A stretch of DNA of 64,000 nt, from assembly GCF_016401385.1 (NCBI RefSeq), contig NZ_JAEACF010000001.1, forward strand, positions 2,790,001-2,854,000. The letters are read 5' to 3'. Within the stretch, counting starts at the first letter, position 1, and every line of letters starts with the position of its first letter. A program made the position numbers and the translations under genes. Positions 1 to 64,000 of this stretch are shown one piece after another. The stretch comes from Fictibacillus halophilus (GTDB lineage: Bacteria; Bacillota; Bacilli; Bacillales; Fictibacillaceae). Under the pieces are notes generated by a model, which made no database searches, was not told the DNA's origin, and saw only the letters and a program-made list of their open reading frames with translations.

Positions 1-928
1 TGATCAGTTTATTAATATTCGGCGTAATTTCCTCACCGTTAATCTTTTGATTGATCACAAAATTTTGGAATGCTTCCAGTTGAATCATGATCACGTTCTT
101 ATCTTTTGCCACACCATAAAACGGCGTTTCCTTACTCATTTCTTTTTGATGATTCGCGAACCAGTCTTCGATCTCTTCTGACTCTTTCGCCGAAATCTTC
201 TTTTGTTGAAAGACCGTTTCGTTCACAAAACGATAAACATCAAAACCATGGAATCCTAATAGACCCGTTTGGCTATAAAGCGCCATGTTGTACCAGTTGC
301 TCGCAAAAAGAGCCGATCCGTACTTTTTCGTATATTCATTGATCGGACTCATGATAAAGAGGTATCCGATGATGAGTGCTGCCAATCCCAAAGCGCCACG
401 TGTTACGGCACGCGCTTTCAACTGCCCGTTTCCTCGCTTGATCAGAATGATCGTCAGTGGAATTAACACGAGTAGGTCTGCAATAAAAATAAGATCTTTT
501 CCTTGAAATAAATCTAGGATACTACCAGAAATCGCCCCAACTTGATTAGCTTGCGACAACACCGTCATCGATAACAAGTCATTGAAATATCTGTAGTAGA
601 TCAGGTCTCCCACTATTAAAAAAGTGAGAATTCCATTCAGGATAAGTAAGCTGATCCAGCGTTTGCTTTGTTTTAAGAAAAGCGTCCAGAACGAGACAAC
701 AAGTAGCGCGCCCGCACTAATTAACGTTAATCCCGCGTAAAATCCAATGATTGTTCCTTCATTTAAAAGTTTACTAAGGCTCTCTTTTACATAGCCCACA
801 AGACCCGTTTGAGCAAAAACGGTATCAGAAAAAGCAGCAAATAAGTAGAGTTTAAGAAAGACAGCGATCAGAAAGGCACCATAAAAAAAGAAGTCCCATC
901 CCCAGCGCTTAAAACCTTTAGAAATCAT
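1..928 (-). CDS. Lipoteichoic acid synthase family protein, N-terminal part (cut by window start)
   Basis: This reading frame starts at ATG 928 behind AAAGGGG and stays open to the window edge, so only about 309 residues are present. It opens with several hydrophobic segments, as in the five-helix membrane anchor of LtaS-family enzymes. It then enters the extracellular sulfatase-like domain, where MIQLEAFQNFVI and then EEITPNINKL are readable. These line up with the same stretches of the complete paralog at 30982-32952. LtaS enzymes polymerise glycerol phosphate from phosphatidylglycerol on the outer membrane face. The catalytic Thr and most metal ligands lie beyond the edge, so I cannot say whether this copy is a polymerase or a primase-type paralog. 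Confidence 0.88.
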   Translation of the reverse strand, partial: MISKGFKRWGWDFFFYGAFLIAVFLKLYLFAAFSDTVFAQTGLVGYVKESLSKLLNEGTIIGFYAGLTLISAGALLVVSFWTLFLKQSKRWISLLILNGILTFLIVGDLIYYRYFNDLLSMTVLSQANQVGAISGSILDLFQGKDLIFIADLLVLIPLTIILIKRGNGQLKARAVTRGALGLAALIIGYLFIMSPINEYTKKYGSALFASNWYNMALYSQTGLLGFHGFDVYRFVNETVFQQKKISAKESEEIEDWFANHQKEMSKETPFYGVAKDKNVIMIQLEAFQNFVINQKINGEEITPNINKLI

Positions 929-973
929 TCACGTGTATCCCCTTTCAGTACCTCTATCATTTTACATTTATAT

Positions 974-1013
974 ATAAAAAAGGGCAATCATCCCTGATTG
1001 ATGATTGCCCTTT
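974..1013 (-). terminator. Intrinsic terminator after the DUF2334 gene
   Basis: A 14-bp inverted repeat (979-992 with 1000-1013, AAAGGGCAATCATC) is followed on the minus strand by TTTTTTATATA. It separates the GT2/DUF2334 transcript from the LTA synthase gene. Confidence 0.85.
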
Positions 1014-1099
1014 AGTAAAGAACTCTATTAAATAAGAAGAATAATGTAAACTCTGGAAATTGAATAGAATGAGGAAAAACATGAAAATACTATTCTAAT

Positions 1100-2776
1100 T
1101 TATTTAGTTGTACTTACTGTAATTTTTACTCTTTTTTTTCGGTCATTAATAATACTTGAGCAAATAACAACTGCTATAATAAATATTGCTATCCATTTCA
1201 TTACCTGAATTAAAAGCAGATTTTTTTCATAATCGCTAGAAATCAAATCTTTTTCAACTATAATTTTATTATTTTCAGTCATTATAGTAATTCCTTTTAC
1301 GGAAACGGAATTACTGATACTCTTTAAATCTAACCACTTAGTATTAGGAATATCTTCAAGGAAAGTTATTAATTTTTTAAAATCCTTTAATCCTAAGTAA
1401 GGATGATAGAATCCGGAAATATAGGCATTTGAAAATAAACTATAAAACTCTGCCTTTTCCTCCATTTTAATAATCGCATTTGGATCTTCTTCCTTAGCAA
1501 ACCCAATTGTCTCAGGTAACAATACCATCCCTTTTAAAAATTTTGGCTGTGATTTATAAAGTGGAGCATAGATTGTTCTCCATGTTGTATTTGAAATTTG
1601 CACCTGGCCTATATAAGTTGAAAAATGATTTGCAATTATTTTATATCCTTCCTTCGACATTGCATAATGCGGAGCTTCAAAGGCTAAAGGGTATAATTTG
1701 TGAGCGACTAATTCTTGTACTCCTTGTTCAACCGCTTTCTCGATATATTTCTTTTCAAAAGCTTTCTTTTCCTGAATATAGTTGTTGAATTCCAGTAACG
1801 AATTAAAATCTTTTTCAAACATTGGCTTTTCATTTTTCTTCTGTAGTATAGGGCGATCATTCTCTACGTCCCAAAATTCAAATCCTTCGCCTGTTTCGCT
1901 ATCTCTATATTGATGTTTATATCCATGTAGGATGATCGAACCACCATGATCCTGCATATATTTTAATACTTTTACCAAGCGAGGTTTTTCAGAAAGCTGT
2001 ATTATCTCACTTCCTTCTGTATATACAGGAATGACAGCGACCATATATGGTATATTTTTACTATAAAGATACTCAGCGAATTTTTTTAAATTTTCAGGAT
2101 CTGTTTTTGGATGAATATCCTCTAAGCGGATATACTTTAAATTTAGTGGAATTGCAGTTTCCTGAAAAAAGTTGAATAGAGATTCTCCTAGAAAGAGACC
2201 AATGGGGTTATATAGTGATTTAGAAGCAAAATAATATGTTCTGTAGCTTGAAACAAGCAATGGAACTTTTTCGTTATTGTTAGTTGTTCCTTCTAAAAGC
2301 ACTTTTATTGAAGGATTATTCGCAGTAATAAGATTAATAATTCGTTCCTCTGGTAATTCTTTTGATATTTTTTTAACTTTAACTGATATGGATTTAATAA
2401 TTACTTCATCTTTAACATGTACAAAGGAAAATCGAGGGAAATAGTTAATATTCTCCCCTATTGCCATAACATTTCCTTTAAACTCTTCAACAAACATTGT
2501 AAGTTCACTTGATATTTTCTGTTTAGATAATCCAAAATAAATTAAATAGGAGTAATCCTGTAAATTAGAAAAACTATTAATTTCATTTTGAGATAAAACA
2601 GTTACCTTTGTTGAAAAATGCCCAATTAAAGTTTCTAAAATTTTTATTTGATTTAGATCGTTTGAATGACTTGAATAGATAATTAAAACTTTTCTGTCTA
2701 CTTCATCAGCTTGAACTGACCCTAAGTTAAACAAAATAAAGCAACAAACAATTATACATAAAAGAATTTTATTCAT
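1100..2776 (-). CDS. Secreted membrane-anchored DUF2334 protein (polysaccharide-deacetylase-like)
   Basis: The start is set at ATG 2776, behind AAAGG with a 7-nt spacer. An in-frame ATG further upstream would add 37 residues before the signal peptide. The protein is 558 residues: a signal peptide (MNKILLCIIVCC onward, cut near SVQA), a first domain of about 170 residues, then a DUF2334 domain from about residue 210, and a C-terminal membrane helix with a basic tail. DUF2334 belongs to the NodB-like deacetylase/glycosidase clan. RLED (residues 217-220) and HGYKH (284-288) are the likely metal-binding Asp and His-x3-His. It lies 150 bp downstream of a GT2 gene on the same strand, so a role in trimming or deacetylating that polymer is likely but inferred. 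No substrate can be read from the sequence. Confidence 0.8.
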   Translation of the reverse strand: MNKILLCIIVCCFILFNLGSVQADEVDRKVLIIYSSHSNDLNQIKILETLIGHFSTKVTVLSQNEINSFSNLQDYSYLIYFGLSKQKISSELTMFVEEFKGNVMAIGENINYFPRFSFVHVKDEVIIKSISVKVKKISKELPEERIINLITANNPSIKVLLEGTTNNNEKVPLLVSSYRTYYFASKSLYNPIGLFLGESLFNFFQETAIPLNLKYIRLEDIHPKTDPENLKKFAEYLYSKNIPYMVAVIPVYTEGSEIIQLSEKPRLVKVLKYMQDHGGSIILHGYKHQYRDSETGEGFEFWDVENDRPILQKKNEKPMFEKDFNSLLEFNNYIQEKKAFEKKYIEKAVEQGVQELVAHKLYPLAFEAPHYAMSKEGYKIIANHFSTYIGQVQISNTTWRTIYAPLYKSQPKFLKGMVLLPETIGFAKEEDPNAIIKMEEKAEFYSLFSNAYISGFYHPYLGLKDFKKLITFLEDIPNTKWLDLKSISNSVSVKGITIMTENNKIIVEKDLISSDYEKNLLLIQVMKWIAIFIIAVVICSSIINDRKKRVKITVSTTK

Positions 2777-2930
2777 TTCGGTTACCTTTCTAACATAATA
2801 GTTTGTATACTGCACTAGTTTATATCTATTAAGATTGCTTAATATCAACCGAATATCAGTAAAAAATGATTTCAACACAATAGTCAACTTCTAAATCTTA
2901 TATCATTGCTATACATCAAAAAAATTCAGT

Positions 2931-4280
2931 TTACTTCTCTTCAAGAGCTAATGCTACTTCTTCCATAGCAATGTTACGAGTATGTTCAGTTCTAACCCAC
3001 TTTTTATTTTCAGTTGTAAATGCTGCCCAGATAAATAATGGAATAAAAGAATAAGAGATTAAGAAAAAACTTGGGATTGCTTTAAACATAGTAATTTTGC
3101 GCATAGCATCTATTTTTACTGAATATATCATGTAAAACACGTTAAATGAAACCAATATAAGCCAAATCCATATGGGGATAAAAGATTGTGCCCAATATAA
3201 AGGAATCAACCATTTTATCGACACTACCAAGCCAATTAAAGTAGCCAATATTATTTTTCCAGGATTAATCAAGTACAAAAATCCATCAAAGGCACGGATA
3301 TCTAAATCACGGATACTTTTCCATAACAGTGGCAACGCATATTTAAAACATACATCCCAATGTCCTCTTGCCCATCTTAACCGCTGAACACAAGAAGTGA
3401 TAAATCCTTCTGGCTTTTCATCATAAACTCTAGAATGGTGATTCCACTTTGTAAGTACGCCTCGTAATAAGCATTGCATAGTAAACTCTAAATCTTCTGT
3501 TAACGAAGTAGCTGTCCAACCTATTTGACGAATAAGATAAGTTTCAACACAGAAACCCGTACCACCAACCGTGTTGCCTAATCCTAACCTTGATTTTGCC
3601 AATTGCCACGAACGGTTCATATAATAGTAGCTTGTAGCAAAAGAAAGAGTAACCCAAGTATCATTTGGATTTTTTGTGTCTAAATAACATTGAATCAATC
3701 TATCCCCATTACACAAGTGATCGTTCATTTCCTTTAAGTAGTTCGTACTAACAAGATTATCAGCATCAAAAAAAGCAACACCATCAAATTCGCGCGTTAA
3801 ATCTCTTCCGAAATAATCCAATGCATATTTAATGGCATAAGGTTTACCTCGTTTTTCACCGGGTAAGTAAGTATGTTCAATTACAGTAACTCCAAGCGAA
3901 CGACTAATACTTGCTGTAGAGTCTGAACAATTGTCTGCAATTACAGTAACAGTATAAAGGTGTTCAGGGTATTCCTGCTTTTTAAGATTTTGAATCAAAC
4001 TCCCAATTACTCTTTCTTCATTGTGTGCTGGAATTAATATTAAAAAACGCTTCTCTGGTCCATGTTGTTTCTGCTGGCGGGGTCTCCCAAAGCCAAATAG
4101 ACTAATTACAACCCAGTAGCCCCAGAAAGACAAGACACTTAATTGCAAAGCGGTAAAGCTGTATATCAAAAACTCTTCTCGAAGCTCCATAAAAAGTGAG
4201 ACCGTTAGTAATAATAATGAAAATACAAATAGAAGTGCCTTATTTTTTTCCCAAAAAAAATACTTTAGTCTATTGGTCAT
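2931..4280 (-). CDS. Membrane GT2 glycosyltransferase, processive polysaccharide-synthase type
   Basis: The protein is 449 residues with two N-terminal membrane helices (about 15-35 and 45-63), a cytosolic GT2 domain and two or more C-terminal helices (about 320-400). The GT2 signatures are complete: the nucleotide-binding Asp in VIADNCSD (about 114-120), DADN (172-175), the TED base motif (261-263) and QRLRW (299-303), which in this family marks synthases that extend a polymer. It resembles PgaC/IcaA/BcsA-like catalytic subunits more than dolichol-type transferases. It has its own promoter region with two SinR-like operators and is followed by the DUF2334 gene. The product is unknown. No PilZ domain is present, so I see no direct c-di-GMP control. 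Confidence 0.85.
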   Translation of the reverse strand: MTNRLKYFFWEKNKALLFVFSLLLLTVSLFMELREEFLIYSFTALQLSVLSFWGYWVVISLFGFGRPRQQKQHGPEKRFLILIPAHNEERVIGSLIQNLKKQEYPEHLYTVTVIADNCSDSTASISRSLGVTVIEHTYLPGEKRGKPYAIKYALDYFGRDLTREFDGVAFFDADNLVSTNYLKEMNDHLCNGDRLIQCYLDTKNPNDTWVTLSFATSYYYMNRSWQLAKSRLGLGNTVGGTGFCVETYLIRQIGWTATSLTEDLEFTMQCLLRGVLTKWNHHSRVYDEKPEGFITSCVQRLRWARGHWDVCFKYALPLLWKSIRDLDIRAFDGFLYLINPGKIILATLIGLVVSIKWLIPLYWAQSFIPIWIWLILVSFNVFYMIYSVKIDAMRKITMFKAIPSFFLISYSFIPLFIWAAFTTENKKWVRTEHTRNIAMEEVALALEEK

Positions 4281-4307
4281 AACAGTCCCGCCTTTATAAT
4301 GAATATT

Positions 4308-4327
4308 TTGTTCTATTTAAAGAACAA
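4308..4327 (-). promoter_or_regulatory. SinR-like operator, promoter-proximal copy
   Basis: A perfect inverted repeat TTGTTCT-ATTTAA-AGAACAA. The layout GTTCT-N6-AGAAC is that of the characterised B. subtilis SinR operator (consensus GTTCTYT half sites). It starts just downstream of the inferred transcription start of the GT2 gene, a position suited to repression. Confidence 0.7.
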
Positions 4328-4335
4328 TTAATTCT

Positions 4336-4364
4336 ATTATAGGGGGATGATTATTTACAATAAA
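4336..4364 (-). promoter_or_regulatory. Candidate SigA promoter of the GT2/DUF2334 operon
   Basis: On the minus strand a perfect TATAAT -10 (4336-4341) sits 17 nt from a weak TTTATT -35 (4359-4364). It lies between the two SinR-like operators. The poor -35 suggests a weak or activator-assisted promoter. Confidence 0.5.
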
Positions 4365-4382
4365 ATCGTGTTTCGCACCGTA

Positions 4383-4402
4383 TTGTTCTCAAAAAAGAAC
4401 AA
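4383..4402 (-). promoter_or_regulatory. SinR-like operator, distal copy
   Basis: A second perfect inverted repeat TTGTTCT-CAAAAA-AGAACAA. Its centre is 75 bp (about seven helical turns) from the proximal copy and upstream of the -35. The half sites and spacer length are identical while the spacer sequence differs, which argues for selection on the half sites. Confidence 0.7.
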
Positions 4403-4571
4403 ACGCTTTATATTTCATTGTATTTCTTTAGAATTCGTATCTTTTCACCTTACTGGTACATCAGCTAACTATGAAATACCGATTTTATTTAGCCAAATGA
4501 ATCTAAATATCATAATCGTATATTCAATAATAAATTTTTAAATTGTCTACCTAGAATAGATAAAAGAAAAC

Positions 4572-4604
4572 AAAAAAAGCCTGCAGCGTTTGCTGCAGGC
4601 TTTT
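4572..4604 (-). terminator. Intrinsic terminator of the synthase/dehydrogenase operon
   Basis: A 13-bp stem AAAAGCCTGCAGC with a 4-nt loop, followed on the minus strand by a T run, just after the dehydrogenase stop at 4615. Confidence 0.9.
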
Positions 4605-4614
4605 GATCTTATAT

Positions 4615-5958
4615 TTATAGTATTTCATAATACCCTTTAAATTCAGAAATATGCTGAAATGCATTCTTTGTATCGAAAAGTAAAGAGGCTTGTTTCGCAA
4701 TCATCTCATAATTAAAGTCACTATGGTTTGTTGTTAGAATAACTAGGTCACTATTTTTGATCACATCTTCAGTACATGGTATTGTATTGTAGATTTTGTT
4801 GTTAACAGCAAAAGTACCTACATGCGGATCACAGATTGTAAGGTTTGCTCCTAGATTCTCCAAGTTTTCAATTACTGGTAATACAGGGCTTTCTCTCATA
4901 TCATTAATATCTTTTTTGTAGGATACTCCTAAAAGAACAATGTTTGAATCACTGATTGCTTTTCGTTTGCTGTTCAACATCTTTTGAACACGATACTCAA
5001 TATAGGATGGCATTGTATCATTAATCTGACCTGATAGCTCGATGTATCGTGAGGTTATATGCTTTTCTTTCGCCTTCCATGTTAGGTAGTAAGGATCTAC
5101 AGGGATACAATGTCCACCGATTCCTACACCTGGATAGAAAGGCATGAAACCGTATGGCTTTGTATTTGAAGCTTCAATGACTTCCCACATATTAATTCCT
5201 AAACGTTCGCAGATCATTGTCATTTCATTTACAAATCCGATATTTACAAAACGGAATGCATTTTCAAAAACTTTTGCCATCTCAGCTACTTCAGTAGAAG
5301 ATACGCGGTGAACATTATTTCCTACAAAAAGTGCAGCTAAATTCGTACTTTCTTCATTCATTCCACCCACTACTTTAGGTGTATTACTCAAAGAAAATGA
5401 TCGGTTACCTGGATCTATTCGTTCTGGCGTATAGGCAACAAAGATATCTTCACCAGGTGTAAATCCAGATTTTTCTAGCTGAGTAATGATAATCTCTTGT
5501 GTAGTTCCAGGATAAGTGGTGCTTTCCAAAATAATCAGCTGGCCCTTTTGAGCAAATTTTGAAATATTGCTTATGGCAGAAGTCACATAGGACATATTCG
5601 GCTGCTTGTATTGATCTACTGGTGTAGGTACACAGATCGTCAAAATATCCATATGTTTAACTAATTCAAATAGAGAAGTTGCTTGTAACCGTCCTCCAGA
5701 TACTAGCTTGCTCAATTCTTCATCATCTACATCTGAAATATAATTAATTCCTTTATTTATGGAATCAATTTTTCTATTATCAACATCAAATCCCATAACT
5801 TTATAGCCGTCTCTTGCCTTCTTTACAGCTGTAGGCAGACCAACATACCCTAAACCGACAACCCCAATGGTTGCTTCTTTTGATTTTAATTTTTGTTCAA
5901 GGTCACAAGCATAATTCTTTTTATCAGTAAAAATCAAATCACTAGCTAAGCCGCTCAT
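4615..5958 (-). CDS. Nucleotide-sugar 6-dehydrogenase, UDP-HexNAc (WbpA/CapL-like) class
   Basis: A 447-residue NAD-dependent UDP-sugar dehydrogenase that oxidises C6 to a uronic acid. The Rossmann motif is GVVGLGYVGLP (32-42), followed by ESTTYPGT (145-152), the catalytic Lys in AEMAKVFEN (Lys229) and the catalytic Cys in GGHCIPVDP (Cys284). GGHCIPVDP and ESTTYPGT are typical of UDP-GlcNAc/UDP-ManNAc dehydrogenases, whereas UDP-glucose dehydrogenases (HasB/TuaD) carry GGSCFPKD. It follows the hyaluronan-synthase-like gene by 25 bp with AAGGAGG before the ATG, so it should feed that synthase. The N-terminal tail of about 28 residues before the Rossmann fold is longer than usual. Substrate class is inferred from motifs only. 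Confidence 0.9.
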   Translation of the reverse strand: MSGLASDLIFTDKKNYACDLEQKLKSKEATIGVVGLGYVGLPTAVKKARDGYKVMGFDVDNRKIDSINKGINYISDVDDEELSKLVSGGRLQATSLFELVKHMDILTICVPTPVDQYKQPNMSYVTSAISNISKFAQKGQLIILESTTYPGTTQEIIITQLEKSGFTPGEDIFVAYTPERIDPGNRSFSLSNTPKVVGGMNEESTNLAALFVGNNVHRVSSTEVAEMAKVFENAFRFVNIGFVNEMTMICERLGINMWEVIEASNTKPYGFMPFYPGVGIGGHCIPVDPYYLTWKAKEKHITSRYIELSGQINDTMPSYIEYRVQKMLNSKRKAISDSNIVLLGVSYKKDINDMRESPVLPVIENLENLGANLTICDPHVGTFAVNNKIYNTIPCTEDVIKNSDLVILTTNHSDFNYEMIAKQASLLFDTKNAFQHISEFKGYYEIL

Positions 5959-5983
5959 GATTTCCCTCCTTATTATTCGTTTT

Positions 5984-7261
5984 TTATCTTGTTCCCCAAC
6001 CAGTGGATTTTAAAGTTAGTAACGCGTAAAACCTTAATGGGAAAAGCAGTCCTAGATGAATTAATCCATATAACGGTGCCATTAAGAATACAATGGGGCT
6101 CTTTAATATATAAAATACATTTCTTGCATAAGCTGAGAATGTTAAATATCCGAGGTAATATAATAATAGAATGTACCCGAAGGTTTTTATCTTAAACACT
6201 AGAGCAATTATGATAATGAATCCAAACATTAGCCATAATGAAAGCTCTAGAATAACCCAAATTAATGTTTTAGGTTTCTCTAATCCTATTTTAAGAGCGA
6301 TGATGCTCTCTCTAAAGAAAGACTTATTCCACCGAATTTGCTGTTTCAAAAACTGCCTTAATGTACTTGGAACATCCGTATCACAACGAGCAGTTGACTG
6401 ATACAACGTTTTTCCTTTTAATATTGCATAATTAGTCAAGCAACGATCATCACCGTATTGAACGGCTTCTCCTAAAAACATTTGATTTCCATAGTCTTCT
6501 AGATTATCAAAGATGACTTCTCTTCTGTAACAGCTGATGGGTCCTGAACAAACAAGTACATTCCCTGTAACAGACTGTGCTGCTCTCTCAACACGAAATG
6601 CGTTATCATAACGCATATCCAATAGCTTAGTGAAAATGTTTTCGTCTTTGTTTCTAGCATTAATGTGACCTGTCACTGCCATAACTTCTTCATCATGGAA
6701 TGGACGCAGCAATTCTCGAACTGCATCTGGGTATACATAGCCATCACTATCTACTGTAAAGATGATATCTCCAGTCGCCTCTTTAAACGCCCAAATTTGA
6801 GCATGTCGCTTCCCTTGATTTTTTTCTAAACGATGTACAATCAGTTTTGGTAAAGGAATACCTGAAGAATTGGTTTGATTTATACGGCTTTCCATTTCGG
6901 TTTTATACTTAAGCACCGCTTCATATCCCGATACATCCTTACTTCCGTCATCAATTAAGAACACCTCATGAATTGGATAATCCTGTTCCAATATACTTTC
7001 AACTGTCTTAATAACCGCATCTGGTTTTTCATTATATGAGGGAATGATAACCGATACTTTATAATCTAAAGTTTCTTTTGTTTCAGGCTTATATTGAAAC
7101 GATAAGAGCATTTTTCCAATTAAATAAGTTACCATAATTGATCCATATATCCCCAATGACATATGTAGCCCGCCTTTTGCTTTGTAACTAACGTATGCTA
7201 GTGTTAAAACAAAAAAGGTGAACAAAGTAATGATGAGCCATTTTTGTTTCTTTGTTTCCAA
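5984..7261 (-). CDS. Hyaluronan-synthase-like processive GT2 (HasA homolog)
   Basis: 425 residues, close to streptococcal HasA (419). TTG start at 7261 with AAGGAGG 7 nt upstream. Two N-terminal helices precede the GT2 core: DDGS (104-107), GKRHAQ (150-155), DSDG (171-174), SGPISCYRRE (239-248), GDDRCLTNYA (270-279) and QQIRWNKSFFRES (307-319). Membrane helices follow, and the C-terminus ends near STGWGTR. These blocks, including the C-terminal one, match Class I hyaluronan synthases closely. Such enzymes polymerise and export alternating GlcA and GlcNAc. Because the partner dehydrogenase looks like the UDP-HexNAc type, the polymer may not be hyaluronan. The operon is two genes (synthase, dehydrogenase). 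I see no confident promoter in the upstream AT-rich 280 bp. Confidence 0.9.
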   Translation of the reverse strand: METKKQKWLIITLFTFFVLTLAYVSYKAKGGLHMSLGIYGSIMVTYLIGKMLLSFQYKPETKETLDYKVSVIIPSYNEKPDAVIKTVESILEQDYPIHEVFLIDDGSKDVSGYEAVLKYKTEMESRINQTNSSGIPLPKLIVHRLEKNQGKRHAQIWAFKEATGDIIFTVDSDGYVYPDAVRELLRPFHDEEVMAVTGHINARNKDENIFTKLLDMRYDNAFRVERAAQSVTGNVLVCSGPISCYRREVIFDNLEDYGNQMFLGEAVQYGDDRCLTNYAILKGKTLYQSTARCDTDVPSTLRQFLKQQIRWNKSFFRESIIALKIGLEKPKTLIWVILELSLWLMFGFIIIIALVFKIKTFGYILLLYYLGYLTFSAYARNVFYILKSPIVFLMAPLYGLIHLGLLFPLRFYALLTLKSTGWGTR

Positions 7262-7578
7262 CTTAACGCCTCCTTAATTATTCTATATTTCTATATAACT
7301 AGAGATTTAAAATCTTTCTTCAAACCTCTTTATACTAAAATAACTAATAATAGAATACCATTCCTACTCTTACACAATATTCCTGATTCATTTTTTAATA
7401 TTAAAGGACCCACATAAATTTGACAAGCTTTATTGGAATAATTTTTCGTTATAAATACGCTTACAATATTAATAATAATTTAATGAAAATTAATATTTTT
7501 TGTTTGATTAATATAGTAACCGTTTTCAATTCTATATAAAAAAATTCCTAATCAGCATGATTAGGAATTGAAAATATT
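7262..7578. other. Very AT-rich intergenic region upstream of the synthase
   Basis: It holds the lyase terminator at 7537-7569 and, presumably, the synthase promoter. I could not identify a convincing -35/-10 pair, and no SinR-like inverted repeat is present here. No gene is visible. Confidence 0.6.
7537..7569 (-). terminator. Intrinsic terminator after the polysaccharide lyase gene
   Basis: An 11-bp stem AATTCCTAATC (7543-7553 with 7559-7569) with a 5-nt loop and a T run on the minus strand. Confidence 0.85.
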
Positions 7579-10554
7579 CTATTGGGTTGTCAAATAAGTA
7601 ATAAGAACCTGATTATTTTCTTCTTTTGTATAATCCGTGTTTTGACCATTTACATAAACAGATTTAATGTCAGGTGCATAAAAGAGTAAATCAATAGTTT
7701 TGAATCTATCAATACCTTTAAATTCCAGGTGAAGTGAATCTTTATTTATTTTCGATTTCATTTCTTCCTCTATGTTTACTTTAACCTTTGGATCTATTAC
7801 ACCTCTTGCAGAGAGGAGCTGACCACGCTTCATGTCGAGATAATTTAAATAATAGAAGTGGGACTGGTTCTTCAAGTCCACTCTTACACTATTACTTGTT
7901 TCTTTGTAGCCTTTAATACTTGCTGAACTGTTATTTTTATATGGCTGATAAATTTTAAGGAAATTCGCTTCATTTCCGTTTTGTCTCTCTATTAATATTG
8001 GGCTCAATTGATTAGGTTGAGTTGAAGGTCCTGGGCCAGTAGCTCTAATCAATTTTCCATTGTTTGATGTGGGTATTGATATAACTCTCAGTCCAGAACC
8101 TCCATCATTGAAGGTTGCATTCCAAGTAGAATTAGATTTTACAGTACTCACATCTTTCAAATGTTCGTAGCCGTTGCTGCTATAGCCAAACAACGATTTA
8201 GAATTGGCGCTCCACGTCTTAACATCAGTAGCTAGCTTACCCAACCCATGTAAAAACCAATCATATGAGTGTTTCTTCTTAGGATCTGACACTTGAAACC
8301 AATCGACAACATAATCATTATTCATCCATATGGCTCGAGAGTATTTTATATCATAAGCCTCATTAGCTTCTGCATACATATACTTAAATGTCTTGGTATC
8401 AATAAATGAAACCATATTACCAGTAGTTTCTTGCTGAGGCTTTCCGTCAACTACGACTGTATTATGGCCAATCGTTTGTTTATACCATGTTCTGTAAAGA
8501 GGATGGGAGTATGCTGGTGTACCAAAGTCAGGCGCTAAATTCTTACCTACTCCAAACAAATCAATGCCAAGTTTATCAAGATGCCCGTGTGAACCCCCAT
8601 GAGGTCCATAATCCATTAATGTATAAAGCTGGTCCACGCTATTGGGTGTATCCGACCTAAGAATCCCATGTCCGACATCCTTAAAATTACTGCTTCTGAT
8701 CCCACTATATGTGGATGGTAAAATTGAATCTTCACCAAAAAATAGAGCAAAATCCCCTCTCCTATATAAGGTTTTATATTTTTCATTCATTAACCAAGCA
8801 TATTTTGAATCCTTATAATTGGTATATGCTGATTCATAGTCGTAATAACCCTTAGAAGAAAAGGAGTTAATTAATGAGGCTCCATAGCTTCCACCATCAT
8901 TATTTGAAGGCAAGGTCAGATTAGGGTAAGCATAGAGCAATGGCGTATCAAACATCTTTTTGAAATTTTCATTTAAGAATAGATTATAGTCCCATTTAGC
9001 TGCAGTTTCGGCTAGTATGTTTAGTGGTGCAAGTGTATATGCATGATAGGCTATTGAGCCTTCCCACCAAAAACCATCCGATTCCACTCCGTTTTCCATC
9101 AAGTATTCAAAACCTTCTTTACCATATACCGCCTGTTGTAGCAGCTGACGGTCTCCTAACACAGCACCTGCCATACCAATTGCAGCATTGTGCCACGCTT
9201 GCCAGTTTGATCGCCCGACTGAGTAGCTTGTAATTGATTCAATTGAAGGTCGAATAAGGTTTAATTCTACGTTTCTTTTTGCCTCATCTGAAAATTCACT
9301 GTGATTGTAGAGCAAGTCATAAGACTGAATAATATCTACCATTGCTACTGACTCATCTAGCGATTGCCAAAACATTCTTCCACCTCGACTTTGAAGTGGA
9401 TACATAGGATAAGCATCGGCATAATCATTTAGAATCCTAATCGCTTCGCTTCCATAGTTGCTATTACCACTCAAGGCATACGCTACTGAAAGATTCTTTA
9501 ATGCTTGGGTGGCTTCATTGTGTTTATAATAATTCAATCCCGCATCAAATTTTCCCCCGTAATAAGTACTGTTCTCAGATTTACAAACATGCTTCCCTTT
9601 ATCAAAAGTGAGGGATGAACCATCTTTGCAAACATACCATGATGGATGTCCTGCATAACCCATTGGCACCGTAATTTTTGCATTCAGCCATCTATTCGCT
9701 TCTTTTTCAATATACTTCCAGTAATTGTTGGCCCACTGTTCTTTTTTAATTCGCTGTTTTGCTCTTTCCAGTTGAGAGCTTCCGATAAAAGAGTTTGGAT
9801 GTTTATGTTTAGCAAGAGAATAATCCACTGCTTCATAATTTAAAGAAACATCTGATTGATTAGATGACGAATCTGCGACTCTAACATAAAGTTTATTATT
9901 CTGACCCATTGTTACTTTCTGCATAGAAGAAACAATAAATGTCCCTTCACTATCAGGTAATAGGATTATGGTTTGTACATCCGTTTTAAGAATATCTTTA
10001 AATTCACTAGGTATTTCTAATTTATATGTGTTTTTTTTGGTCCCTTGATTTTTTACGTGAATAAAAAATTCTAGATAGTCACCTACAGCCACTCGTTTTG
10101 TACTAGTCAAATTATAATTAACTTCATTGCTCTGAAATGTAATTTTATTCTTTTCCATATCTGATTCTATTCGCAAATGAGTAAGATCTTCAAAGATTTC
10201 TTTAGAGATCATTGGGGTTTTTCCTATTTTTTGAATCTTTTCACTCAATGTAATAGCTTTTCCATTTACTACTGCACTGTCTGAGTTTAATTTTAAAACA
10301 AACGTGTCATTTCGATGGCTAATAGTTGCATACTGATTCGATGTATCCCATGCTACTCTGAAGCCTAGAGACCGAAAGGAATCATCAATGGGCATCCAAA
10401 GAGTACTTCCTTTCCAAACAGGCTCATTACTCAATTGAACTGTACTTCCATTCACCATGAGTTTAATTTCCTTTGATGAGAAAACAGTCGTAGTTATAAA
10501 CAACGTGACTAATGTAAAAACAATGATTAAGTTGACTTGAATTTTTTTTCTCAT
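7579..10554 (-). CDS. Secreted heparinase II/III / alginate-lyase-like polysaccharide lyase
   Basis: 991 residues. An N-terminal signal or anchor segment (1-27) is followed by a copper-amine-oxidase-N-like wall domain (about 30-140), a beta-sandwich resembling NEW3 domains (about 150-240), an alpha/alpha helical lyase domain (about 250-580) and a heparinase II/III-type beta domain (about 600-900). Readable catalytic-type residues are NWQAWHNAA (450-458), SIAYHAYTLAP (500-510) and GGSHGHLDKLGID (653-665). This fold class cleaves uronic-acid polysaccharides by beta-elimination. Its position beside a uronate-type synthase suggests it processes or releases the locus's own polymer, as AlgL does for alginate. 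It is a single gene with its own terminator, transcribed in the same direction as the synthase. The exact PL family and substrate are not determinable here. Confidence 0.85.
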   Translation of the reverse strand: MRKKIQVNLIIVFTLVTLFITTTVFSSKEIKLMVNGSTVQLSNEPVWKGSTLWMPIDDSFRSLGFRVAWDTSNQYATISHRNDTFVLKLNSDSAVVNGKAITLSEKIQKIGKTPMISKEIFEDLTHLRIESDMEKNKITFQSNEVNYNLTSTKRVAVGDYLEFFIHVKNQGTKKNTYKLEIPSEFKDILKTDVQTIILLPDSEGTFIVSSMQKVTMGQNNKLYVRVADSSSNQSDVSLNYEAVDYSLAKHKHPNSFIGSSQLERAKQRIKKEQWANNYWKYIEKEANRWLNAKITVPMGYAGHPSWYVCKDGSSLTFDKGKHVCKSENSTYYGGKFDAGLNYYKHNEATQALKNLSVAYALSGNSNYGSEAIRILNDYADAYPMYPLQSRGGRMFWQSLDESVAMVDIIQSYDLLYNHSEFSDEAKRNVELNLIRPSIESITSYSVGRSNWQAWHNAAIGMAGAVLGDRQLLQQAVYGKEGFEYLMENGVESDGFWWEGSIAYHAYTLAPLNILAETAAKWDYNLFLNENFKKMFDTPLLYAYPNLTLPSNNDGGSYGASLINSFSSKGYYDYESAYTNYKDSKYAWLMNEKYKTLYRRGDFALFFGEDSILPSTYSGIRSSNFKDVGHGILRSDTPNSVDQLYTLMDYGPHGGSHGHLDKLGIDLFGVGKNLAPDFGTPAYSHPLYRTWYKQTIGHNTVVVDGKPQQETTGNMVSFIDTKTFKYMYAEANEAYDIKYSRAIWMNNDYVVDWFQVSDPKKKHSYDWFLHGLGKLATDVKTWSANSKSLFGYSSNGYEHLKDVSTVKSNSTWNATFNDGGSGLRVISIPTSNNGKLIRATGPGPSTQPNQLSPILIERQNGNEANFLKIYQPYKNNSSASIKGYKETSNSVRVDLKNQSHFYYLNYLDMKRGQLLSARGVIDPKVKVNIEEEMKSKINKDSLHLEFKGIDRFKTIDLLFYAPDIKSVYVNGQNTDYTKEENNQVLITYLTTQ

Positions 10555-10850
10555 AACTAAACCCCCATACGTTTTACCTTTTATCGTCTAATCTAGGGAA
10601 ATTTAAACATTTCTGTTATGACGTAAAGTAACAAGATGAGGATCAGTTATATTAACTTTTTTTTGATTAACAAAATCTTAATATATGATTTATAAACATG
10701 ATTATTAGCATTAAATGTTGGATTTTTAGCACATGTATATTATTAAAAAATTCTAATAATTATATTTGGATAATGAAAAGGGTGGACTTGGGGTTTAAGT
10801 TAATATATTCTTGTTAAGTTAAAAAATATTATATTAGGAGAGGATAAATC

Positions 10851-11975
10851 TTGGGTAATCAATCTATTCCAGATGACACGATTAAAGATTTAGACAGTAC
10901 TAAGCCTTTAACGCAGTATAATTACACATTAGATACGTTGAGGGTTGCTGCAACATTTATGGTTGTACTCATACACCAAATGTCAATTTATTACGAAAAT
11001 GGTTTTGATGGTTTTTGGAATTTTTTCTTATATCGTTTACTTTTTGATATTTCCGTACCCATTTTCTTTGCAGCAATGGGATATTTCATCTTCACAAAAG
11101 AGTTTGGAACAGAATCTAAGAAAAAATTAAGCACAATATCACTGAAACGTTCTGCTCGTTATTTTAAGTATTATATTCTTGCTAGTGCTGTTTATGTTGG
11201 TATTGAGTATTTTGTCGTACAAATAGATAAGGCATATTTAAACTATAATTCTATGGAAATTTTCATGAGTCGTTTTACTCTTGACCGTTTCATTAACGGT
11301 ACAATTGGCGGTGTACACCTATGGTTCTTAATGGGAGCTGTTCTGAGTTTTATTCTATTCGCTATCTTGTTCCGTTTTGGTGTTCACCCAGCTGCTATGA
11401 TTTTAATTGCTGGACCATTATATTATGTAGGGCATATTCAACCATTAGCAAATCTTCAATATGTCGATCAACTAATTGCTGATGAAGGCTTGTTCATGGG
11501 GATGTTCTATATGACAATCGGTATGTTTGTTCGGGCTTTAACAATCAAGTACAATCCTTCTTATCTACTAATTGCTATAGGCACGTTACTTATTTTCCCA
11601 TTTGCACAATATTTTAAATTTGGACCACCACCTTTTATTTTCCTTACAGCCTCAACTATGTTTTTCATCATCTATGCAAGAAGTAAGGGTTCAATCGGAA
11701 AGAACAGCAAATTTATTCACCACTTTTCTAAGTACAGCTTATTTATTTACCTGTTCCATTTAGGATTCTTACGATTATCAAATAAGGCTCTGCAATCCTA
11801 TAATCACACGAACGGAATAACAAATCCGTTTTGGAGTGAAGCCTGGTATTTTCCTGTTGTGTTCACATTAGCAATTGTTGGTCCCATTCTTTTATTTTAC
11901 ATTTTATATGGGCCAATCCTAGTATATAAAAAGCAGGCAAAGAAAAAAAACATTGATTTACATGCAACAGTATAG
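10851..11975 (+). CDS. Integral membrane acyltransferase family 3 (IcaC/OafA/WecH-like)
   Basis: 374 residues, TTG start with AGGAGAGG at 10836-10843. It has about ten hydrophobic segments. The first helix carries TLDTLRVAATFMVVLIHQ, with Arg31 and His42 as the expected acyltransferase-3 catalytic pair. Members move acyl groups, often acetyl or succinyl, onto surface polysaccharides, and IcaC is the O-succinyltransferase of PNAG loci. It is divergent from the lyase gene and alone on the plus strand of this region. I infer that it decorates the polymer made by one of the two neighbouring GT2 synthases. Confidence 0.85.
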   Translation: MGNQSIPDDTIKDLDSTKPLTQYNYTLDTLRVAATFMVVLIHQMSIYYENGFDGFWNFFLYRLLFDISVPIFFAAMGYFIFTKEFGTESKKKLSTISLKRSARYFKYYILASAVYVGIEYFVVQIDKAYLNYNSMEIFMSRFTLDRFINGTIGGVHLWFLMGAVLSFILFAILFRFGVHPAAMILIAGPLYYVGHIQPLANLQYVDQLIADEGLFMGMFYMTIGMFVRALTIKYNPSYLLIAIGTLLIFPFAQYFKFGPPPFIFLTASTMFFIIYARSKGSIGKNSKFIHHFSKYSLFIYLFHLGFLRLSNKALQSYNHTNGITNPFWSEAWYFPVVFTLAIVGPILLFYILYGPILVYKKQAKKKNIDLHATV

Positions 11976-12094
11976 AACTAAACACGTAATTTAGAAAGTA
12001 TTTCCATTTAACTGATACAACACTTAGTCTCATACTCCAAAGGTAGTAATAATTCAATTATCAACGAGTCTCTATCATAAATTACCTACAGTTA

Positions 12095-12122
12095 AAGACA
12101 GCCCTTGTAAAAGAGCTGTCTT
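12095..12122. terminator. Hairpin between convergent acyltransferase and subtilase genes
   Basis: An 8-bp stem AAGACAGC (12095-12102 with 12115-12122). Neither strand has a strong T run, so terminator activity is uncertain, but it sits exactly between two convergent gene ends. Confidence 0.5.
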
Positions 12123-12131
12123 GAACCTACA

Positions 12132-15100
12132 TTAAATCAGTTTTAACTTTAACGTATACGGTGTTAATGAGGCGTTACCGAAAATGTCTGTGACTTTCAC
12201 GTGATACGTTCCTTTTTTAACAGAGAAGTTCAAGAACTCTGCGTCTCCTAAACCATACGTATCAGAGGATGCAACAAGCTTTCCTTTGTTGTCATACAGA
12301 CTGATCACACCGTCGATCTGTGCGTTTGCAAATGTGAGGTTACCTGTTTTTGCACTCTTCACGTTAAACTTGTACCAATCTGCATCGCCGTTTGAAACGC
12401 CCGCATTGAGATAGCCTGTGCTTTCCCACGTATTTGTTGATTTCCATTTTAGTGTGATTGGTTTAGATGGTACATTGTTTTTCACAACAGATCCTGCATC
12501 TTCATCTTTAGTGTTAACAGGTTTAACCGTTAACTCGTATTCGTTCAAGTTAGCAGGCGGGTATTCCCAGCTCCATTGGTCGATAATGATGAAGTAGCCT
12601 TTCCCTGATTTTGCTTTAAATGAACCTTGCTCAGGTTCGTTCGCAAATCCTCGATCCGTCACGCGTGCACTTCCGAATTCCTCTTCATCTAGCTTTCGGT
12701 TGCCGTTCGTGTCTTCTAGTATTACAAGAATGCCATCAACAGGCTGTAGCAATTCTTTTGGATATTTCGCTTTCAACTCTTTTGATGTTGCTAATGGCTG
12801 GAAGTGCGCGCCATAGATGCTGTTCGATTTTGCTTTTACATAATAAGCATCAACATCTCCATTTGAACCAAAGTTCGCACGGATTTTCTCACCAGCCATA
12901 TCTTTTACTGGTGTATTCTCAAAATCGTTATTTGGCTCGTGCTTATCTTCAGTATTCTTAAACTTCATCTTAGATGTGATCACATAACGATCAAAGCTAG
13001 GTTGATAGTTTAAGTCCATCACGCGGATAAAATACTCTTCCCCTTTTCGCAGCCCTGCAGATAACTGATACTTTGTTTTAACATCGCTAAATCCATACTC
13101 AATGTTTGATGCTACTGGAATTAAATCCATGTAACCATCTTGGAATTCGTGGATTTTTAGAATTTCAACAACCGGTACAGAGTCTGAATAGCTAAAGTCA
13201 AACTGTAAGATTCCGCTCTCATCTAGCTGTAATTTGAAGTAATCTTCATCACCGCTGAACTGAAGATGACCCATCGCACCTGTTTCTACATCATATTCCA
13301 ATGCGGATTCGCGCAGTTGGTTCATCATTTCCTCTTGCTCAGCCATCCAATCTTCATTCTCAGATTCATGGAAGCTTCGTTTGTATTGTGCACGTTTATT
13401 AAGGAAGCTTTCAATGGAAACACCGCCTTCCATATACTCTTCCTCATAATGGCCGTACAAAGGTAGGCCGTCTTCATCTTCAGACATCGCTTTTGTATCC
13501 ACTTTAAGAGAATAAGGAAGGTGTGAAGAAGGCCATTCCTTCATCCCATTACCCACTTCGCCCATCATGAACGAGTAGCTAGGTGTATGGTTGTTCACTT
13601 CGATAATATATTCCACGCCAGGCATGGCTTCAAATGTATACTTTTCACTTTCGCTTGTTGGCTTGTAATTGATGACTTCCATTAGATGCTCCATTGGAGG
13701 CATCTCTTCTTCTGGCAGATCTTCCATTTCCTCTTCAGGAAATTCTTCAACCATATACACGCCAATGGCACTATCAATTCCTGTTACGCCCTTTAAGTCG
13801 ACATTAACAAGTTGTGGCTCTTCACCTGATAGTTTGAATGTGTAGTAATCAGAATCTCCATTTTCTTCTGCCGTAAATGTACGATCGGTTTCTTTTTCAT
13901 TGTTGTAAGGGAAATCTTTAACTTGTACTGGCTTTTCTTTTGTGTTCGAATCTTCCATAAGTTTATCAAATTTTTCTATAGTCAACTGATAAGAGGACTT
14001 GCCAGCTGCGTTGTAGTTTCCGTTTGCATCTGAAACACCGATTACAAGTGTGCCATCTTCAGCCACTTTATAAAGGTGTCCTTCTGCTTTTCCTTCAGCT
14101 ACTGCGTTAACAGGAAGCTCTTTTGGTTTTGTATCCTTATCTATTAAATAGTAAGTCATCTTATAGTCATAATCGGAAGATCCTACAAGAGTGGTTTGAA
14201 TGTACTGACCTGCTTTTACAGGAACTTGAACAAACTTCTCTTCATACGGAAGCTTAATCGCTCCTTTTTCTACTAACTTCTTCGTAAGATCTATTTTCTT
14301 GGCTGCTTTTAGTAAGCTCGCTTTATCACGTTTTACATTAACAGAAGGTGGAATCTTAGAAGTATTAAACGAAATTGCTTTTACCGGATCAACAAGCCCG
14401 TTAGCAAACTTCGTGTCGTATCCTTTTACTCCCAGATCTTTCGTAGTATGTTCTAAAATGTACTCAATCTGTTTGGGTGTAAGATTAGGGTTCTTCGATA
14501 ATAAAAGTGACACAACCCCAGCGACTACTGGAGATGACATCGATGTTCCACTCATCTTCATAAACGTTGACTTCTTCTCATAATGATAAAGCGGTGCATA
14601 GACATCTTCACCAGGTGCAACAACATCCACTGAAGGACCGTAGTTCGAGTAATAAGAGAGTTCGTTCATCTTATTTGTTGAACCAACAGAGATAACCCCT
14701 TCTAATGCAGCTGGATAAGAAGGCATATCGATTGCTTCATTTCCTGCAGATGCGACTACTGTTACGTTTGCAGCTAACGCTTTTTTCACAGCTTCTGCAA
14801 TAAGAGGAGAATTAGAGTAGCCACCTAAACTCATGTTAATCACTTTCGCCTTCTTCTCAACCGCATAAAGAATAGCTTCAGCAATGACATAATCTGAAGC
14901 ACCCATACCTCGATCAAACACATCGATTGGTAAGATCTCCACATTCGGGTTAATTCCATACCCGCCAATACCGTTTCCTTTTTCACCAGCAATGATCCCT
15001 GCAACATGCGTTCCATGTGAATCAGGAGAACCTTGATTCATCGGATTTACAGCATTATAAGATGGAAGCAATTTATTTTTTAATTCAGGATGATTTTTAT

Positions 15101-15620
15101 CAATACCTGTATCAATTACAGCTACTCGTACTTTGTTCTTACCGCTCATCGTTTGAGCTTTTCCTACATTTAATAGAGACAGATGATATTGTTCGGCTGT
15201 CTTTGGATCAGATGTTCCTTGTCTTGTAAAAAGCGCACTTGGTGAAACGTAAGTAACAGAATTTAGTTTGCTATAGTTCTGCATTACAGCATCAAGCTTT
15301 TTCCCTTTATCAATTTTTACTACGTCATAGCCTAATGAAGTAATTCTTCGTTGTAGGGATGCTCCTGCCTTCTTATGATCAGAAGCGGTTAATGGTTTGA
15401 CATACTTCACAATTAGCACAGAATCACTCATCTGTTTTTGCTTTTGTTTAGTAGGACCAAATAAGTTTTCTTTTACGGTATTACCTGGTTCAAATAAAGT
15501 AGAGACTGGAATTGAACTTACCTTAACCTCGTCTGATTTTGCTGAGACTGTCGTTAAGCCCGTTCCAACTAAACTAGCTGTCAGAGTGAGTGAAGCTAGT
15601 TTCTTGTGCCAATTAACCAT
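12132..15620 (-). CDS. Large secreted subtilisin-family (S8) serine protease
   Basis: 1162 residues from ATG 15620 (AAAGGGG, 8-nt spacer). A further in-frame ATG 37 codons upstream would precede the signal peptide and overlap the promoter. Signal peptide about 1-27, inhibitor-like propeptide about 65-130, catalytic domain about 160-415 with Asp170 (VIDTGID), His202 (SHGTHVAG), oxyanion Asn294 and Ser360 (GTSMSSP). The remaining 700 residues look like repeated beta-sandwich modules of the PPC type, including an acidic, Met-rich stretch (EEEMEDLPEEEM). No SLH, LPXTG or membrane anchor is seen, so it is probably released or loosely wall-bound. It could mature surface proteins; nothing ties it specifically to the polysaccharide genes. 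Confidence 0.92.
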   Translation of the reverse strand: MVNWHKKLASLTLTASLVGTGLTTVSAKSDEVKVSSIPVSTLFEPGNTVKENLFGPTKQKQKQMSDSVLIVKYVKPLTASDHKKAGASLQRRITSLGYDVVKIDKGKKLDAVMQNYSKLNSVTYVSPSALFTRQGTSDPKTAEQYHLSLLNVGKAQTMSGKNKVRVAVIDTGIDKNHPELKNKLLPSYNAVNPMNQGSPDSHGTHVAGIIAGEKGNGIGGYGINPNVEILPIDVFDRGMGASDYVIAEAILYAVEKKAKVINMSLGGYSNSPLIAEAVKKALAANVTVVASAGNEAIDMPSYPAALEGVISVGSTNKMNELSYYSNYGPSVDVVAPGEDVYAPLYHYEKKSTFMKMSGTSMSSPVVAGVVSLLLSKNPNLTPKQIEYILEHTTKDLGVKGYDTKFANGLVDPVKAISFNTSKIPPSVNVKRDKASLLKAAKKIDLTKKLVEKGAIKLPYEEKFVQVPVKAGQYIQTTLVGSSDYDYKMTYYLIDKDTKPKELPVNAVAEGKAEGHLYKVAEDGTLVIGVSDANGNYNAAGKSSYQLTIEKFDKLMEDSNTKEKPVQVKDFPYNNEKETDRTFTAEENGDSDYYTFKLSGEEPQLVNVDLKGVTGIDSAIGVYMVEEFPEEEMEDLPEEEMPPMEHLMEVINYKPTSESEKYTFEAMPGVEYIIEVNNHTPSYSFMMGEVGNGMKEWPSSHLPYSLKVDTKAMSEDEDGLPLYGHYEEEYMEGGVSIESFLNKRAQYKRSFHESENEDWMAEQEEMMNQLRESALEYDVETGAMGHLQFSGDEDYFKLQLDESGILQFDFSYSDSVPVVEILKIHEFQDGYMDLIPVASNIEYGFSDVKTKYQLSAGLRKGEEYFIRVMDLNYQPSFDRYVITSKMKFKNTEDKHEPNNDFENTPVKDMAGEKIRANFGSNGDVDAYYVKAKSNSIYGAHFQPLATSKELKAKYPKELLQPVDGILVILEDTNGNRKLDEEEFGSARVTDRGFANEPEQGSFKAKSGKGYFIIIDQWSWEYPPANLNEYELTVKPVNTKDEDAGSVVKNNVPSKPITLKWKSTNTWESTGYLNAGVSNGDADWYKFNVKSAKTGNLTFANAQIDGVISLYDNKGKLVASSDTYGLGDAEFLNFSVKKGTYHVKVTDIFGNASLTPYTLKLKLI

Positions 15621-15663
15621 ACACTTAACCCCTTTTATAGAAATATTTGGTATATCTATTTCT

Positions 15664-15693
15664 ATTATATCAGCCAACGAAACTATCTTACAA
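15664..15693 (-). promoter_or_regulatory. Candidate SigA promoter of the subtilase gene
   Basis: On the minus strand TTGTAA (15688-15693), an 18-nt spacer and a perfect TATAAT (15664-15669), about 45 nt before the chosen start codon. This supports the shorter start. Confidence 0.6.
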
Positions 15694-15703
15694 ATTTTTG
15701 AAT

Positions 15704-15742
15704 AAAAAAATCGAGATATGGAGATTATCATCCACGTCTCGA
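15704..15742 (-). terminator. Intrinsic terminator after the polysaccharide deacetylase gene
   Basis: A stem of TCGAGA-x-TGG type (15711-15721 with 15732-15742), then TTTTTTTATT on the minus strand. Confidence 0.8.
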
Positions 15743-15751
15743 AAACCAGTC

Positions 15752-16984
15752 TTATTTTTGATATTTTTCTAGTTCTTTTATTAATGTTTTTCCAGTCATG
15801 CCACCCGGAACATTAATTCGATTTAACTTAAAAGGACCTTTTTGTTTGTAGTTCATGCCTGGCTTAATCGTGAAAGTCATCTTGATCCCAGCTTGTTTCA
15901 ATAACTTCTCGGCACTGTCACTATTGTCACCAAACGGATAGGCGAACGAGATAACATTATTGCCGACTTTTTCCTCAATAATTTTTTTGTTGAGAAGTAA
16001 GTCGGCTAATACTCTCTTTTCGTAAGCTTGTTGAGTTTCAAGTTTACCATCTATCTTGATTGGTGTGGTAATGGCGCCTCGGTCATAAGTGGCCGTTTTT
16101 CCTTTATGATGCATGTCATACGTATGAGACTGTATCTCAAAAACACCAGACTCGTACATTTCCTTCGCTTGTGCCCAAGTCATTCTAGGAAACTCGTGAA
16201 TTTGCCCATCTTCTATCCGACTTCCTATTATATATACGGTCGCTTTCATATCTAACTCTTTTAAAATAGGATAGGCGATATTGTAGTTGCTTTCATATCC
16301 ATCATCCATCGTAATTAAAAGTGGCTTTTGAGGAAGTTCTTTCTTCCCTTCCATAAACGAGAGCAAGTCATGATCGTTGATTGTTGTATATCCCTGTTCT
16401 TTTAATGCGATTAGTTGCTCTTTGAAAAGATGAGGTTCCACCGTTGCATTAGTAGAAAGACCTTCTTGGAAATGATGGTACATCAATACTGTGACCGGAA
16501 TCTGTTCTTGTGGTAGATCAATAGATTCAACTGAGTTAATGAGAACCGAGCGAGTCGAGTTGTTCCATTTCACGTTATATCCGAGTGAGTCTGCAATAAA
16601 ACGAATAGGTACGAACGTGCGGTTATCATTTGCGATGACAGGAACATCTATAGTAGTAGATTTACCGTTCTTCCAAACTGTTTTCTTATTTAATGTCAGT
16701 TTAAATGTTATGTGTTCTTTTATGATAGTTATGCTGTTATCTTTTCCGTTCCATTTAACTGTAGCATCTAAGTTTTCAAATGTTTTTCGAATTGGCACGA
16801 GTGTTCGCGAATCTTTCACTTGAGGTGGAACATCATATGTAATCTTGTTTTGATCCACATATACCTGAATATCATCTGCTGTAGCAGATCCTGGTGGGTA
16901 TAGCCACAGACCGATCATCATAATAAGAACAATGAGAGTTTGGATAGTTTTTGCTAATAATTTTTTATCTCTATGAAACTTCAA
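15752..16984 (-). CDS. Secreted polysaccharide deacetylase with stalk domains (IcaB/PgaB-like)
   Basis: 410 residues, TTG start behind AGGGGGA. A signal/anchor helix (12-30) is followed by two copper-amine-oxidase-N-like repeats (about 38-150; TLVPIRKTFE and TFVPIRFIAD) and a NodB deacetylase domain (about 160-405). VLMYHHF (166-172), TMDDGY with Asp227/Asp228, and SHTYDMH with His287 and His292 form the metal site typical of the IcaB/PgaB subgroup that N-deacetylates exported beta-1,6-GlcNAc polymers. It is a single-gene unit, divergent from the LuxR-type regulator by 188 bp. A role on the GT2 product of this locus is plausible but not proven, since peptidoglycan is also a possible substrate. 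Confidence 0.88.
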   Translation of the reverse strand: MKFHRDKKLLAKTIQTLIVLIMMIGLWLYPPGSATADDIQVYVDQNKITYDVPPQVKDSRTLVPIRKTFENLDATVKWNGKDNSITIIKEHITFKLTLNKKTVWKNGKSTTIDVPVIANDNRTFVPIRFIADSLGYNVKWNNSTRSVLINSVESIDLPQEQIPVTVLMYHHFQEGLSTNATVEPHLFKEQLIALKEQGYTTINDHDLLSFMEGKKELPQKPLLITMDDGYESNYNIAYPILKELDMKATVYIIGSRIEDGQIHEFPRMTWAQAKEMYESGVFEIQSHTYDMHHKGKTATYDRGAITTPIKIDGKLETQQAYEKRVLADLLLNKKIIEEKVGNNVISFAYPFGDNSDSAEKLLKQAGIKMTFTIKPGMNYKQKGPFKLNRINVPGGMTGKTLIKELEKYQK

Positions 16985-17172
16985 TTAAAAATCCCCCTAA
17001 AAAACAAACAAAATTACTCCATATTACTAATATACATATTTTACCTATGTTTTTCACTATGTTTTTACTTAAATGTATATTTTTACAATAATAAAAGTTA
17101 AAGAGAAAACTGATGACATTTTTTTGAATTTGCTGTAACTTTGATTATGTTAATCAATTTGGAGGTTTTTTT

Positions 17173-17811
17173 ATGAACATAGTGATCATTCATCAATTAC
17201 CAATAATTCAAAATGAATTACGTTTATATATTACTCAAAAATTACCATTCTCAAATATTAGTTGCTACAACTCTTTTTCAAATTGCAATATAGATGTTTT
17301 TAATAAAAAAGATATTCTCATTATGAATATCGAAGAGAAAAATTTTAAACTTTTGTCTGATATGAAAATGCTTCAATATAGAGGTGTCAGAGTTATAGCA
17401 TGGTTACAATCAAATCATGAACTTACCATTAGATATTATTTAAAAGGAAGATTTATAGGATATTTTCTAAATGAAATAAATTATACTGTTATAAGTAACT
17501 CTTTACAAAATATTACGAATGATATCCCCTACCTTCAACCTAACTTAGCTTCAGTTCTACTTAATGAATATATAAATTACGAGGAAGAATGTGAAATTAA
17601 ACCAAACCCATCGTTATCTAAGCGAGAATTGGAAGTTTTGAAACTAATTGCCACGGGCTTTAATAATGAGAAAGTAGCAGAAACATTGTTCTTATCTGAA
17701 AGCACTGTAAAAAATCACGTAAGTTCTATTCTACGTAAATTAGACGTTCCTGACCGAACATCAGCTGTAATTAAAGCGTTAAAAAATAAGTGGATTATGC
17801 TCCAACTCTAA
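17173..17811 (+). CDS. LuxR/NarL-type regulator with degenerate receiver domain
   Basis: 212 residues, ATG behind GGAGG. The C-terminal 65 residues form a clear LuxR/GerE helix-turn-helix (LSKRELEVLKLIATGF, then STVKNHVSSILRKL). The N-terminal 120 residues have the length and strand pattern of a receiver domain, but the acidic pair after strand 1 is missing (VIIHQL) and the phosphoacceptor position reads IMNIEE, with Asn52 in place of Asp. Phosphorylation is therefore unlikely, and no histidine kinase gene is adjacent. Unusually for this window, it is very rich in Ile, Asn and Lys. It sits beside a polysaccharide deacetylase and could regulate the matrix genes, which is inference from position only. 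Confidence 0.85.
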   Translation: MNIVIIHQLPIIQNELRLYITQKLPFSNISCYNSFSNCNIDVFNKKDILIMNIEEKNFKLLSDMKMLQYRGVRVIAWLQSNHELTIRYYLKGRFIGYFLNEINYTVISNSLQNITNDIPYLQPNLASVLLNEYINYEEECEIKPNPSLSKRELEVLKLIATGFNNEKVAETLFLSESTVKNHVSSILRKLDVPDRTSAVIKALKNKWIMLQL

Positions 17812-17975
17812 GAAAAACTTAATTTTCATTTAGTCATACAAATGGAGTTTTACTTTAAGAATGAAGAACACACTTAAAGATGCATATAAAATTTCTTGAA
17901 CCTGTTTCTGCAAGGCTCAGCGCCTACTAATAGGTAATCAAATTGTGCTATTTCACAATAACTAAATTGTGGCTC

Positions 17976-18125
17976 TTATGTAACTGTTGCTGTTATTCCA
18001 TAAGTACTAGTTAAACCAGTTACTTTGTTTCCTGCAACTGTATGATCTTCAGCTTTAAGAGCTTCAGACCAGAATCTTCAAATTTTATAGATGTAGCGTT
18101 AATCGCACTTTCATCAGTTAGTACA
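17976..18125 (-). pseudogene. Frameshifted C-terminal remnant of a surface-type protein
   Basis: Read leftwards, one frame gives TDESAINATSIKFEDS and, after a one-base slip near 18069, the next frame gives SEALKAEDHTVAGNKVTGLT and then STYGITATVT followed by TAA at 17976-17978. The joined text is Thr/Ala/Ser-rich and ends like a bacterial Ig-type or S-layer domain. There is no start codon or ribosome site, so it is a decayed 3' end. It is not a copy of the C-terminus of the S-layer gene at 22238-24895. Origin in a lost or recombined surface-protein gene is inferred. Confidence 0.5.
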
Positions 18126-18129
18126 AATA

Positions 18130-18179
18130 AAAGAAAATCGCCTCAAACCCTTTATCTCTAAGGGATTACGACGATTTTT
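18130..18179 (-). terminator. Terminator of the recombinase cluster
   Basis: Outer stem AAAATCG/CGATTTT with an inner CCCTT/AAGGG stem, then TTTTCTTTTATTT on the minus strand, 66 bp after the last recombinase stop. Confidence 0.75.
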
Positions 18180-18245
18180 GTCTACTATAAAAGTATGGGT
18201 AATGTGTCTTATCCGCACTACCCGAATTTTTTTACTGCTCGTCCC

Positions 18246-19085
18246 TTACATCCACTCATCATACATTTGTTTTTGAGCGTGGCTGTGAAGGCGAGCATAA
18301 AGATGGGTGTCACGAGTTTTCACATGTCCGAGCAGCACTTGAAGATGCGAAAGGGGCATACCTTTCATGGCTAGTTTCGTTGCAAAGGTATGACGCAGCG
18401 TATGGGGGCTGATAAAGACACCGATTTCGTTTCGAAACGCTTCAAACCAATGTTGGATAGAACGTGGATCGATGGCTCCCTTTCCATAACGATCTAGAAA
18501 GACAAAAGGAAAGTCATCGTTTCGGCTTTCTAAATAAGCTTTAACATGTTCCTCACATTGATGGGTGAAAGGCACGATCCGCTCTTTCTTACCCTTCCCT
18601 TTAGGGATTGTAATGATTCGTTCGTTCCAGTTGATATCTTCTATCTTCATTCTAGTCAATTCTCTTAATCGTATACCCGTGGCGATGAACATCTCAATGA
18701 CTGCTCGTTTTTTTAAGTTGCTGTAACAGAGATGTCTGAGGTGCGTCACCTGTTCGGGCGTTAAATATTGAGGAAGTCTGTCTTCATCTTTCGGAAGGGA
18801 TATGGATTTTACAGGATTATGATTCATGATGTCTTCTTCCACACAATAGTGATAGAACAAGCGCAGAGCAAACATTTTCTTTTTGATCGAACCTTTTTTG
18901 TACCCCTTCTCTTCTAAATGAATCAACCAATCCCGTAGATCTAGTGTCGTGATTTCATTATACGGTTTTTCGCAATAGGATAGCATTTGTCGGATCGCCG
19001 TTTCGTAACCTTCCAATGTTGTTTTTTCCAGTCTGAAATGTTGATCGTTCCAAAATTGTTTGATGCATGCTTCAGAGGTAAGCAT
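18246..19085 (-). CDS. Tyrosine recombinase, short type (module 2, second gene)
   Basis: 279 residues, ATG behind AAGGAGGGG. SAM-like N-terminal core-binding domain (about 5-85) and catalytic domain (about 105-275). All catalytic residues are present: Arg139 (ATGIRLRE), Lys166 (GKGKKE), His228 and Arg231 (HTLRHTFAT), His254 (LLGHV), Tyr263 (LYARL). It resembles XerC/XerD and integron-type recombinases in size, without an arm-binding domain. It is the paralog of the gene at 20006-20839 and the last of four co-oriented genes with gaps of 4 to 17 nt. It lies 12 nt after its upstream neighbour. No phage or transposon cargo is adjacent. Confidence 0.9.
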   Translation of the reverse strand: MLTSEACIKQFWNDQHFRLEKTTLEGYETAIRQMLSYCEKPYNEITTLDLRDWLIHLEEKGYKKGSIKKKMFALRLFYHYCVEEDIMNHNPVKSISLPKDEDRLPQYLTPEQVTHLRHLCYSNLKKRAVIEMFIATGIRLRELTRMKIEDINWNERIITIPKGKGKKERIVPFTHQCEEHVKAYLESRNDDFPFVFLDRYGKGAIDPRSIQHWFEAFRNEIGVFISPHTLRHTFATKLAMKGMPLSHLQVLLGHVKTRDTHLYARLHSHAQKQMYDEWM

Positions 19086-19097
19086 GACTTCCCCTCC

Positions 19098-19988
19098 TTA
19101 TCCCATAAATTTACGGTATTGAGAGATGATTTGATGATTGGGTAGCCTGGCATAGATCAGTGTTGTCTCTAAATCAGCATGACCCAACTCATCACTGATA
19201 AAGGAAAGTTCAGCTCCTTTAGCCAGTAATTCGGTAGCAAACGTATGACGAAAGCGGTGTGGATGTAAGCTAGTTGATAACCCTGCCTCCTTGCCAAGCT
19301 TACGAATAATTTCGCTTATTCCTCGTATACTGAGTCGTGTTTTTTCTCCTCTAAGAGTGAGGAAAAGAGGAGCAGATTCACTTTTTTGACGATATTCTAA
19401 GTAGCGTTCAAGTAAGACCGCACACTTTTCAGAGAAATGAACATTTCGTATTTTCTTGCCTTTACCTATCACTCGAGCTGTGCGGTTTTCCAAGTCAACA
19501 TCTTCAACGTTTAATTGATGCACTTCACCAACCCGACATCCTGATGTGAGCATGAATTCAACGATTGCTTGGTTTCTAAGAGCTGTCTTCTCGCTTTCGT
19601 TCCGTACTTTGGCAATATCTCCTTTATCGAGATATTTGGGAACAGGTTTCGGGAGACGAGGAAACCAGCGCCTTTTTATTGGTGATCGCTCAATAAGAGA
19701 GTCCAGTAAACAAAATTTATAAAATGAAGAGAGTATATCCAAACGGCGTCTGTAAGAAGAATCTTTAATCTGTCCTCTGTTTTTCTGAAGCCAATCCAAA
19801 ATTCGGTCCGATGAAAGGGTTGAAAAGGATTCTTCCATATCCCCAAAAAACCATTCTAAAAAACGTCTGTACCCTACAATGGTTATTTCTGTGCGATTGG
19901 ATGTTTTTAAACTTCTCAAAAAATACTGTACAACTTTTTGATTCTCTTGGTTGGGCAACGTTTTTGTCAATTCCCAATACCGTTCCAT
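19098..19988 (-). CDS. Tyrosine recombinase, long type (module 2, first gene)
   Basis: 296 residues, ATG behind TTGGAGG. The N-terminal core-binding domain spans about 15-100 and the catalytic domain about 115-290, with Arg152 (TSGCRVGEV), a Lys in GKGKK near 177, His244 and Arg247 (HPHRFRHTFAT), His270 (ELGHA) and Tyr279 (LIYARL) intact. It is the closest relative in the window of the gene at 20844-21731, with which it shares HPH-xxRHTFAT and the ARxP ending. The pair 19098/18246 repeats the order of the pair 20844/20006, so this looks like a duplicated two-gene module. Confidence 0.9.
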   Translation of the reverse strand: MERYWELTKTLPNQENQKVVQYFLRSLKTSNRTEITIVGYRRFLEWFFGDMEESFSTLSSDRILDWLQKNRGQIKDSSYRRRLDILSSFYKFCLLDSLIERSPIKRRWFPRLPKPVPKYLDKGDIAKVRNESEKTALRNQAIVEFMLTSGCRVGEVHQLNVEDVDLENRTARVIGKGKKIRNVHFSEKCAVLLERYLEYRQKSESAPLFLTLRGEKTRLSIRGISEIIRKLGKEAGLSTSLHPHRFRHTFATELLAKGAELSFISDELGHADLETTLIYARLPNHQIISQYRKFMG

Positions 19989-20005
19989 ACTAGACCTCCA
20001 AATGT

Positions 20006-20839
20006 TTAGATTTGATAGCGATCGTATTGTTTTTTTCGAGCGGTTTCCATCAAACGGGTATAGATTCTTGTACTATTGATATTGACATGACCTAGCAAAT
20101 CTTGAATATAACTTTGTTGCATATTCTTTTCTGCAAGGTGTGCGGCAAAGGTATGCATCATGGTGTGAGGGACGATCCTAAATCCTAGAGTTGCTGAGAA
20201 CGCTTGAAACCTTTTTTCTACAAAAACACGGCTTAAATGTCCTCCTCTATTGTTTGAAAATAAATACACGCTGTCATGCTTGCGTTGTTTGATGTATGTT
20301 TTCAATCGTTCTGCACATTCGTGTGTAAAAAACACAAAACGTTCTTTGTTTCCTTTTCCATTCCGAATCCAAATTCTATGTTCTTCCCATCTAATATCTT
20401 CTAGTTTTATATGCAAGAGTTCACTCACCCTCACACCTGTCGTGTATAAGGTCTCTACAATGGCTCTATCCCTTGGATTATCCTTCGTCAACTCTTGAAG
20501 AAGTACGACTTGCCGTTTACTCAGATAATAAGGAAGAGAATCATCCTTCTTTGGTGTCTGAACTCTCTGCAAAGGATTCTTCTTAATCTTGTTTTCTTCC
20601 ATACAATACTGGTAGAAGGATTTTAGCGCACTGAGTTTTAAGTGAATGGTACGAGGCTTTAGTCCTTTTTCTTGCATGTCAGCCATCCATTCACGAACAT
20701 CCATCGCATTAACATCAACAAAGTTTTTTTCACAACTTGAAAAAAATTGTTGAAGCGCTATTCGGTAACTACGAGTGGTTTCTCGGCTAAACCGTGCTTT
20801 ATTATCATTCAGAAACTGTTTCACCATTTCAAGATCCAT
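20006..20839 (-). CDS. Tyrosine recombinase, short type, with second catalytic Arg replaced by Met (module 1, second gene)
   Basis: 277 residues, paralog of 18246-19085. Core-binding domain about 5-85, catalytic domain about 100-270. Arg137 (TTGVRVSE), a Lys near 162 (GKGNKE), His225, His251 (LLGHV) and Tyr260 (RIYTRL) are present. The His-x-x-Arg box reads HTMMHTFAA, so residue 228 is Met where family members have Arg. The underlying codons are ACC ATG ATG CAT, so this is not a frame artefact. Loss of this Arg usually abolishes or severely cuts strand cleavage. It starts 4 nt after the stop of its upstream partner, suggesting translational coupling. It may serve as a non-catalytic partner, or it may be decaying. 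Confidence 0.88.
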   Translation of the reverse strand: MDLEMVKQFLNDNKARFSRETTRSYRIALQQFFSSCEKNFVDVNAMDVREWMADMQEKGLKPRTIHLKLSALKSFYQYCMEENKIKKNPLQRVQTPKKDDSLPYYLSKRQVVLLQELTKDNPRDRAIVETLYTTGVRVSELLHIKLEDIRWEEHRIWIRNGKGNKERFVFFTHECAERLKTYIKQRKHDSVYLFSNNRGGHLSRVFVEKRFQAFSATLGFRIVPHTMMHTFAAHLAEKNMQQSYIQDLLGHVNINSTRIYTRLMETARKKQYDRYQI

Positions 20840-20843
20840 CGTT

Positions 20844-21731
20844 TCACCCCATTTTATTTTGATAAGCTAGCATCATATCTTCTGTAGGAATTCGAGCATA
20901 TATTCGGGTCGTATTCAGATTGACATGTCCCATTTCATCCGCAATGAATTGAATATCTGCTCCTCTTGCCAACATATTTGTAGCAAATGTATGTCGACAG
21001 ATGTGGGGATGTAGTAAATGATTGAGACCTGCTTTTTTACCTAACTTTTTAGTGACTTCATAGATTCCTGTTGGCATAAGACGACTACCTTTCCGATTCA
21101 GAAATAAAGGGGCTTTTTCATCTTGAGATCGTTCATTTAAATATTCTTTTAAAATCAACGCACATTCTTCTGAGAAATGGACCGTCCGTATTCTCTTTCC
21201 TTTTCCTCTCACTTTGGCTTTCCGCTGAACTAGATTAATATCTTCTATGTTTAAGTCAGAAACTTCTTGACGCCGACAGCCTGAAGAGAAAAGAAATAGA
21301 ATTAGCGCTCGATCACGAAGCGATAGACTTTCGGCTGCTAGCCTTACTCGTGCATATTCCTTTTCAGTTAGATGGCGAGGTAAAGTCTGTGGTATCTTAG
21401 GTCTCCATCGCTTTTTAAGCACTTGTTTCTCCATATACTCTTCCTCTAGGCAAAAAGTGAAGAAGGAAGATAGACAAGCAAGCACGAGATCCATCGTCTT
21501 GGGTGATTTACCTTCTGAATAGTCGTTTAACCAATCAAGTACATCCTTAGAAGAGATTTTTTCAATGGGAATAGCACATTGACTCAAAAACTTTTCTAAT
21601 ATCCACTGATACTTGGTTATTGTCGCCTCTGATTTGTTAGCTGTGTTTAAACTTAACAAATAATCATTTAAGATACCCCTCGTTTCTTTATTGATATTTT
21701 TAAAGCCTTCCAAATCTAGCGAATTATCCAT
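20844..21731 (-). CDS. Tyrosine recombinase, long type (module 1, first gene)
   Basis: 295 residues, ATG behind AAAGGAG. Core-binding domain about 15-100, catalytic domain about 120-290 with Arg153 (SSGCRRQEV), Lys in GKGKR near 178, His243 and Arg246 (HPHICRHTFAT), His269 (EMGHV) and Tyr278 (RIYARI). It is the first gene of the four-gene cluster. The leader contains an unusual set of short repeats (21961-22050) that could be recombination or regulatory sites. Paired tyrosine recombinases are known in Tn554-type and other elements, but no matching element ends are evident here. Confidence 0.9.
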   Translation of the reverse strand: MDNSLDLEGFKNINKETRGILNDYLLSLNTANKSEATITKYQWILEKFLSQCAIPIEKISSKDVLDWLNDYSEGKSPKTMDLVLACLSSFFTFCLEEEYMEKQVLKKRWRPKIPQTLPRHLTEKEYARVRLAAESLSLRDRALILFLFSSGCRRQEVSDLNIEDINLVQRKAKVRGKGKRIRTVHFSEECALILKEYLNERSQDEKAPLFLNRKGSRLMPTGIYEVTKKLGKKAGLNHLLHPHICRHTFATNMLARGADIQFIADEMGHVNLNTTRIYARIPTEDMMLAYQNKMG

Positions 21732-21860
21732 CTACTAAACTCCTTTTTTAATGAAGCTACTGCTATTCACCAATGGATGAACCGTTAAGTAACTCCAACT
21801 TTTCTCCCTCCTTCTTACACACATGATTTTCAAATATTTTGTTGTTTATACCTAGAAATA

Positions 21861-21896
21861 AATAAAAAGCCCATGTTAAAAAAACATGAGCTTTTA
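21861..21896. terminator. Bidirectional terminator-like hairpin upstream of the recombinases
   Basis: A 13-bp stem AAAAGCccATGTT-type (21865-21877 with 21883-21895, one mismatch) with T-rich flanks on both strands. It lies between the repeat segment and the first recombinase, so it could also attenuate recombinase transcription. Confidence 0.65.
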
Positions 21897-21960
21897 GCCT
21901 ATAAAAAGATCAAAATCTGGGTAAACTATTAAATTTTCATTCTCTATTCTTTGTTTATTT

Positions 21961-22050
21961 TGTTGACATAGTACCGTTTTGTTAACTATGTTGACATTGT
22001 TGACAGAAATATAGTTTTGTAAACATATACGTATACATTTACGTAAACAT
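21961..22050. repeat. Cluster of short direct repeats and palindromes (candidate recombinase or regulator sites)
   Basis: TGTTGACA occurs at 21961, 21989 and 21998, with the variant TGTTAACT at 21980, so the starts are 19, 9 and 9 nt apart. The direct repeat GTAAACAT occurs at 22019 and 22043, and between and over them lie two 10-bp palindromes, TATACGTATA (22026-22035) and TTTACGTAAA (22038-22047). Such phased arrays are typical of protein-binding sites. Assignment to the adjacent recombinases is inference. Confidence 0.55.
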
Positions 22051-22192
22051 TCTATATAAACCTTTTATGTATCCCTATTAACTATAGCTTTATTAATACA
22101 ATCTAATTAATAAAAGTAAAGAGAGATACTTATGAAGTATCTCTCGAAATGGGAGGAATGCAATTGGCATCCCATGTTATAAGACTTCTAAT

Positions 22193-22227
22193 TAAAAAGC
22201 TCTGCAGAGATTTCTCTCTACAGAGCT
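22193..22227 (-). terminator. Intrinsic terminator of the S-layer gene
   Basis: Stem AGCTCTG-x-AGAGA (22198-22210 with 22215-22227), then TTTTTAATT on the minus strand, 10 bp after the S-layer stop. Confidence 0.85.
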
Positions 22228-22237
22228 GAAAACCTAA

Positions 22238-24895
22238 TTACTTCTTAGTTACAATTGTTTTAGCTACAGATACATCTCCACGTTTGTAAACGTTGAACTG
22301 TACTTTTTCTCCAGCAACTAGATTAGTTGAAGTTAAAGTAACTCCTGAAATTGTAGAAGCTGTACCATCAACGAAATCAATGTCACCTGTTACTGCTGGT
22401 GCAATAGGAGTTGCAATAACTTTACCTACTAATACGTCACCATTATCATAATCATAAGCAGCTGGCGCAGCAGACTTGCTGTAGTAAACGATTAATTCAT
22501 CGTTATTTGCATCGCTTACTTCATAACGTAATACTCCATCATAAGCAGATGCTGATGTAGTAATAGTAGAAACAAGTTCAGATAACTTTAAGTTTGTTTG
22601 ATTGATTGCAGTAAAATCAATTCCGCTAGCAAATGCCGCAGAAGAAACTGTAGCAGAGCTGTCAATAATATTGAAGTTTTTAGCTGCAACTAAAGTAGAA
22701 CCGCTGTATACTTCAACTACACCTTTACCAGTTTCAAAGTTTTGTAATTGAGCTGCAGCTGCAGTTGTTACAGCTGTGTCAAGTTTATTGATATTTGCAA
22801 TAGCTGTTTGCTTAGTATCTAAGATTAAATCTGCTCTTGAGAAACTAACATTTGCTGTAGGGTTAGCTAAAGTTTCTTCATAAACAACAGTACCATCAGC
22901 ATCTTTAACTACTACTTTATGTGTATTCAAGTCGAGGTCTGCATTATAGTGACCGTTATAATACTGCTTTAAAGTTACTGAAATTGACTTTTTAGTATCT
23001 ACAGCTGGGTTCAAGTCAATTGTATCAGCATTTAAAGTAACTTCTTTAGTATCAGCTGCAGTAGCAGATGCTACAGATACAGGAATACTAGCTAGTAATT
23101 TAGAACCAGAAACAAGTTTAATGTTCCCTGATCCAGTGTTAGTTGCATTAGAAGTTACCGTTACAGTTGTTCTTCCAAAAGTATCAGTTGCGCCTGCTAC
23201 AGTAGCTGTAGCGATTTCTGCAGTACCTGATACAGCTGGTTGAACTGTAATAGCAGAAGCACCAGCAGTTTTAAATGTATCTCCAAATTGGTCTTTTGCT
23301 ACGATGTTTACTGTTTGAGACTTAGTACCACTTACTAATTTAACAGTACCACCAGTATAGCTAATTGAAGATAATTCACGAGCTTGTGAACTTGGAGCTA
23401 CTTTAAGTGTAATTACTTTTTTAGCATCACCAGATTTTACTGTAATATCAACAGTTCCAGCACGCTTAGTAGTAATAACACCTGCAGATGATACATCAGC
23501 AATTGTTACATCAGAAGAGCTGAATGATAGTAAACCGCTAAGTGTAGCATCAGTAAGTTCAACATCTTGACGTCCATCAAGTAAATCGGCAACAACACTG
23601 TCAATTGTTCCAGTTTCACCTACTAGAAGTGTATTACTTGAAACGCTAGCAATATCAGCTGTAGAAAGGTTAACTTCTTCAATCGATGCAGCACCAGTTT
23701 TAGTTTTATCATAAACTGCTACAGTAACATACTCTGAAGCAACTACTTGATTGTTCTTCGTGATTGAAACATTGTATGAGAAAGAATTCTTAGTAGCTAC
23801 AAGTGTAGCTAATTTTGTTTTATCAAGTAATCCAGTAGAGCTAGTCATTGTAGATGAAGCATCATTAGCAAAAACATCTTCAGTTGCACGGAAAGTAACT
23901 GAATATCCATCCTTAGCTAAATCAGAAGCAGAAGTTTCAGAACCGTTTGCCTTTAACTTTAAAACTTGCCCCTCATCGTTTGTGTATACAGTTGTGCTAA
24001 CACCTTCAAGTTTTGATACTACTAAAGTTTTATAAGTTACAGCAGCAGTACCAGAAAGGTCAGCAGAACCTGTTACTTCAACTTTATCATCTTCTTTTAA
24101 AGGTTTAACTAAGCTTAATTTGTACTCAGTATCGGATACTTTTGTTGCTGTAAATGTAACTGCTTCCCCATTTACTTTAACTGCAAAATCATCCTTAGTG
24201 ATTTCAAGTCCAGATACATTACCTCTTAAATTAACTTTAAGATCAGATGCGTTAATCGCACTTACAGCTGTAACTTCTGCTTTAGCAGTAGCTTCATCAG
24301 CTTTTTGAATGAAAGCAGCCATTTCAGCACGAGTTACTAGATCTGTCGGAGCAAATTTAGTAGCTGATTTTCCGTCAGCGATTTTCCACTCAACTAGAGT
24401 AGAGATATCGTTTTTGAAGATGCTGTTGTCAACATCTGTGAAAGGATGAGATGCACCAGTTCCTTTTAGTCCGTATGCACGAACGATAAGAGCTGCTACT
24501 TCACCACGAGTGATTAAACGTTCTGGAGAGAACATGTTGTCTCCAGTGCTTCCCATGATGTTTCCTTCTTTAACTGCTGCAACTGCGTTGTGGTACCAAG
24601 CTCCTGATTTTACATCAGCATAACCTGCAACTTGACCAGTTTTGTAAAGGTCTAGCTTGTTAGCAAAAAGTGTAGCTGCTTCTGCACGAGTGATATCTTT
24701 TGTTGGAGCAAAAGTAGTTGCAGATGTTCCTGTCATGTACCCTTTTCCTGAAACATAATCAACTGCTTGCTTGTACCAAGCTCCTGCTGGTACATCTGTA
24801 AATGTAGCTGCACTAGCTACTGGAGCAACTGCTGAAGCAACGACTGCTGCTGTAAGACCAGTTGCCATGAATTTGCGATAGTTCTTAGACGCCAT
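22238..24895 (-). CDS. S-layer protein with three N-terminal SLH domains
   Basis: 885 residues. Signal peptide about 1-29 (cut after PVASA), then three SLH domains (about 30-85, 90-145, 150-200) with DVPAGAWYKQAV, ITRAEAATLFA, ITRGEVAALIV and VTRAEMAAFIQ. SLH domains bind pyruvylated secondary wall polymer. The rest is a chain of Ig-like and Big2-like beta modules rich in Ala, Thr, Val, Ser and Asp, nearly free of Cys and low in Trp and Met, as in paracrystalline S-layer subunits. The repetitive, biased codon choice and a consensus promoter indicate very high expression. It is monocistronic, flanked downstream by four recombinase genes and upstream by a divergent SLH peptidase. Confidence 0.9.
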   Translation of the reverse strand: MASKNYRKFMATGLTAAVVASAVAPVASAATFTDVPAGAWYKQAVDYVSGKGYMTGTSATTFAPTKDITRAEAATLFANKLDLYKTGQVAGYADVKSGAWYHNAVAAVKEGNIMGSTGDNMFSPERLITRGEVAALIVRAYGLKGTGASHPFTDVDNSIFKNDISTLVEWKIADGKSATKFAPTDLVTRAEMAAFIQKADEATAKAEVTAVSAINASDLKVNLRGNVSGLEITKDDFAVKVNGEAVTFTATKVSDTEYKLSLVKPLKEDDKVEVTGSADLSGTAAVTYKTLVVSKLEGVSTTVYTNDEGQVLKLKANGSETSASDLAKDGYSVTFRATEDVFANDASSTMTSSTGLLDKTKLATLVATKNSFSYNVSITKNNQVVASEYVTVAVYDKTKTGAASIEEVNLSTADIASVSSNTLLVGETGTIDSVVADLLDGRQDVELTDATLSGLLSFSSSDVTIADVSSAGVITTKRAGTVDITVKSGDAKKVITLKVAPSSQARELSSISYTGGTVKLVSGTKSQTVNIVAKDQFGDTFKTAGASAITVQPAVSGTAEIATATVAGATDTFGRTTVTVTSNATNTGSGNIKLVSGSKLLASIPVSVASATAADTKEVTLNADTIDLNPAVDTKKSISVTLKQYYNGHYNADLDLNTHKVVVKDADGTVVYEETLANPTANVSFSRADLILDTKQTAIANINKLDTAVTTAAAAQLQNFETGKGVVEVYSGSTLVAAKNFNIIDSSATVSSAAFASGIDFTAINQTNLKLSELVSTITTSASAYDGVLRYEVSDANNDELIVYYSKSAAPAAYDYDNGDVLVGKVIATPIAPAVTGDIDFVDGTASTISGVTLTSTNLVAGEKVQFNVYKRGDVSVAKTIVTKK

Positions 24896-25451
24896 AGCGT
24901 TATTTCCTCCCTTAATATGTAACTATTAATATATGATTTAACTAAGCTATGAGTCCCAGGGCCCACAGATCAGTAAATACCAAATTATACAAAGTCTAAC
25001 AATAAATAGTATATTTGTGAGTATATAGTCTGTCAACAAAAATATCCAGTAGATACAAAATATTATTGTATTGCCATCTTTACTCACAAGTGGCAAGTTT
25101 TACCTTGTTACGACTATTTTACAATATATTTCATTTTTTGCAAGATTTTTGTTTCAAATAAATTCTATAAAATAGCAATAATTGTATTTAATGGTCGAAA
25201 CTTAGTGGTGATTGCCCTTACAGTATTCTATATCGACACATTTTTAGTAATGTTTAGTAAAAAATGAAAATAAATATATTGAAATATTTTCTTGTTATTC
25301 CAGAAAAATATAAAACAGAGCTGTTACAATTGTTACATAACTGTAAACTACTAAAGTCCTATTATGTGATAAGCTAACTTTTGTAGAAAATAATAGAAAA
25401 TTCACTAATTACTAGTTTATAAGCTCACATATTGGGGAAAGGTAGTGTTTT
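24896..25451. other. Long divergent control region between the S-layer gene and the NlpC/P60-SLH gene
   Basis: It holds the S-layer promoter (25008-25036) and a leader of about 100 nt with a second TATAAT on the minus strand (24984-24989). The segment 25040-25430 is very AT-rich and shows no gene. A promoter for the rightward gene must lie here, but I cannot assign it. Confidence 0.6.
25008..25036 (-). promoter_or_regulatory. Consensus SigA promoter of the S-layer gene
   Basis: On the minus strand TTGACA (25031-25036), exactly 17 nt, then TATACT (25008-25013). This is the strongest promoter seen in the window, fitting an S-layer gene, and it leaves an untranslated leader of about 105 nt. Confidence 0.8.
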
Positions 25452-26471
25452 ATGGTTAAGAAGTTAGGCGCATGGATCGTATCTCTTCTATTAGTACTTA
25501 CTCTTTTACCTGGACAAGCAAAAGCAAGCGAGAAAGAGAACTTAATCGCCACAGCAAAAAAATACATAGGTATAAAGTACACTTGGGGTGGAACTTCCCC
25601 ATCAACCGGATTTGATTGTTCTGGTTTTAACTCATATGTATTTAAGCAATACGACGTTAAACTTGCTCGAACAGCAGCTGAGCAATATAAAGGTGGAACT
25701 TCCGTTAAGAAAGCGGATCTAGAGCAAGGTGACTTGGTTTTCTTTGCCACAACAAGCTCTGGCGCATCCCACTCAGGTATATATGTAGGAGATGGGAATT
25801 TCATTCATGCTTCTTCATCAAAAGGAGTTATGATTTCTTCTGTAAGTGATCCTTATTACTGGGGTTCTCGTTATCTAGGAGCACGTCGTTACTTAGAAGA
25901 AGATAAAGTTGCATCACTTGCTGTTCTTCCAAAAGGACAATACCATGATGTACCGAATACATACTGGGCTTACACGCCTATCACGAATTTAAGCAAAAAG
26001 AATGTTATGAGCGGCTATCAATACAGCCAATTTAAGCCAACTCAATCGGTAACTCGTGCAGAAGCAGCTGCGATGGTTGCAAACGCACTTAAGATCGACG
26101 CTTCAACAAAAATGAGCCACTTCCGTGATGTAAAGACTTCTCACTGGGCAGTTGGATCGATCAACGCAGTAAAAGAAGCTGGAATTATCTCTGGTTATCC
26201 AGATGGTTCATTCAAACCGAACAAAGAAATGACTCGTGAAGAGATCGCAGCTTTAATTACAAAGACATTTGCTTTAAAAGATAAAGAAGCAACCACATCA
26301 TTTGCGGATGTAAAAGAAGGTTACTGGGCATACAATGCGATTCAACAATTGAATGCAAACAACTTAGTGTCAGGTTATACAGACAACACATTCAAACCGC
26401 TGAACAAAACATCACGCGCTGAGTTCTCCGCATTCCTTTACAGAGCAATTACTACTGTACCCGTTAAATAA
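25452..26471 (+). CDS. SLH-anchored NlpC/P60 cell-wall peptidase
   Basis: 339 residues. Signal peptide about 1-25 (AKA-SE), NlpC/P60 domain about 27-150 with catalytic Cys56 (FDCSGF), His107 (SHSGIY) and His119 (FIHAS), then three SLH domains (about 165-335). The family cleaves gamma-D-Glu to diamino-acid bonds of peptidoglycan stem peptides. It is monocistronic, with a strong terminator directly after it. The N-terminal enzyme with C-terminal SLH order is the reverse of the S-layer protein. It probably remodels the wall under the S-layer. Confidence 0.92.
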   Translation: MVKKLGAWIVSLLLVLTLLPGQAKASEKENLIATAKKYIGIKYTWGGTSPSTGFDCSGFNSYVFKQYDVKLARTAAEQYKGGTSVKKADLEQGDLVFFATTSSGASHSGIYVGDGNFIHASSSKGVMISSVSDPYYWGSRYLGARRYLEEDKVASLAVLPKGQYHDVPNTYWAYTPITNLSKKNVMSGYQYSQFKPTQSVTRAEAAAMVANALKIDASTKMSHFRDVKTSHWAVGSINAVKEAGIISGYPDGSFKPNKEMTREEIAALITKTFALKDKEATTSFADVKEGYWAYNAIQQLNANNLVSGYTDNTFKPLNKTSRAEFSAFLYRAITTVPVK

Positions 26472-26474
26472 GAC

Positions 26475-26516
26475 GAAGCCACCTGGAAAAAAGTTTCAGG
26501 TGGCTTCTATTTTTTT
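26475..26516 (+). terminator. Intrinsic terminator after the NlpC/P60-SLH gene
   Basis: An 11-bp stem GAAGCCACCTG with CAGGTGGCTTC, then TATTTTTTT. Confidence 0.92.
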
Positions 26517-26528
26517 ACATAATATTTG

Positions 26529-26566
26529 AAAAGCTGCTCTCCTTTAGTTGGAGAACAGCTTTTTTT
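26529..26566. terminator. Hairpin terminator at the end of the SLH subtilase gene
   Basis: Stem AAGCTG-x-TCTCC with GGAGA-x-CAGCTT. There is a T run on the plus strand and TTTT on the minus strand. It overlaps the subtilase stop and probably works for both convergent genes. Confidence 0.75.
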
Positions 26567-28529
26567 AGTTGCTTTCTTCAATTGTTCTTGCAAGAAACAC
26601 TGCCATTTCGGATCGTGTTACAGGATGGTTCGGTTTGAACGTGCCATCGTTATAGCCATTTGCAATAGATGCGGCAGAAAATCGTTGTACAGCGTTATAT
26701 GCATAAAAGTCTGATTTGATGTCTTTGAAAGATTTTGCTGAACCTGTTGTTTCTTTTAATTTGTAAGCTCGATCGAGTAGAGCGATGACTTCACCGCGTG
26801 AGATGGTTTGCATTGGTTTGAATGTGCCGTCTGAGAAACCAGTTGCTAGCCCTTTTTCAGACATCGTTGCTACATAACCAGAAGCAAAGTAGCTACTTTT
26901 CACATCAGGATAACGCGTCGCTCGTGGTGTTCCATCTAATTTTAATGCACGCCCGATCATAGATACAGCTTCTCCACGGGTTATCGGTTTTAGTGGATAA
27001 AACTTGCCGTCCGGATACCCAGAGAGAATGTGATTTGCATTTAGTTCATACACATATTTGCTGTACCAATCAGAAGATTTGAAATCAGGAAACACACCGT
27101 AAACTTTTGTTTCAATTGCTGACTTACTAGATTCTAATCCACCATCATTAACCGCAGTCACTTCATATTTATAGAATCCTGGTTTAATAGACTCGCTAAA
27201 TGAAGGCTGAGAAACTGTGGATGAGATTTTTACGCCGTCTCTATAGATGTTATAACCCCTGATTTCTTCGTTTGTAGCGATTGCTGACCAATTTAACTGA
27301 ACTTTTCCGTTTGATAGAATTTTATAGGTTAAGTTCTTTGGTGCTTTTGGCTGTTGTATGCGTTTTGGTGCTTGAATTAAGCCATATCCATAATTCACAT
27401 CCCGCCCCGGTGCTCCAAGGTCTTTAGCTTGTGTGTTGATTTTCGTGCGTAATTCTTGAGCAGTTAGGTTCGGATACGCTTCTTTATATAGCGAGTAAAT
27501 GGCAGTCACGTATGGCGTTGCCATTGAAGTTCCGGTTTGGAATTCATAATTGTTCTGAATGAACGTACTGTAAATGTTTACACCTGGTGCTACGATCTCA
27601 AGTTCAGGACCTGAGCCTGAAAAATTCGGATGCTTGTCATATTGATCGATCGCTCCAACCGCTACTACACTTTCATATTTTGCTGGAAACATTACCGCCT
27701 GATCTTCGCTAAATGTCGTGTCCGTGTGGTTACCCGATGCTGCAACAATATGCAGACCTTTCTTATGAGCTTCATCCACCGCAAGTCTTAAAGCTTTTGA
27801 TCCTTCCTCGCTAGATAGACTTAGGTTAATAATGTTTAGTTTATTTTGTACAGCCCATTCAATTCCGTTGATGATCTGTGAATGAAGACCGACTCCATTT
27901 TTATCTAAAACTTTAATTGCGTAGAGTTCTACTTGTGGTGAAAGACCTTTAATGCCAAAATCGTTGTCTTGTGCGGCAATTATGCCTGCTACGTGTGTGC
28001 CATGACCGTTATCATCATTATAAGTTGATGCTCCAGGTATGAAAGATGCACCACCCGCTATCTTTAGATCTTCATGTTTGGTGTCAATTCCCGTATCAAG
28101 AACCCCTACTTTTACTCCCTTACCACTATAGTAAGAAGTGTTTTGATCGGTTATAGGTGGAAAGTTGAGTTTTGCTAGATATGGATTTATGTATTGTTCT
28201 TCAGTCTGTACAGTTTTGTCCTGTTCAACGAAGCGAACGCTCGGAAATTGTGAAAGCTTGTACGCAGCTTCTTCAGTAAGGATTGTGGAAACTGCAGAAA
28301 TGCTCTCTAGTTTTCCTTTGATAGGAGCACCGTAAGATTGGAGTAACTCTTCATCAATGCCGTTTTGAAAGACTACTATGTAAGCGTGTTTTGCAGATTG
28401 TGTTACCGATGCAGCTGTTTCTTTATCGGTATGGGTAGCTGCATGGGTTTGCCACGGTAATGAAACAATTGGTGCGATCAGGGAAGCAGATATGAAAACA
28501 GCCCCTATTTTCCATTTGATATTGAGCAT
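26565..28529 (-). CDS. SLH-anchored subtilisin-family protease with Fn3 domain
   Basis: 654 residues, ATG behind AGGGGGA. Signal peptide about 1-30, I9-like propeptide about 45-108, catalytic S8 domain about 135-380 with Asp145 (VLDTGID), His176 (GHGTHVAG) and Ser335 (TGTSMATP), a fibronectin-III-like domain about 395-485 and three C-terminal SLH domains (about 490-652). It resembles known SLH-bearing subtilases of S-layer bacilli. It would act at the cell surface on extracellular or wall proteins. It is distinct from the larger unanchored S8 protease at 12132-15620. Confidence 0.92.
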   Translation of the reverse strand: MLNIKWKIGAVFISASLIAPIVSLPWQTHAATHTDKETAASVTQSAKHAYIVVFQNGIDEELLQSYGAPIKGKLESISAVSTILTEEAAYKLSQFPSVRFVEQDKTVQTEEQYINPYLAKLNFPPITDQNTSYYSGKGVKVGVLDTGIDTKHEDLKIAGGASFIPGASTYNDDNGHGTHVAGIIAAQDNDFGIKGLSPQVELYAIKVLDKNGVGLHSQIINGIEWAVQNKLNIINLSLSSEEGSKALRLAVDEAHKKGLHIVAASGNHTDTTFSEDQAVMFPAKYESVVAVGAIDQYDKHPNFSGSGPELEIVAPGVNIYSTFIQNNYEFQTGTSMATPYVTAIYSLYKEAYPNLTAQELRTKINTQAKDLGAPGRDVNYGYGLIQAPKRIQQPKAPKNLTYKILSNGKVQLNWSAIATNEEIRGYNIYRDGVKISSTVSQPSFSESIKPGFYKYEVTAVNDGGLESSKSAIETKVYGVFPDFKSSDWYSKYVYELNANHILSGYPDGKFYPLKPITRGEAVSMIGRALKLDGTPRATRYPDVKSSYFASGYVATMSEKGLATGFSDGTFKPMQTISRGEVIALLDRAYKLKETTGSAKSFKDIKSDFYAYNAVQRFSAASIANGYNDGTFKPNHPVTRSEMAVFLARTIEESN

Positions 28530-28575
28530 ATGAATCCCCCTATAGAAGTAAATGGTGACAAAGTAGAAATTGTTT

Positions 28576-28751
28576 GGGGTCAGACCCCTTTCTTAACTAT
28601 CGGTTTTTTTGACTAGTAAATCAATAGCAGGAAATAAGAAGTTTTGTCGAAGCTGTCAAATTGAAATAAAAGAAGTCCACATGGAAAGGACGCTGCGCGT
28701 CCTTTCCATGTGGACAAAATGAAGATTTGTATTTGTTTGGGGTCAGAGCCC
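28576..28751 (-). repeat. Composite repeat: two GGGGTCAGA(C/G)CCC palindromes flanking a perfect hairpin
   Basis: GGGGTCAGACCCC lies at 28576-28588 and GGGGTCAGAGCCC at 28739-28751. Between them is a perfect 19-bp inverted repeat with a 3-nt loop (28675-28715, GTCCACATGGAAAGGACGC arm), followed by ACAAAAT and TTTGTATTTGTTT. The right palindrome touches the amidase stop codon (28751-28753), and the hairpin may terminate that transcript. The same arrangement recurs at 37965-38048. Confidence 0.8.
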
Positions 28752-30199
28752 TACTTGTTTTGTAGATACGTGAAATAATCTTTGATGCCGAGGTGGATCT
28801 GGTAGGCGGCTTTCTTTCTCCATGTATCAGATGCCAGTTTAAGAGCATCCGATTTATGATCGATGAAACCCAGTTCTACTAAAGAACTCGCCATCTTGTT
28901 TTGATTTTTGATGACATAGAAGTTTGCTTCTTTTACACCACGATTATTCATTTCCAGTTCAGGAATCAGTAGTCGCGTTTGAATAAATGTAGCTAGCTTC
29001 TTATTATCTGCGCTTTTTTTGTTATCTTCGTTGTAATACGTCTCTGTTCCGTTAGCCGATCCATTAAAGGCGTTGGCATGAACCGAAAGGAAAACTTCTC
29101 CGTTTGCATCATTTGCAATCGTTACACGCTTTTCTAACGCATGGAATATATCCGTATCACGCGTCATAACAACTTTCGCGCCAGCTTCTTCAAGATAATC
29201 ACGAAGTAACTTTGACGTAATCAACGTAATGTCCTTCTCTTTCAATCCATAACCTAGTGCACCTGGATCTGTTCCACCATGGCCAGGATCAATGACGACA
29301 ATCCTACCTTTTAAAGGATTAGAAGGGTCTACAGGAGTTGTCGTTCCATAACTAAGATACCCACCATGTACGTAACCTGTCAGTGACGAACCTTTAACAT
29401 ATGCCCATCCATTTGATAGTTTCGTATAAACATCCACCATTGTGCCGTATCGCAGCATTCCTACTGCAGAATTGCTAGCATCAGGACCTGTTCTTACATT
29501 CAAGAAATCTGCGGTCACTTGAGCTTGAGCGATCGGATTGGTAGTTGGCGGTGGTGGCGGTTCAGGCTTAGGCTCTGCTGGCTTACTTCTAAACTCTGGA
29601 TTTAATACCCGAGCTAGCATAAGCGCAAAATCTGCACGCATGATATAATCTTTTGGACCAAATTTTCCGTTCGGATATCCTCCAACAATACCAGCTGTTG
29701 CTAGTTTGTTGATTGGAACATATGTAGGCGAACTTTTTGGTACATCAGTAAATGATAGGTTGCTTGTTTCCTTGAAAGTCCAAGCTCTCGATAAAATCGA
29801 AGCCATCTGCTCGCGTGTAAGTTTATCACTTACACCAAAGTAACCATTCCCATAACCCGACAGAATGTTATCATTGCTCATATCCTGAATGTAACCTGAA
29901 GCATAGTGACCTTTTGGAACATCACGATATTCCGTTTGTCTGTACCCTCCCTTTAAATGAAGAGCACGTCCGATCATAGAAGCCGCTTCTGAACGTGTTA
30001 CGTAACTACCAGGCTTGAACGTACCATCCGTGTAACCGCTAAGAATTTTCTTGTTGGCCAAATACATAACTTCATCGTAAGCTCGATGACTTTTTGACAC
30101 ATCAGGAAAAGACGCAGCAGAAACTGACGCAGGTGATGAGAAGCAAAGTACAGTCATCAGCATGATTAGCCATGCGACGACACCTTTCTTGCTTATCAT
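28751..30199 (-). CDS. SLH-anchored N-acetylmuramoyl-L-alanine amidase (Amidase_3) with SH3b domain
   Basis: 482 residues, ATG behind AGGAGG. Signal peptide about 1-28, three SLH domains (about 30-205), a Pro-rich linker (KPEPPPPPTT), a bacterial SH3 domain (about 225-288; FLNVRTGP) and a zinc amidase domain (about 300-478). The zinc ligands are His in DPGHGG, Glu in GLKEKD and His in SVHAN, with the catalytic Glu in LVELGF. It cleaves the MurNAc-L-Ala amide bond. The domain order resembles other SLH-CwlC/LytC-type amidases of S-layer bacilli. The stop codon TAG borders a dispersed palindrome. Confidence 0.93.
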   Translation of the reverse strand: MISKKGVVAWLIMLMTVLCFSSPASVSAASFPDVSKSHRAYDEVMYLANKKILSGYTDGTFKPGSYVTRSEAASMIGRALHLKGGYRQTEYRDVPKGHYASGYIQDMSNDNILSGYGNGYFGVSDKLTREQMASILSRAWTFKETSNLSFTDVPKSSPTYVPINKLATAGIVGGYPNGKFGPKDYIMRADFALMLARVLNPEFRSKPAEPKPEPPPPPTTNPIAQAQVTADFLNVRTGPDASNSAVGMLRYGTMVDVYTKLSNGWAYVKGSSLTGYVHGGYLSYGTTTPVDPSNPLKGRIVVIDPGHGGTDPGALGYGLKEKDITLITSKLLRDYLEEAGAKVVMTRDTDIFHALEKRVTIANDANGEVFLSVHANAFNGSANGTETYYNEDNKKSADNKKLATFIQTRLLIPELEMNNRGVKEANFYVIKNQNKMASSLVELGFIDHKSDALKLASDTWRKKAAYQIHLGIKDYFTYLQNK

Positions 30200-30394
30200 C
30201 CAAATTCCTCCTAATATTGTAATTTATTTATAGTTTAACAGTTCCTTCCAAAAGGGTATATACTTAGTTTGTACTAAAATAGATCATTTTCTTTGTAGAA
30301 ATAAGTAGAACCATTAGTAAGGATGTAATATTTTGGAGGAGGACTATTTCCTATATCAAAATTAATATCGGTCACAATTTGTCTAATTTTAGCT

Positions 30395-30426
30395 AAAAAA
30401 ATAAAAGGACAGAAATCTGCCCTTTT
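30395..30426 (-). terminator. Intrinsic terminator after the small protein gene
   Basis: A 9-bp stem AAAGG(G/A)CAG with a 4-nt loop and a T-rich minus-strand tail. Confidence 0.75.
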
Positions 30427-30448
30427 TAAATCAGCATATTTGTTATTA

Positions 30449-30742
30449 TTAAACGATAACTGCCACTGTATCGTTTACGACGGTAATTCGTTTACTTTCG
30501 GTAGTTACTTCCGACTCAGAGTCAAAACTTAGCTCGGTAAAAAAGCAAAATCTTGAAGCTGGATACGGGTATGATAGTTGGTTAAGATCAAGTCCTAGGG
30601 CCTCTACCACTTCTTTAATACTCTCATCAGCCGCATTTTCTAATTCGCGATTTACAACGTCTTCCATGTTCTCATAAGCTGTCATTCTTGAGATAGATGT
30701 TCCCATACGATAATAAGTAAACTTGATTCCGATTTTGTCCAT
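30449..30742 (-). CDS. Small protein of unknown function
   Basis: 97 residues from ATG 30742, which has AGGGGTGG at the right distance. A GTG four codons upstream falls inside that ribosome site. The protein is acidic in the middle (ENMEDVVNRELENAADESIKE looks helical) and beta-like at the end. It has no signal peptide or membrane segment. It has its own terminator and is probably monocistronic. I recognise no family. Confidence 0.6.
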   Translation of the reverse strand: MDKIGIKFTYYRMGTSISRMTAYENMEDVVNRELENAADESIKEVVEALGLDLNQLSYPYPASRFCFFTELSFDSESEVTTESKRITVVNDTVAVIV

Positions 30743-30944
30743 GTAAGCTACCACCCCTGTTACGAATAAATTATAATATTAATTACATTATTAGAATTAT
30801 CTCACAATAATTGATTTTTGAGTTAATTATTCATACGTCTTATATCGTCCTATCCTTTTAAACGTTCACTACATTTTTTTAAAACAATTGTGAACATGAT
30901 AGAAATCTGCGCTAGTTTTCAAGCAACCTTATAAAAAATTCCTA

Positions 30945-30978
30945 CAAAAAAAGCTCTGAACCAAAGGTCCAAAGCTTT
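30945..30978 (-). terminator. Intrinsic terminator after the LTA synthase gene
   Basis: A 13-bp imperfect stem AAAGCTxTGxACC with a 3-nt loop, then TTTTTTTGTAGG on the minus strand. Confidence 0.85.
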
Positions 30979-30981
30979 CTA

Positions 30982-32952
30982 TTATTTAACTGATTGATTG
31001 CGCCAAAGTTCAACGAGATTCCCGAATATCACATCATCTGATATCCCGAGATGCTCAATACTTTTATCATAGAGTGGTTTACACGTTTCTACAGAAACAG
31101 ACTGTCTCGACTCAATATCATAGCATGTTCCGTTTTCTAACTTTAGATCATAGGCGGCTTTGTAATAGTATTTATCCGTTTTAACTGAACCATAACGAAA
31201 TACAACAGAGCTTTCTTGATCATCTAACAAGTTTTGGCCCATGTGATGGTAGTTGTCTTTATTCATTCCAAAAAGATGCAGCAACGTTGGCATAATATCT
31301 ACTTGTCCGCCTGCTTTGTTTATTTCTTTTCCATCAACACCTGGTACATGCATGAACAATGGTATGCCATCCTTTACTTCAAGCTCACCAAGTTTATCTG
31401 CTTTTGTGTTAGCAAATAGGGTTGAGCCCGTATTCGCCTGCATATATCCGCTATCATGATCACCATAAAAGACAACGACTGAGTTTTCCCATAAGCCTTC
31501 TTTTTTCAATTTCTCTATAAAAGTTCCAACTGCCTGATCAACATAATGAACAGACTGAAGATAGTTTCGAAGGTTTACATCGCCTACATCATCAATGTCC
31601 AAGTTTTGATACTGAGCTGGCATCGTGTAAGGATAATGTGAAGTCAAGGCAATTAAAAATGAATAAAATGGATCTTCGCCTTCCTTCATAATATCAACGG
31701 ATTGCGTGAAGAAAGATTCATCTCCTAAAGACCAGCCGATCTGCTCACCCTTTTTAAAATCTTCAATACTATGAAACTCATTGAATCCGAGGTTTGGATA
31801 GACGATGTAACGATTCCAAAACCCAGGTTTGTATGCATGATAGGCTGCTGTGTCATATCCGTTCTCTTTCATAATGAGCGGCAGCGAATCATACTCGTTA
31901 CGGGGAAACCTTACATATGCTGAACCTGTTGCAAGCGGATAGAAGGATGTATTCGCTGCAAACTCCGCATCCGATGTACGTCCACTCGCTGTTTGATGAT
32001 GGATATCACTAAAATAGAGTGATTCTTTTTTTAACTTATTCAAGTTTGGCGTAATCTCTTGTCCGTTTACTTTTTTATCGATAACATAGCTTTGGTAAGC
32101 CTCCAGTTGAACCATAATTAGGTTCTTCCCTGCTGCTTTTTTTTCGTAAACTGTTTGAACAGCAGGTTCCTTATTTTTATCCCGGAACCAAGCTTGAGCG
32201 TCTTTGCGATCTTTCGCACTGACTTCCTTCTTATTTAATACATACTCATCTAAGTACTTATACGTATCAAATCCATGAAAACCGAACAATCCTGTTACTT
32301 CGTATACCCGCATGCTCGATAACGTCTTATCAAAAAGGTAAGCTCCTCCCTTTTCAACGAAATCGTGAAGTGGATAGAAGAACAGCCACGCTCCAGCAGC
32401 ACCAGCAACTAAACCTGTTGCAAGACGAAGAGCAGGGTTTGCGTTTTTGTTATGTGGAATTTTTTTATAAAGTACTACTAAGAGTACTGTGAAAATCAGA
32501 ACATCACCGAACAATAAGAAATCTTTCCAAGTAAAAAGATCACCAACCGAACTGCCGAGTGAGCTCATCTGTTTTATTTGTAATAATACGGCGCTCGAGA
32601 TCAAGTCCTCGAAATATCTGAAATAAATCGCATCTGCTAGGATAATGAATGAAAGTATAAAATCTACGATGATGAGGGCAATCAATTGCTTTCTGAGTTT
32701 CAGAAAAATTGTCCAGAATGAAGCTAATATGATCGCTCCGAATGAAACGAGCAGAATCCCTTCTCTTAGTGGTGAGAAAGAAGCATCATTCACAAAGAAG
32801 TTAAACAATCGTTTAAACATTTCAATGATTCCGTATTGCGAGAAAAGGGTATCAGACTGATTAGAAAACCATGTTAATTTCCAGCCGATGAGGATAACAA
32901 ACATACTATAAATGAGAAGAGATATGCTTAACGACTTTATTTGCTTTTTCAT
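30982..32952 (-). CDS. Lipoteichoic acid synthase family protein
   Basis: 656 residues from ATG 32952 (AAAGGTGG with a short spacer). A GTG three codons earlier overlaps the ribosome site. Five N-terminal helices (to about residue 215) precede the extracellular sulfatase-like domain. The Mn ligand Glu lies in MVQLEAYQS, the catalytic Thr in ASGRTSDAEF, and Asp-His in YGDHDSG. LtaS enzymes transfer glycerol phosphate from phosphatidylglycerol to a lipid anchor. Which of the B. subtilis paralogs (LtaS, YfnI, YqgS, YvgJ) it corresponds to cannot be decided by eye. It is a second family member besides 1-928. Confidence 0.92.
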   Translation of the reverse strand: MKKQIKSLSISLLIYSMFVILIGWKLTWFSNQSDTLFSQYGIIEMFKRLFNFFVNDASFSPLREGILLVSFGAIILASFWTIFLKLRKQLIALIIVDFILSFIILADAIYFRYFEDLISSAVLLQIKQMSSLGSSVGDLFTWKDFLLFGDVLIFTVLLVVLYKKIPHNKNANPALRLATGLVAGAAGAWLFFYPLHDFVEKGGAYLFDKTLSSMRVYEVTGLFGFHGFDTYKYLDEYVLNKKEVSAKDRKDAQAWFRDKNKEPAVQTVYEKKAAGKNLIMVQLEAYQSYVIDKKVNGQEITPNLNKLKKESLYFSDIHHQTASGRTSDAEFAANTSFYPLATGSAYVRFPRNEYDSLPLIMKENGYDTAAYHAYKPGFWNRYIVYPNLGFNEFHSIEDFKKGEQIGWSLGDESFFTQSVDIMKEGEDPFYSFLIALTSHYPYTMPAQYQNLDIDDVGDVNLRNYLQSVHYVDQAVGTFIEKLKKEGLWENSVVVFYGDHDSGYMQANTGSTLFANTKADKLGELEVKDGIPLFMHVPGVDGKEINKAGGQVDIMPTLLHLFGMNKDNYHHMGQNLLDDQESSVVFRYGSVKTDKYYYKAAYDLKLENGTCYDIESRQSVSVETCKPLYDKSIEHLGISDDVIFGNLVELWRNQSVK

Positions 32953-33180
32953 CTTAGCCACCTTTACAATTACTTTTAATATAGAACCATTATGTAAATG
33001 CTACTATTTTTGAACACATTTTTCAATGTTATCCATCCTATTCCCTATTTTTCCAAATCTATATCTTAAATTGTTCTAACGTTTGTACCTTTTTGTGGGG
33101 ATAATGATGACATGATTTCATTTATTCAACGTGTTGTTGTACGCTAATACAAGAAAGACTCACAAGGAGATCATTAACTA

Positions 33181-33918
33181 ATGAAAAGAATCACTCTACT
33201 ATTAGTTGCAGCATTTTTAATTGGTGTTAGTTACGCAGTATATGAACAAACAGTTGCTGAAAAACAAAATGTACAGAACGATTTCCCCACTATTAATATG
33301 AAAGTAGCGAAAGCAAAAGATGAAGTAAGCATTTCAGATGTTCCGTTGATTATGCAAAAACCCGAGTTAGATAGAGGCTGTGAAGTCACTTCACTAGCGA
33401 TGCTGCTTCAATATGCTGGCGTGGACGTTGGAAAGATGGAACTAGCCAAAGAAATAAAAAAAGACAACACACCTTATAAAAATGACAACGGTACTTATTA
33501 TTACGGCAATCCGAACGAAGGTTTTGTTGGTGATATCTACACTTTTGATAAGATGGGTTATGGCGTCTATCATGGTCCTGTGGCTGATTTAGCAGAAAAG
33601 TATTTGCCCGGTAAGGTCAGTGATTTAAGTGGACAATCTTTTGAGGAAGCAGTGCTACAGCCTTTATCCGATGAAAAACCGGTGTGGGTCATCATAAACG
33701 CAAAATATCAAAAACTTCCGGAGTCAGAGTTCCGTAAATGGAACACGCCGACAGGAGAAGTGGAAATTACTTGGAATGAACACTCTGTGGTCGTCACTGG
33801 GTATGATGATGAATTTATTTACTTTAATGATCCGCTTGGTGTAGAAACAAAAGCAGCTCGTAGTGGTTTCGAGGAAGCCTGGGTGCAGATGGGTGCGCAG
33901 GCGATAACGATAAAATAA
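33181..33918 (+). CDS. yvpB: Secreted C39-like peptidase family protein (YvpB-like)
   Basis: 245 residues, ATG behind AAGGAG. An N-terminal signal/anchor helix (5-22) is followed by a papain-fold C39-like domain with Cys67 (DRGCEVTSLAM), His201 (NEHSVVVTGYDD) and Asp217 (YFNDP) as triad. Length and motifs match B. subtilis YvpB. It lacks the ABC exporter seen with bacteriocin-type C39 proteases, and its substrate is unknown. A GGGGTCAGACCCC palindrome begins 6 bp after the stop codon, and a terminator follows at 33994-34034. Confidence 0.85.
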   Translation: MKRITLLLVAAFLIGVSYAVYEQTVAEKQNVQNDFPTINMKVAKAKDEVSISDVPLIMQKPELDRGCEVTSLAMLLQYAGVDVGKMELAKEIKKDNTPYKNDNGTYYYGNPNEGFVGDIYTFDKMGYGVYHGPVADLAEKYLPGKVSDLSGQSFEEAVLQPLSDEKPVWVIINAKYQKLPESEFRKWNTPTGEVEITWNEHSVVVTGYDDEFIYFNDPLGVETKAARSGFEEAWVQMGAQAITIK

Positions 33919-33923
33919 CGATC

Positions 33924-33980
33924 GGGGTCAGACCCCCTACAAATATAAATAGCTGATTTGTATTTGTGAGGTGGACAATT
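33924..33980. repeat. Dispersed GGGGTCAGACCCC palindrome with A/T-rich inverted arms
   Basis: The palindrome (33924-33936) is followed by ACAAATATAAAT and, five bases later, ATTTGTATTTGT. That is an inverted pair with one mismatch, in contrast to the single ATTTGT arm and separate hairpin seen at the other copies. The unit sits just after the YvpB-like gene. Confidence 0.7.
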
Positions 33981-33993
33981 AATTTAGTTCAAA

Positions 33994-34034
33994 TAAAAAA
34001 ACCTAAGTAGCCAAAAAGCCACTTCGGTTTTTTT
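33994..34034. terminator. Intrinsic terminator after the YvpB-like gene
   Basis: Imperfect stem AACCTAAGTAGC with GCCACTTCGGTT, loop AAAAA-like, flanked by T runs on the plus strand and A runs on the other side. It probably works in both directions. Confidence 0.8.
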
Positions 34035-34134
34035 ATGATCTATCCCCATTTTACCATTTAAATGTTTTTACAATTTTTTGAAACTGTTATGTTCTCTCCT
34101 TCGTCTTACCTTCAAGTAAACATAGAGGAGGAGA

Positions 34135-35013
34135 ATGATACGGTTAAAAAAATGTTTAGCTATGATATTTGCATTTGTACTTATTGCTACGATGATTCAT
34201 CCAACAAAAACGAATGCAGCTACTTCAAAATCCATCAAAGTGTACATGGATGGAGGCAAACTTCATTTTCAAACATCACCGATTATTAAAAACAACCGTA
34301 CTTTTGTAGAAATGAGACCGATTTTTGAAACTGCAGGTATCAAGCTGTACTGGGATCAAAACACTCAAACGGTTACAGGGAAAAAAGAAGTAACAACGAT
34401 TAAACTCCAAATTTGAAATAAAACAGCCTATATTAACGGAAAAGCCGTTCAGTTAGATGCAGCACCTTTTGCAAAAAACAACTACACATTCGTCCCATTA
34501 CGTTTCATAGGTGAAGCGACGGGATATAAGGTTGACTGGCATAAGACATTTAATCTGATCCATATTCACGAAAATCTTGAATTTGTTGAGGATCGCGCTT
34601 TTACAAAAGAACAATTAAAGGAAAACATGCTTGAAACACTTAAAGAAGGAAAATTTCCAGATTTCCCAGTTGGATTAAACGATGGGGTGGGTGTACTTTT
34701 AGATGAAGCTGGGGCACCTAAGATTTTCAGACCAGGTATTCATGAGACAGAGAAACTTGAAGAGTGGATGTATGGAGATTATTGGTTAGTATTTAAAAAT
34801 GGCAACGTTAACGCGATTAAGGTCGAGCCTACACGTGCAACAATTACTATAGATGATGTTATTAACGCGCTTGGTCCTGCCGAAAACGTATACGAACATG
34901 ATGTTTCAGGAAATATGATCTATGCCTACTATGAAGGATTGAATATGTATGAATTTATGTACAATAAAGAAAAAGTTATATCCATTACTTTGAAACGATG
35001 GACTTCCTTTTAA
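34135..35013 (+). pseudogene. Stalk-domain / DUF4309-like secreted protein gene interrupted by one in-frame TGA
   Basis: The frame opens at ATG 34135 (GGAGG only 3 nt away, so the ATG at codon 10 is an alternative) and encodes a signal peptide and the first half of a copper-amine-oxidase-N-like domain. It is broken by TGA at 34414-34416. The same frame then continues without a further stop to 35013 and completes the domain (NKTAYINGKAVQLD, TFVPLRFIGEATGY). A region resembling DUF4309 follows (from about residue 160). At the break the family motif is IG(N/S)KTAYVNG, so GGA (Gly) to TGA explains the stop. Unless there is readthrough or a sequencing error, the gene is inactive. Downstream codons look undecayed, so the mutation is recent. 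Confidence 0.8.
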
Positions 35014-35027
35014 TAAGGAAAGCATTT

Positions 35028-35078
35028 AAAAAAAAACAGCCATGAATGTTTATACATTCCGATAGCTGGTTTTTTTAA
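35028..35078. terminator. Shared terminator between convergent genes
   Basis: Imperfect stem of AACAGC-x-GAATG type with CATTC-x-GCTGGTT, T runs on both strands. It overlaps the last codons of the VanZ-like gene and follows the interrupted gene. Confidence 0.7.
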
Positions 35079-35556
35079 TAGGTCTATTCCGGTAGATGAG
35101 ACTGGCAAGAAGTATGGCTGTAGTCCCACCGGTAATATCAATGACTACATCTTCAACATGTGGCGTGCGATTTTCTGTGAAGTTTTGATGAGTTTCATCA
35201 AACGCTGCATAGCTTGCTACAAGTACGAAAGCGATGGCGGCTGACTTCCACGTTCTGTTTCCACTTATGCGTAAAGCACGGAAAGAGAAAAACCCGAGTG
35301 CAAAGAAAACGGTAAAGTGAGCTCCTTTACGAATAAAAAACTCTATAAAACTTGCTGCTCCTCGCGCTTCAACACTAACTTCAGAACCCGCATAATGGAT
35401 TTTTACGTCACTGAAGTTTTTTTCGACTTTTTCTAAATCTACATATTTACCAATCTCAGGTCGAACATCTTGCTTTTGATATGGCTGAGACGATGAATAG
35501 AAAACACCTATAACAATCAATAGAACAGGAATCCACTGATATAATTTTAATTTCAA
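35050..35556 (-). CDS. VanZ-like family membrane protein
   Basis: 168 residues, TTG start with AAAGGAG 8 nt upstream. Membrane segments near 7-22, 78-93, 105-118 and 142-157. The VanZ-type motifs are RKGAHFTVFFALGFF, then DETHQNFTENRTPHVEDVVID with a conserved acidic and His cluster. VanZ gives low-level teicoplanin resistance in Tn1546, but chromosomal VanZ-like proteins are widespread and mostly of unknown role. An extra extracytoplasmic segment of about 45 residues lies between helices 1 and 2. Confidence 0.85.
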   Translation of the reverse strand: MKLKLYQWIPVLLIVIGVFYSSSQPYQKQDVRPEIGKYVDLEKVEKNFSDVKIHYAGSEVSVEARGAASFIEFFIRKGAHFTVFFALGFFSFRALRISGNRTWKSAAIAFVLVASYAAFDETHQNFTENRTPHVEDVVIDITGGTTAILLASLIYRNRPIKKTSYRNV

Positions 35557-35635
35557 TGCAAAAACTCCTTTATCCTTCGTAATTGTTCATTATACAGCAT
35601 AACCAGATCTTTATGAAGAAGACCCATAAACTCAC

Positions 35636-35663
35636 AAAAAAAAGCATCAGTTTATTAAACTGA
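35636..35663 (-). terminator. Intrinsic terminator after the DUF2584 gene
   Basis: TCAGTTTATTAAACTGA palindrome followed on the minus strand by TGCTTTTTTTTG. Confidence 0.7.
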
Positions 35664-35679
35664 CACTTTAGAGAAGTAA

Positions 35680-35922
35680 TTAATTTACATTGTGTAAATC
35701 AACAAGTTCATATGTAAGCTGTGTTTTGTTCTCTTTCCAGTTGATTTCAATCACTTTTCCTTTACCTGAGGGTTGTGACTTCTCTGTTTTTTGTACGTTT
35801 TGAATGTTGTTCAAAACGTATAAGTGGTATCCCTCGAGCTCTAGTTTAAACGTATTTCCTTCTAAACGTTTTTCCGTCCCGTTCGTTAAGATGCTCGTAT
35901 GCATGTTAAAAGGCATGTTCAT
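35680..35922 (-). CDS. DUF2584 family small protein
   Basis: 80 residues with GAGGGAGAG upstream of the ATG. The pattern MPF..T.ILTNGTEKRLEGNTF...EGYHLYVLN resembles the small all-beta DUF2584 family of bacilli, whose function is unknown. There is no signal peptide. It is a single gene with its own terminator. Confidence 0.65.
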   Translation of the reverse strand: MNMPFNMHTSILTNGTEKRLEGNTFKLELEGYHLYVLNNIQNVQKTEKSQPSGKGKVIEINWKENKTQLTYELVDLHNVN

Positions 35923-35990
35923 TTTGAAACACTCTCCCTCTTATTCTTACCTCTATTTTAAAAGAAGTTCAGAAGTTCGTCTAATGAAAT

Positions 35991-36030
35991 AAAAAAGCTT
36001 GAAGAGAAGTAATTCGTTCTCTCCAAGCTT
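35991..36030 (-). terminator. Intrinsic terminator after the four-helix membrane protein gene
   Basis: Stem AAGCTTxGAGAGAA with TTCTCTTCAAGCTT (35995-36030), then TTTTTTATTTC on the minus strand. Confidence 0.85.
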
Positions 36031-36039
36031 GGTAGCTAT

Positions 36040-36465
36040 TTATCGTGCTGTTTTTCTAAATTTGAATACAAATCCGATGATAAAGGAAACAATCGTCATG
36101 ATGAACATGGCAGTTGTAATGGTAGTCACACCAGAATTGATGTTGAGTGCATGATAAACTTGTACACAAATTCCGAATGGAACAGCGAAGAACAAGAATA
36201 ACATACCGAAGACTGCATTCTTCGTATTATAAAGCTCTGTTTTGTGTGCAATGTCTAAAACTTTTAAACTTAAAATCCAAAAGGCACTAGTAATCGACCA
36301 GAATAGAAGTATGGAAGAAATAAATGAAGTTGAAGTCAGTCCCATAATTCGTTCAAAGAACAAATTAATATTCCCCCATACCATCACTGTTTGATAGAGT
36401 CCTAAAGCAAAAAGCGCCGACAGAAATGTAAATGCAAATCCAAAACCCGATGTAATATGTTTCAC
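36040..36465 (-). CDS. Four-helix membrane protein of unknown function
   Basis: About 141 residues from GTG 36465, placed after GGGGAAGGAG. A TTG 8 codons upstream would put that ribosome site inside the gene. Four hydrophobic helices (about 5-25, 42-62, 80-100, 112-135) with short loops and a basic C-terminal tail (KFRKTAR). I recognise no family. It is a single gene with its own terminator. Confidence 0.65.
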   Translation of the reverse strand: MKHITSGFGFAFTFLSALFALGLYQTVMVWGNINLFFERIMGLTSTSFISSILLFWSITSAFWILSLKVLDIAHKTELYNTKNAVFGMLFLFFAVPFGICVQVYHALNINSGVTTITTAMFIMTIVSFIIGFVFKFRKTAR

Positions 36466-36489
36466 CCCAAATATACTCTCCTTCCCCAA

Positions 36490-36792
36490 TTCCGATAAAA
36501 CGAAACATGATTTTCAAATTATTTTACAATATTTTTTAGAAAATTTAAACCCTTTTGTGCACTTTTGAAAAAATTTACATAATTGTGAGGGGTCAGACTA
36601 GGGGTCTGACCCCTCACAATTACACTTTTGCTAATTTTGTTTATTCCAGAAAGACATTCTACATAATAACTTATTGCGTGTATTTTTAGGTTTACTCTTT
36701 TGTAATAAATGGAATATAATGGTTAGGTTTTACGTTGCCCTTTTAAATGCGCATTCGAAAACACTATTTAATGATGAAAGGAGTAAAGTTTA
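36490..36792. other. Intergenic region with a large palindrome
   Basis: It contains the 41-bp palindromic repeat at 36581-36621 and, before the rightward DUF2628 gene, a TATAAT-like -10 (GGAATATAATGG near 36711-36722) with a weak TTTACT -35. No gene is seen. Confidence 0.6.
36581..36621. repeat. Perfect 18-bp inverted repeat built from two GGGGTCAGAC units
   Basis: AATTGTGAGGGGTCAGAC (36581-36598), a 5-nt loop and the exact reverse complement (36604-36621). The inner right half contains GGGGTCTGACCCC (36601-36613). It is the head-to-head form of the dispersed palindrome found at five other places in the window. Confidence 0.85.
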
Positions 36793-37302
36793 ATGGATCA
36801 TACTCAGGGAGGCACAAGTTATTCTAGCGATAGGATGCTTGATAGTGGTGAACAAGCTAAACTCGGTGAATTTGTAGGAGAAAAAAAGAGAGACTTTTAC
36901 TTTAGTAAGTGGCAGAAAGACAATAGTTGGAACTGGGCAGCCTTCTTTTTACCCCTTTTTTGGTTAGGATATCGAAAAATGCTCAAGCCTGTTATTTACA
37001 TCCTTCTTGGTTTTTTAGTAATTGACATTATCATTTTATTTCTTGGTATTGATGGGGCAGCGATCAGTAGAGGATTAGGATATGGACTTGCCGGTGCTCT
37101 AGGGATAACAGGTAATATGTTTTATAGAAAGCACGCTGAAAAACAAGTACAAGAAGTCAATCAGCTTTCTATCAGCGAAGAGGAGAAGATGCACGAACTT
37201 CGCAAACGTGGCGGCACAAGTAGGAAAGGTGCTTTCTTAGCTGTTTTAATGTTTATTGGTTATTTAGCTATTACCCTAGTATTGACACTTACTTTAGCAT
37301 AA
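36793..37302 (+). CDS. DUF2628 family membrane protein
   Basis: 169 residues, ATG behind AAAGGAG. FVGEKKRDFYFSKW and SWNWAAFFLPLFWLGYRKM are the DUF2628 signature. Membrane segments near 52-68, 75-93, 97-115 and 148-168. The family is of unknown function, and some members start with a zinc ribbon, which this one lacks. It is followed by its own terminator. Confidence 0.8.
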   Translation: MDHTQGGTSYSSDRMLDSGEQAKLGEFVGEKKRDFYFSKWQKDNSWNWAAFFLPLFWLGYRKMLKPVIYILLGFLVIDIIILFLGIDGAAISRGLGYGLAGALGITGNMFYRKHAEKQVQEVNQLSISEEEKMHELRKRGGTSRKGAFLAVLMFIGYLAITLVLTLTLA

Positions 37303-37313
37303 ATTATCTACAT

Positions 37314-37347
37314 AAAAGATAACTGAAATATAGAGTTATCTTTTTTG
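37314..37347 (+). terminator. Intrinsic terminator after the DUF2628 gene
   Basis: AGATAACT and AGTTATCT arms, then TTTTTTG. Confidence 0.8.
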
Positions 37348-37396
37348 TTTAGTCAGTATTACAGTTTTTGATGGTTAAATATCGAAAATAGGAATA

Positions 37397-37438
37397 AACA
37401 AAAGTGTCGCAACGAATATTCGTTGCGACACTTTTGTT
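37397..37438. terminator. 42-bp perfect palindrome, bidirectional terminator
   Basis: AACAAAAGTGTCGCAACGAAT and its exact reverse complement meet without a loop. It sits between convergent gene ends, and the arm ends give T-rich tails on both strands. It belongs to the small unknown gene at 37458. Confidence 0.8.
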
Positions 37439-37457
37439 AGATTAAAAAATATTCAAT

Positions 37458-37829
37458 TCACGAAAAAATCTTTTCTTTTTTGTGTATGATTTGATTAAGA
37501 TTCGTCTCTAATAATGCTGCTTTATTTAGAATTCCTTTTTCAAATTGCTCAATTGTTGTTTGATCTCCGTTACTTTTAACCGGTTCAATATCAAGAATTT
37601 CTTCAAGTTGTATACGGTGCAATTGTTCTTCTGTATCTTGATTTAAACTTCTCAAGTAAATAAAAGTATCCATATCGCGATAGTTCAGTTCAATTTCAAT
37701 GGCTAGTTGGTCATTCGTGTATAAGAAGGTTGTCTTCCAACTCCCATCTGTATCAACCGGTTCAGAAAATCCATAATCACGTATTAAATAGTCAAAACTT
37801 TCTTCGGTAATCGATGAGAATAAATTCAT
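37458..37829 (-). CDS. Small protein of unknown function
   Basis: 123 residues, ATG with a strong GGAGGTG upstream. It is acidic, with Phe/Tyr-rich strands first (SFDYLIRDYGFSEP, FIYLRSL) and a helical C-terminal half. No signal peptide or membrane segment. The size and layout resemble many cytosolic immunity-type proteins, but I recognise no family and no toxin gene is adjacent. Confidence 0.6.
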   Translation of the reverse strand: MNLFSSITEESFDYLIRDYGFSEPVDTDGSWKTTFLYTNDQLAIEIELNYRDMDTFIYLRSLNQDTEEQLHRIQLEEILDIEPVKSNGDQTTIEQFEKGILNKAALLETNLNQIIHKKEKIFS

Positions 37830-37964
37830 GGTTACACCTCCGTTAAAAATGTTCTACTCTATTGATGTTTCATTTAGTTTACCTGACTTCAATCCATAAA
37901 GATAATACTTATTATTTCTCTCTGCTGATACATTCTCCTCTTTTTCCTTAAATAAAACAAAAAA

Positions 37965-38048
37965 CCACCATGGAAAGAACACGGCTGATGCCGTGTTCTT
38001 TCCTGGTGGACAAAATTGTTGTTTTGTATTTGTTTGGGGTCAGACCCC
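37965..38048 (-). repeat. Terminator-bearing dispersed repeat next to the 5'-nucleotidase gene
   Basis: A hairpin of about 20 bp (37965-38009; CCACC-GGAAAGAACACGGC arm, one bulged base) is followed by ACAAAATTG, then TTTTGTATTTGTTT and GGGGTCAGACCCC at 38036-38048. The palindrome ends 2 bp before the stop codon of the SLH 5'-nucleotidase. It is the closest copy of the unit at 28675-28751. Confidence 0.8.
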
Positions 38049-38050
38049 TT

Positions 38051-40207
38051 TTATTCTGCTACTTTGGTTACGCGTCCTTCGATCTTCGCATCCACTGTAC
38101 CCGTTTTCTTCACGTAATTGATTAACGCATCCAAGTCTGTGATATTAACTGTAGGTTTTTTACCAGCTTTTAGCACAGTGAATCCATCTCCACCTGTTGC
38201 CATAAAGTTGTTAACTGTTACAGTGTAAGTAGCTCCTTTATCAAGTTCTTTACCGTCAGCAAGTTTAACTTCTTTTACTTGTCCAGTCACTTTACCGTCA
38301 GTACCTGTTTTAGAAGAGTACTTAACCGTTAGACCTGATACTTGAAGAATCTTTGCAGCACCTGTAGACCATTGTTGATTCAATAAGTCATACACTTGTT
38401 GTCCTGTTAGCTCCATCGTTACAAGGTCGTTACCGAATGGTTGAACGTTAAATAGTTCACCCCATGTGATGTCACCAGCGTCTACGCTGTCACGTACGCC
38501 ACCTGAGTTCATGAATGCTAACTGTGTTCCTGTTTGAGCAGTCATCGAGTCAGCGATCAAGTTACCCATTGCGCTTTCTCCGTGCTCATTCATCTCTTTG
38601 CTGATTCCAGCTGTTGTTTTTCCAATAACAGCATCAAGTCTATCTTTTACTTTATTGTAAGCTGCATCAACCATCGCTTTAATCTCAGCATCTGGTGTGA
38701 TACCTTCATGAACTGTATTTACAATTTCAGCAGATTTCTTAACGATGTCACCTGTTTTCCAATTGATAAGAAGGTCGACATCAGAGAATGCTGTTCCTGA
38801 AGAATACGATTGGACAACTAGTTTACGATCTACTACCGCGTTCGTGTACTTATGGTTATGTCCAGCATAAACGATATCTACTTCGTCATCCATCTTCTCG
38901 ATCATATCGATCAGCTCACCAGATGCACCTGTTCCATCTGTATTTGAGATCGCAGGTTTGTGTGCAAGAACAACAATCGCTTCAACACCTAGTTCTTTAA
39001 GCTCTGCTGCATATTTATTGATCGCTTCAGTTTCATCTGTAAACTTAACACCTTTTACTCCACTTGGAATAACAATACTTGGCGTTTCAGTTGTAACTAC
39101 ACCGATGAACCCAACAGGTACGCCTTCAACTTCTTTAACTACGTACGGATCTAAGATTGGTTTTTTAGTAAACTCGTCAACTACGTTTGCCGCTACATAA
39201 TCAAATTTTGCACCAGCAAAATCTCCTGTTGCCTCATGCTTACCACCAAAGATTAAGCGTTTCATCTCTTCTACGCCTTCGTCAAACTCATGGTTTCCTA
39301 GTGTTCCAACATCAAAGCCTAGTTTGTTAAAGATCTCAATCGTAGGCTCGTCCTGTAGCAGAGCAGATGCAGGAGAACTTGCTCCAACCGCGTCACCAGC
39401 ATGAACTAACAATGTGTTCTCTGGATTCTCTGCTTCATGTTTCTTTAGGTAAGCAGCTAAATATTCAGCGCCACCTGCCATTTTATCTCCAACTTTTTTA
39501 TATGTGTTAATCTGACCGTGGAAGTCATTCAATCCTAATAATTGAGCAGAAATGAGCGAGCTATCAAGTAAGTTGTAGATAACCGCCGCACCTTCAGCAC
39601 GATTTGTTATGTCTTGTGGCGCTAATAGATTTCCAGCTTTACCGTTGATCAGTCCGTTTTGTACACCGACTGCAACTACTTCCTTCGCCCATGAACTTAC
39701 TTTGTCCATATCAGCAAAGTCAGGAGTCTCACCTGCTTCTAATTTAACGTCCATCCCATATTCATAAGCTCTTACAAGCATGGCGATCATTTCTTCACGA
39801 GTTAACGTTTTAGTAGGTTCTAGTTTAGTAGGAGTCGTTCCTTTTACTAGACCAGCTTCATAAGCTGCTGCAATGTCGTTTGCTGCCCAAGCAGGTACAT
39901 CTGTAAACGGTGTCTTTTTCGTTGCTTCAGGTAGATCTAACGCACGCGCAATAATAGAAATAAACTGTGCACGAGTAAGTTTCTGTTCTGGAGCAAACTT
40001 GTTGCCGCCAACACCTGATACTAGGCCTTCATTAGCTAGTTCATGGATAACTGTATATGCCCAATGCTTCTCAGAAACATCAGAAAACTTGATCGTTTCC
40101 TTTGCACTTACTACGTCTTTCCAAGTGATAGGTGTTGCTAGTACTGAAAGAGCCATAGTGGTTGCTAACATCGTACGGCTTACTTTCGAAATTGATTTTT
40201 TCGCCAT
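38051..40207 (-). CDS. SLH-anchored 5'-nucleotidase / cyclic phosphodiesterase (UshA-type)
   Basis: 718 residues from ATG 40207 (GGGGGA five bases upstream). A longer in-frame start would place 21 residues ahead of the signal peptide. Signal peptide about 1-34, three SLH domains (about 37-215), metallophosphoesterase domain (about 220-470) with NDFHGQ, HAGDAVG, GNHEFDEG, AHKP and AGHNH as dinuclear metal ligands, then a 5'-nucleotidase C-terminal domain (about 490-715). It releases phosphate from extracellular nucleotides at the cell surface. The gene ends 2 bp from a dispersed palindrome whose hairpin probably serves as terminator. Confidence 0.92.
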   Translation of the reverse strand: MAKKSISKVSRTMLATTMALSVLATPITWKDVVSAKETIKFSDVSEKHWAYTVIHELANEGLVSGVGGNKFAPEQKLTRAQFISIIARALDLPEATKKTPFTDVPAWAANDIAAAYEAGLVKGTTPTKLEPTKTLTREEMIAMLVRAYEYGMDVKLEAGETPDFADMDKVSSWAKEVVAVGVQNGLINGKAGNLLAPQDITNRAEGAAVIYNLLDSSLISAQLLGLNDFHGQINTYKKVGDKMAGGAEYLAAYLKKHEAENPENTLLVHAGDAVGASSPASALLQDEPTIEIFNKLGFDVGTLGNHEFDEGVEEMKRLIFGGKHEATGDFAGAKFDYVAANVVDEFTKKPILDPYVVKEVEGVPVGFIGVVTTETPSIVIPSGVKGVKFTDETEAINKYAAELKELGVEAIVVLAHKPAISNTDGTGASGELIDMIEKMDDEVDIVYAGHNHKYTNAVVDRKLVVQSYSSGTAFSDVDLLINWKTGDIVKKSAEIVNTVHEGITPDAEIKAMVDAAYNKVKDRLDAVIGKTTAGISKEMNEHGESAMGNLIADSMTAQTGTQLAFMNSGGVRDSVDAGDITWGELFNVQPFGNDLVTMELTGQQVYDLLNQQWSTGAAKILQVSGLTVKYSSKTGTDGKVTGQVKEVKLADGKELDKGATYTVTVNNFMATGGDGFTVLKAGKKPTVNITDLDALINYVKKTGTVDAKIEGRVTKVAE

Positions 40208-40473
40208 GCTTATCCCCCATTTGACACAATATTTTGTACTTCCAAAGTTTATTATATATTTACAAAACAATAATGGAAGTCTTTTTTTGTAATTTATTTG
40301 TTAATATACTAATTTTAGTTAATAAGATTATTGGAAGATTTTTTATTATATTCATCTAGTAGATATTTTAAATTTCACTTTTAAATCTACCTCATTATGG
40401 TAAAATCGAATTTGCAGTAAATATTTGTCGAAATTATGCTCAAATACCAACTTTTATAAAATGAGGGGAATAA

Positions 40474-41892
40474 ATGGTCTTTAGTAATCTCGTTTTTTTA
40501 TTCATGTTTTTGCCTATTGTTCTAGCAGCCTATTTTCTGCTGCCAAAAATGTTTAAAAACTTTGTATTGTTGCTTGCTAGTCTTATTTTTTACGCGTGGG
40601 GCGAGCCAAAATATGTAATACTAATGCTTTTTTCTATACTTATGAACTATCTGTTCGGTTTGATGGTCCACAAGTATCGCAACCAGTTAAAACACAAGAA
40701 AATGGTTATCGCACTATCTGTTATTGCTAATATTGGTCTACTCGGCTACTACAAATACAGCAACTTCTTCATTGAGAATTTGAACAATGTGTTTGGTTTA
40801 AACATCTCCAACGAACCGTTGCCATTGCCGATCGGAATTTCTTTTTTCACGTTCCAGGCGATGAGTTATGTGATTGATGTTTACCGTCGTGACGCTGCTG
40901 TCCAAACTAACGTATTTGACCTGGCTCTCTATATCGCCCTCTTTCCACAGCTCGTGGCAGGTCCAATCGTTCGATACAATACGGTCGCTGAGGAAATTAA
41001 GAAACGCGTGCATAGCATTGAACTGTTTTCTGAAGGGGTTCGACGCTTTATTATCGGTCTCTCTAAAAAAGTACTTATTGCAAATCCGATGGGTGAACTT
41101 GCAGACACCCTTTTTGCCATGAACCCCGGAGACATGAGTTCTGGAACGGCTTGGCTAGGAATCATCGCCTACACGCTCCAAATCTATTTTGATTTCTCTG
41201 GATATAGCGACATGGCAATTGGTCTCGGTAAGATGTTTGGTTTTAACTTCTTAGAAAACTTTAACTATCCTTACATTTCACGAAGCGTTTCAGAGTTCTG
41301 GAGAAGATGGCACATTTCATTAAGTTCCTGGTTCCGTGATTATGTATATATTCCATTAGGCGGAAACCGAAAAGGACCTTGGAAAACATACCGAAACCTG
41401 CTTATCGTATGGACGATTACGGGCTTTTGGCACGGTGCCAGCTGGACTTTCATGGCGTGGGGCTTTTACTACGGAATCATTATCAGTCTTGAACGACTCG
41501 GTCTGAGTAAGTTTTTAGAAAAATTGTGGAGTCCGATTCAACACGTTTATGTACTCTTAATCGTCATGATCGGTTGGGTATTCTTCCGTGCTGATAGCTT
41601 TGATTACTCATTCAACTTCATTCAAACATTGTTTGGAATGAACGGAACACAAGCTCTTGATAACTCAACATTCCTTTATTTGAATGATTATGGTTATGTG
41701 TTTATTTTAGGTATCCTTTTCAGTATGCCAGTTATGGATTGGCTGAGAAAAATGTTATACCGTGAAAATAGTTTTATCGGTAGATGGGCCGTTCCGATCG
41801 TGAGTCCAGTTGTTTATATGGCTTTACTTGTATTTGTAACCATGTTCCTAGTGAACTCAACTTATAATCCATTTATCTACTTCCGATTCTAA
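40474..41892 (+). CDS. MBOAT family membrane O-acyltransferase (AlgI/DltB/PatA-like)
   Basis: 472 residues, ATG behind GAGGGGA. About ten or eleven hydrophobic segments. The MBOAT core has YFDFSGYSDMAIGLGKMFGF, SEFWRRWHISLSSWFRDYVY (two separate blocks) and the catalytic His in FWHGASWTF. It passes acetyl groups across the membrane for O-acetylation of an extracellular polymer. The AlgI-type features and the DHHW partner 21 bp downstream argue against DltB, since no dltA/C/D is present. The target polymer could be peptidoglycan, the secondary wall polymer or an exopolysaccharide of this region. Confidence 0.92.
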   Translation: MVFSNLVFLFMFLPIVLAAYFLLPKMFKNFVLLLASLIFYAWGEPKYVILMLFSILMNYLFGLMVHKYRNQLKHKKMVIALSVIANIGLLGYYKYSNFFIENLNNVFGLNISNEPLPLPIGISFFTFQAMSYVIDVYRRDAAVQTNVFDLALYIALFPQLVAGPIVRYNTVAEEIKKRVHSIELFSEGVRRFIIGLSKKVLIANPMGELADTLFAMNPGDMSSGTAWLGIIAYTLQIYFDFSGYSDMAIGLGKMFGFNFLENFNYPYISRSVSEFWRRWHISLSSWFRDYVYIPLGGNRKGPWKTYRNLLIVWTITGFWHGASWTFMAWGFYYGIIISLERLGLSKFLEKLWSPIQHVYVLLIVMIGWVFFRADSFDYSFNFIQTLFGMNGTQALDNSTFLYLNDYGYVFILGILFSMPVMDWLRKMLYRENSFIGRWAVPIVSPVVYMALLVFVTMFLVNSTYNPFIYFRF

Positions 41893-41913
41893 AGACGTGA
41901 GGAGGGAAAAAAT

Positions 41914-43188
41914 ATGAAAACAATCAGCAACGTCGTACTTTCCGTTTGTTTTTTAGCATTCGTGTTTGGTATGGCACTCAAGATGGAGTATACAGAAGAT
42001 CGCGCTGAATCTTATTATGAGAACCGCGTGCTTGCAAATGAACCGGAAGTGAAGATTCAAAATTTAGCCGATGGCACGTTTGCCAAAGAATATGAAAGTT
42101 ACTTTAGCGACCAGTTTATCAATCGTGATGAATGGATCAAGATGTACTTAAACTGGCAGAAGATGACGAATCAAACGTATATTTATAAATACTTAATTAC
42201 AGATGACCGCTGGGTTTTCCCTGAACCTGTTTCAAAGTTTGCCAAACCAAGCTACGATAAAACGATTCAATCGATGAAAGATCTCAATAAATTTACGGCT
42301 GAGCGAAATATTGAACTGTTCTACTTTTCGCTGCCAGATCGAAAAAATATTCTGGACATCCCTTATCCGTCATATACAGGACCAAACCTGGCAGAGACGA
42401 ACAAAAACTATGTACTATCTAACTTGCCTATAGAACCTATGCATGTTGTTGATGTATCAGAATCATTCAAGGAAAAATATGATCAAAATGAATTAAAGAA
42501 GCTGTTCTATGTAACCGATCACCATTGGAACACAGTTGGTGCATTTGAAGGTTATAGTTTTGTGCGTAACTATCTAGCCAAAGAATCGTCTAACTTTACG
42601 GATGGCAAAGTGGATGAGGAACAATATGATATGAAGTGTTTCGACGAGAAGAAGTTTATGGGCGGTTACAACAAGCAGTTATACGGAATGATCGATTTAA
42701 ACCGCGATAAAATCTGTCATATGGTATCAAAAGAATACGATATTTCTAGCTTTGAAGTATACACCGGTCCTGTTGCTAAAGAAACAAAGACAGACTGGAA
42801 AAAAGTTTATGGAAAAGCGTTAAATGAAGAAGAAGAGCTGGTAGATTATTCTGGAGTGTTTACAGGAGACTGGCGTGAATTAAACATTATCAACCCTGCC
42901 AAAAAAGAAGAGGGTAAGCGTGCATTAGTGATCAAAGATTCCTATGCTAATCCGTTGACCCAATTAGTGAGTCAGCATTATTACCAAACAACGTTTTATG
43001 ATATGCGTTATAACATGGACCGTACCGTGTATGACTTCATAGAAAAAAATGAATTTGACACGGTCATCTTTTTATACAACAACGCAAACATGTTTTCTCT
43101 CATGTATGACTTCGATCTTTCTGAAAAAGCAGAGCGTGAGAAAAAAGAAAAAGAGCAAAATAAAAAGAAAGAAGATCAAGTCTATTAA
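41914..43188 (+). CDS. DHHW-family extracellular O-acetyltransferase partner (AlgX/AlgJ-like)
   Basis: 424 residues, ATG behind GAGGAGGG, 21 bp after the MBOAT gene, so co-transcribed. One N-terminal membrane helix (about 5-20), then an extracellular SGNH-like domain with the family signature FYVTDHHWNTVGAFEGY and VIKDSYANPLTQLV carrying the candidate nucleophile Ser. A Lys/Glu-rich tail (AEREKKEKEQNKKKE) ends the protein. In known systems the MBOAT protein moves acetyl groups out and this partner transfers them to the polymer. Confidence 0.88.
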   Translation: MKTISNVVLSVCFLAFVFGMALKMEYTEDRAESYYENRVLANEPEVKIQNLADGTFAKEYESYFSDQFINRDEWIKMYLNWQKMTNQTYIYKYLITDDRWVFPEPVSKFAKPSYDKTIQSMKDLNKFTAERNIELFYFSLPDRKNILDIPYPSYTGPNLAETNKNYVLSNLPIEPMHVVDVSESFKEKYDQNELKKLFYVTDHHWNTVGAFEGYSFVRNYLAKESSNFTDGKVDEEQYDMKCFDEKKFMGGYNKQLYGMIDLNRDKICHMVSKEYDISSFEVYTGPVAKETKTDWKKVYGKALNEEEELVDYSGVFTGDWRELNIINPAKKEEGKRALVIKDSYANPLTQLVSQHYYQTTFYDMRYNMDRTVYDFIEKNEFDTVIFLYNNANMFSLMYDFDLSEKAEREKKEKEQNKKKEDQVY

Positions 43189-43194
43189 ATGCGT

Positions 43195-43226
43195 AAAAGC
43201 CCTGCCGATTGGCAGGGCTTTATTTA
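43195..43226 (+). terminator. Terminator after the O-acetylation pair
   Basis: An 11-bp stem AAAGCCCTGCC, loop GATT, then GGCAGGGCTTTATTT. It touches the stop of the convergent Nudix gene. Confidence 0.9.
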
Positions 43227-43691
43227 TAGTGGTGAGGTGATGTCTTGCGTTGCCAGTAACTCATTAACAATCGGTATATCTACCGGATTCATGTTAGGTG
43301 GCAGTTTGTGAAGGGGGAAAAATTGGAGAGCGGATGTTTCCTTTTCATCAGGCATTAGAACGCCTTCGTAATTTCTACATACGTAGGCTGATACAACATT
43401 ATAAACCTCATCTCCATGCGGATATTGATAATAAAATTCTGGACCCGAAAAGATGTTAAATAGAGAAATTTCATTTGCAGTCAATCCGGTCTCTTCAAAC
43501 AGTTCTCTTTTCGCTGTTTCTTCTAACCCTTCTCCAGGTTCTATTGAGCCACCCGCTAAGCCCCACATGTGATTGTCCGTTCTTAATTGTAAAAGCAACT
43601 CGTTCTTATCGTTTAGTAGTAGCACACAAGCTCCCACCATGATGAGCGGCCGTGTTCCCACTACTTTTCTGAGTTCATGAATGTAGCCCAT
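43224..43691 (-). CDS. Nudix hydrolase
   Basis: 155 residues, ATG behind AAGGAGTG. The Nudix box is complete: GGSIEPGEGLEETAKRELFE continues into ETGL, fitting Gx5Ex7REUxEExGU. The family hydrolyses nucleoside diphosphates linked to another moiety. The specific substrate is not readable. Convergent with the O-acetylation pair and apparently monocistronic. Confidence 0.9.
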   Translation of the reverse strand: MGYIHELRKVVGTRPLIMVGACVLLLNDKNELLLQLRTDNHMWGLAGGSIEPGEGLEETAKRELFEETGLTANEISLFNIFSGPEFYYQYPHGDEVYNVVSAYVCRNYEGVLMPDEKETSALQFFPLHKLPPNMNPVDIPIVNELLATQDITSPL

Positions 43692-43846
43692 AGATAAATC
43701 ACTCCTTTTTTCATCATAGACTTTTTAGACTTCTCTAAAAAAAGCATCATCCCTCTTCTGTTTTGTGACTTTTCGGACTGTGAAGTTTTATAGGGATATA
43801 TTACGATGGAAATAATAATATAGACATAAAAGTTGAGGGTGAATGA

Positions 43847-44917
43847 ATGAAGAAACGATGGTTATTATGTGGTGTGGTTACGGTGGTGTTGATGAGTATA
43901 CTCGCAAAACCAGCAATAGCAGCTGATTTTCCGCGTCAGAAGCTGATCTCGAGTAAGTTTTTTAACGAATCTCAGATGATGATTGTAGAATCAAATGGCT
44001 GGGATACAAAATACGCGAAGCTTTCTACATACGAAAAAGTAAACGGTGTTTGGACGAAAGTGTTCAACGATATGCCTGCAATGATCGGTTATAACGGCTT
44101 TGCCCGAGTGATGAAAGAAGGCGGCGGCGCTTCTCCGAGCGGAATCTATAGCATGGGATTAGGATTTGGTTCTGTAGCAAAACCTGCTAACAGCAATTAC
44201 CCTTATCGTGTCACCACTTCTTACGATTATTGGGTAGATGATGTTACGTCTCTTGATTACAACAAGTGGATCAATTATAGTGGTGATCCTACGAAACGAT
44301 GGAAGTCATTTGAAAGGATGAATCACCCTCTATATAAGTATGGAGCAGTCATTAAATATAATGAAAATCCAATTGTAGCAGGTAAAGGAAGTGCTATCTT
44401 TCTTCATATGTGGAAGAGCTCTTCCTCAGCAACAGCAGGATGTGTAGCCGTATCAGAGACAAACATGAAAACCTTGTTAAGCTGGATGGATCCAAAGAAA
44501 AAACCACTCATGGTGATGGGGCCAACTTCTGAAGTCGATGGATATTTGTATGCGCGGAATGAGAAACTACCTGAAGTGGACGTAATGATTAACGGTGTGA
44601 AGCAGACCTTTGATCAACCTGCTGTATCCGTTGATAACCGTACACTTGCACCGTTTCGAGGCATAGGAGAAGCATTAGGTGCGAAGGTAGAATGGAATGC
44701 AGAAACCGAAACCGTAAAAGCAGTACGAAATGGTACTACGGTTGAGTTAAAGTACCTTTCGAATGTTGGAAAGATCAATGGCGAAAGCGTTCAGTTAGAT
44801 ACAGCTTTGATCAGTATCAATAACCGAATGGTCGTACCCGTGCGATTCTTCGCTGAAGCATTTGGAGCTGATGTGAAGTGGGATGCGTCAAGGAACTTAG
44901 TTGTAATTAACGATTGA
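43847..44917 (+). CDS. Secreted L,D-transpeptidase-like protein with C-terminal stalk domain
   Basis: 356 residues, ATG behind GAGGGTGA. Signal peptide about 1-25 (IAA-DF). The catalytic domain (about 30-225) has the ErfK/YkuD-type signature with His187 (FLHMW) and Cys199 (ATAGCVAVS). A C-terminal copper-amine-oxidase-N-like domain follows (about 235-355; TLAPFRGIGEALG, MVVPVRFFAEAFG), which occurs in many wall proteins of bacilli. Such enzymes form or exchange L,D cross-links in peptidoglycan. The order, catalytic first and stalk last, is reversed relative to the polysaccharide deacetylase at 15752. Confidence 0.85.
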   Translation: MKKRWLLCGVVTVVLMSILAKPAIAADFPRQKLISSKFFNESQMMIVESNGWDTKYAKLSTYEKVNGVWTKVFNDMPAMIGYNGFARVMKEGGGASPSGIYSMGLGFGSVAKPANSNYPYRVTTSYDYWVDDVTSLDYNKWINYSGDPTKRWKSFERMNHPLYKYGAVIKYNENPIVAGKGSAIFLHMWKSSSSATAGCVAVSETNMKTLLSWMDPKKKPLMVMGPTSEVDGYLYARNEKLPEVDVMINGVKQTFDQPAVSVDNRTLAPFRGIGEALGAKVEWNAETETVKAVRNGTTVELKYLSNVGKINGESVQLDTALISINNRMVVPVRFFAEAFGADVKWDASRNLVVIND

Positions 44918-44985
44918 TATTGTGTGAATTTATGTGAAGACCAATATGGTAGTTTACGGGAGTGCAAGAGTGTGAATCAGGAAGT

Positions 44986-45064
44986 AAAAACCCTCCATGT
45001 CAGGGGATGTGTCCGCCTGACGTGGAGGGTTTTTACGTTTTGTATTTGTGTGGGGTCAGACCCC
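44986..45064 (-). repeat. Terminator hairpin plus GGGGTCAGACCCC repeat overlapping the epimerase stop
   Basis: A 19-bp stem with one mismatch (44986-45004 with 45016-45034; AAAAACCCTCCA arm) flanked by T runs lies between convergent genes. It is followed by GTTTTGTATTTGTGT and GGGGTCAGACCCC (45052-45064). The epimerase stop codon TGA is inside the palindrome (45056-45058). Confidence 0.8.
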
Positions 45065-46210
45065 TAAAGTTCTGAACGTGTCTGGACGCTCCGTTGATTT
45101 GCCAAAGTAGTGCAGGATCGCTTCTGCGATTCTACGACTTGCTTCCCCATCGCCATAAGGGTTCGAAGCTTTTGACATTGCTTCATAAGCAGCATCATCG
45201 GTTAGCAATTCCTTCGCTAGTCCATAGATTGTCTCTTCGTCTGTTCCTGCAAGCTTCAGTGTACCTGCATCGATTCCTTCTGGACGTTCTGTAGTATCAC
45301 GAAGCACAAGAACAGGAACGCCTAGTGAAGGTGCTTCCTCTTGTACACCACCACTGTCCGTTAGAATGATATGCGCACGTGATGCGAAGTTATGGAAATC
45401 TACCACTCCAAGCGGTTCGATTAAGTGAATACGGTTGTCATCCTTAAGGATCTCATCCGCTACTTCACGAACAGCTGGATTTAAATGTACCGGATATACC
45501 ACTTGTACATCGTCATGCTCGTTCACTAAACGCTTAATCGCACGGAACATGTTACGCATAGGGTCACCTAAGTTTTCACGACGGTGAGCCGTTAGCAAGA
45601 TCAATCGATCGTTTCCTAATTTATCGAGAACTTCATGTGTATAATCTTCTTTTACGGTCGTCTTCAATGCATCAATCGCTGTATTACCTGTTACATAGAT
45701 GCTGTCGCCAGACTTGTTTTCGTTTAATAGGTTTCTAGCTGCAGTATCTGTTGGAGCAAAGTTTAAATCTGAAATAACACCCGTTAATTGACGGTTCATC
45801 TCTTCTGGGTACGGAGAGTATTTGTTCCACGTACGAAGGCCTGCTTCCACGTGTCCGACTGCGATTTTATTATAAAACGCTGCAAGACTCGCAACAAACG
45901 TTGTCGTCGTATCACCATGAACAAGAACGACGTCAGGCTTCACTTCTTTCATGATCTCATCTAGACCTTGAAGTGCACGAGTCGTTACGTCTATTAACGT
46001 TTGACGATCCTTCATGATGTTTAGATCATGGTCAGGTGTTACCCCAAAGATCTCTAGAACTTGATCAAGCATTTCACGGTGTTGTGCCGTAACCGTAACA
46101 ATGGATTCGATCTGTTCGTTATATTTTTCTAACTCCAACACAAGTGGAGCCATCTTAATCGCTTCTGGTCTTGTACCGAAGATCGTCATTACTTTAACTT
46201 TTTCAGCCAT
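45056..46210 (-). CDS. mnaA: UDP-N-acetylglucosamine 2-epimerase (non-hydrolysing)
   Basis: 384 residues, ATG behind AAAGGAGAG. FGTRPEAIKMAPLV at the N-terminus, HGDTTTT, GHVEAGLRTWN, the catalytic region around DSGGVQEEAPSLGVPVLVLR and TERPEG are diagnostic of the WecB/MnaA family. It interconverts UDP-GlcNAc and UDP-ManNAc, the precursor for teichoic acid linkage units and ManNAc-containing wall polymers. If the dehydrogenase at 4615 uses UDP-ManNAc, this enzyme could supply it. The last residues and the stop codon come from a dispersed repeat. Confidence 0.95.
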   Translation of the reverse strand: MAEKVKVMTIFGTRPEAIKMAPLVLELEKYNEQIESIVTVTAQHREMLDQVLEIFGVTPDHDLNIMKDRQTLIDVTTRALQGLDEIMKEVKPDVVLVHGDTTTTFVASLAAFYNKIAVGHVEAGLRTWNKYSPYPEEMNRQLTGVISDLNFAPTDTAARNLLNENKSGDSIYVTGNTAIDALKTTVKEDYTHEVLDKLGNDRLILLTAHRRENLGDPMRNMFRAIKRLVNEHDDVQVVYPVHLNPAVREVADEILKDDNRIHLIEPLGVVDFHNFASRAHIILTDSGGVQEEAPSLGVPVLVLRDTTERPEGIDAGTLKLAGTDEETIYGLAKELLTDDAAYEAMSKASNPYGDGEASRRIAEAILHYFGKSTERPDTFRTLGV

Positions 46211-46414
46211 TTAAAAATTCTCTCCTTTAATCAGGACATATGTATACCATTATGGGCGATTTACCCTCATTTCATGCTACTTCTTCATACGTATCCCGTC
46301 AATAGTTATCCTTTTCACAAACAAGAGCCTTACATATAATTCGTTAATAAGGCAGTTATTCCTATCGGTCGCTATAGATTTTGAAAGATTTCCCTTTCAA
46401 ATGCCTTCAAATAT

Positions 46415-46445
46415 AAAAAATCTGCCTCACTTAAAGGCAGATTTT
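46415..46445 (-). terminator. Intrinsic terminator after the SGNH gene
   Basis: AAAATCTGCC and GGCAGATTTT arms with a 9-nt loop and a T run on the minus strand. Confidence 0.85.
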
Positions 46446-46454
46446 GTTCATTCA

Positions 46455-47243
46455 TTATTTGAACACATTATAAACATATTCTGACCATAATTTATAGCCT
46501 TCTTCATTTGGAACCAATTCATCTGTCACATATTTTTTGAGATCCTCTGAATCAACGTCTGGCCAAGCTTCCCAGTGATTGAGATACGAAATGCCTTTCT
46601 CTTTTGCATATGCCTCTAATGCACTTACTTGAGTCGCATACTTCACCGGTTTATAGATTGGATTGGATGGCTGTATGACGATGATTGCATCAGGATTCGT
46701 ATAGCTGATATCATTGATCATTTTTCCTAATACATAGAGAGTATCATCAATCGTAACGCCCTCATTATCATTCATCAAAACAGGCTCAATAAGTACGACA
46801 TCTGTTTTCTTTTTAACTAGCTCCGCATAGCTATCTTGACTAGTTAACTCTAAGCTATTGAATTTCCCAAAGCTCGTCGTTTCAACGGTCACATCTTTAC
46901 CGTACGCCTCGTTCATTTTTGCAGTAAAAAGTGTAGCCCAATTGCCTGCTTCCGAAGTCGTTAAAGATGATCCGACAAGCGTAAGATTCAAGCTTTCACC
47001 GGCAATTTTTTTCTTGTTATATAGTTCAGCAATCCCAGAAGGAGCATTCTCAAAATGCTCTACTTTCTTTTCGCTAGCCGCTGTTTTCTCCGTTTCTGTC
47101 TTCACATTCGGAGCTTTCGCTAGTTCTAGTTTTGCCGCATATGCCGTTTCTTCTAATTTATTGTTGTAATAAAAATGTCCGCCAATCACACTAAAAACGC
47201 AAGCAATCATAACAAACACCGTTAAAAACCGACGCTTCTTCAC
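46455..47243 (-). CDS. SGNH-hydrolase-like extracellular protein
   Basis: 262 residues from GTG 47243, 9 nt after AAGGGG. A TTG three codons earlier overlaps the ribosome site. Signal/anchor helix about 5-22, linker to about 60, then an SGNH/GDSL-like fold with LVGSSLTTSEAGNW (Ser block) and VIQPSNP (Asn block). The last block reads ELVPNEEGYKLW, where active SGNH enzymes usually have DxxHPN, so the catalytic His is not in its usual place. It may be inactive or use another residue. O-acetylated glycan is a plausible ligand. It stands alone between the epimerase and the sugar operon. Confidence 0.75.
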   Translation of the reverse strand: MKKRRFLTVFVMIACVFSVIGGHFYYNNKLEETAYAAKLELAKAPNVKTETEKTAASEKKVEHFENAPSGIAELYNKKKIAGESLNLTLVGSSLTTSEAGNWATLFTAKMNEAYGKDVTVETTSFGKFNSLELTSQDSYAELVKKKTDVVLIEPVLMNDNEGVTIDDTLYVLGKMINDISYTNPDAIIVIQPSNPIYKPVKYATQVSALEAYAKEKGISYLNHWEAWPDVDSEDLKKYVTDELVPNEEGYKLWSEYVYNVFK

Positions 47244-47391
47244 CCGTCCCAACCCCTTATATAGTCTATTACTATAATAATGGGAAAAATTTTCTATTAC
47301 AAGAAAATTGTTGAAAAATGTAAAAGGATAGATGAAGTGAGTTCCGGAAGGCGATTAACTAGGCTGATAAGACAAGGACACTATTTCTTTA

Positions 47392-48333
47392 TTATCTTTC
47401 CTTCAAATAACCTGAAAGCCTGTTAACGAGATAATCTGTATGGCTGGTGCTTCCGGGGAGATCGTGGCCAGAGAAAGGATAATAGACCATGTCTTTATCT
47501 GTCTGTAGCAGGTTGTAAACACCATAGATGGTCTGCGGTGGACAGATTGGGTCTTTCCCTCCTGCTGAAAGTCGTACCGGACATTTAATATTTTCTGCGA
47601 GGTTTTTATTATCGAAATAAGATAACGTACTAAACACTTGTTTAAGGTGATTTGGATATTGGCGAAGGTATTGCTCTACTGAAACAAGTGAACCCTCCAT
47701 CTTCAGCTGGATTGCGAGCGGAAGATCACACATATTGGGAACGTCTGCAAACACAATAGATGCTCGGTCGTCCAAAGCAGCAACCGCAAGGGCAATACCC
47801 CCTCCCATACTTGCACCATAGACCACTATTTTTTTAGGATCTAGTTCAGGAAATGTTTCTATTACATCCATTAGACGAATTACATCCATATAAACGTGAC
47901 GGTAATAATACGTTCGAGGATCTAGAATACCTTGTGTGACCCAGGAACCCGTTCCTCCAGCAGGATATCCCCCGTTCGCGGATTCTCCGTGTCCTCTTAT
48001 GTCGAGTGCAACAACAGCAAACCCCATCATGAGGTATTTTGCGTAGTTTGCAATCGATCCTTTATTGCCGCCATAGCCGTGTAAAACGAGCAGACAAGGA
48101 ATATTATCTTTTACAAAATCAGGCTTTAAATAAAAAGCTGTGAGGTCTGTGCCGTTAAAACCTTTAAGCATGAGCTTTTGTGCAGTGATGTGTGAAATGG
48201 GATACGAAATCTCCGAGAGCCGGACTTCAAGTGGCTGGTTTTTAGATTCAGAAATCGTCTCCTCCCAAAACGTATCAAAATCTAATTCACGCGTGCTTTC
48301 AGGTATATAATCTTTCCACAGTTCATCAAACAT
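47392..48333 (-). CDS. CE7 acetyl esterase (acetylxylan esterase / cephalosporin-C deacetylase family)
   Basis: 313 residues from ATG 48333 (AAGGAG upstream), close to B. subtilis Cah (318). The alpha/beta-hydrolase core has LDIRGHGES, the nucleophile Ser in YGASMGGG, Asp in AGGKDPICPP and His in SGHDLPG. WVTQGILDPRTYYYRHVYMD is characteristic of CE7. It removes acetyl groups from small acetylated saccharides in the cytosol. It is the last gene of the sugar operon, so the imported substrate is probably acetylated. Confidence 0.9.
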   Translation of the reverse strand: MFDELWKDYIPESTRELDFDTFWEETISESKNQPLEVRLSEISYPISHITAQKLMLKGFNGTDLTAFYLKPDFVKDNIPCLLVLHGYGGNKGSIANYAKYLMMGFAVVALDIRGHGESANGGYPAGGTGSWVTQGILDPRTYYYRHVYMDVIRLMDVIETFPELDPKKIVVYGASMGGGIALAVAALDDRASIVFADVPNMCDLPLAIQLKMEGSLVSVEQYLRQYPNHLKQVFSTLSYFDNKNLAENIKCPVRLSAGGKDPICPPQTIYGVYNLLQTDKDMVYYPFSGHDLPGSTSHTDYLVNRLSGYLKER

Positions 48334-48480
48334 AATGTTCAGCTCCTTACACAGCATGGATAACAGGCAATTTAGCTGTACAACCTCCAGTGCTGCCGCT
48401 ATAATTGACTTCAATCCTGACTTGCTGCACTTTCCTTTGAAACGTTTCTGTATATAAAGAAGGAGTACGTATGCCAACGA

Positions 48481-49458
48481 CTAGATTTCCACTCTCATTC
48501 CAAGTTTTGCAGCCTTGTAAGCAGCGAGTCCTACTTCCAATGCTTTTAACCCATCATAACCTGTAATAGATGGCTCTTTTTTTTCTCTTACCGACTCAAC
48601 AAAATCCTCAACAAGCCCTAAATCAATATCGTTTCCGAAGAACGCATTCTCAACAGGTCTGTCACCGTCTCTGTTATAAACTCGAACATATTCTTTAAAG
48701 ACGTCCACTGAAACGGTGCCTTCTGTTCCAATCACTTCGATTGTTACGTCACCCCAAATGGGATAGTTCGGCGTCCGCGACCAGCTGGCATCATGAGAAG
48801 CGATGATACCACCATCAAAAGTTAACGTGAGCAAACCCGCATCATCAATTTCTCCATCATGGAAGAAAGTATCCACTTCAGCTATAACTTCTTTTACTTC
48901 TTGACCAGAGAGCCACCTCATAATATCGACCATATGAACGGTGTGGTCGAAAACCGCTCCGCCGCCGGAAAGAGCCGGCTCTACAAACCAACCCCCTGGG
49001 TTTTGACCACGGTTCGTCGTTCGGAAAGAAAGAATTTCTCCAATTCCGCCTGAGTCTACATAGCTCTTCAATCGCTGAATCGGTTCTGCAAATCTGACGG
49101 GAAAAGCGGTCTGCAAAATCACGTTGTAACTTTTGCAGATCGAAATCATTTCCTCTGCTTGTTCTACCGAAAGAGCAATTGGTTTTTCACATAGAATGTG
49201 TTTACCTGCTTTAGCGGCTGCACACACCATCTCGTAATGCTTTGCATTCTCACTGCAAATGATGACAGCATCCATATCTTGTACTAGAAACTCTTCAATC
49301 TCATTAAAAAAATCGCAACCGTATCGAGTTGCCGCCTCCCTGCCTCTTTCCTCTTCTGTATCATATATGGCGGTTAGGCCTGAATCAGGGATTTGTTTAA
49401 GACCGTTAGCGTAACTATAAGCGTGCATATGTGCAAAACTCATGATTCCGATTTTCAC
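48481..49458 (-). CDS. Gfo/Idh/MocA family dehydrogenase (second of the operon)
   Basis: 325 residues from GTG 49458 with GGAGGTGA upstream. A GTG three codons earlier overlaps that site. The usual GxGxxG is replaced by KIGIMSFAHMHA, a variant seen in some family members. EKPIALS binds the nicotinamide side, and GGGAVFDHTVHMVDIMRW holds the C-terminal catalytic His/Asp. Family members oxidise or reduce a sugar hydroxyl, often at C3. Its operon position next to an isomerase/epimerase suggests a keto-sugar route. Confidence 0.88.
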   Translation of the reverse strand: MKIGIMSFAHMHAYSYANGLKQIPDSGLTAIYDTEEERGREAATRYGCDFFNEIEEFLVQDMDAVIICSENAKHYEMVCAAAKAGKHILCEKPIALSVEQAEEMISICKSYNVILQTAFPVRFAEPIQRLKSYVDSGGIGEILSFRTTNRGQNPGGWFVEPALSGGGAVFDHTVHMVDIMRWLSGQEVKEVIAEVDTFFHDGEIDDAGLLTLTFDGGIIASHDASWSRTPNYPIWGDVTIEVIGTEGTVSVDVFKEYVRVYNRDGDRPVENAFFGNDIDLGLVEDFVESVREKKEPSITGYDGLKALEVGLAAYKAAKLGMRVEI

Positions 49459-49463
49459 TTCTT

Positions 49464-50159
49464 TCACCTCCGAACTTCGTGTTTAATGTTAAGATCAACC
49501 CAGGTGGTTAGTTTTTGAAGTTCTTCTTTTAGTAATGGTGTAATTTCAACGGCACGATCGATAAGATAACGTTTTTTCATATATCTTTTATTTCTATTTT
49601 CTTTAAAAGTTTGAGCGTGTTCTGACTCATATTCAAGAATCCCTTCTTTTCCGCTCCATTCAAGGTCAAGTCCTTCTGAAACATGAGGAGAAGAAAGGTG
49701 TTCATAATGCCCAATCGCATTGGTTGAAAAGCGAATGGTAAAAATACTGTGTGATGTGTTTGAAGTTTCATGTGAGATGCTAACACCTGAAATTCTGGAG
49801 ATAGGTGAGATGGAATGCTGAATCATATAAAGATCGGAGACAAGATGACTTTTCTCACTCTGGGATGCGTCCGTTTTACTTCGTTTCATACGAAGCACTC
49901 CGTTGTTTGTCCAGTTTCGTTCCTTTAATAGTTTTGTAAAAGTTATAAAGGAAGAATTCTGTTTTAAAGGAAAAAGAATTGATGCACGGCGAGTCTCAAG
50001 CTGAGCCAAAAGGGCACTCTTTTTACCAAGCAATTCAACATAGTAAGGAGCACTAACATAAAGCGGGGAGTTCGCTAAGATCGCTTCTTGTATTGAATCA
50101 AATGCTGCTCCCCCATCACTGCTCACGATTTCATTTTCATATAAAGCTATTAGACTCAA
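49464..50159 (-). CDS. Unknown protein, possibly a strongly diverged Gfo/Idh-type protein without Rossmann motif
   Basis: 231 residues from TTG 50159, 9 nt after AGGAGG, starting 5 nt after the stop of the preceding gene, so clearly in the operon. No signal peptide or recognised domain. SPLYVSAPYYVELLGKKSAL, LLKERNWTNNGVLRMKRS and DLYMIQHSISPISRISGVS are spaced like the EKP, SG-xIG-xV and H-xxD-xxRW blocks of Gfo/Idh proteins, but the key residues are gone and there is no nucleotide-binding start. A binding or scaffold role beside the two true Gfo/Idh enzymes is possible. Function unknown. Confidence 0.6.
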   Translation of the reverse strand: MSLIALYENEIVSSDGGAAFDSIQEAILANSPLYVSAPYYVELLGKKSALLAQLETRRASILFPLKQNSSFITFTKLLKERNWTNNGVLRMKRSKTDASQSEKSHLVSDLYMIQHSISPISRISGVSISHETSNTSHSIFTIRFSTNAIGHYEHLSSPHVSEGLDLEWSGKEGILEYESEHAQTFKENRNKRYMKKRYLIDRAVEITPLLKEELQKLTTWVDLNIKHEVRR

Positions 50160-50163
50160 AACG

Positions 50164-51009
50164 TCACACCTCCTGACTAGCAAGCAGCTTTCTTATTCGT
50201 TTAACTGAATCGCGCACCGCAATCTTAGCATCGTCAAACCCTTCATACTCTAGTGATAGCCAAGCGTCCACGCCGTCTCCTTTCAAATTGGAAATAATCT
50301 CTGACAGCTCCACTTCTCCGTCACCAGGAATGACTCCGATCCAGTACTTTTCGCCAAGTCCTTTGAAGCCCACATTCGTATCCTCTGAAGTGCGTACCCG
50401 GAAATCTTTAAAGTGAACATGCGCGATCTCGTTCTTTAAGTTGTGATACGCAGCAAGCGGATTATCTTCTACTAATAAAAAGTTTCCCGTATCAAATGTA
50501 GATTTCACATTCGGACTTCCCACTTCATTCAAAATCTCTTTCATTTGTTCACTTTTCCCGGCCAGGAGTCCGTGGTTTTCAATCGCTAAAATAGCACCTT
50601 GAGCTTCAGCATACTTGGCACATTCTTTTAATGATGAGATGATCCACTCCTTGCTGATCGAATAGTCCATGTTCGGTTTAAGATCCCCGCAAAATACTCT
50701 TACGCAGTTCGTATTCAATTGTTTTGCCGTATCAATAGCATCCTTCACTTTTTGAATCTCACTTTTTCGTTCTTCTAGCGTTTCTTTTACAAAATCATTG
50801 GACACATCATAGCAGGATACTTTTAAAGATGATTCACCTAAAAAACCAATTACTTCTTGAAGTTCTTCCTCTTTGTTCTTCCAATAAAAATCGAGCAATT
50901 CCACACCATCTAAATTTAGTGTTTCTGCAAAACGGCAGAAATCAATCACGTTCCAATTCTCTTTTTGGATGACAGAATGCAAGCTGTACATACTCACGCT
51001 GACCTTCAT
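50164..51009 (-). CDS. Sugar phosphate isomerase/epimerase-like TIM barrel
   Basis: 281 residues, ATG behind AAAGGAG. An AP-endonuclease-2 / xylose-isomerase-like TIM barrel with NLDGVELLDFYW, AIENHGLL, FDTGNFL, HVHFKDFR and WLSLEYEG. The acidic and His residues in these blocks form the usual divalent-metal site. Relatives act on inosose, hydroxypyruvate or 3-keto sugars. With two Gfo/Idh partners a keto-sugar isomerase or epimerase is likely, though the substrate is unknown. Confidence 0.85.
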   Translation of the reverse strand: MKVSVSMYSLHSVIQKENWNVIDFCRFAETLNLDGVELLDFYWKNKEEELQEVIGFLGESSLKVSCYDVSNDFVKETLEERKSEIQKVKDAIDTAKQLNTNCVRVFCGDLKPNMDYSISKEWIISSLKECAKYAEAQGAILAIENHGLLAGKSEQMKEILNEVGSPNVKSTFDTGNFLLVEDNPLAAYHNLKNEIAHVHFKDFRVRTSEDTNVGFKGLGEKYWIGVIPGDGEVELSEIISNLKGDGVDAWLSLEYEGFDDAKIAVRDSVKRIRKLLASQEV

Positions 51010-51027
51010 AAAAAAACAGCTCCTTTT

Positions 51028-52080
51028 TTATAGAAGTATTTCTTTTCCAAGACTCGCAGATTCGTAGGCGCCACAAAGCATCTTTATCACTTCTACCCCG
51101 TCTTCTACAGGACTTAACGTGGTCGCTTTCCCTAAACAGCTCGCAACAAAGTAATCGATCTCGCTTTGAAACGCTTCTTCAAACTGAAAATTAAGATGGT
51201 CAATCTGAGGGGTAATGTTAATGATTGTGTCATGCCTTTCAGTAGTCATCATAAGCTGAGGCTCCAGCTCCAAACCGCCTTTGTCTCCGTATAGTTTCAC
51301 CGACACATCATCTTTTACGGCATGCAATGTAAAGCTAACATCCACATATAAAGAAGCGCCATTCTCAAATCGAATAAGCGCGGTTGCAAGATCTTCAACT
51401 GAATTAAGAGAAGCATCAAAATCTGAGGCTTTATAAAATGATAGATTTTGAATGTTTGAGCGGTTGCCTAGCTTTGAATACGTATGACCGCTAACGGAGA
51501 CGGGCTTTGGCTTGCCCATGAGATACCAGCAGATATCGATCATATGAACGCCAAGGTCCATGAGGGGACCACCGCCTGATCGATCTTTATCGGAAAACCA
51601 GCCACCCGGGTTTCCGAGTCGTCTGATGCACGAGGCTTTCGCATAGTACAGCTCACCAAAATCTCCATTATCTAAAAAAGATTTTACGAGTTTTGTATTT
51701 TTGGCATACCTTCTTACAAAACCGACTTGAAGAATTTTTCCACTTGCTTTGACAGCATCTTCAACCCGCTTTGCATCCTCCACTGTCGTACATAACGGCT
51801 TTTCAACGAGCACATGCTTACCCGCTTTTAATGCCGCAATGGCTATTTCCGCATGTGTCGCGTTCCACGTACAAATACTAACAGCATCTACGTTCTGGTC
51901 AGCAAGTAGATCTTCATACGAGGTGTACAAACTCTGAACATCATAAAGCTTTCCCGCTGTATCCAAACGGTCCTTATTCATATCACAAAACGCGAAAAGC
52001 TTAGCTTCTGAATTTGCTGCGTAAGGTTTGACATGAAAATCCGAAATGGAACCCAGGCCGATCACACCTACGTTAAGCAT
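51028..52080 (-). CDS. Gfo/Idh/MocA family dehydrogenase (first of the operon)
   Basis: 350 residues, ATG behind AAAAGGAGG. The start VGVIGLGSISDFHVKPY provides the nucleotide-binding glycines. EKPLCTTVEDA, VGFVRRYAKNTK and SGGGPLMDLGVHMIDICWYL follow in the family order. The second, better conserved of two family members in the operon. Two such enzymes acting in sequence could oxidise and then reduce the same sugar. Confidence 0.92.
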   Translation of the reverse strand: MLNVGVIGLGSISDFHVKPYAANSEAKLFAFCDMNKDRLDTAGKLYDVQSLYTSYEDLLADQNVDAVSICTWNATHAEIAIAALKAGKHVLVEKPLCTTVEDAKRVEDAVKASGKILQVGFVRRYAKNTKLVKSFLDNGDFGELYYAKASCIRRLGNPGGWFSDKDRSGGGPLMDLGVHMIDICWYLMGKPKPVSVSGHTYSKLGNRSNIQNLSFYKASDFDASLNSVEDLATALIRFENGASLYVDVSFTLHAVKDDVSVKLYGDKGGLELEPQLMMTTERHDTIINITPQIDHLNFQFEEAFQSEIDYFVASCLGKATTLSPVEDGVEVIKMLCGAYESASLGKEILL

Positions 52081-52119
52081 GAGTGAATCCTCCTTTTCTA
52101 TTTGCGATTCTACCTTTTA

Positions 52120-53154
52120 TTATCCCGTTTCATTACGTTCAATTAGTGTTTCATTTCCAAACTCAATCACTTTTGTTAAGATCGGCGTCTGCTTTTCTTT
52201 TAGTTGCTGATAAGCAGCTGGTGCATGAGTTAATGGAACAACATCGTTCATATATGGCGTGACCTTAATCCGTCCTTCACTAAGCAAACGGATAAATTCT
52301 TCAACGTTCCTTCCTTCAGTCCAACGAACAAAACCATATGGATAGTCAATGGCACTTTTTTCATAAACCGAATCATATCTTCCCGGCCCCCCCGCTCGTG
52401 CAATCAAGATTTGAGCTTCTTTACCAAACATGAGATCACGGGGAAAATTCGGTTCAATATCTCCTACAATAACAACTTTTCCTTTGTCACGAATCCATTT
52501 TAAACTCTCGCTAGTAAGCATAGAATCTTTGCCACCCGCACAAAGCAGGGCAGCATCAGCACCATATCCTTTTGTGTTAACACGTATGGCTTCCTTCAGA
52601 TCATCCATTGTTGTGTATGACGTAATTCCTGTTATTGTTTGAAAAAGCTTTGCTCGCTTAACTGAAATATCATAAGGAAATACTTGATAACCTGCTGCTA
52701 AAGCTATTTGTCCGATTAACTGCCCTAGTATGCCAAGACCAACCACGACTACAGATTCACCAAACTGAAGATTTGTTACACGCAGAGAATGAATGGCAAT
52801 AGCTCCTAACCCTGCAAGTGCCCCCTCTTTTAGATCTACAGAAGATGGTATGGAACTGCAAAGTGTTTTGGGCACGAGCAAATATTCAGCATGTTTGACG
52901 TAAGGAGCCCCATAGCAGGCAACCACTTCATTTTCCGAGAATGGTGACGTTCCATTACCACAATTAATGACAGTGCCTACCGCGCTATATCCAAGTGGCC
53001 TCTTTGAATCAATGCTTAAAGCGAGCATACCAAGTTCTGTACCAGGACTGATGACTGAAAAATGAGTTTTAATCAGCAGATATCCATCTTTAATTTCAGG
53101 AATTGTTTCGTTTATGATTTGCACTTTCCCATCCAACGCTACAACACTTTTCAT
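52120..53154 (-). CDS. Medium-chain dehydrogenase (zinc-type alcohol/sugar dehydrogenase family)
   Basis: 344 residues. Its ATG overlaps the regulator's stop (ATGA), so the two are translationally coupled. GroES-like domain first (PGTELGMLALS, GYSAVGTVINCG), then a Rossmann domain with VVVGLGILGQLIGQIA. The four-cysteine structural zinc lobe is absent, as in several sugar-dehydrogenase-like members. It probably oxidises a polyol or sugar intermediate. Direct evidence for the substrate is lacking. Confidence 0.85.
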   Translation of the reverse strand: MKSVVALDGKVQIINETIPEIKDGYLLIKTHFSVISPGTELGMLALSIDSKRPLGYSAVGTVINCGNGTSPFSENEVVACYGAPYVKHAEYLLVPKTLCSSIPSSVDLKEGALAGLGAIAIHSLRVTNLQFGESVVVVGLGILGQLIGQIALAAGYQVFPYDISVKRAKLFQTITGITSYTTMDDLKEAIRVNTKGYGADAALLCAGGKDSMLTSESLKWIRDKGKVVIVGDIEPNFPRDLMFGKEAQILIARAGGPGRYDSVYEKSAIDYPYGFVRWTEGRNVEEFIRLLSEGRIKVTPYMNDVVPLTHAPAAYQQLKEKQTPILTKVIEFGNETLIERNETG

Positions 53155-54575
53155 ATAAACCCTCCCTCACGAACATCATTCATTTCTTTTGAAGGTTGAT
53201 TGAGCTTTATTTCAATTCTCTTACATAACAGTTCTCCACTGATGAATCCTGACCAATAAAGGCGTAACTCATTCGTAATCTCTATTAATTCATCAAAACT
53301 TAATCCGAGCTGGTCATACAAGCGAAAAGTAGGTATCGTCTCACGAAACAATTTAAAGCGAGACGGCTGATATACTTGTTCTCCACCTGTTGTTTCAGCG
53401 ATGTGTTTTACAGCTGGTATACTTAATGTTTCCGTACGGATCTTTTCCTGACATTCATCAGAAGTTATAAAGTCCATCCATGTTCTAGCCGCTTCCAGTC
53501 TTGTGGATTGCTTATTGATGGCCATTCCAATCATGAGCATGAGCGTCCTGGCATCTTTTAAATATGGAAGAGGTGCAATATCATATCGTATATTGCCTTT
53601 TTTCATTAAGTTTAAGCTGAAGTACGATGACATGATCATCGATACTTTTCCTTCAAGAAATAAATTCTCAGCATCTTGATCACTGTCAGAAAGCAGGTTT
53701 TGTACCATCTCCTGCTTTTTAAAAAGTTCTCTGCAAAGGTTTATACATTCCATAAATTTCTCTTTATCAAAAATAACAGCACCGCTAAAATCTCGAGTAA
53801 AAGTTACTCCGTTCTGAAAAAGAAAGATCGGCCAGCGGTTTACAGATAAAGAGTGAAAATAAAAGCCGCAATGCTTTTCAGATTTCTTCCATTCTGAAAG
53901 CTTGTTGGCTGTTTTAATTACATCATCCCACTGCCAGCCACTATCCGGAACAGCGAGGTTAGCGTCCTCAAAATGCTTCTGGTTATAACACAGTACGATA
54001 GGCGAATAGATGAACGGCTTCACATATTGCTCTTTTCGCTGAAACGCTTTTTCAAGAAACGGATATATTTTATTATCCCTTGCTAAAGGTTCAAATAGTT
54101 CTTCACTGACGTTTCCAAAACCACAAAAATGATTGTAATTGATCGTAACAACATCAATGATATCGTTTACAAAAAAATCATATACTGTCTGCTGGAAGTG
54201 GTCGTATGGAATAGCAATTGTCTGCACTTTGATTAATGGGTACTTTTCCTCGAATAACTGAATCACTTTAGACAGTGCGCCTTCTTGTTTAATAGAAGGA
54301 TAGTATCCTAGGCGAAGGATTACTTGGTCGTACGGTTTGTTTGAAACGACAAGATTTCCTATACGGGATTTTTTAACGATCAATCCTTGCTTCACCAGTT
54401 CTTCCAAACCTTTTCGCACAGAATTTTTACTCAGATCAAATCGTTCTGCTAAAGCAAGTTCAGAAGGTAGATAGTCACCGACTTGAAACTCTCCATCCAT
54501 GATTTGTTTTTTCGTCGCTTCAATAAAAGTATCTAATTTTTGGTTAAATTCTTCGCGGCTCTTTTTTTCACTCAT
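53151..54575 (-). CDS. GntR regulator fused to a solute-binding-protein-like sensor domain
   Basis: 474 residues. A GntR winged helix (about 15-80; LPSELALAERFDLSKNSVRK) is followed, with no signal peptide or membrane helix, by a family-1 extracellular solute-binding-like fold (about 88-455; VIQLFEEKYPLIKVQTIAIP, YSPIVLCYNQKHF, LFLEGKVSMIMSS). The protein must therefore be a cytosolic one-component regulator whose ligand pocket comes from an ABC solute-binding protein. It lies between the permease and enzyme genes and is likely the operon's repressor or activator, sensing the imported sugar or a metabolite. Candidate operators lie at 57771-57792 and 57968-57988. Confidence 0.88.
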   Translation of the reverse strand: MSEKKSREEFNQKLDTFIEATKKQIMDGEFQVGDYLPSELALAERFDLSKNSVRKGLEELVKQGLIVKKSRIGNLVVSNKPYDQVILRLGYYPSIKQEGALSKVIQLFEEKYPLIKVQTIAIPYDHFQQTVYDFFVNDIIDVVTINYNHFCGFGNVSEELFEPLARDNKIYPFLEKAFQRKEQYVKPFIYSPIVLCYNQKHFEDANLAVPDSGWQWDDVIKTANKLSEWKKSEKHCGFYFHSLSVNRWPIFLFQNGVTFTRDFSGAVIFDKEKFMECINLCRELFKKQEMVQNLLSDSDQDAENLFLEGKVSMIMSSYFSLNLMKKGNIRYDIAPLPYLKDARTLMLMIGMAINKQSTRLEAARTWMDFITSDECQEKIRTETLSIPAVKHIAETTGGEQVYQPSRFKLFRETIPTFRLYDQLGLSFDELIEITNELRLYWSGFISGELLCKRIEIKLNQPSKEMNDVREGGFI

Positions 54576-54602
54576 GTTTTAAACCATCCTTATCATGCAA
54601 AT

Positions 54603-55412
54603 CTATTTAAGCCCACTAAGAGCTATTCCTTTAACAAAGTATCGTTGAAAAAACAAAAATATTAAGAAAGTTGGAATGAACGACAGAAGCGATCCAGCCA
54701 TCTCAACCCCGAAGTTTCCTTCTTTTGTGAGCAATGACGCTAACCCGACAGTAACAGGATACATGTCTTGACTCGTTGTAAAGATTAACGGTGTTAATAG
54801 ATCATTCCAGTTCGAGATAAAAGCAAAAGTCCCAACCGTTGCAATAACAGGCTTTGACAATGGCAGCATGATCTTAAAAAAGATCGTAAAGTCTCCTGCC
54901 CCATCAATTCTAGCTGCTTCTTCCAAATCCTTTGGAAGAGTCTGCATATATTGTTTTACAAAGAACACGCCTAAAATCCCCCAAATTTCAGGAACAATTA
55001 ACGGAAGGTATGTGTTGATCCAGCCAAATTCACTAAACATGATATAGCGTGGAATGATCAGCAACTGACTCGGAAGCATAATCACAGCCATCATCGCCCA
55101 AAAGATTAAATTTTTGAAAGGAAACTCTTTTTTTGCAAAGATGTAGCCTAATACAGCAGCAAAGAACATCTGTGCAAACACGGGTATAACGGTGATAACC
55201 GTAGAATTAAAGATCCATTTAATAAAGTCAGCATTCTTTAAAATGTAAGCAAAGTTATCTAGCGTCACTTCCTCAGAAAACCACAACAACGGATTGCCAG
55301 TTGGGATTTTCATTTTTAACAGCGATCCAAACACCATTATGAGAAAGGGAATGATAAAACAAAGAGCGATTCCAACCAACGGAATATACGTCCAGCGAGC
55401 ACTTTTCTGCAT
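54603..55412 (-). CDS. Carbohydrate ABC transporter permease, MalG/UgpE type
   Basis: 269 residues, ATG behind AAAGGAGG. Six membrane helices, with the EAA loop reading LEEAARIDGAGDFTIFF and then KIMLPL. CUT1 family inner-membrane permease, partner of the gene 12 bp upstream. No ATPase gene is in the operon, so a shared MsmX-type ATPase elsewhere is expected. Confidence 0.93.
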   Translation of the reverse strand: MQKSARWTYIPLVGIALCFIIPFLIMVFGSLLKMKIPTGNPLLWFSEEVTLDNFAYILKNADFIKWIFNSTVITVIPVFAQMFFAAVLGYIFAKKEFPFKNLIFWAMMAVIMLPSQLLIIPRYIMFSEFGWINTYLPLIVPEIWGILGVFFVKQYMQTLPKDLEEAARIDGAGDFTIFFKIMLPLSKPVIATVGTFAFISNWNDLLTPLIFTTSQDMYPVTVGLASLLTKEGNFGVEMAGSLLSFIPTFLIFLFFQRYFVKGIALSGLK

Positions 55413-55424
55413 ACTCTCCCTCCT

Positions 55425-56384
55425 TTACTTGTAATCTACTTCTCTTCCAAAATACCGTTTTTGAATCAACGAGAGACCAAAGATGATGAAGAACAATACA
55501 TAGGCTAGAACACTCGCATAACCGAGACGAAGAGATGTAAATCCTTGGTGATACAAATAATAAACAATCGTTGTCGTTGAATAATTCGGACCACCGCTCG
55601 TCAGCAGGAACGCTGAATCAAAGATTTGAAACGAGCCGATTGAAGTAATAATTGCCACATAAAAATGAATTGGCAGTAGGAGCGGAAACGTAATCTTCCA
55701 AAATATCTTCCAGCGGTTTGCACCGTCAATTCTAGCAGCTTCATAATATTCTTCAGGAATAGACTGCAATCCCGCATAATAATAGATCATCGTACTTCCG
55801 CAGACTTTAAAGATACTCAGTCCGGCTAATACGATTAACGCTTGAGCAGAGCTGGATAGAAACAATTGCGTTTCAATTCCTACACTCTGCAATAGTACGT
55901 TTACTAACCCATCTTCTGTCCCTCTAAACAACCACGCCCATATAGCTGAAATAACAACAAATGACGTAACAACTGGTAAAAAGAAAACACCTTTAAAAAC
56001 GGCACTTCCTTTATTGCCTTGATTAATCAGTAACGCTAATGCAAGCCCTAAAGCCATTGTTGGAACAATAAAATAGAGAGAAAAAAGTACAGTATTCCTG
56101 ATGGCTTTCCACGCTAATTCATCCGAAAAAATATTAATCCAGTTTTGAAGACCAACGAACTCCGCTTCTCCTATAATCGACCATTTCATGAATGTAATGT
56201 ATAAACTAAAACCTATTGGATATAGATAAAAAATAGCAAAGTGGATAAGGATCGGTATTAAAAAGACATATACAATTGCGTGCTTCTTAAAATTCAGAAT
56301 CAATCTTTTTGAAAAGCTGGTTTTTGAGTGATTCTGAGGGGGCATTCCAACATCAGTATTGTAAGCTAACTTTGACTCTTTCAC
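55425..56384 (-). CDS. Carbohydrate ABC transporter permease, MalF/UgpA type
   Basis: 319 residues, GTG start with AAGGAG 8 nt upstream. Six membrane helices after a cytosolic tail of about 30 residues, with EAA loop YYEAARIDGANRWKIFW. It forms the channel with the permease at 54603. Sequence alone does not reveal the sugar. Confidence 0.93.
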   Translation of the reverse strand: MKESKLAYNTDVGMPPQNHSKTSFSKRLILNFKKHAIVYVFLIPILIHFAIFYLYPIGFSLYITFMKWSIIGEAEFVGLQNWINIFSDELAWKAIRNTVLFSLYFIVPTMALGLALALLINQGNKGSAVFKGVFFLPVVTSFVVISAIWAWLFRGTEDGLVNVLLQSVGIETQLFLSSSAQALIVLAGLSIFKVCGSTMIYYYAGLQSIPEEYYEAARIDGANRWKIFWKITFPLLLPIHFYVAIITSIGSFQIFDSAFLLTSGGPNYSTTTIVYYLYHQGFTSLRLGYASVLAYVLFFIIFGLSLIQKRYFGREVDYK

Positions 56385-56453
56385 TCAAACAACTCCTTAC
56401 CTGAGTTTTACCGTAATAAAAGATAAAAGGAGGAATAACTCCTCCCCTTAGTT

Positions 56454-57722
56454 TTATTTCCCCATCTCATCTTTTATTGCCTTAGCAACAGCATCGGCAG
56501 CTTCTTTAGGACTCTTTGAACCTTCCATCATCGCCTGCAATTCGGCTTGGATCGTAGGCATGACAACTCGAGCAACTGGATGGATGACACCTGGACTAGC
56601 ATATTGAACATACTCTGTCATCTTTGCCATGTCTTTGTCCCCATCGTAGATCGCAGTCGCTGATTTTCTAGCCGGAATAAACTTCGTCAGACTGTTGAAC
56701 GCTTCAGAACTCTCTTTGCTCGTCATTTCTGCTACAAGCTGCGCTGCAAGTTCTTTATGTTTAGAGTTAGATGGAACAACAAACATTCCTGTTGTACCAA
56801 AAGTCGCCATTTTTTCTTGTTTAAGTGGTGGACCGATCACATAATCTTTAAAACCTTTTTCTTTTAAACTGCTTACGGTTAAACCAGCTCCCCATACAGC
56901 CATAATTTTCCCTTCAACAAAAGGTGTAAAATGGTCGATTGTATTAATTGAATCTTTTGGAATCATATCTTCTTTGTACCATTTTTGAATTCTCTCAAAT
57001 GCTTCAAGACCATCTTTATTATTAATTAGAACTTTTCCATCCTTAGAAATCACGTCTCCTCCAGATTGCCAAACGAGTGGATATAAAGTAGCATTTGCCG
57101 TTGCTCCGCCCTCAAAGGAGCGTCCAAAATATCCTTTATCTTTTGCCTTTTGTGCTAATTCATCAAATTCTTCCCATGTTTCAGGCAGGTTGTTGGGATC
57201 TCCACCAATCTCTTTTAAAATCTTCGTGTTATATATATACGTTTGAACTTCTCTCAAAATTGGTAATCCATACATCTCATTCTTGTATGTGACTGATTCA
57301 ATCGAGCTCTCTTCAAAATCACTTTTATCCCAGTCATCTCCTAAAAGGTCAGTAATGGGTGTTAGGACGCCTTGGTCAGCAAACTGTGCCATGATGTCAG
57401 GAATGAGATAGAACACATCAGGACCCTGATCTGCGGCTAATGCAGTAAGTAGTTTTTGCTCACGATTTGCCCATGGAATCTCTTCAAATTTCACTTTTAC
57501 ATTAGGATACTCTTTCTTAAAGGAAGCAGCCATGTTGTCAAAAACTTCTTTTTGTTTATCTTTCAGGTCTTCTCCAACAAAAGGATGAACCCAAACAGTT
57601 AATGTAGCAGATGAATTCTTATCCACCTTTCCACCCGTTGATTCACTGTCTTCCGAACAAGCAGCCATAGTGAAAGTAAGGATCAAAACCATGAACAATA
57701 ATCCAATTTTCTTAAATCCCAT
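56454..57722 (-). CDS. ABC transporter sugar-binding lipoprotein (UgpB/MalE type)
   Basis: 422 residues, ATG behind AAAGGGGG. Lipoprotein signal with lipobox TMAAC (Cys22). Family-1 solute-binding fold: TLTVWVHPF, the lobe motif YNTKILKEIGGDPNNLPETW, and FVEGKIMAVWGAG. It delivers the substrate to permeases 55425 and 54603 and is the first gene of the operon, behind a good promoter. Confidence 0.93.
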   Translation of the reverse strand: MGFKKIGLLFMVLILTFTMAACSEDSESTGGKVDKNSSATLTVWVHPFVGEDLKDKQKEVFDNMAASFKKEYPNVKVKFEEIPWANREQKLLTALAADQGPDVFYLIPDIMAQFADQGVLTPITDLLGDDWDKSDFEESSIESVTYKNEMYGLPILREVQTYIYNTKILKEIGGDPNNLPETWEEFDELAQKAKDKGYFGRSFEGGATANATLYPLVWQSGGDVISKDGKVLINNKDGLEAFERIQKWYKEDMIPKDSINTIDHFTPFVEGKIMAVWGAGLTVSSLKEKGFKDYVIGPPLKQEKMATFGTTGMFVVPSNSKHKELAAQLVAEMTSKESSEAFNSLTKFIPARKSATAIYDGDKDMAKMTEYVQYASPGVIHPVARVVMPTIQAELQAMMEGSKSPKEAADAVAKAIKDEMGK

Positions 57723-57770
57723 TTACCAATTCCCCCTTTAAAGTTATTGAATTCTCAACTCACTCCTTGG

Positions 57771-57792
57771 TTCATATCTGGTATATAATTTA
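57771..57792 (-). promoter_or_regulatory. Candidate operator of the sugar operon, proximal copy
   Basis: Plus-strand TCATATCTGGTATATAATTTA lies directly downstream of the -10, where a bound repressor would block the start. It agrees at about 16 of 21 positions with the distal copy. Confidence 0.45.
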
Positions 57793-57822
57793 ATCATAAA
57801 CAACAACTCCAATTATTGTCAA
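57793..57822 (-). promoter_or_regulatory. SigA promoter of the sugar operon
   Basis: On the minus strand TTGACA (57817-57822), an 18-nt spacer and TATGAT (57793-57798), about 70 nt before the lipoprotein start codon. Confidence 0.7.
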
Positions 57823-57967
57823 TATTATTTTTATTTTCTGAAAACTTTTGTGTTGGTCAGCAAAAGCTCATATGTACTATACCCTCAGCAATATTTAATA
57901 GAAGCTTTCATCATTCATTTGCCAAATTAATAATCTTTCAGCTTTAAATTTTAATAAGCTATTCTGG

Positions 57968-57988
57968 GTTATATCTGGTTCTTAATTA
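57968..57988 (-). promoter_or_regulatory. Candidate operator of the sugar operon, distal copy
   Basis: Plus-strand TTATATCTGGTTCTTAATTA, about 195 bp upstream of the proximal copy. Two related sites around a promoter suggest looping repression or an activator site. Confidence 0.35.
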
Positions 57989-58064
57989 ACTTATCTCATT
58001 TTTCTATATTTCAAATAATCTTAGTTTTTAAACCTAAACGGTTTTTCATTAAGTTCTAACAACT

Positions 58065-58104
58065 AAAAATGACCAACTGCATAATTTGTGCAGTTGATCA
58101 TTTT
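58065..58104 (-). terminator. Intrinsic terminator of the PBP3-like gene
   Basis: AAAATGAxCAACTGCA with TGCAGTTGxTCATTTT, T run on the minus strand. Confidence 0.88.
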
Positions 58105-58118
58105 CTTATAGATTATTG

Positions 58119-60131
58119 TTATTGAGAAACATTTTCTTCAAAAACCTTCTTCACCTTAGGCACCAAATAGTGACTGCCGCCTCTTCCCTTCACATCTTCA
58201 ATCATCATCGTAACGAGGAGGGACGGATTCTCGGTATTGTAAGCTACAAACCAGCCTAACTCCATACCGTTTTTGTCTTCTTTACTGGCTTTGAGTTCAG
58301 CTGTCCCGGTCTTCCCGGCAAGCGGCAGCTTCGCCATATATGCGTCATGCGCCGTTCCAGCTGGGTTTGAGACCACTTTCGACATATCATCGCGAAGGAT
58401 TGCTGCTGTTTCTTCAGAAATAACATTTTCCTTCAAAACAGTCGGTTGACCTGCCGCTTCATCTTGAAGAATCTGCGGTTTCAAAAGATTTCCGTTATTC
58501 AAAAATGGCGTATACGAGATTCCGAGATGAAGCGTACTCATTTCAACCTTACCTTGCCCATACCCGCTATCTGCGAGCTGGACTTCGGTCATTCCCTCTT
58601 CGCCGATCGTGGACGGATTCGCAAGTGGCAAATCCTCACCAAATCCAAATTTTTTCAAGCCGTTCACAAACGGTTCTTCCCCCATCTTCAGCGCGACTTG
58701 CGCAAAGTAAATATTGTCTGAGTAAATCAGTGCCTTTTCAAGGTTTACACTTGGCACGGCACTAACACGAGTAACCGTATACTTGCCCCATGATTTATCT
58801 TTTTGCCATGACTTGCCGCTCACGTTCATTACATCGCTCGGATTAAGTGTTCCGTTCTCCATCCCGATTGCAGCCGTGATTGGTTTCAATACTGAACCAG
58901 GTGCATACGTGTATACGAAACGGTTTAGTGAAGGGTTTTTCGGGTTATCCCGCCATTTTTTACTTACTGCTTCTGTCATTCCGAGCGTGTACTCATTTGG
59001 GTTATAAGCTGGGCTGTTTACGAGTGCGAGTATTTCCCCCGTTGTTGGGTGGATGGCAGATGATGTTCCAACATCTCCTTTGAGTTGAGCATAGATAGAC
59101 TTCTGCACACCGCTATCAATCGTCGTTTTCACGTCTTTACCGTTTACGACCTCATTCTCTGCGACAACCGCTTTTTCTTCTTTTTCACTCGTAAGTACTT
59201 TGATAACACCGCCCGCTTGACCGCGAAGCTGTTCTTCGTATAACTTCTCAAGCCCTGCTTTACCGACAAAATCTTGCGCGGTATATCCTTTTCCTTCTAA
59301 CTTCTTCAGGTCATCTGCGTTCACTTGTGCGATGTAACCTGTTAGATGGGCTGCCGCTTCTCCTAGCGGATATAGTCTCGTTTCAGCTTTCGGTGACTGC
59401 ACACCTTCTAGTGCGACGGCTTTTTGAATATCTGGGTTATCCGTCTGCATCTTTTTAATCGGCACGCTATATTCAGGTTTAACCCAAGGCTGGTCCAGTT
59501 TTTTCTGAACTTCCTCTGGTGTCATGCCTAAAATTTTTGCGAGTGGGACGATTGTCTTGCTTTGGTCTTCCGGCAATTCTTGCGGAACAATGGATACCTC
59601 ATAAGCTGTTCCGTTAAAAGCTAGCGGATTTCCTTCACGATCTAGAATTGCTCCGCGCTTTGGTGCGATGGATGAAGCTGAGATTCTATCTCCTTCCTTC
59701 ATCTGTGGGAAGATGTGTGACGGATTCCACTCGACTCTCCAATTCTCTGTATCTTCTTTTTCTTCTAGATTTAGTTTTATGTTATGCGTGTAGTCCACTG
59801 GACCCGCAAGTGTGTTCATTTTTACAGAATACGAGGATTGAGCTTTCTTTTCCTCTTTTTCATTTTGTTTCACTTTCCCAGAAGCTTTCACCTTAAGATC
59901 TGCAGCTTCAATGCCACCATAAATAGTCTTATAACGATCTACGAATTCTTTTTTCGAGATTTCTTTCTTAGACTTTGAATCTAGCATGTCATACATACTC
60001 TCAAAATCTTTTTTCTGCCACGCGGCCATATACTTCTCCACCGTCGATTTAGGCTTTGGCGGTTCAGAACACGCCGTCAAAAATACAAAACAAAGTGCTG
60101 CTAATACGAGGATTTTATAAACATTCTTCAA
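58119..60131 (-). CDS. pbpC: Penicillin-binding transpeptidase, PBP3/MecA-type (PbpC-like)
   Basis: 670 residues from TTG 60131, exactly 8 nt after AAAGGAG. An ATG eight codons earlier precedes that site and would disturb the lipoprotein signal. B. subtilis PbpC has 668 residues. Lipobox LTAC, MecA-N NTF2-like domain (about 25-140), PBP dimerisation domain (about 155-315), transpeptidase domain (about 340-665) with SxxK in PGSVLKP, SDN in YSDNIYF and KTG in AGKTGTAE. It is an extracellular class B PBP that cross-links peptidoglycan. The NTF2-like domain relates it to PBP2a-type low-affinity enzymes. Monocistronic. Confidence 0.92.
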   Translation of the reverse strand: MKNVYKILVLAALCFVFLTACSEPPKPKSTVEKYMAAWQKKDFESMYDMLDSKSKKEISKKEFVDRYKTIYGGIEAADLKVKASGKVKQNEKEEKKAQSSYSVKMNTLAGPVDYTHNIKLNLEEKEDTENWRVEWNPSHIFPQMKEGDRISASSIAPKRGAILDREGNPLAFNGTAYEVSIVPQELPEDQSKTIVPLAKILGMTPEEVQKKLDQPWVKPEYSVPIKKMQTDNPDIQKAVALEGVQSPKAETRLYPLGEAAAHLTGYIAQVNADDLKKLEGKGYTAQDFVGKAGLEKLYEEQLRGQAGGVIKVLTSEKEEKAVVAENEVVNGKDVKTTIDSGVQKSIYAQLKGDVGTSSAIHPTTGEILALVNSPAYNPNEYTLGMTEAVSKKWRDNPKNPSLNRFVYTYAPGSVLKPITAAIGMENGTLNPSDVMNVSGKSWQKDKSWGKYTVTRVSAVPSVNLEKALIYSDNIYFAQVALKMGEEPFVNGLKKFGFGEDLPLANPSTIGEEGMTEVQLADSGYGQGKVEMSTLHLGISYTPFLNNGNLLKPQILQDEAAGQPTVLKENVISEETAAILRDDMSKVVSNPAGTAHDAYMAKLPLAGKTGTAELKASKEDKNGMELGWFVAYNTENPSLLVTMMIEDVKGRGGSHYLVPKVKKVFEENVSQ

Positions 60132-60216
60132 AAACAGAACTCCTTTCCCTACCATTAAACAGTTGTTTAATCATTATAGCAAAATATCTGGTAATAAATG
60201 TGTGATAACTACATGA

Positions 60217-60263
60217 TAAAAAAATCACCTTGCGCGTATAGATAAGGATACGCACAAGGTGAT
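60217..60263 (-). terminator. Intrinsic terminator after the PG-binding NlpC/P60 gene
   Basis: Long stem ATCACCTTG-x-GCGTAT with ATACGC-x-CAAGGTGAT, then TTTTTTTATC on the minus strand. Confidence 0.9.
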
Positions 60264-60269
60264 AGATTA

Positions 60270-61583
60270 TTAGTAGTTGATACGCTTAGCACCGAGATAT
60301 CGGTCTTGCCAATACTTATAAGTAAGATTGCTGATCGTCACGCCCGTGCTCGATCCGCTATGAACGAACTGATCATTTCCTAAATAGATGCCAAGGTGTG
60401 ATGGACCAGTGGCATATGTCTCAAAGAATACAAGATCGCCAACGGCTGGCTTAGAAACAGCCGTTGTGGCGTTCCACATCTGAGCAACCGTCCTTGGAAG
60501 TGCAACGTCTTCTTTTGCAAACACATATTGAATAAAACCACTGCAGTCAAAGCCGCTCGGAGTCGATCCTGCCCAAACGTATGGCGTTCCCATAAGTTCT
60601 GCCGCGTTCGCGATTACGTTTATCGTAATTTCATTCGGCGTTTTAACGGGCTCTGGCTTTTTGTTCTCCACTTCAGTCATCTTGTCCAAAACGGTTTTGG
60701 TTACGATTCCTGTTACGGGTAAGCCGTGTGCCTTTTGAAACGCTTCAACACTATCTTCTGTTACTGTCCCAAAATAGTCCGTGATCATCGGGTATGTAAA
60801 GAAGCCTAGATTTTTCAGGCGTGTTTGCAACTGTTTGACTTCCGGCCCTGTTGTGCCAAACTTCAACTCTTTAGAAGTGATTGGCTGGGGTTTGGGAGCT
60901 GGTGGTGTCGCCGGTTTTGATGGAGTCGGCGTTGGTTTTGGTGCAGGTGGAGCTGCAGGTGCTTTTTTAGCCGCAACAGATTTCAGAATCAATTCTTGCG
61001 TTTTCGCATCAGCCACACCTGTTGCTTTTAACTTTTGACTGATCTGAAATTTACGCACCGCTTCTGTTGTAATCGTTCCATAATAATCGGTCGTTTTATA
61101 ATATGTAAAATAACCAAGGAACTTTAGGTCTTGCTGAAGCTTCATGACAGCTTGTCCTGTAGAGTTCAGCTTCATCTCATTTGAAGAAGTGTTAGCCGCT
61201 GGGTTTGATGCAGCTGGCTTTGATGGAACCGGCTTTGCTGTTATCGGCTTTGGTGCTGGTTTCGGGGCCGTTTCTTGAAACGAATTCTGCAACAGCTTGC
61301 TATACGTATTTTTCCCCACGATCCCATCTACAACGAGTCCGTTCGCTCTCTGAAAATCCATAACTGCCTTTTTTGTAACCGGTCCAAAGTACGTTGTTGT
61401 TTGTGAATCTTTAAAGTATCCTTTTTGCTTTAAAATGGATTGCAGTTGCTGAACATCAGCATGCGTTGTCCCCGGTTTCAGTGTGTTATCACCTAAGGCA
61501 GCTTCACCAACGAGAGGAACAGCAAAAAATGCACCAGCAAACGCAGAAGTCATCACTAACCGTTTTACAACCGTGTTCTCCAT
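60270..61583 (-). CDS. Secreted NlpC/P60 endopeptidase with three PG-binding domains
   Basis: 437 residues from ATG 61583 (AAGGAGG just upstream). A TTG five codons earlier lies on the ribosome site. Signal peptide about 1-24, three PG_binding_1 repeats (about 32-100, 140-200, 235-300; each with a VxxLQxxLKxxGYF pattern) joined by Pro/Ala/Lys-rich linkers, and a C-terminal NlpC/P60 domain (about 315-435) with Cys in FDCSGF, His in SHLGIY and His in FVHSGS. A peptidoglycan D,L-endopeptidase for wall turnover, bound non-covalently. Unlike the enzyme at 25452 it has no SLH domain. Confidence 0.93.
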   Translation of the reverse strand: MENTVVKRLVMTSAFAGAFFAVPLVGEAALGDNTLKPGTTHADVQQLQSILKQKGYFKDSQTTTYFGPVTKKAVMDFQRANGLVVDGIVGKNTYSKLLQNSFQETAPKPAPKPITAKPVPSKPAASNPAANTSSNEMKLNSTGQAVMKLQQDLKFLGYFTYYKTTDYYGTITTEAVRKFQISQKLKATGVADAKTQELILKSVAAKKAPAAPPAPKPTPTPSKPATPPAPKPQPITSKELKFGTTGPEVKQLQTRLKNLGFFTYPMITDYFGTVTEDSVEAFQKAHGLPVTGIVTKTVLDKMTEVENKKPEPVKTPNEITINVIANAAELMGTPYVWAGSTPSGFDCSGFIQYVFAKEDVALPRTVAQMWNATTAVSKPAVGDLVFFETYATGPSHLGIYLGNDQFVHSGSSTGVTISNLTYKYWQDRYLGAKRINY

Positions 61584-61664
61584 GTTCTCCTCCTTCAAAA
61601 ATACCGTTTATTACATATATCGGCAATTATGGATATTTATTTAAGTGTTCTTTCGACATAAAAC

Positions 61665-61690
61665 GAAAAAAAGCCTGCTGGCTTTTTTTA
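61665..61690 (-). terminator. Short terminator after the lyase-family gene
   Basis: AAAAAGCC-TGCT-GGCTTTTT hairpin with T runs on both sides, overlapping the stop codon at 61688. Confidence 0.75.
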
Positions 61691-63199
61691 ATTTCCTTCT
61701 ATTAGACTACGAATTGCACATTGAAGCTTATTTTCTGCTACAGTTTGGGTCGATTTCCTTTGCTCAACACCCTTTACTAGATCATTTATCATAGTACGCC
61801 GTTCTTTAGCCATCCTTCTCACCTCATTCGGATTAGGTCCACCCTGAATGCTGCGCCTTTTCACGAATTGGATGGGACAAATGATTTCTTCCCATTCTTT
61901 TTTAGTGAGAGATAGATGTTGATGATGAGATGACAAGATATGTTGAACTGTTTGAAGTGATAATTCGTTAAGCTCTATTTTCTCTGATGAACACTTTTTA
62001 GCTATCGTACTTGCTATCTTGTGTGCCGCTCGAAACGGCACGCCCTTTTCTTTCGCTAAATAGTCCGCAAGCTCTGTAACCGTGATACAAGATGTTTTCG
62101 CACGAGCAAGTGCTATCTCTTTGTTCACTTCGACCGTTCGAATGACCGCATGCATGAGGTGCATCACTCGGTTCGCTTTTTCGTAACTTCTATATAAATG
62201 TGGTTGAAGATCGTCTTCTGTATCCACGATATCGCCAAACGGTGTGTTGTGGATCATGTGGATTGCCGAGAGTGCTTCTCCTGCTGATGAACTGGCAAGT
62301 GCCCGCGAATGCTCAATGGAAACCGGATTTCGTTTTTGTGGCATGATTGAGCTAATCTGCACGTATGGATCTGCCACTTTTATAATGCCATGTTCACGGG
62401 TAACGAGCTGAAGGAAGTCTACAATCCAACGTCCGCTGTTCGTCATCAACGTTAACACCGCCGTCGCGGTTTCTATCAGATAATCCGCACCAGCAACAGC
62501 GTCGTATGAGTTCTCGATTAGTTTGGAGAAACCGAGCAGTTCACAAACTCGATGGCGGTCGATTGGAAAACTCGTTGTGGAGAGTGCTGCCGCTCCCATT
62601 GGTGAACAGTTCACTGTTTCGTACGCAGATTGAAGACGTTCGATATCTCGTAAAAGGATGTCTAGCACAGCGGTTAAGTAGTGTCCGAGAGTTGTTGGTT
62701 GTGCAGGCTGGGTATGGGTATAGGCGGTCATGACAGTTTCCGCGTGTTCGTCGATCTTTTCTAGAAGGGCTGTTGCGAGTAAAAGTGCGCTTTCTGTGAG
62801 TGTGAGGATGTGTTCTCGGAGCACGAGACGGTACATGGCGATTCCCATATCGTTTCGGCTTCGCGCCATATGCATACTGCCCGCAAGATCGGGTCCGATT
62901 TCTTCACTAATTTTGTGCTCGATCATGAAGAATAGATCTTCGAATTGTGGATCATAGGTTAGTGTTTGTGGGTCGATCTTCGCTATAGCTTCTACACCTC
63001 TGAGTATTTTCGCGGCATCACTTTTATCTAAGATTCGTTGTTCAGATAGCATCACAACATGTGCGCGGTGGATGTTAAACATATGTTTAAAAAGATAGTC
63101 TCTTTGGTCGTTGAATACCGGGCGCAGTAAGTGTTCCACGTATGTTTTGCCGGGGAACTCCGTGCCTTCTTGTTTGATAAAATTGTCTTTGGATGGCAT
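61688..63199 (-). CDS. Argininosuccinate-lyase-family enzyme of uncertain substrate
   Basis: 503 residues, ATG behind GGGGTGG. The aspartase/fumarase superfamily blocks are present: MARSRNDMG, TAYTHTQPAQPTTLGHYL (catalytic His) and QISSIMPQKRNPVSIEHSRA (signature loop with catalytic Ser). True ArgH proteins have about 460 residues and read GRSRNDQ; here the residue after Asp is Met and about 40 residues are added. There is no argG or other arginine gene nearby. Upstream lies an oligopeptide-type ABC permease, so a substituted-succinate or amino-acid conjugate taken up by that transporter could be the substrate. This is inference from context. Confidence 0.85.
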   Translation of the reverse strand: MPSKDNFIKQEGTEFPGKTYVEHLLRPVFNDQRDYLFKHMFNIHRAHVVMLSEQRILDKSDAAKILRGVEAIAKIDPQTLTYDPQFEDLFFMIEHKISEEIGPDLAGSMHMARSRNDMGIAMYRLVLREHILTLTESALLLATALLEKIDEHAETVMTAYTHTQPAQPTTLGHYLTAVLDILLRDIERLQSAYETVNCSPMGAAALSTTSFPIDRHRVCELLGFSKLIENSYDAVAGADYLIETATAVLTLMTNSGRWIVDFLQLVTREHGIIKVADPYVQISSIMPQKRNPVSIEHSRALASSSAGEALSAIHMIHNTPFGDIVDTEDDLQPHLYRSYEKANRVMHLMHAVIRTVEVNKEIALARAKTSCITVTELADYLAKEKGVPFRAAHKIASTIAKKCSSEKIELNELSLQTVQHILSSHHQHLSLTKKEWEEIICPIQFVKRRSIQGGPNPNEVRRMAKERRTMINDLVKGVEQRKSTQTVAENKLQCAIRSLIEGN

Positions 63200-63277
63200 T
63201 TATTCCACCCCTCCAGATTTATGGCATTTCTTATAGTTTATTTTTAGAGAACGATATTGGTGAAGATGTGCAGATAT

Positions 63278-63319
63278 ACAAAAAGCGCCTTCAGTATTAT
63301 GATATACCTCAAGGCGCTT
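63278..63319 (-). terminator. Intrinsic terminator after the ABC permease gene
   Basis: AAGCGCCTT (63283-63291) and AAGGCGCTT (63311-63319) with a 19-nt loop, then TTTTTGTAT on the minus strand. It separates the permease from the lyase-family gene. Confidence 0.7.
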
Positions 63320-63326
63320 CAATCTG

Positions 63327-64000
63327 TTATCCGCTTTTTTCTGTTAACTTCACTTTATCAAAACTAATTACGTGTTCATTTGGTGCCTTCATTACAGAAG
63401 GTGAGCTTTTACTCTTTTTATTAGAAGGGACATTATATTCTCTCTGGTTCCATCTTATTAAACCTGATGCCATAAAATTCACAGCTAAAATCGTTAAAGT
63501 AAAGGCTAATATAGGGCCGAACAGCATCCAAGGATAAGACATAAAGCTGTTCCAGCTCTTTCCAATCAAGCCACCCCATTCAGATGATAGAGAGAAAGAC
63601 TCCATAAGTAAGTTACCCTCTAAATCCATTTCCATGATAACTTGTTTTCCACCACCAATAAAAATATCCAGCAGTGCTAGATGGGCAAACAAGGTTAACA
63701 CTTGTCCCACTTGCTGAACAAACAATATGATAATTTTAGGTATCAAAAAGGGTGTTACGTGTTTTAGAAAAATGTGCATTGAACTTCCACCGATCAGTCT
63801 GCAGCTTGAAATAAACTCCTTACTAAATACATGCTCAATTTCTCTCATGATTAAAACAGATAGAATCGGTATTGCCAATGCTACAATGACTCCTATTGTG
63901 AGTAATAATTTCACTTTTTCATCATAAGACCATGAAAATGCAATTATTGCCGGCGAGAGTAACAAGTAGGCAAATATGGCAGTAGGTGCATAATGATACG
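63327..64000 (-). CDS. Oligopeptide/dipeptide-type ABC transporter permease, C-terminal part (runs off the window)
   Basis: The frame is open to the right window edge, so the true start is outside. About 224 residues are visible. Four or five hydrophobic segments and the permease loop KEFISSCRLIGGSSMHIFL continuing with KHVTPFLIP mark a DppB/DppC/OppC-like inner-membrane component. The Ser/Lys-rich C-terminal tail (SNKKSKSSPS) is unusual for the family. Its partners lie beyond the window. Confidence 0.8.
   Translation of the reverse strand, partial: YHYAPTAIFAYLLLSPAIIAFSWSYDEKVKLLLTIGVIVALAIPILSVLIMREIEHVFSKEFISSCRLIGGSSMHIFLKHVTPFLIPKIIILFVQQVGQVLTLFAHLALLDIFIGGGKQVIMEMDLEGNLLMESFSLSSEWGGLIGKSWNSFMSYPWMLFGPILAFTLTILAVNFMASGLIRWNQREYNVPSNKKSKSSPSVMKAPNEHVISFDKVKLTEKSG

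Follow-up and report, generated by a model that had tools for sequence, protein, structure and literature searches.

A class I hyaluronan synthase-type gene paired with a WbpA-type dehydrogenase in Fictibacillus halophilus: a candidate route to a polymer containing N-acetylhexosaminuronic acid

Results and Discussion

The window analyzed here is a 64,000-nucleotide stretch of the Fictibacillus halophilus genome, in which an earlier note, made from the sequence alone, had assigned eight genes within 17 kb to a single exopolysaccharide system. Pfam and NCBIfam matches were obtained for all eight in their proposed places, although a 1,199-residue subtilase in their midst (12132..15731, reverse strand) had been overlooked. 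Comparison with relatives by blastn and synteny showed that six genes, encoding a DUF2334 protein, a GT2 glycosyltransferase, a dehydrogenase, a synthase, a lyase, and an acyltransferase-3, lie on a low-GC inserted segment of ~11.1 kb (999..12126, unstranded; GC 33.2% for 929-12131), and that an empty site is present in a related Fictibacillus genome (G006, locus L163). Outside the insertion are the subtilase, which forms its right flank and is not part of the system, a PgaB/IcaB-like deacetylase with a Cu_amine_oxidN1 domain (15752..16984, reverse strand; Pfam/NCBIfam), and a GerE/LuxR-type regulator (17173..17811, forward strand; Pfam/NCBIfam), in which Pfam detected no receiver domain. A plasmid search returned five records at 36-37%.

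Three terminator-like hairpins were located on the reverse strand: one of 12 pairs 3' of the lyase (7543..7569), one of 13 pairs 3' of the dehydrogenase (4575..4604; seen on both strands), and one of 14 pairs 3' of the DUF2334 gene, at the left insertion edge (979..1013). They divide the insertion into predicted units of lyase, synthase plus dehydrogenase, and second GT2 plus DUF2334.

The core synthase (5984..7261, reverse strand) is a HasA/NodC-like GT2, identified from Pfam/NCBIfam, PDB matches to hyaluronan synthases, homologues, and trees. Among its homologues, the listed proteins (best 120 of 750) that bear a hyaluronan synthase label share 50-72% identity with it, and judged by sequence its family is the already known class I hyaluronan synthase (HAS) family. 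The class I catalytic motifs DxD, GDD, and QxxRW, mapped to CvHAS, were all invariant in an alignment of 20 rows. According to one report, residues K177, R341, and W342 of CvHAS contact the carboxylate and sugar of UDP-GlcA (PMC12987647); alignment showed them to be kept in the window synthase as K151, R310, and W311, a point in favor of the reading preferred below.

The synthase is followed, after 25 bp, by a WbpA-type nucleotide-sugar 6-dehydrogenase (4615..5958, reverse strand). Gene neighborhoods were read for 43 of 80 synthase loci, the other 37 (L053-L089) being largely from Streptomyces; five loci whose synthase frames are broken or incomplete (L042, L044, L049, L051, L052) are inside this count and outside the synthase trees. 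A dehydrogenase was present in 32 of the 43 loci, of the HasB (UDP-glucose) type in 19 and of the WbpA (UDP-GlcNAc) type, 1-494 bp from the synthase, in 13; 11 had none, and no locus of the 43 carried both. The window locus is WbpA-type, and synthases of several further Gram-positive genera are paired in this way too. GalU/HasC, the maker of UDP-glucose, occurred in 18 of the 19 HasB-type loci vs. 1 of the 13 WbpA-type loci. In the window genome (99.99% complete), searches with a HasB query and PF00984 found neither a HasB-like enzyme nor a second nucleotide-sugar 6-dehydrogenase, leaving the WbpA-type enzyme as the sole family member found. The same searches found one HasB-like dehydrogenase, at 51%, in each of two relatives, G002 and G005; on the synthase tree, the synthases of both sit inside the HasB-type clade.

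In the dehydrogenase tree, computed without the wrong-strand L140 frame, the HasB clade had support of 100/99. The window enzyme grouped with Priestia and Alicyclobacillus synthase-locus enzymes and four proteins of unnamed context (98/97), in a clade adjoining another (97/99) from Wbp-type clusters, which also contain Gfo/Idh, DegT, and hexapeptide-transferase genes; it thus stands beside the Wbp-cluster clade, not within it. The type-B dehydrogenases of Listeria, Enterococcus, Lysinibacillus, and MAGs lay outside the window enzyme's clade. Kinship with Wbp-cluster enzymes, to which it is 49-55% identical in related Bacillaceae, is the ground for supposing that the dehydrogenase probably uses UDP-GlcNAc, and its grouping with Wbp-type enzymes, not HasB, bears out the WbpA-like label that it had been given. 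Two synthases (P0014 and P0016) and two dehydrogenases (P0177 and P0207) were tagged WbpA-type in the trees from equal contig sizes (12821 for P0014 and P0177; 4435 for P0016 and P0207). Since a size of 18064 recurs on dehydrogenases of two clades, such pairings are suggestive only, as are those of lyase and synthase on contigs of equal size (11358, 33625, and 6448).

On the synthase tree, from which 14 of 48 rows (long branches, near-copies) had been removed beforehand, operon type switches only twice. The window synthase's place is not firmly fixed, and no gene context is known for its nearest neighbors (P0002 and P0008). At an overlap of 0.25 or less, 64 alignment columns distinguish the operon types. 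Of these, I242 and I349 alone are both disjoint and occupied by one letter throughout the 21 type-A rows, each change being mild; four columns close to the active site (F168, G174, Y269, and I309) differ partially. No residue proving a different donor was found among the 64 columns.

Because synthase loci split by dehydrogenase type, with GalU scarce in the WbpA-type loci, because the only dehydrogenase found in the genome is WbpA-type and groups away from HasB, and because operon type changes so rarely, we favor, with a probability of roughly one half, a two-gene core operon of class I HAS-type synthase and WbpA-type dehydrogenase that would make a hyaluronan-like polymer whose uronic acid is not GlcA but an N-acetylhexosaminuronic acid, probably GlcNAcA. 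The main rival is true hyaluronan, for which the WbpA-type enzyme would now oxidize UDP-glucose (or both substrates), the operon being equivalent to hasA-hasB and the lyase a hyaluronate lyase. Although the synthase's family and active site are hyaluronan synthase-like, and the lyase is also found in genomes with HasB-type synthases, the dehydrogenase clusters far from HasB and 12 of the 13 WbpA-type loci lack GalU, and we consider true hyaluronan rather unlikely.

Upstream of the core operon lies a gene for a predicted secreted toroid lyase (7579..10554, reverse strand; Pfam, alignment, and AF2 model), with Hepar_II_III_C and Alginate_lyase domains and an N-terminal Cu_amine_oxidN1 domain. 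Its AF2 model (pLDDT 87.2) has a PL17-like (alpha/alpha) toroid plus antiparallel beta fold, with Alg17C as the best structural match. Residues N450, Y503, and H656 correspond to the PL17 triad Asn201/Tyr258/His413 in 20 of 20 rows, with H656 at low pLDDT. Against PL17 oligoalginate lyases, represented by Alg17C, and against toroid lyases of families PL12, PL33, PL35, and PL40, identity is only ~22%, and the window enzyme differs from them in its extra N-terminal domains, its linkage to a synthase, a Trp at the His202 position, and a Ser for the alginate-type His200. PMC12088678 ties His200 to alginate cleavage; this position was Ser in 19 of the 20 lyase rows and His in one. In the same report, restoring the His in other PL35 lyases gave no alginate activity, so its absence is a weak sign. 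The NCBIfam oligoalginate lyase model scored 79.2 bits (cut-off 1400). An alginate-like product was not preferred, given a lyase without the alginate-type His and a HAS-type synthase.

The synthase was present in 5 of 8 lyase-bearing genomes vs. 11 of 397 overall (Fisher 3e-7; by genus 5e-4). That the lyase keeps the triad, lacks the alginate-type His, and tracks the synthase is a further reason for the favored reading. Of the earlier note's interpretation, a uronate polymer made in a Gram-positive by a synthase that has a dehydrogenase of its own, with a lyase linked to it, is supported as a prediction; the synthase-dehydrogenase pairing in 32 of 43 loci and the lyase statistics exceed chance. 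Since the lyase also accompanies HasB-type synthases (G110 and G365, with the genes far apart), it is no marker of a new polymer. The separation of the genes in those two genomes, and the absence of the synthase from three of the eight (G129, G226, G394), would suit a scavenger of outside polysaccharides that stands beside the synthase by chance; we regard this as improbable given a co-occurrence above chance, by genus too, and given that the lyase adjoins the synthase in F. phosphorivorans as well.

The third unit comprises a second GT2 (2931..4280, reverse strand; Pfam/NCBIfam) and its partner, a membrane-anchored putative deacetylase of the DUF2334 family (1100..2887, reverse strand; Pfam). 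It is a separate module within the same insertion, commoner than the synthase and not tracking it: DUF2334 and synthase occurred jointly in 2 of 397 genomes vs. 1.3 expected. Chance co-location had been named as what would undo the proposed system, and the synthase-dehydrogenase and synthase-lyase associations go beyond chance while the GT2-DUF2334 association with the synthase does not. A single 17-kb system is rejected on these counts and the empty site, which leaves the PgaB-like, subtilase, and LuxR-type genes outside. A GlcNAc-only (chitin- or NodC-like) chain, with the dehydrogenase supplying another pathway, be it that of a wall polymer or, for instance, the GT2-DUF2334 module, is decidedly improbable: the top NCBIfam match of the synthase is NodC (215 bits, cut-off 550) and the second GT2 starts only 334 bp downstream of the synthase-dehydrogenase unit, but that pairing is repeated in 13 loci, DUF2334 does not follow the synthase, and a hairpin separates the two units. 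A fold search with DUF2334 gave mixed amidotransferase-type and CE4-deacetylase matches at low TM-scores, including human NDST1, as a lead only.

Hyaluronan capsule operons are arranged as hasABC in Streptococcus and hasACB in B. cereus-group strains. Like them, the window locus joins a membrane GT2 of the same family to a nucleotide-sugar 6-dehydrogenase in an operon; unlike them, its dehydrogenase is WbpA-type, and a scan of 20 proteins across 1-33.9 kb revealed no GalU/HasC. Compared with WbpA of the UDP-GlcNAc3NAcA/UDP-ManNAc3NAcA pathway, the window dehydrogenase has no adjoining WbpB/D/E-like gene and is partnered by a synthase instead. Replacement of UDP-glucose dehydrogenase by a WbpA-type enzyme beside a class I synthase, conserved across genera, is the unusual feature here; the note's claim to know of no described system with this combination goes too far where the core is concerned, its synthase being a member of a known family, the class I hyaluronan synthases. 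Among the matches at the top of the lists from the open-licence literature, none paired a hyaluronan synthase with a WbpA-type enzyme, which is no proof of novelty. The GT2 beside a DUF2334-type protein resembles the B. subtilis ydaJKLMN and Listeria pss exopolysaccharide operons, whose YdaL and PssB we take to be DUF2334 proteins; the same scan of 20 proteins across 1-33.9 kb showed no GGDEF-type receptor of the kind present in the yda/pss c-di-GMP systems. The presence of GT2s together with a PgaB-like deacetylase in 17 kb recalls PNAG (pga/ica) loci, but the PgaB-like gene is outside the insertion, and a PNAG product was rejected on scores under the cut-offs for PgaC/IcaA (105.4 and 55.7 bits; 422.3) and PgaB (152.6 bits; 321.9).

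For the favored polymer with N-acetylhexosaminuronic acid, the substrates, linkages, product, and export route that we infer, and the roles given to the lyase and acyltransferase, run as follows. The dehydrogenase would convert UDP-GlcNAc to UDP-GlcNAcA (possibly UDP-ManNAc to UDP-ManNAcA), and the single-site synthase would alternate UDP-GlcNAc with the N-acetylhexosaminuronate donor, giving a hyaluronan-like chain with the N-acetylated uronic acid in the GlcA position. Export would proceed through the synthase's own membrane part, and, as had been anticipated, no Gram-negative-style exporter was found among the proteins scanned. The secreted lyase may trim or release the chain by beta-elimination, and the acyltransferase-3 (10851..11975, forward strand; Pfam Acyl_transf_3), also inside the insertion, may acylate it, which is a guess. 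A wider and more tentative reading, to which we give somewhat less than even odds, takes the class I HAS enzymes observed in Fictibacillus, Priestia, Lysinibacillus, Alicyclobacillus, Listeria, and Enterococcus as a conserved branch whose product is a new glycosaminoglycan rather than hyaluronan. Its sugars would be GlcNAc and either GlcNAcA or another N-acetylhexosaminuronate, a dedicated WbpA-type dehydrogenase would feed its synthesis, and in the Fictibacillus strain a toroid lyase of new specificity would cut it.

If so, the family's single active site would accept a uronate donor also bearing an acetamido group, allowing a direct test of how the synthase distinguishes its two sugars, and could yield a material similar to hyaluronan yet possibly resistant to common hyaluronidases. 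A functional operon split would provide a natural hyaluronan analogue containing an N-acetylated uronic acid, along with the matching synthase and dehydrogenase and a candidate lyase, and would make hyaluronan synthase labels wrong for part of the family; some proteins of the window synthase's branch carry that label in public records.

Gene content and limits of the inserted segment

The genes and domains listed in the earlier note for this stretch, positions 2790001-2854000 of a 3.92-Mb genome, were borne out by our searches, but a subtilase gene at 12132-15731 had been overlooked. Since DNA homology to the corresponding stretch of the Fictibacillus relative G006 (L163) stops at 998 and restarts at 12127, and only 13 bp separate the matching points in L163, positions 999-12126 are an insertion of about 11.1 kb. 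In G006, the subtilase orthologue is followed immediately by an LtaS-like gene (protein 92% identical), and in two further genomes, G003 and G004, a single gene lies between the two. The GC content is 33.2% over 929-12131 versus 39.4% over 25-64 kb. Within the insertion lie the genes for the DUF2334 protein, the second GT2, the dehydrogenase, the synthase, the lyase, and the acyltransferase, while the PgaB-like gene, the subtilase gene, and the LuxR gene lie outside it. PgaB-like matches (E <= 1e-60) were found in six of 60 genomes, including that of the window; the only other Fictibacillus with such a match was G006, where it is at a different place.

Synthase and its partner dehydrogenase

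The top PDB matches of the window synthase (5984-7261, minus strand) were hyaluronan synthases. The synthase is rare: within the order, 11 of 397 genomes carry it, and within the genus three of 18 (the window genome and relatives G002 and G005). A scan yielded 107 relatives, from which 80 loci were kept and 43 (L010-L052) were read. At these 43 loci the partner was a WbpA-type (UDP-GlcNAc-type) dehydrogenase in 13, as in the window (4615-5958, minus strand), and a HasB-type (UDP-glucose) dehydrogenase in 19; the remaining 11 had none, although several of these end at contig edges or hold partial synthase frames. HasB uses UDP-glucose, the product of GalU, and an enzyme acting on UDP-GlcNAc has no such need. 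GalU was present in 18 of the 19 HasB-type loci versus one of the 13 WbpA-type loci, a distribution that fits these substrates.

Homologues of the window dehydrogenase in other Bacillaceae (49-55% identical) are located in Wbp-type clusters. Of 12 such loci, all had a homologue of Gfo/Idh nearby and six had one of UDP-GlcNAc 2-epimerase; Pfam confirmed Gfo/Idh, DegT aminotransferase, and hexapeptide transferase at three such loci. The dehydrogenase tree resolved three distinct groups, namely HasB (support 100/99), the Wbp-cluster enzymes (97/99), and the clade of the window's enzyme (98/97). In the window genome a single match, the dehydrogenase at 4615-5958, was obtained both with a HasB query and with PF00984. 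Lysinibacillus cavernae (G415) and a second compared genome, G033, had two matches each in these searches, and no HasB-like enzyme above 30% identity was among their dehydrogenases.

The operon type, i.e., which dehydrogenase accompanies the synthase, switches twice on the synthase tree, both in a quick tree of 48 rows and in a careful one of 34. Bacillaceae HasB-type synthases, those of two Fictibacillus relatives, and a HasA labelled B. anthracis form a clade (98/94); the window synthase falls outside it, and its nearest branches are not fixed by the tree. A synthase nearly identical to the B. anthracis-labelled HasA occurs on a contig labelled Flavobacteriaceae (L032), a label that probably reflects contamination or mislabelling.

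Donor recognition and predicted product

The inserted segment thus contains a variant hyaluronan synthase operon that is real and conserved. In the reference hyaluronan synthase CvHAS, Lys177 and Arg341 hold the uronate carboxylate (PMC12987647), and both are conserved in the window synthase, as K151 and R310. An acetamido group at C2 of the donor should also fit, because the synthase site accepts UDP-GlcNAc as well. The most likely product, at a probability of about 0.5, is predicted to be a hyaluronan analogue containing an N-acetylhexosaminuronate. The main alternative, of lower probability, is hyaluronan itself. A comparison of the synthases of the two operon types revealed no residue difference that would prove a change of donor.

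Second GT2 and DUF2334 protein

A DUF2334 homologue was present in 46/397 genomes and occurred together with the synthase in two of the 397 (P = 0.37). When 31 DUF2334 loci were examined with 1.5-kb flanks, a match resembling the second GT2 (2931-4280, minus strand) was found at 25. YdaL is presumably a DUF2334 protein. Overexpression of ydaK-N in B. subtilis results in an exopolysaccharide, and YdaM and YdaN are putative glycosyltransferases (PMC5422440). The predicted model of the window's DUF2334 protein (1100-2887, minus strand; pLDDT 87.7) gave weak matches to amidotransferase domains and CE4 deacetylases, the second entry among them being the human heparan N-deacetylase NDST1.

Predicted transcription units

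The synthase and dehydrogenase genes are spaced by 25 bp. Terminator-like sites numbered 15 versus 8.3 ± 3.0 expected, and the three strongest hairpins (12, 13, and 14 pairs) sit after the lyase (7579-10554, minus strand), the dehydrogenase, and the DUF2334 gene, respectively. The hairpins are predictions from sequence patterns, and promoter-like sites were about as common as expected by chance (73 found versus 70.8 expected).

Other genes in the window and at related loci

Four tandem genes at 18246-21731 (minus strand) encode tyrosine recombinases of the Xer type, which seem to comprise two related pairs, and matches to them were absent from stretches L161-L167 of relatives. At 53151-54575 (minus strand), a GntR DNA-binding domain and an SBP_bac_1 solute-binding domain are joined in a single fusion protein, which belongs to a gene group for a sugar ABC transporter and oxidoreductases (about 45-57.7 kb). 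An MBOAT and DHHW/AlgX-like pair lies at 40474-43188 (plus strand), with S-layer-domain genes and a UDP-GlcNAc 2-epimerase nearby; F. phosphorivorans (L008) also has an MBOAT, adjoining its lyase and synthase, and the two MBOAT proteins share 57% identity. GH16-family proteins adjoin WbpA-type synthase loci in Alicyclobacillus (L020, 9131-9931) and in a Bacillota MAG (L045, 11273-12874), the latter protein carrying a polysaccharide deacetylase domain. In Priestia endophytica (L011), an MHYT-PAS-GGDEF-EAL protein encoded at 6672-9482, upstream of the synthase and dehydrogenase, suggests control of that locus by c-di-GMP.
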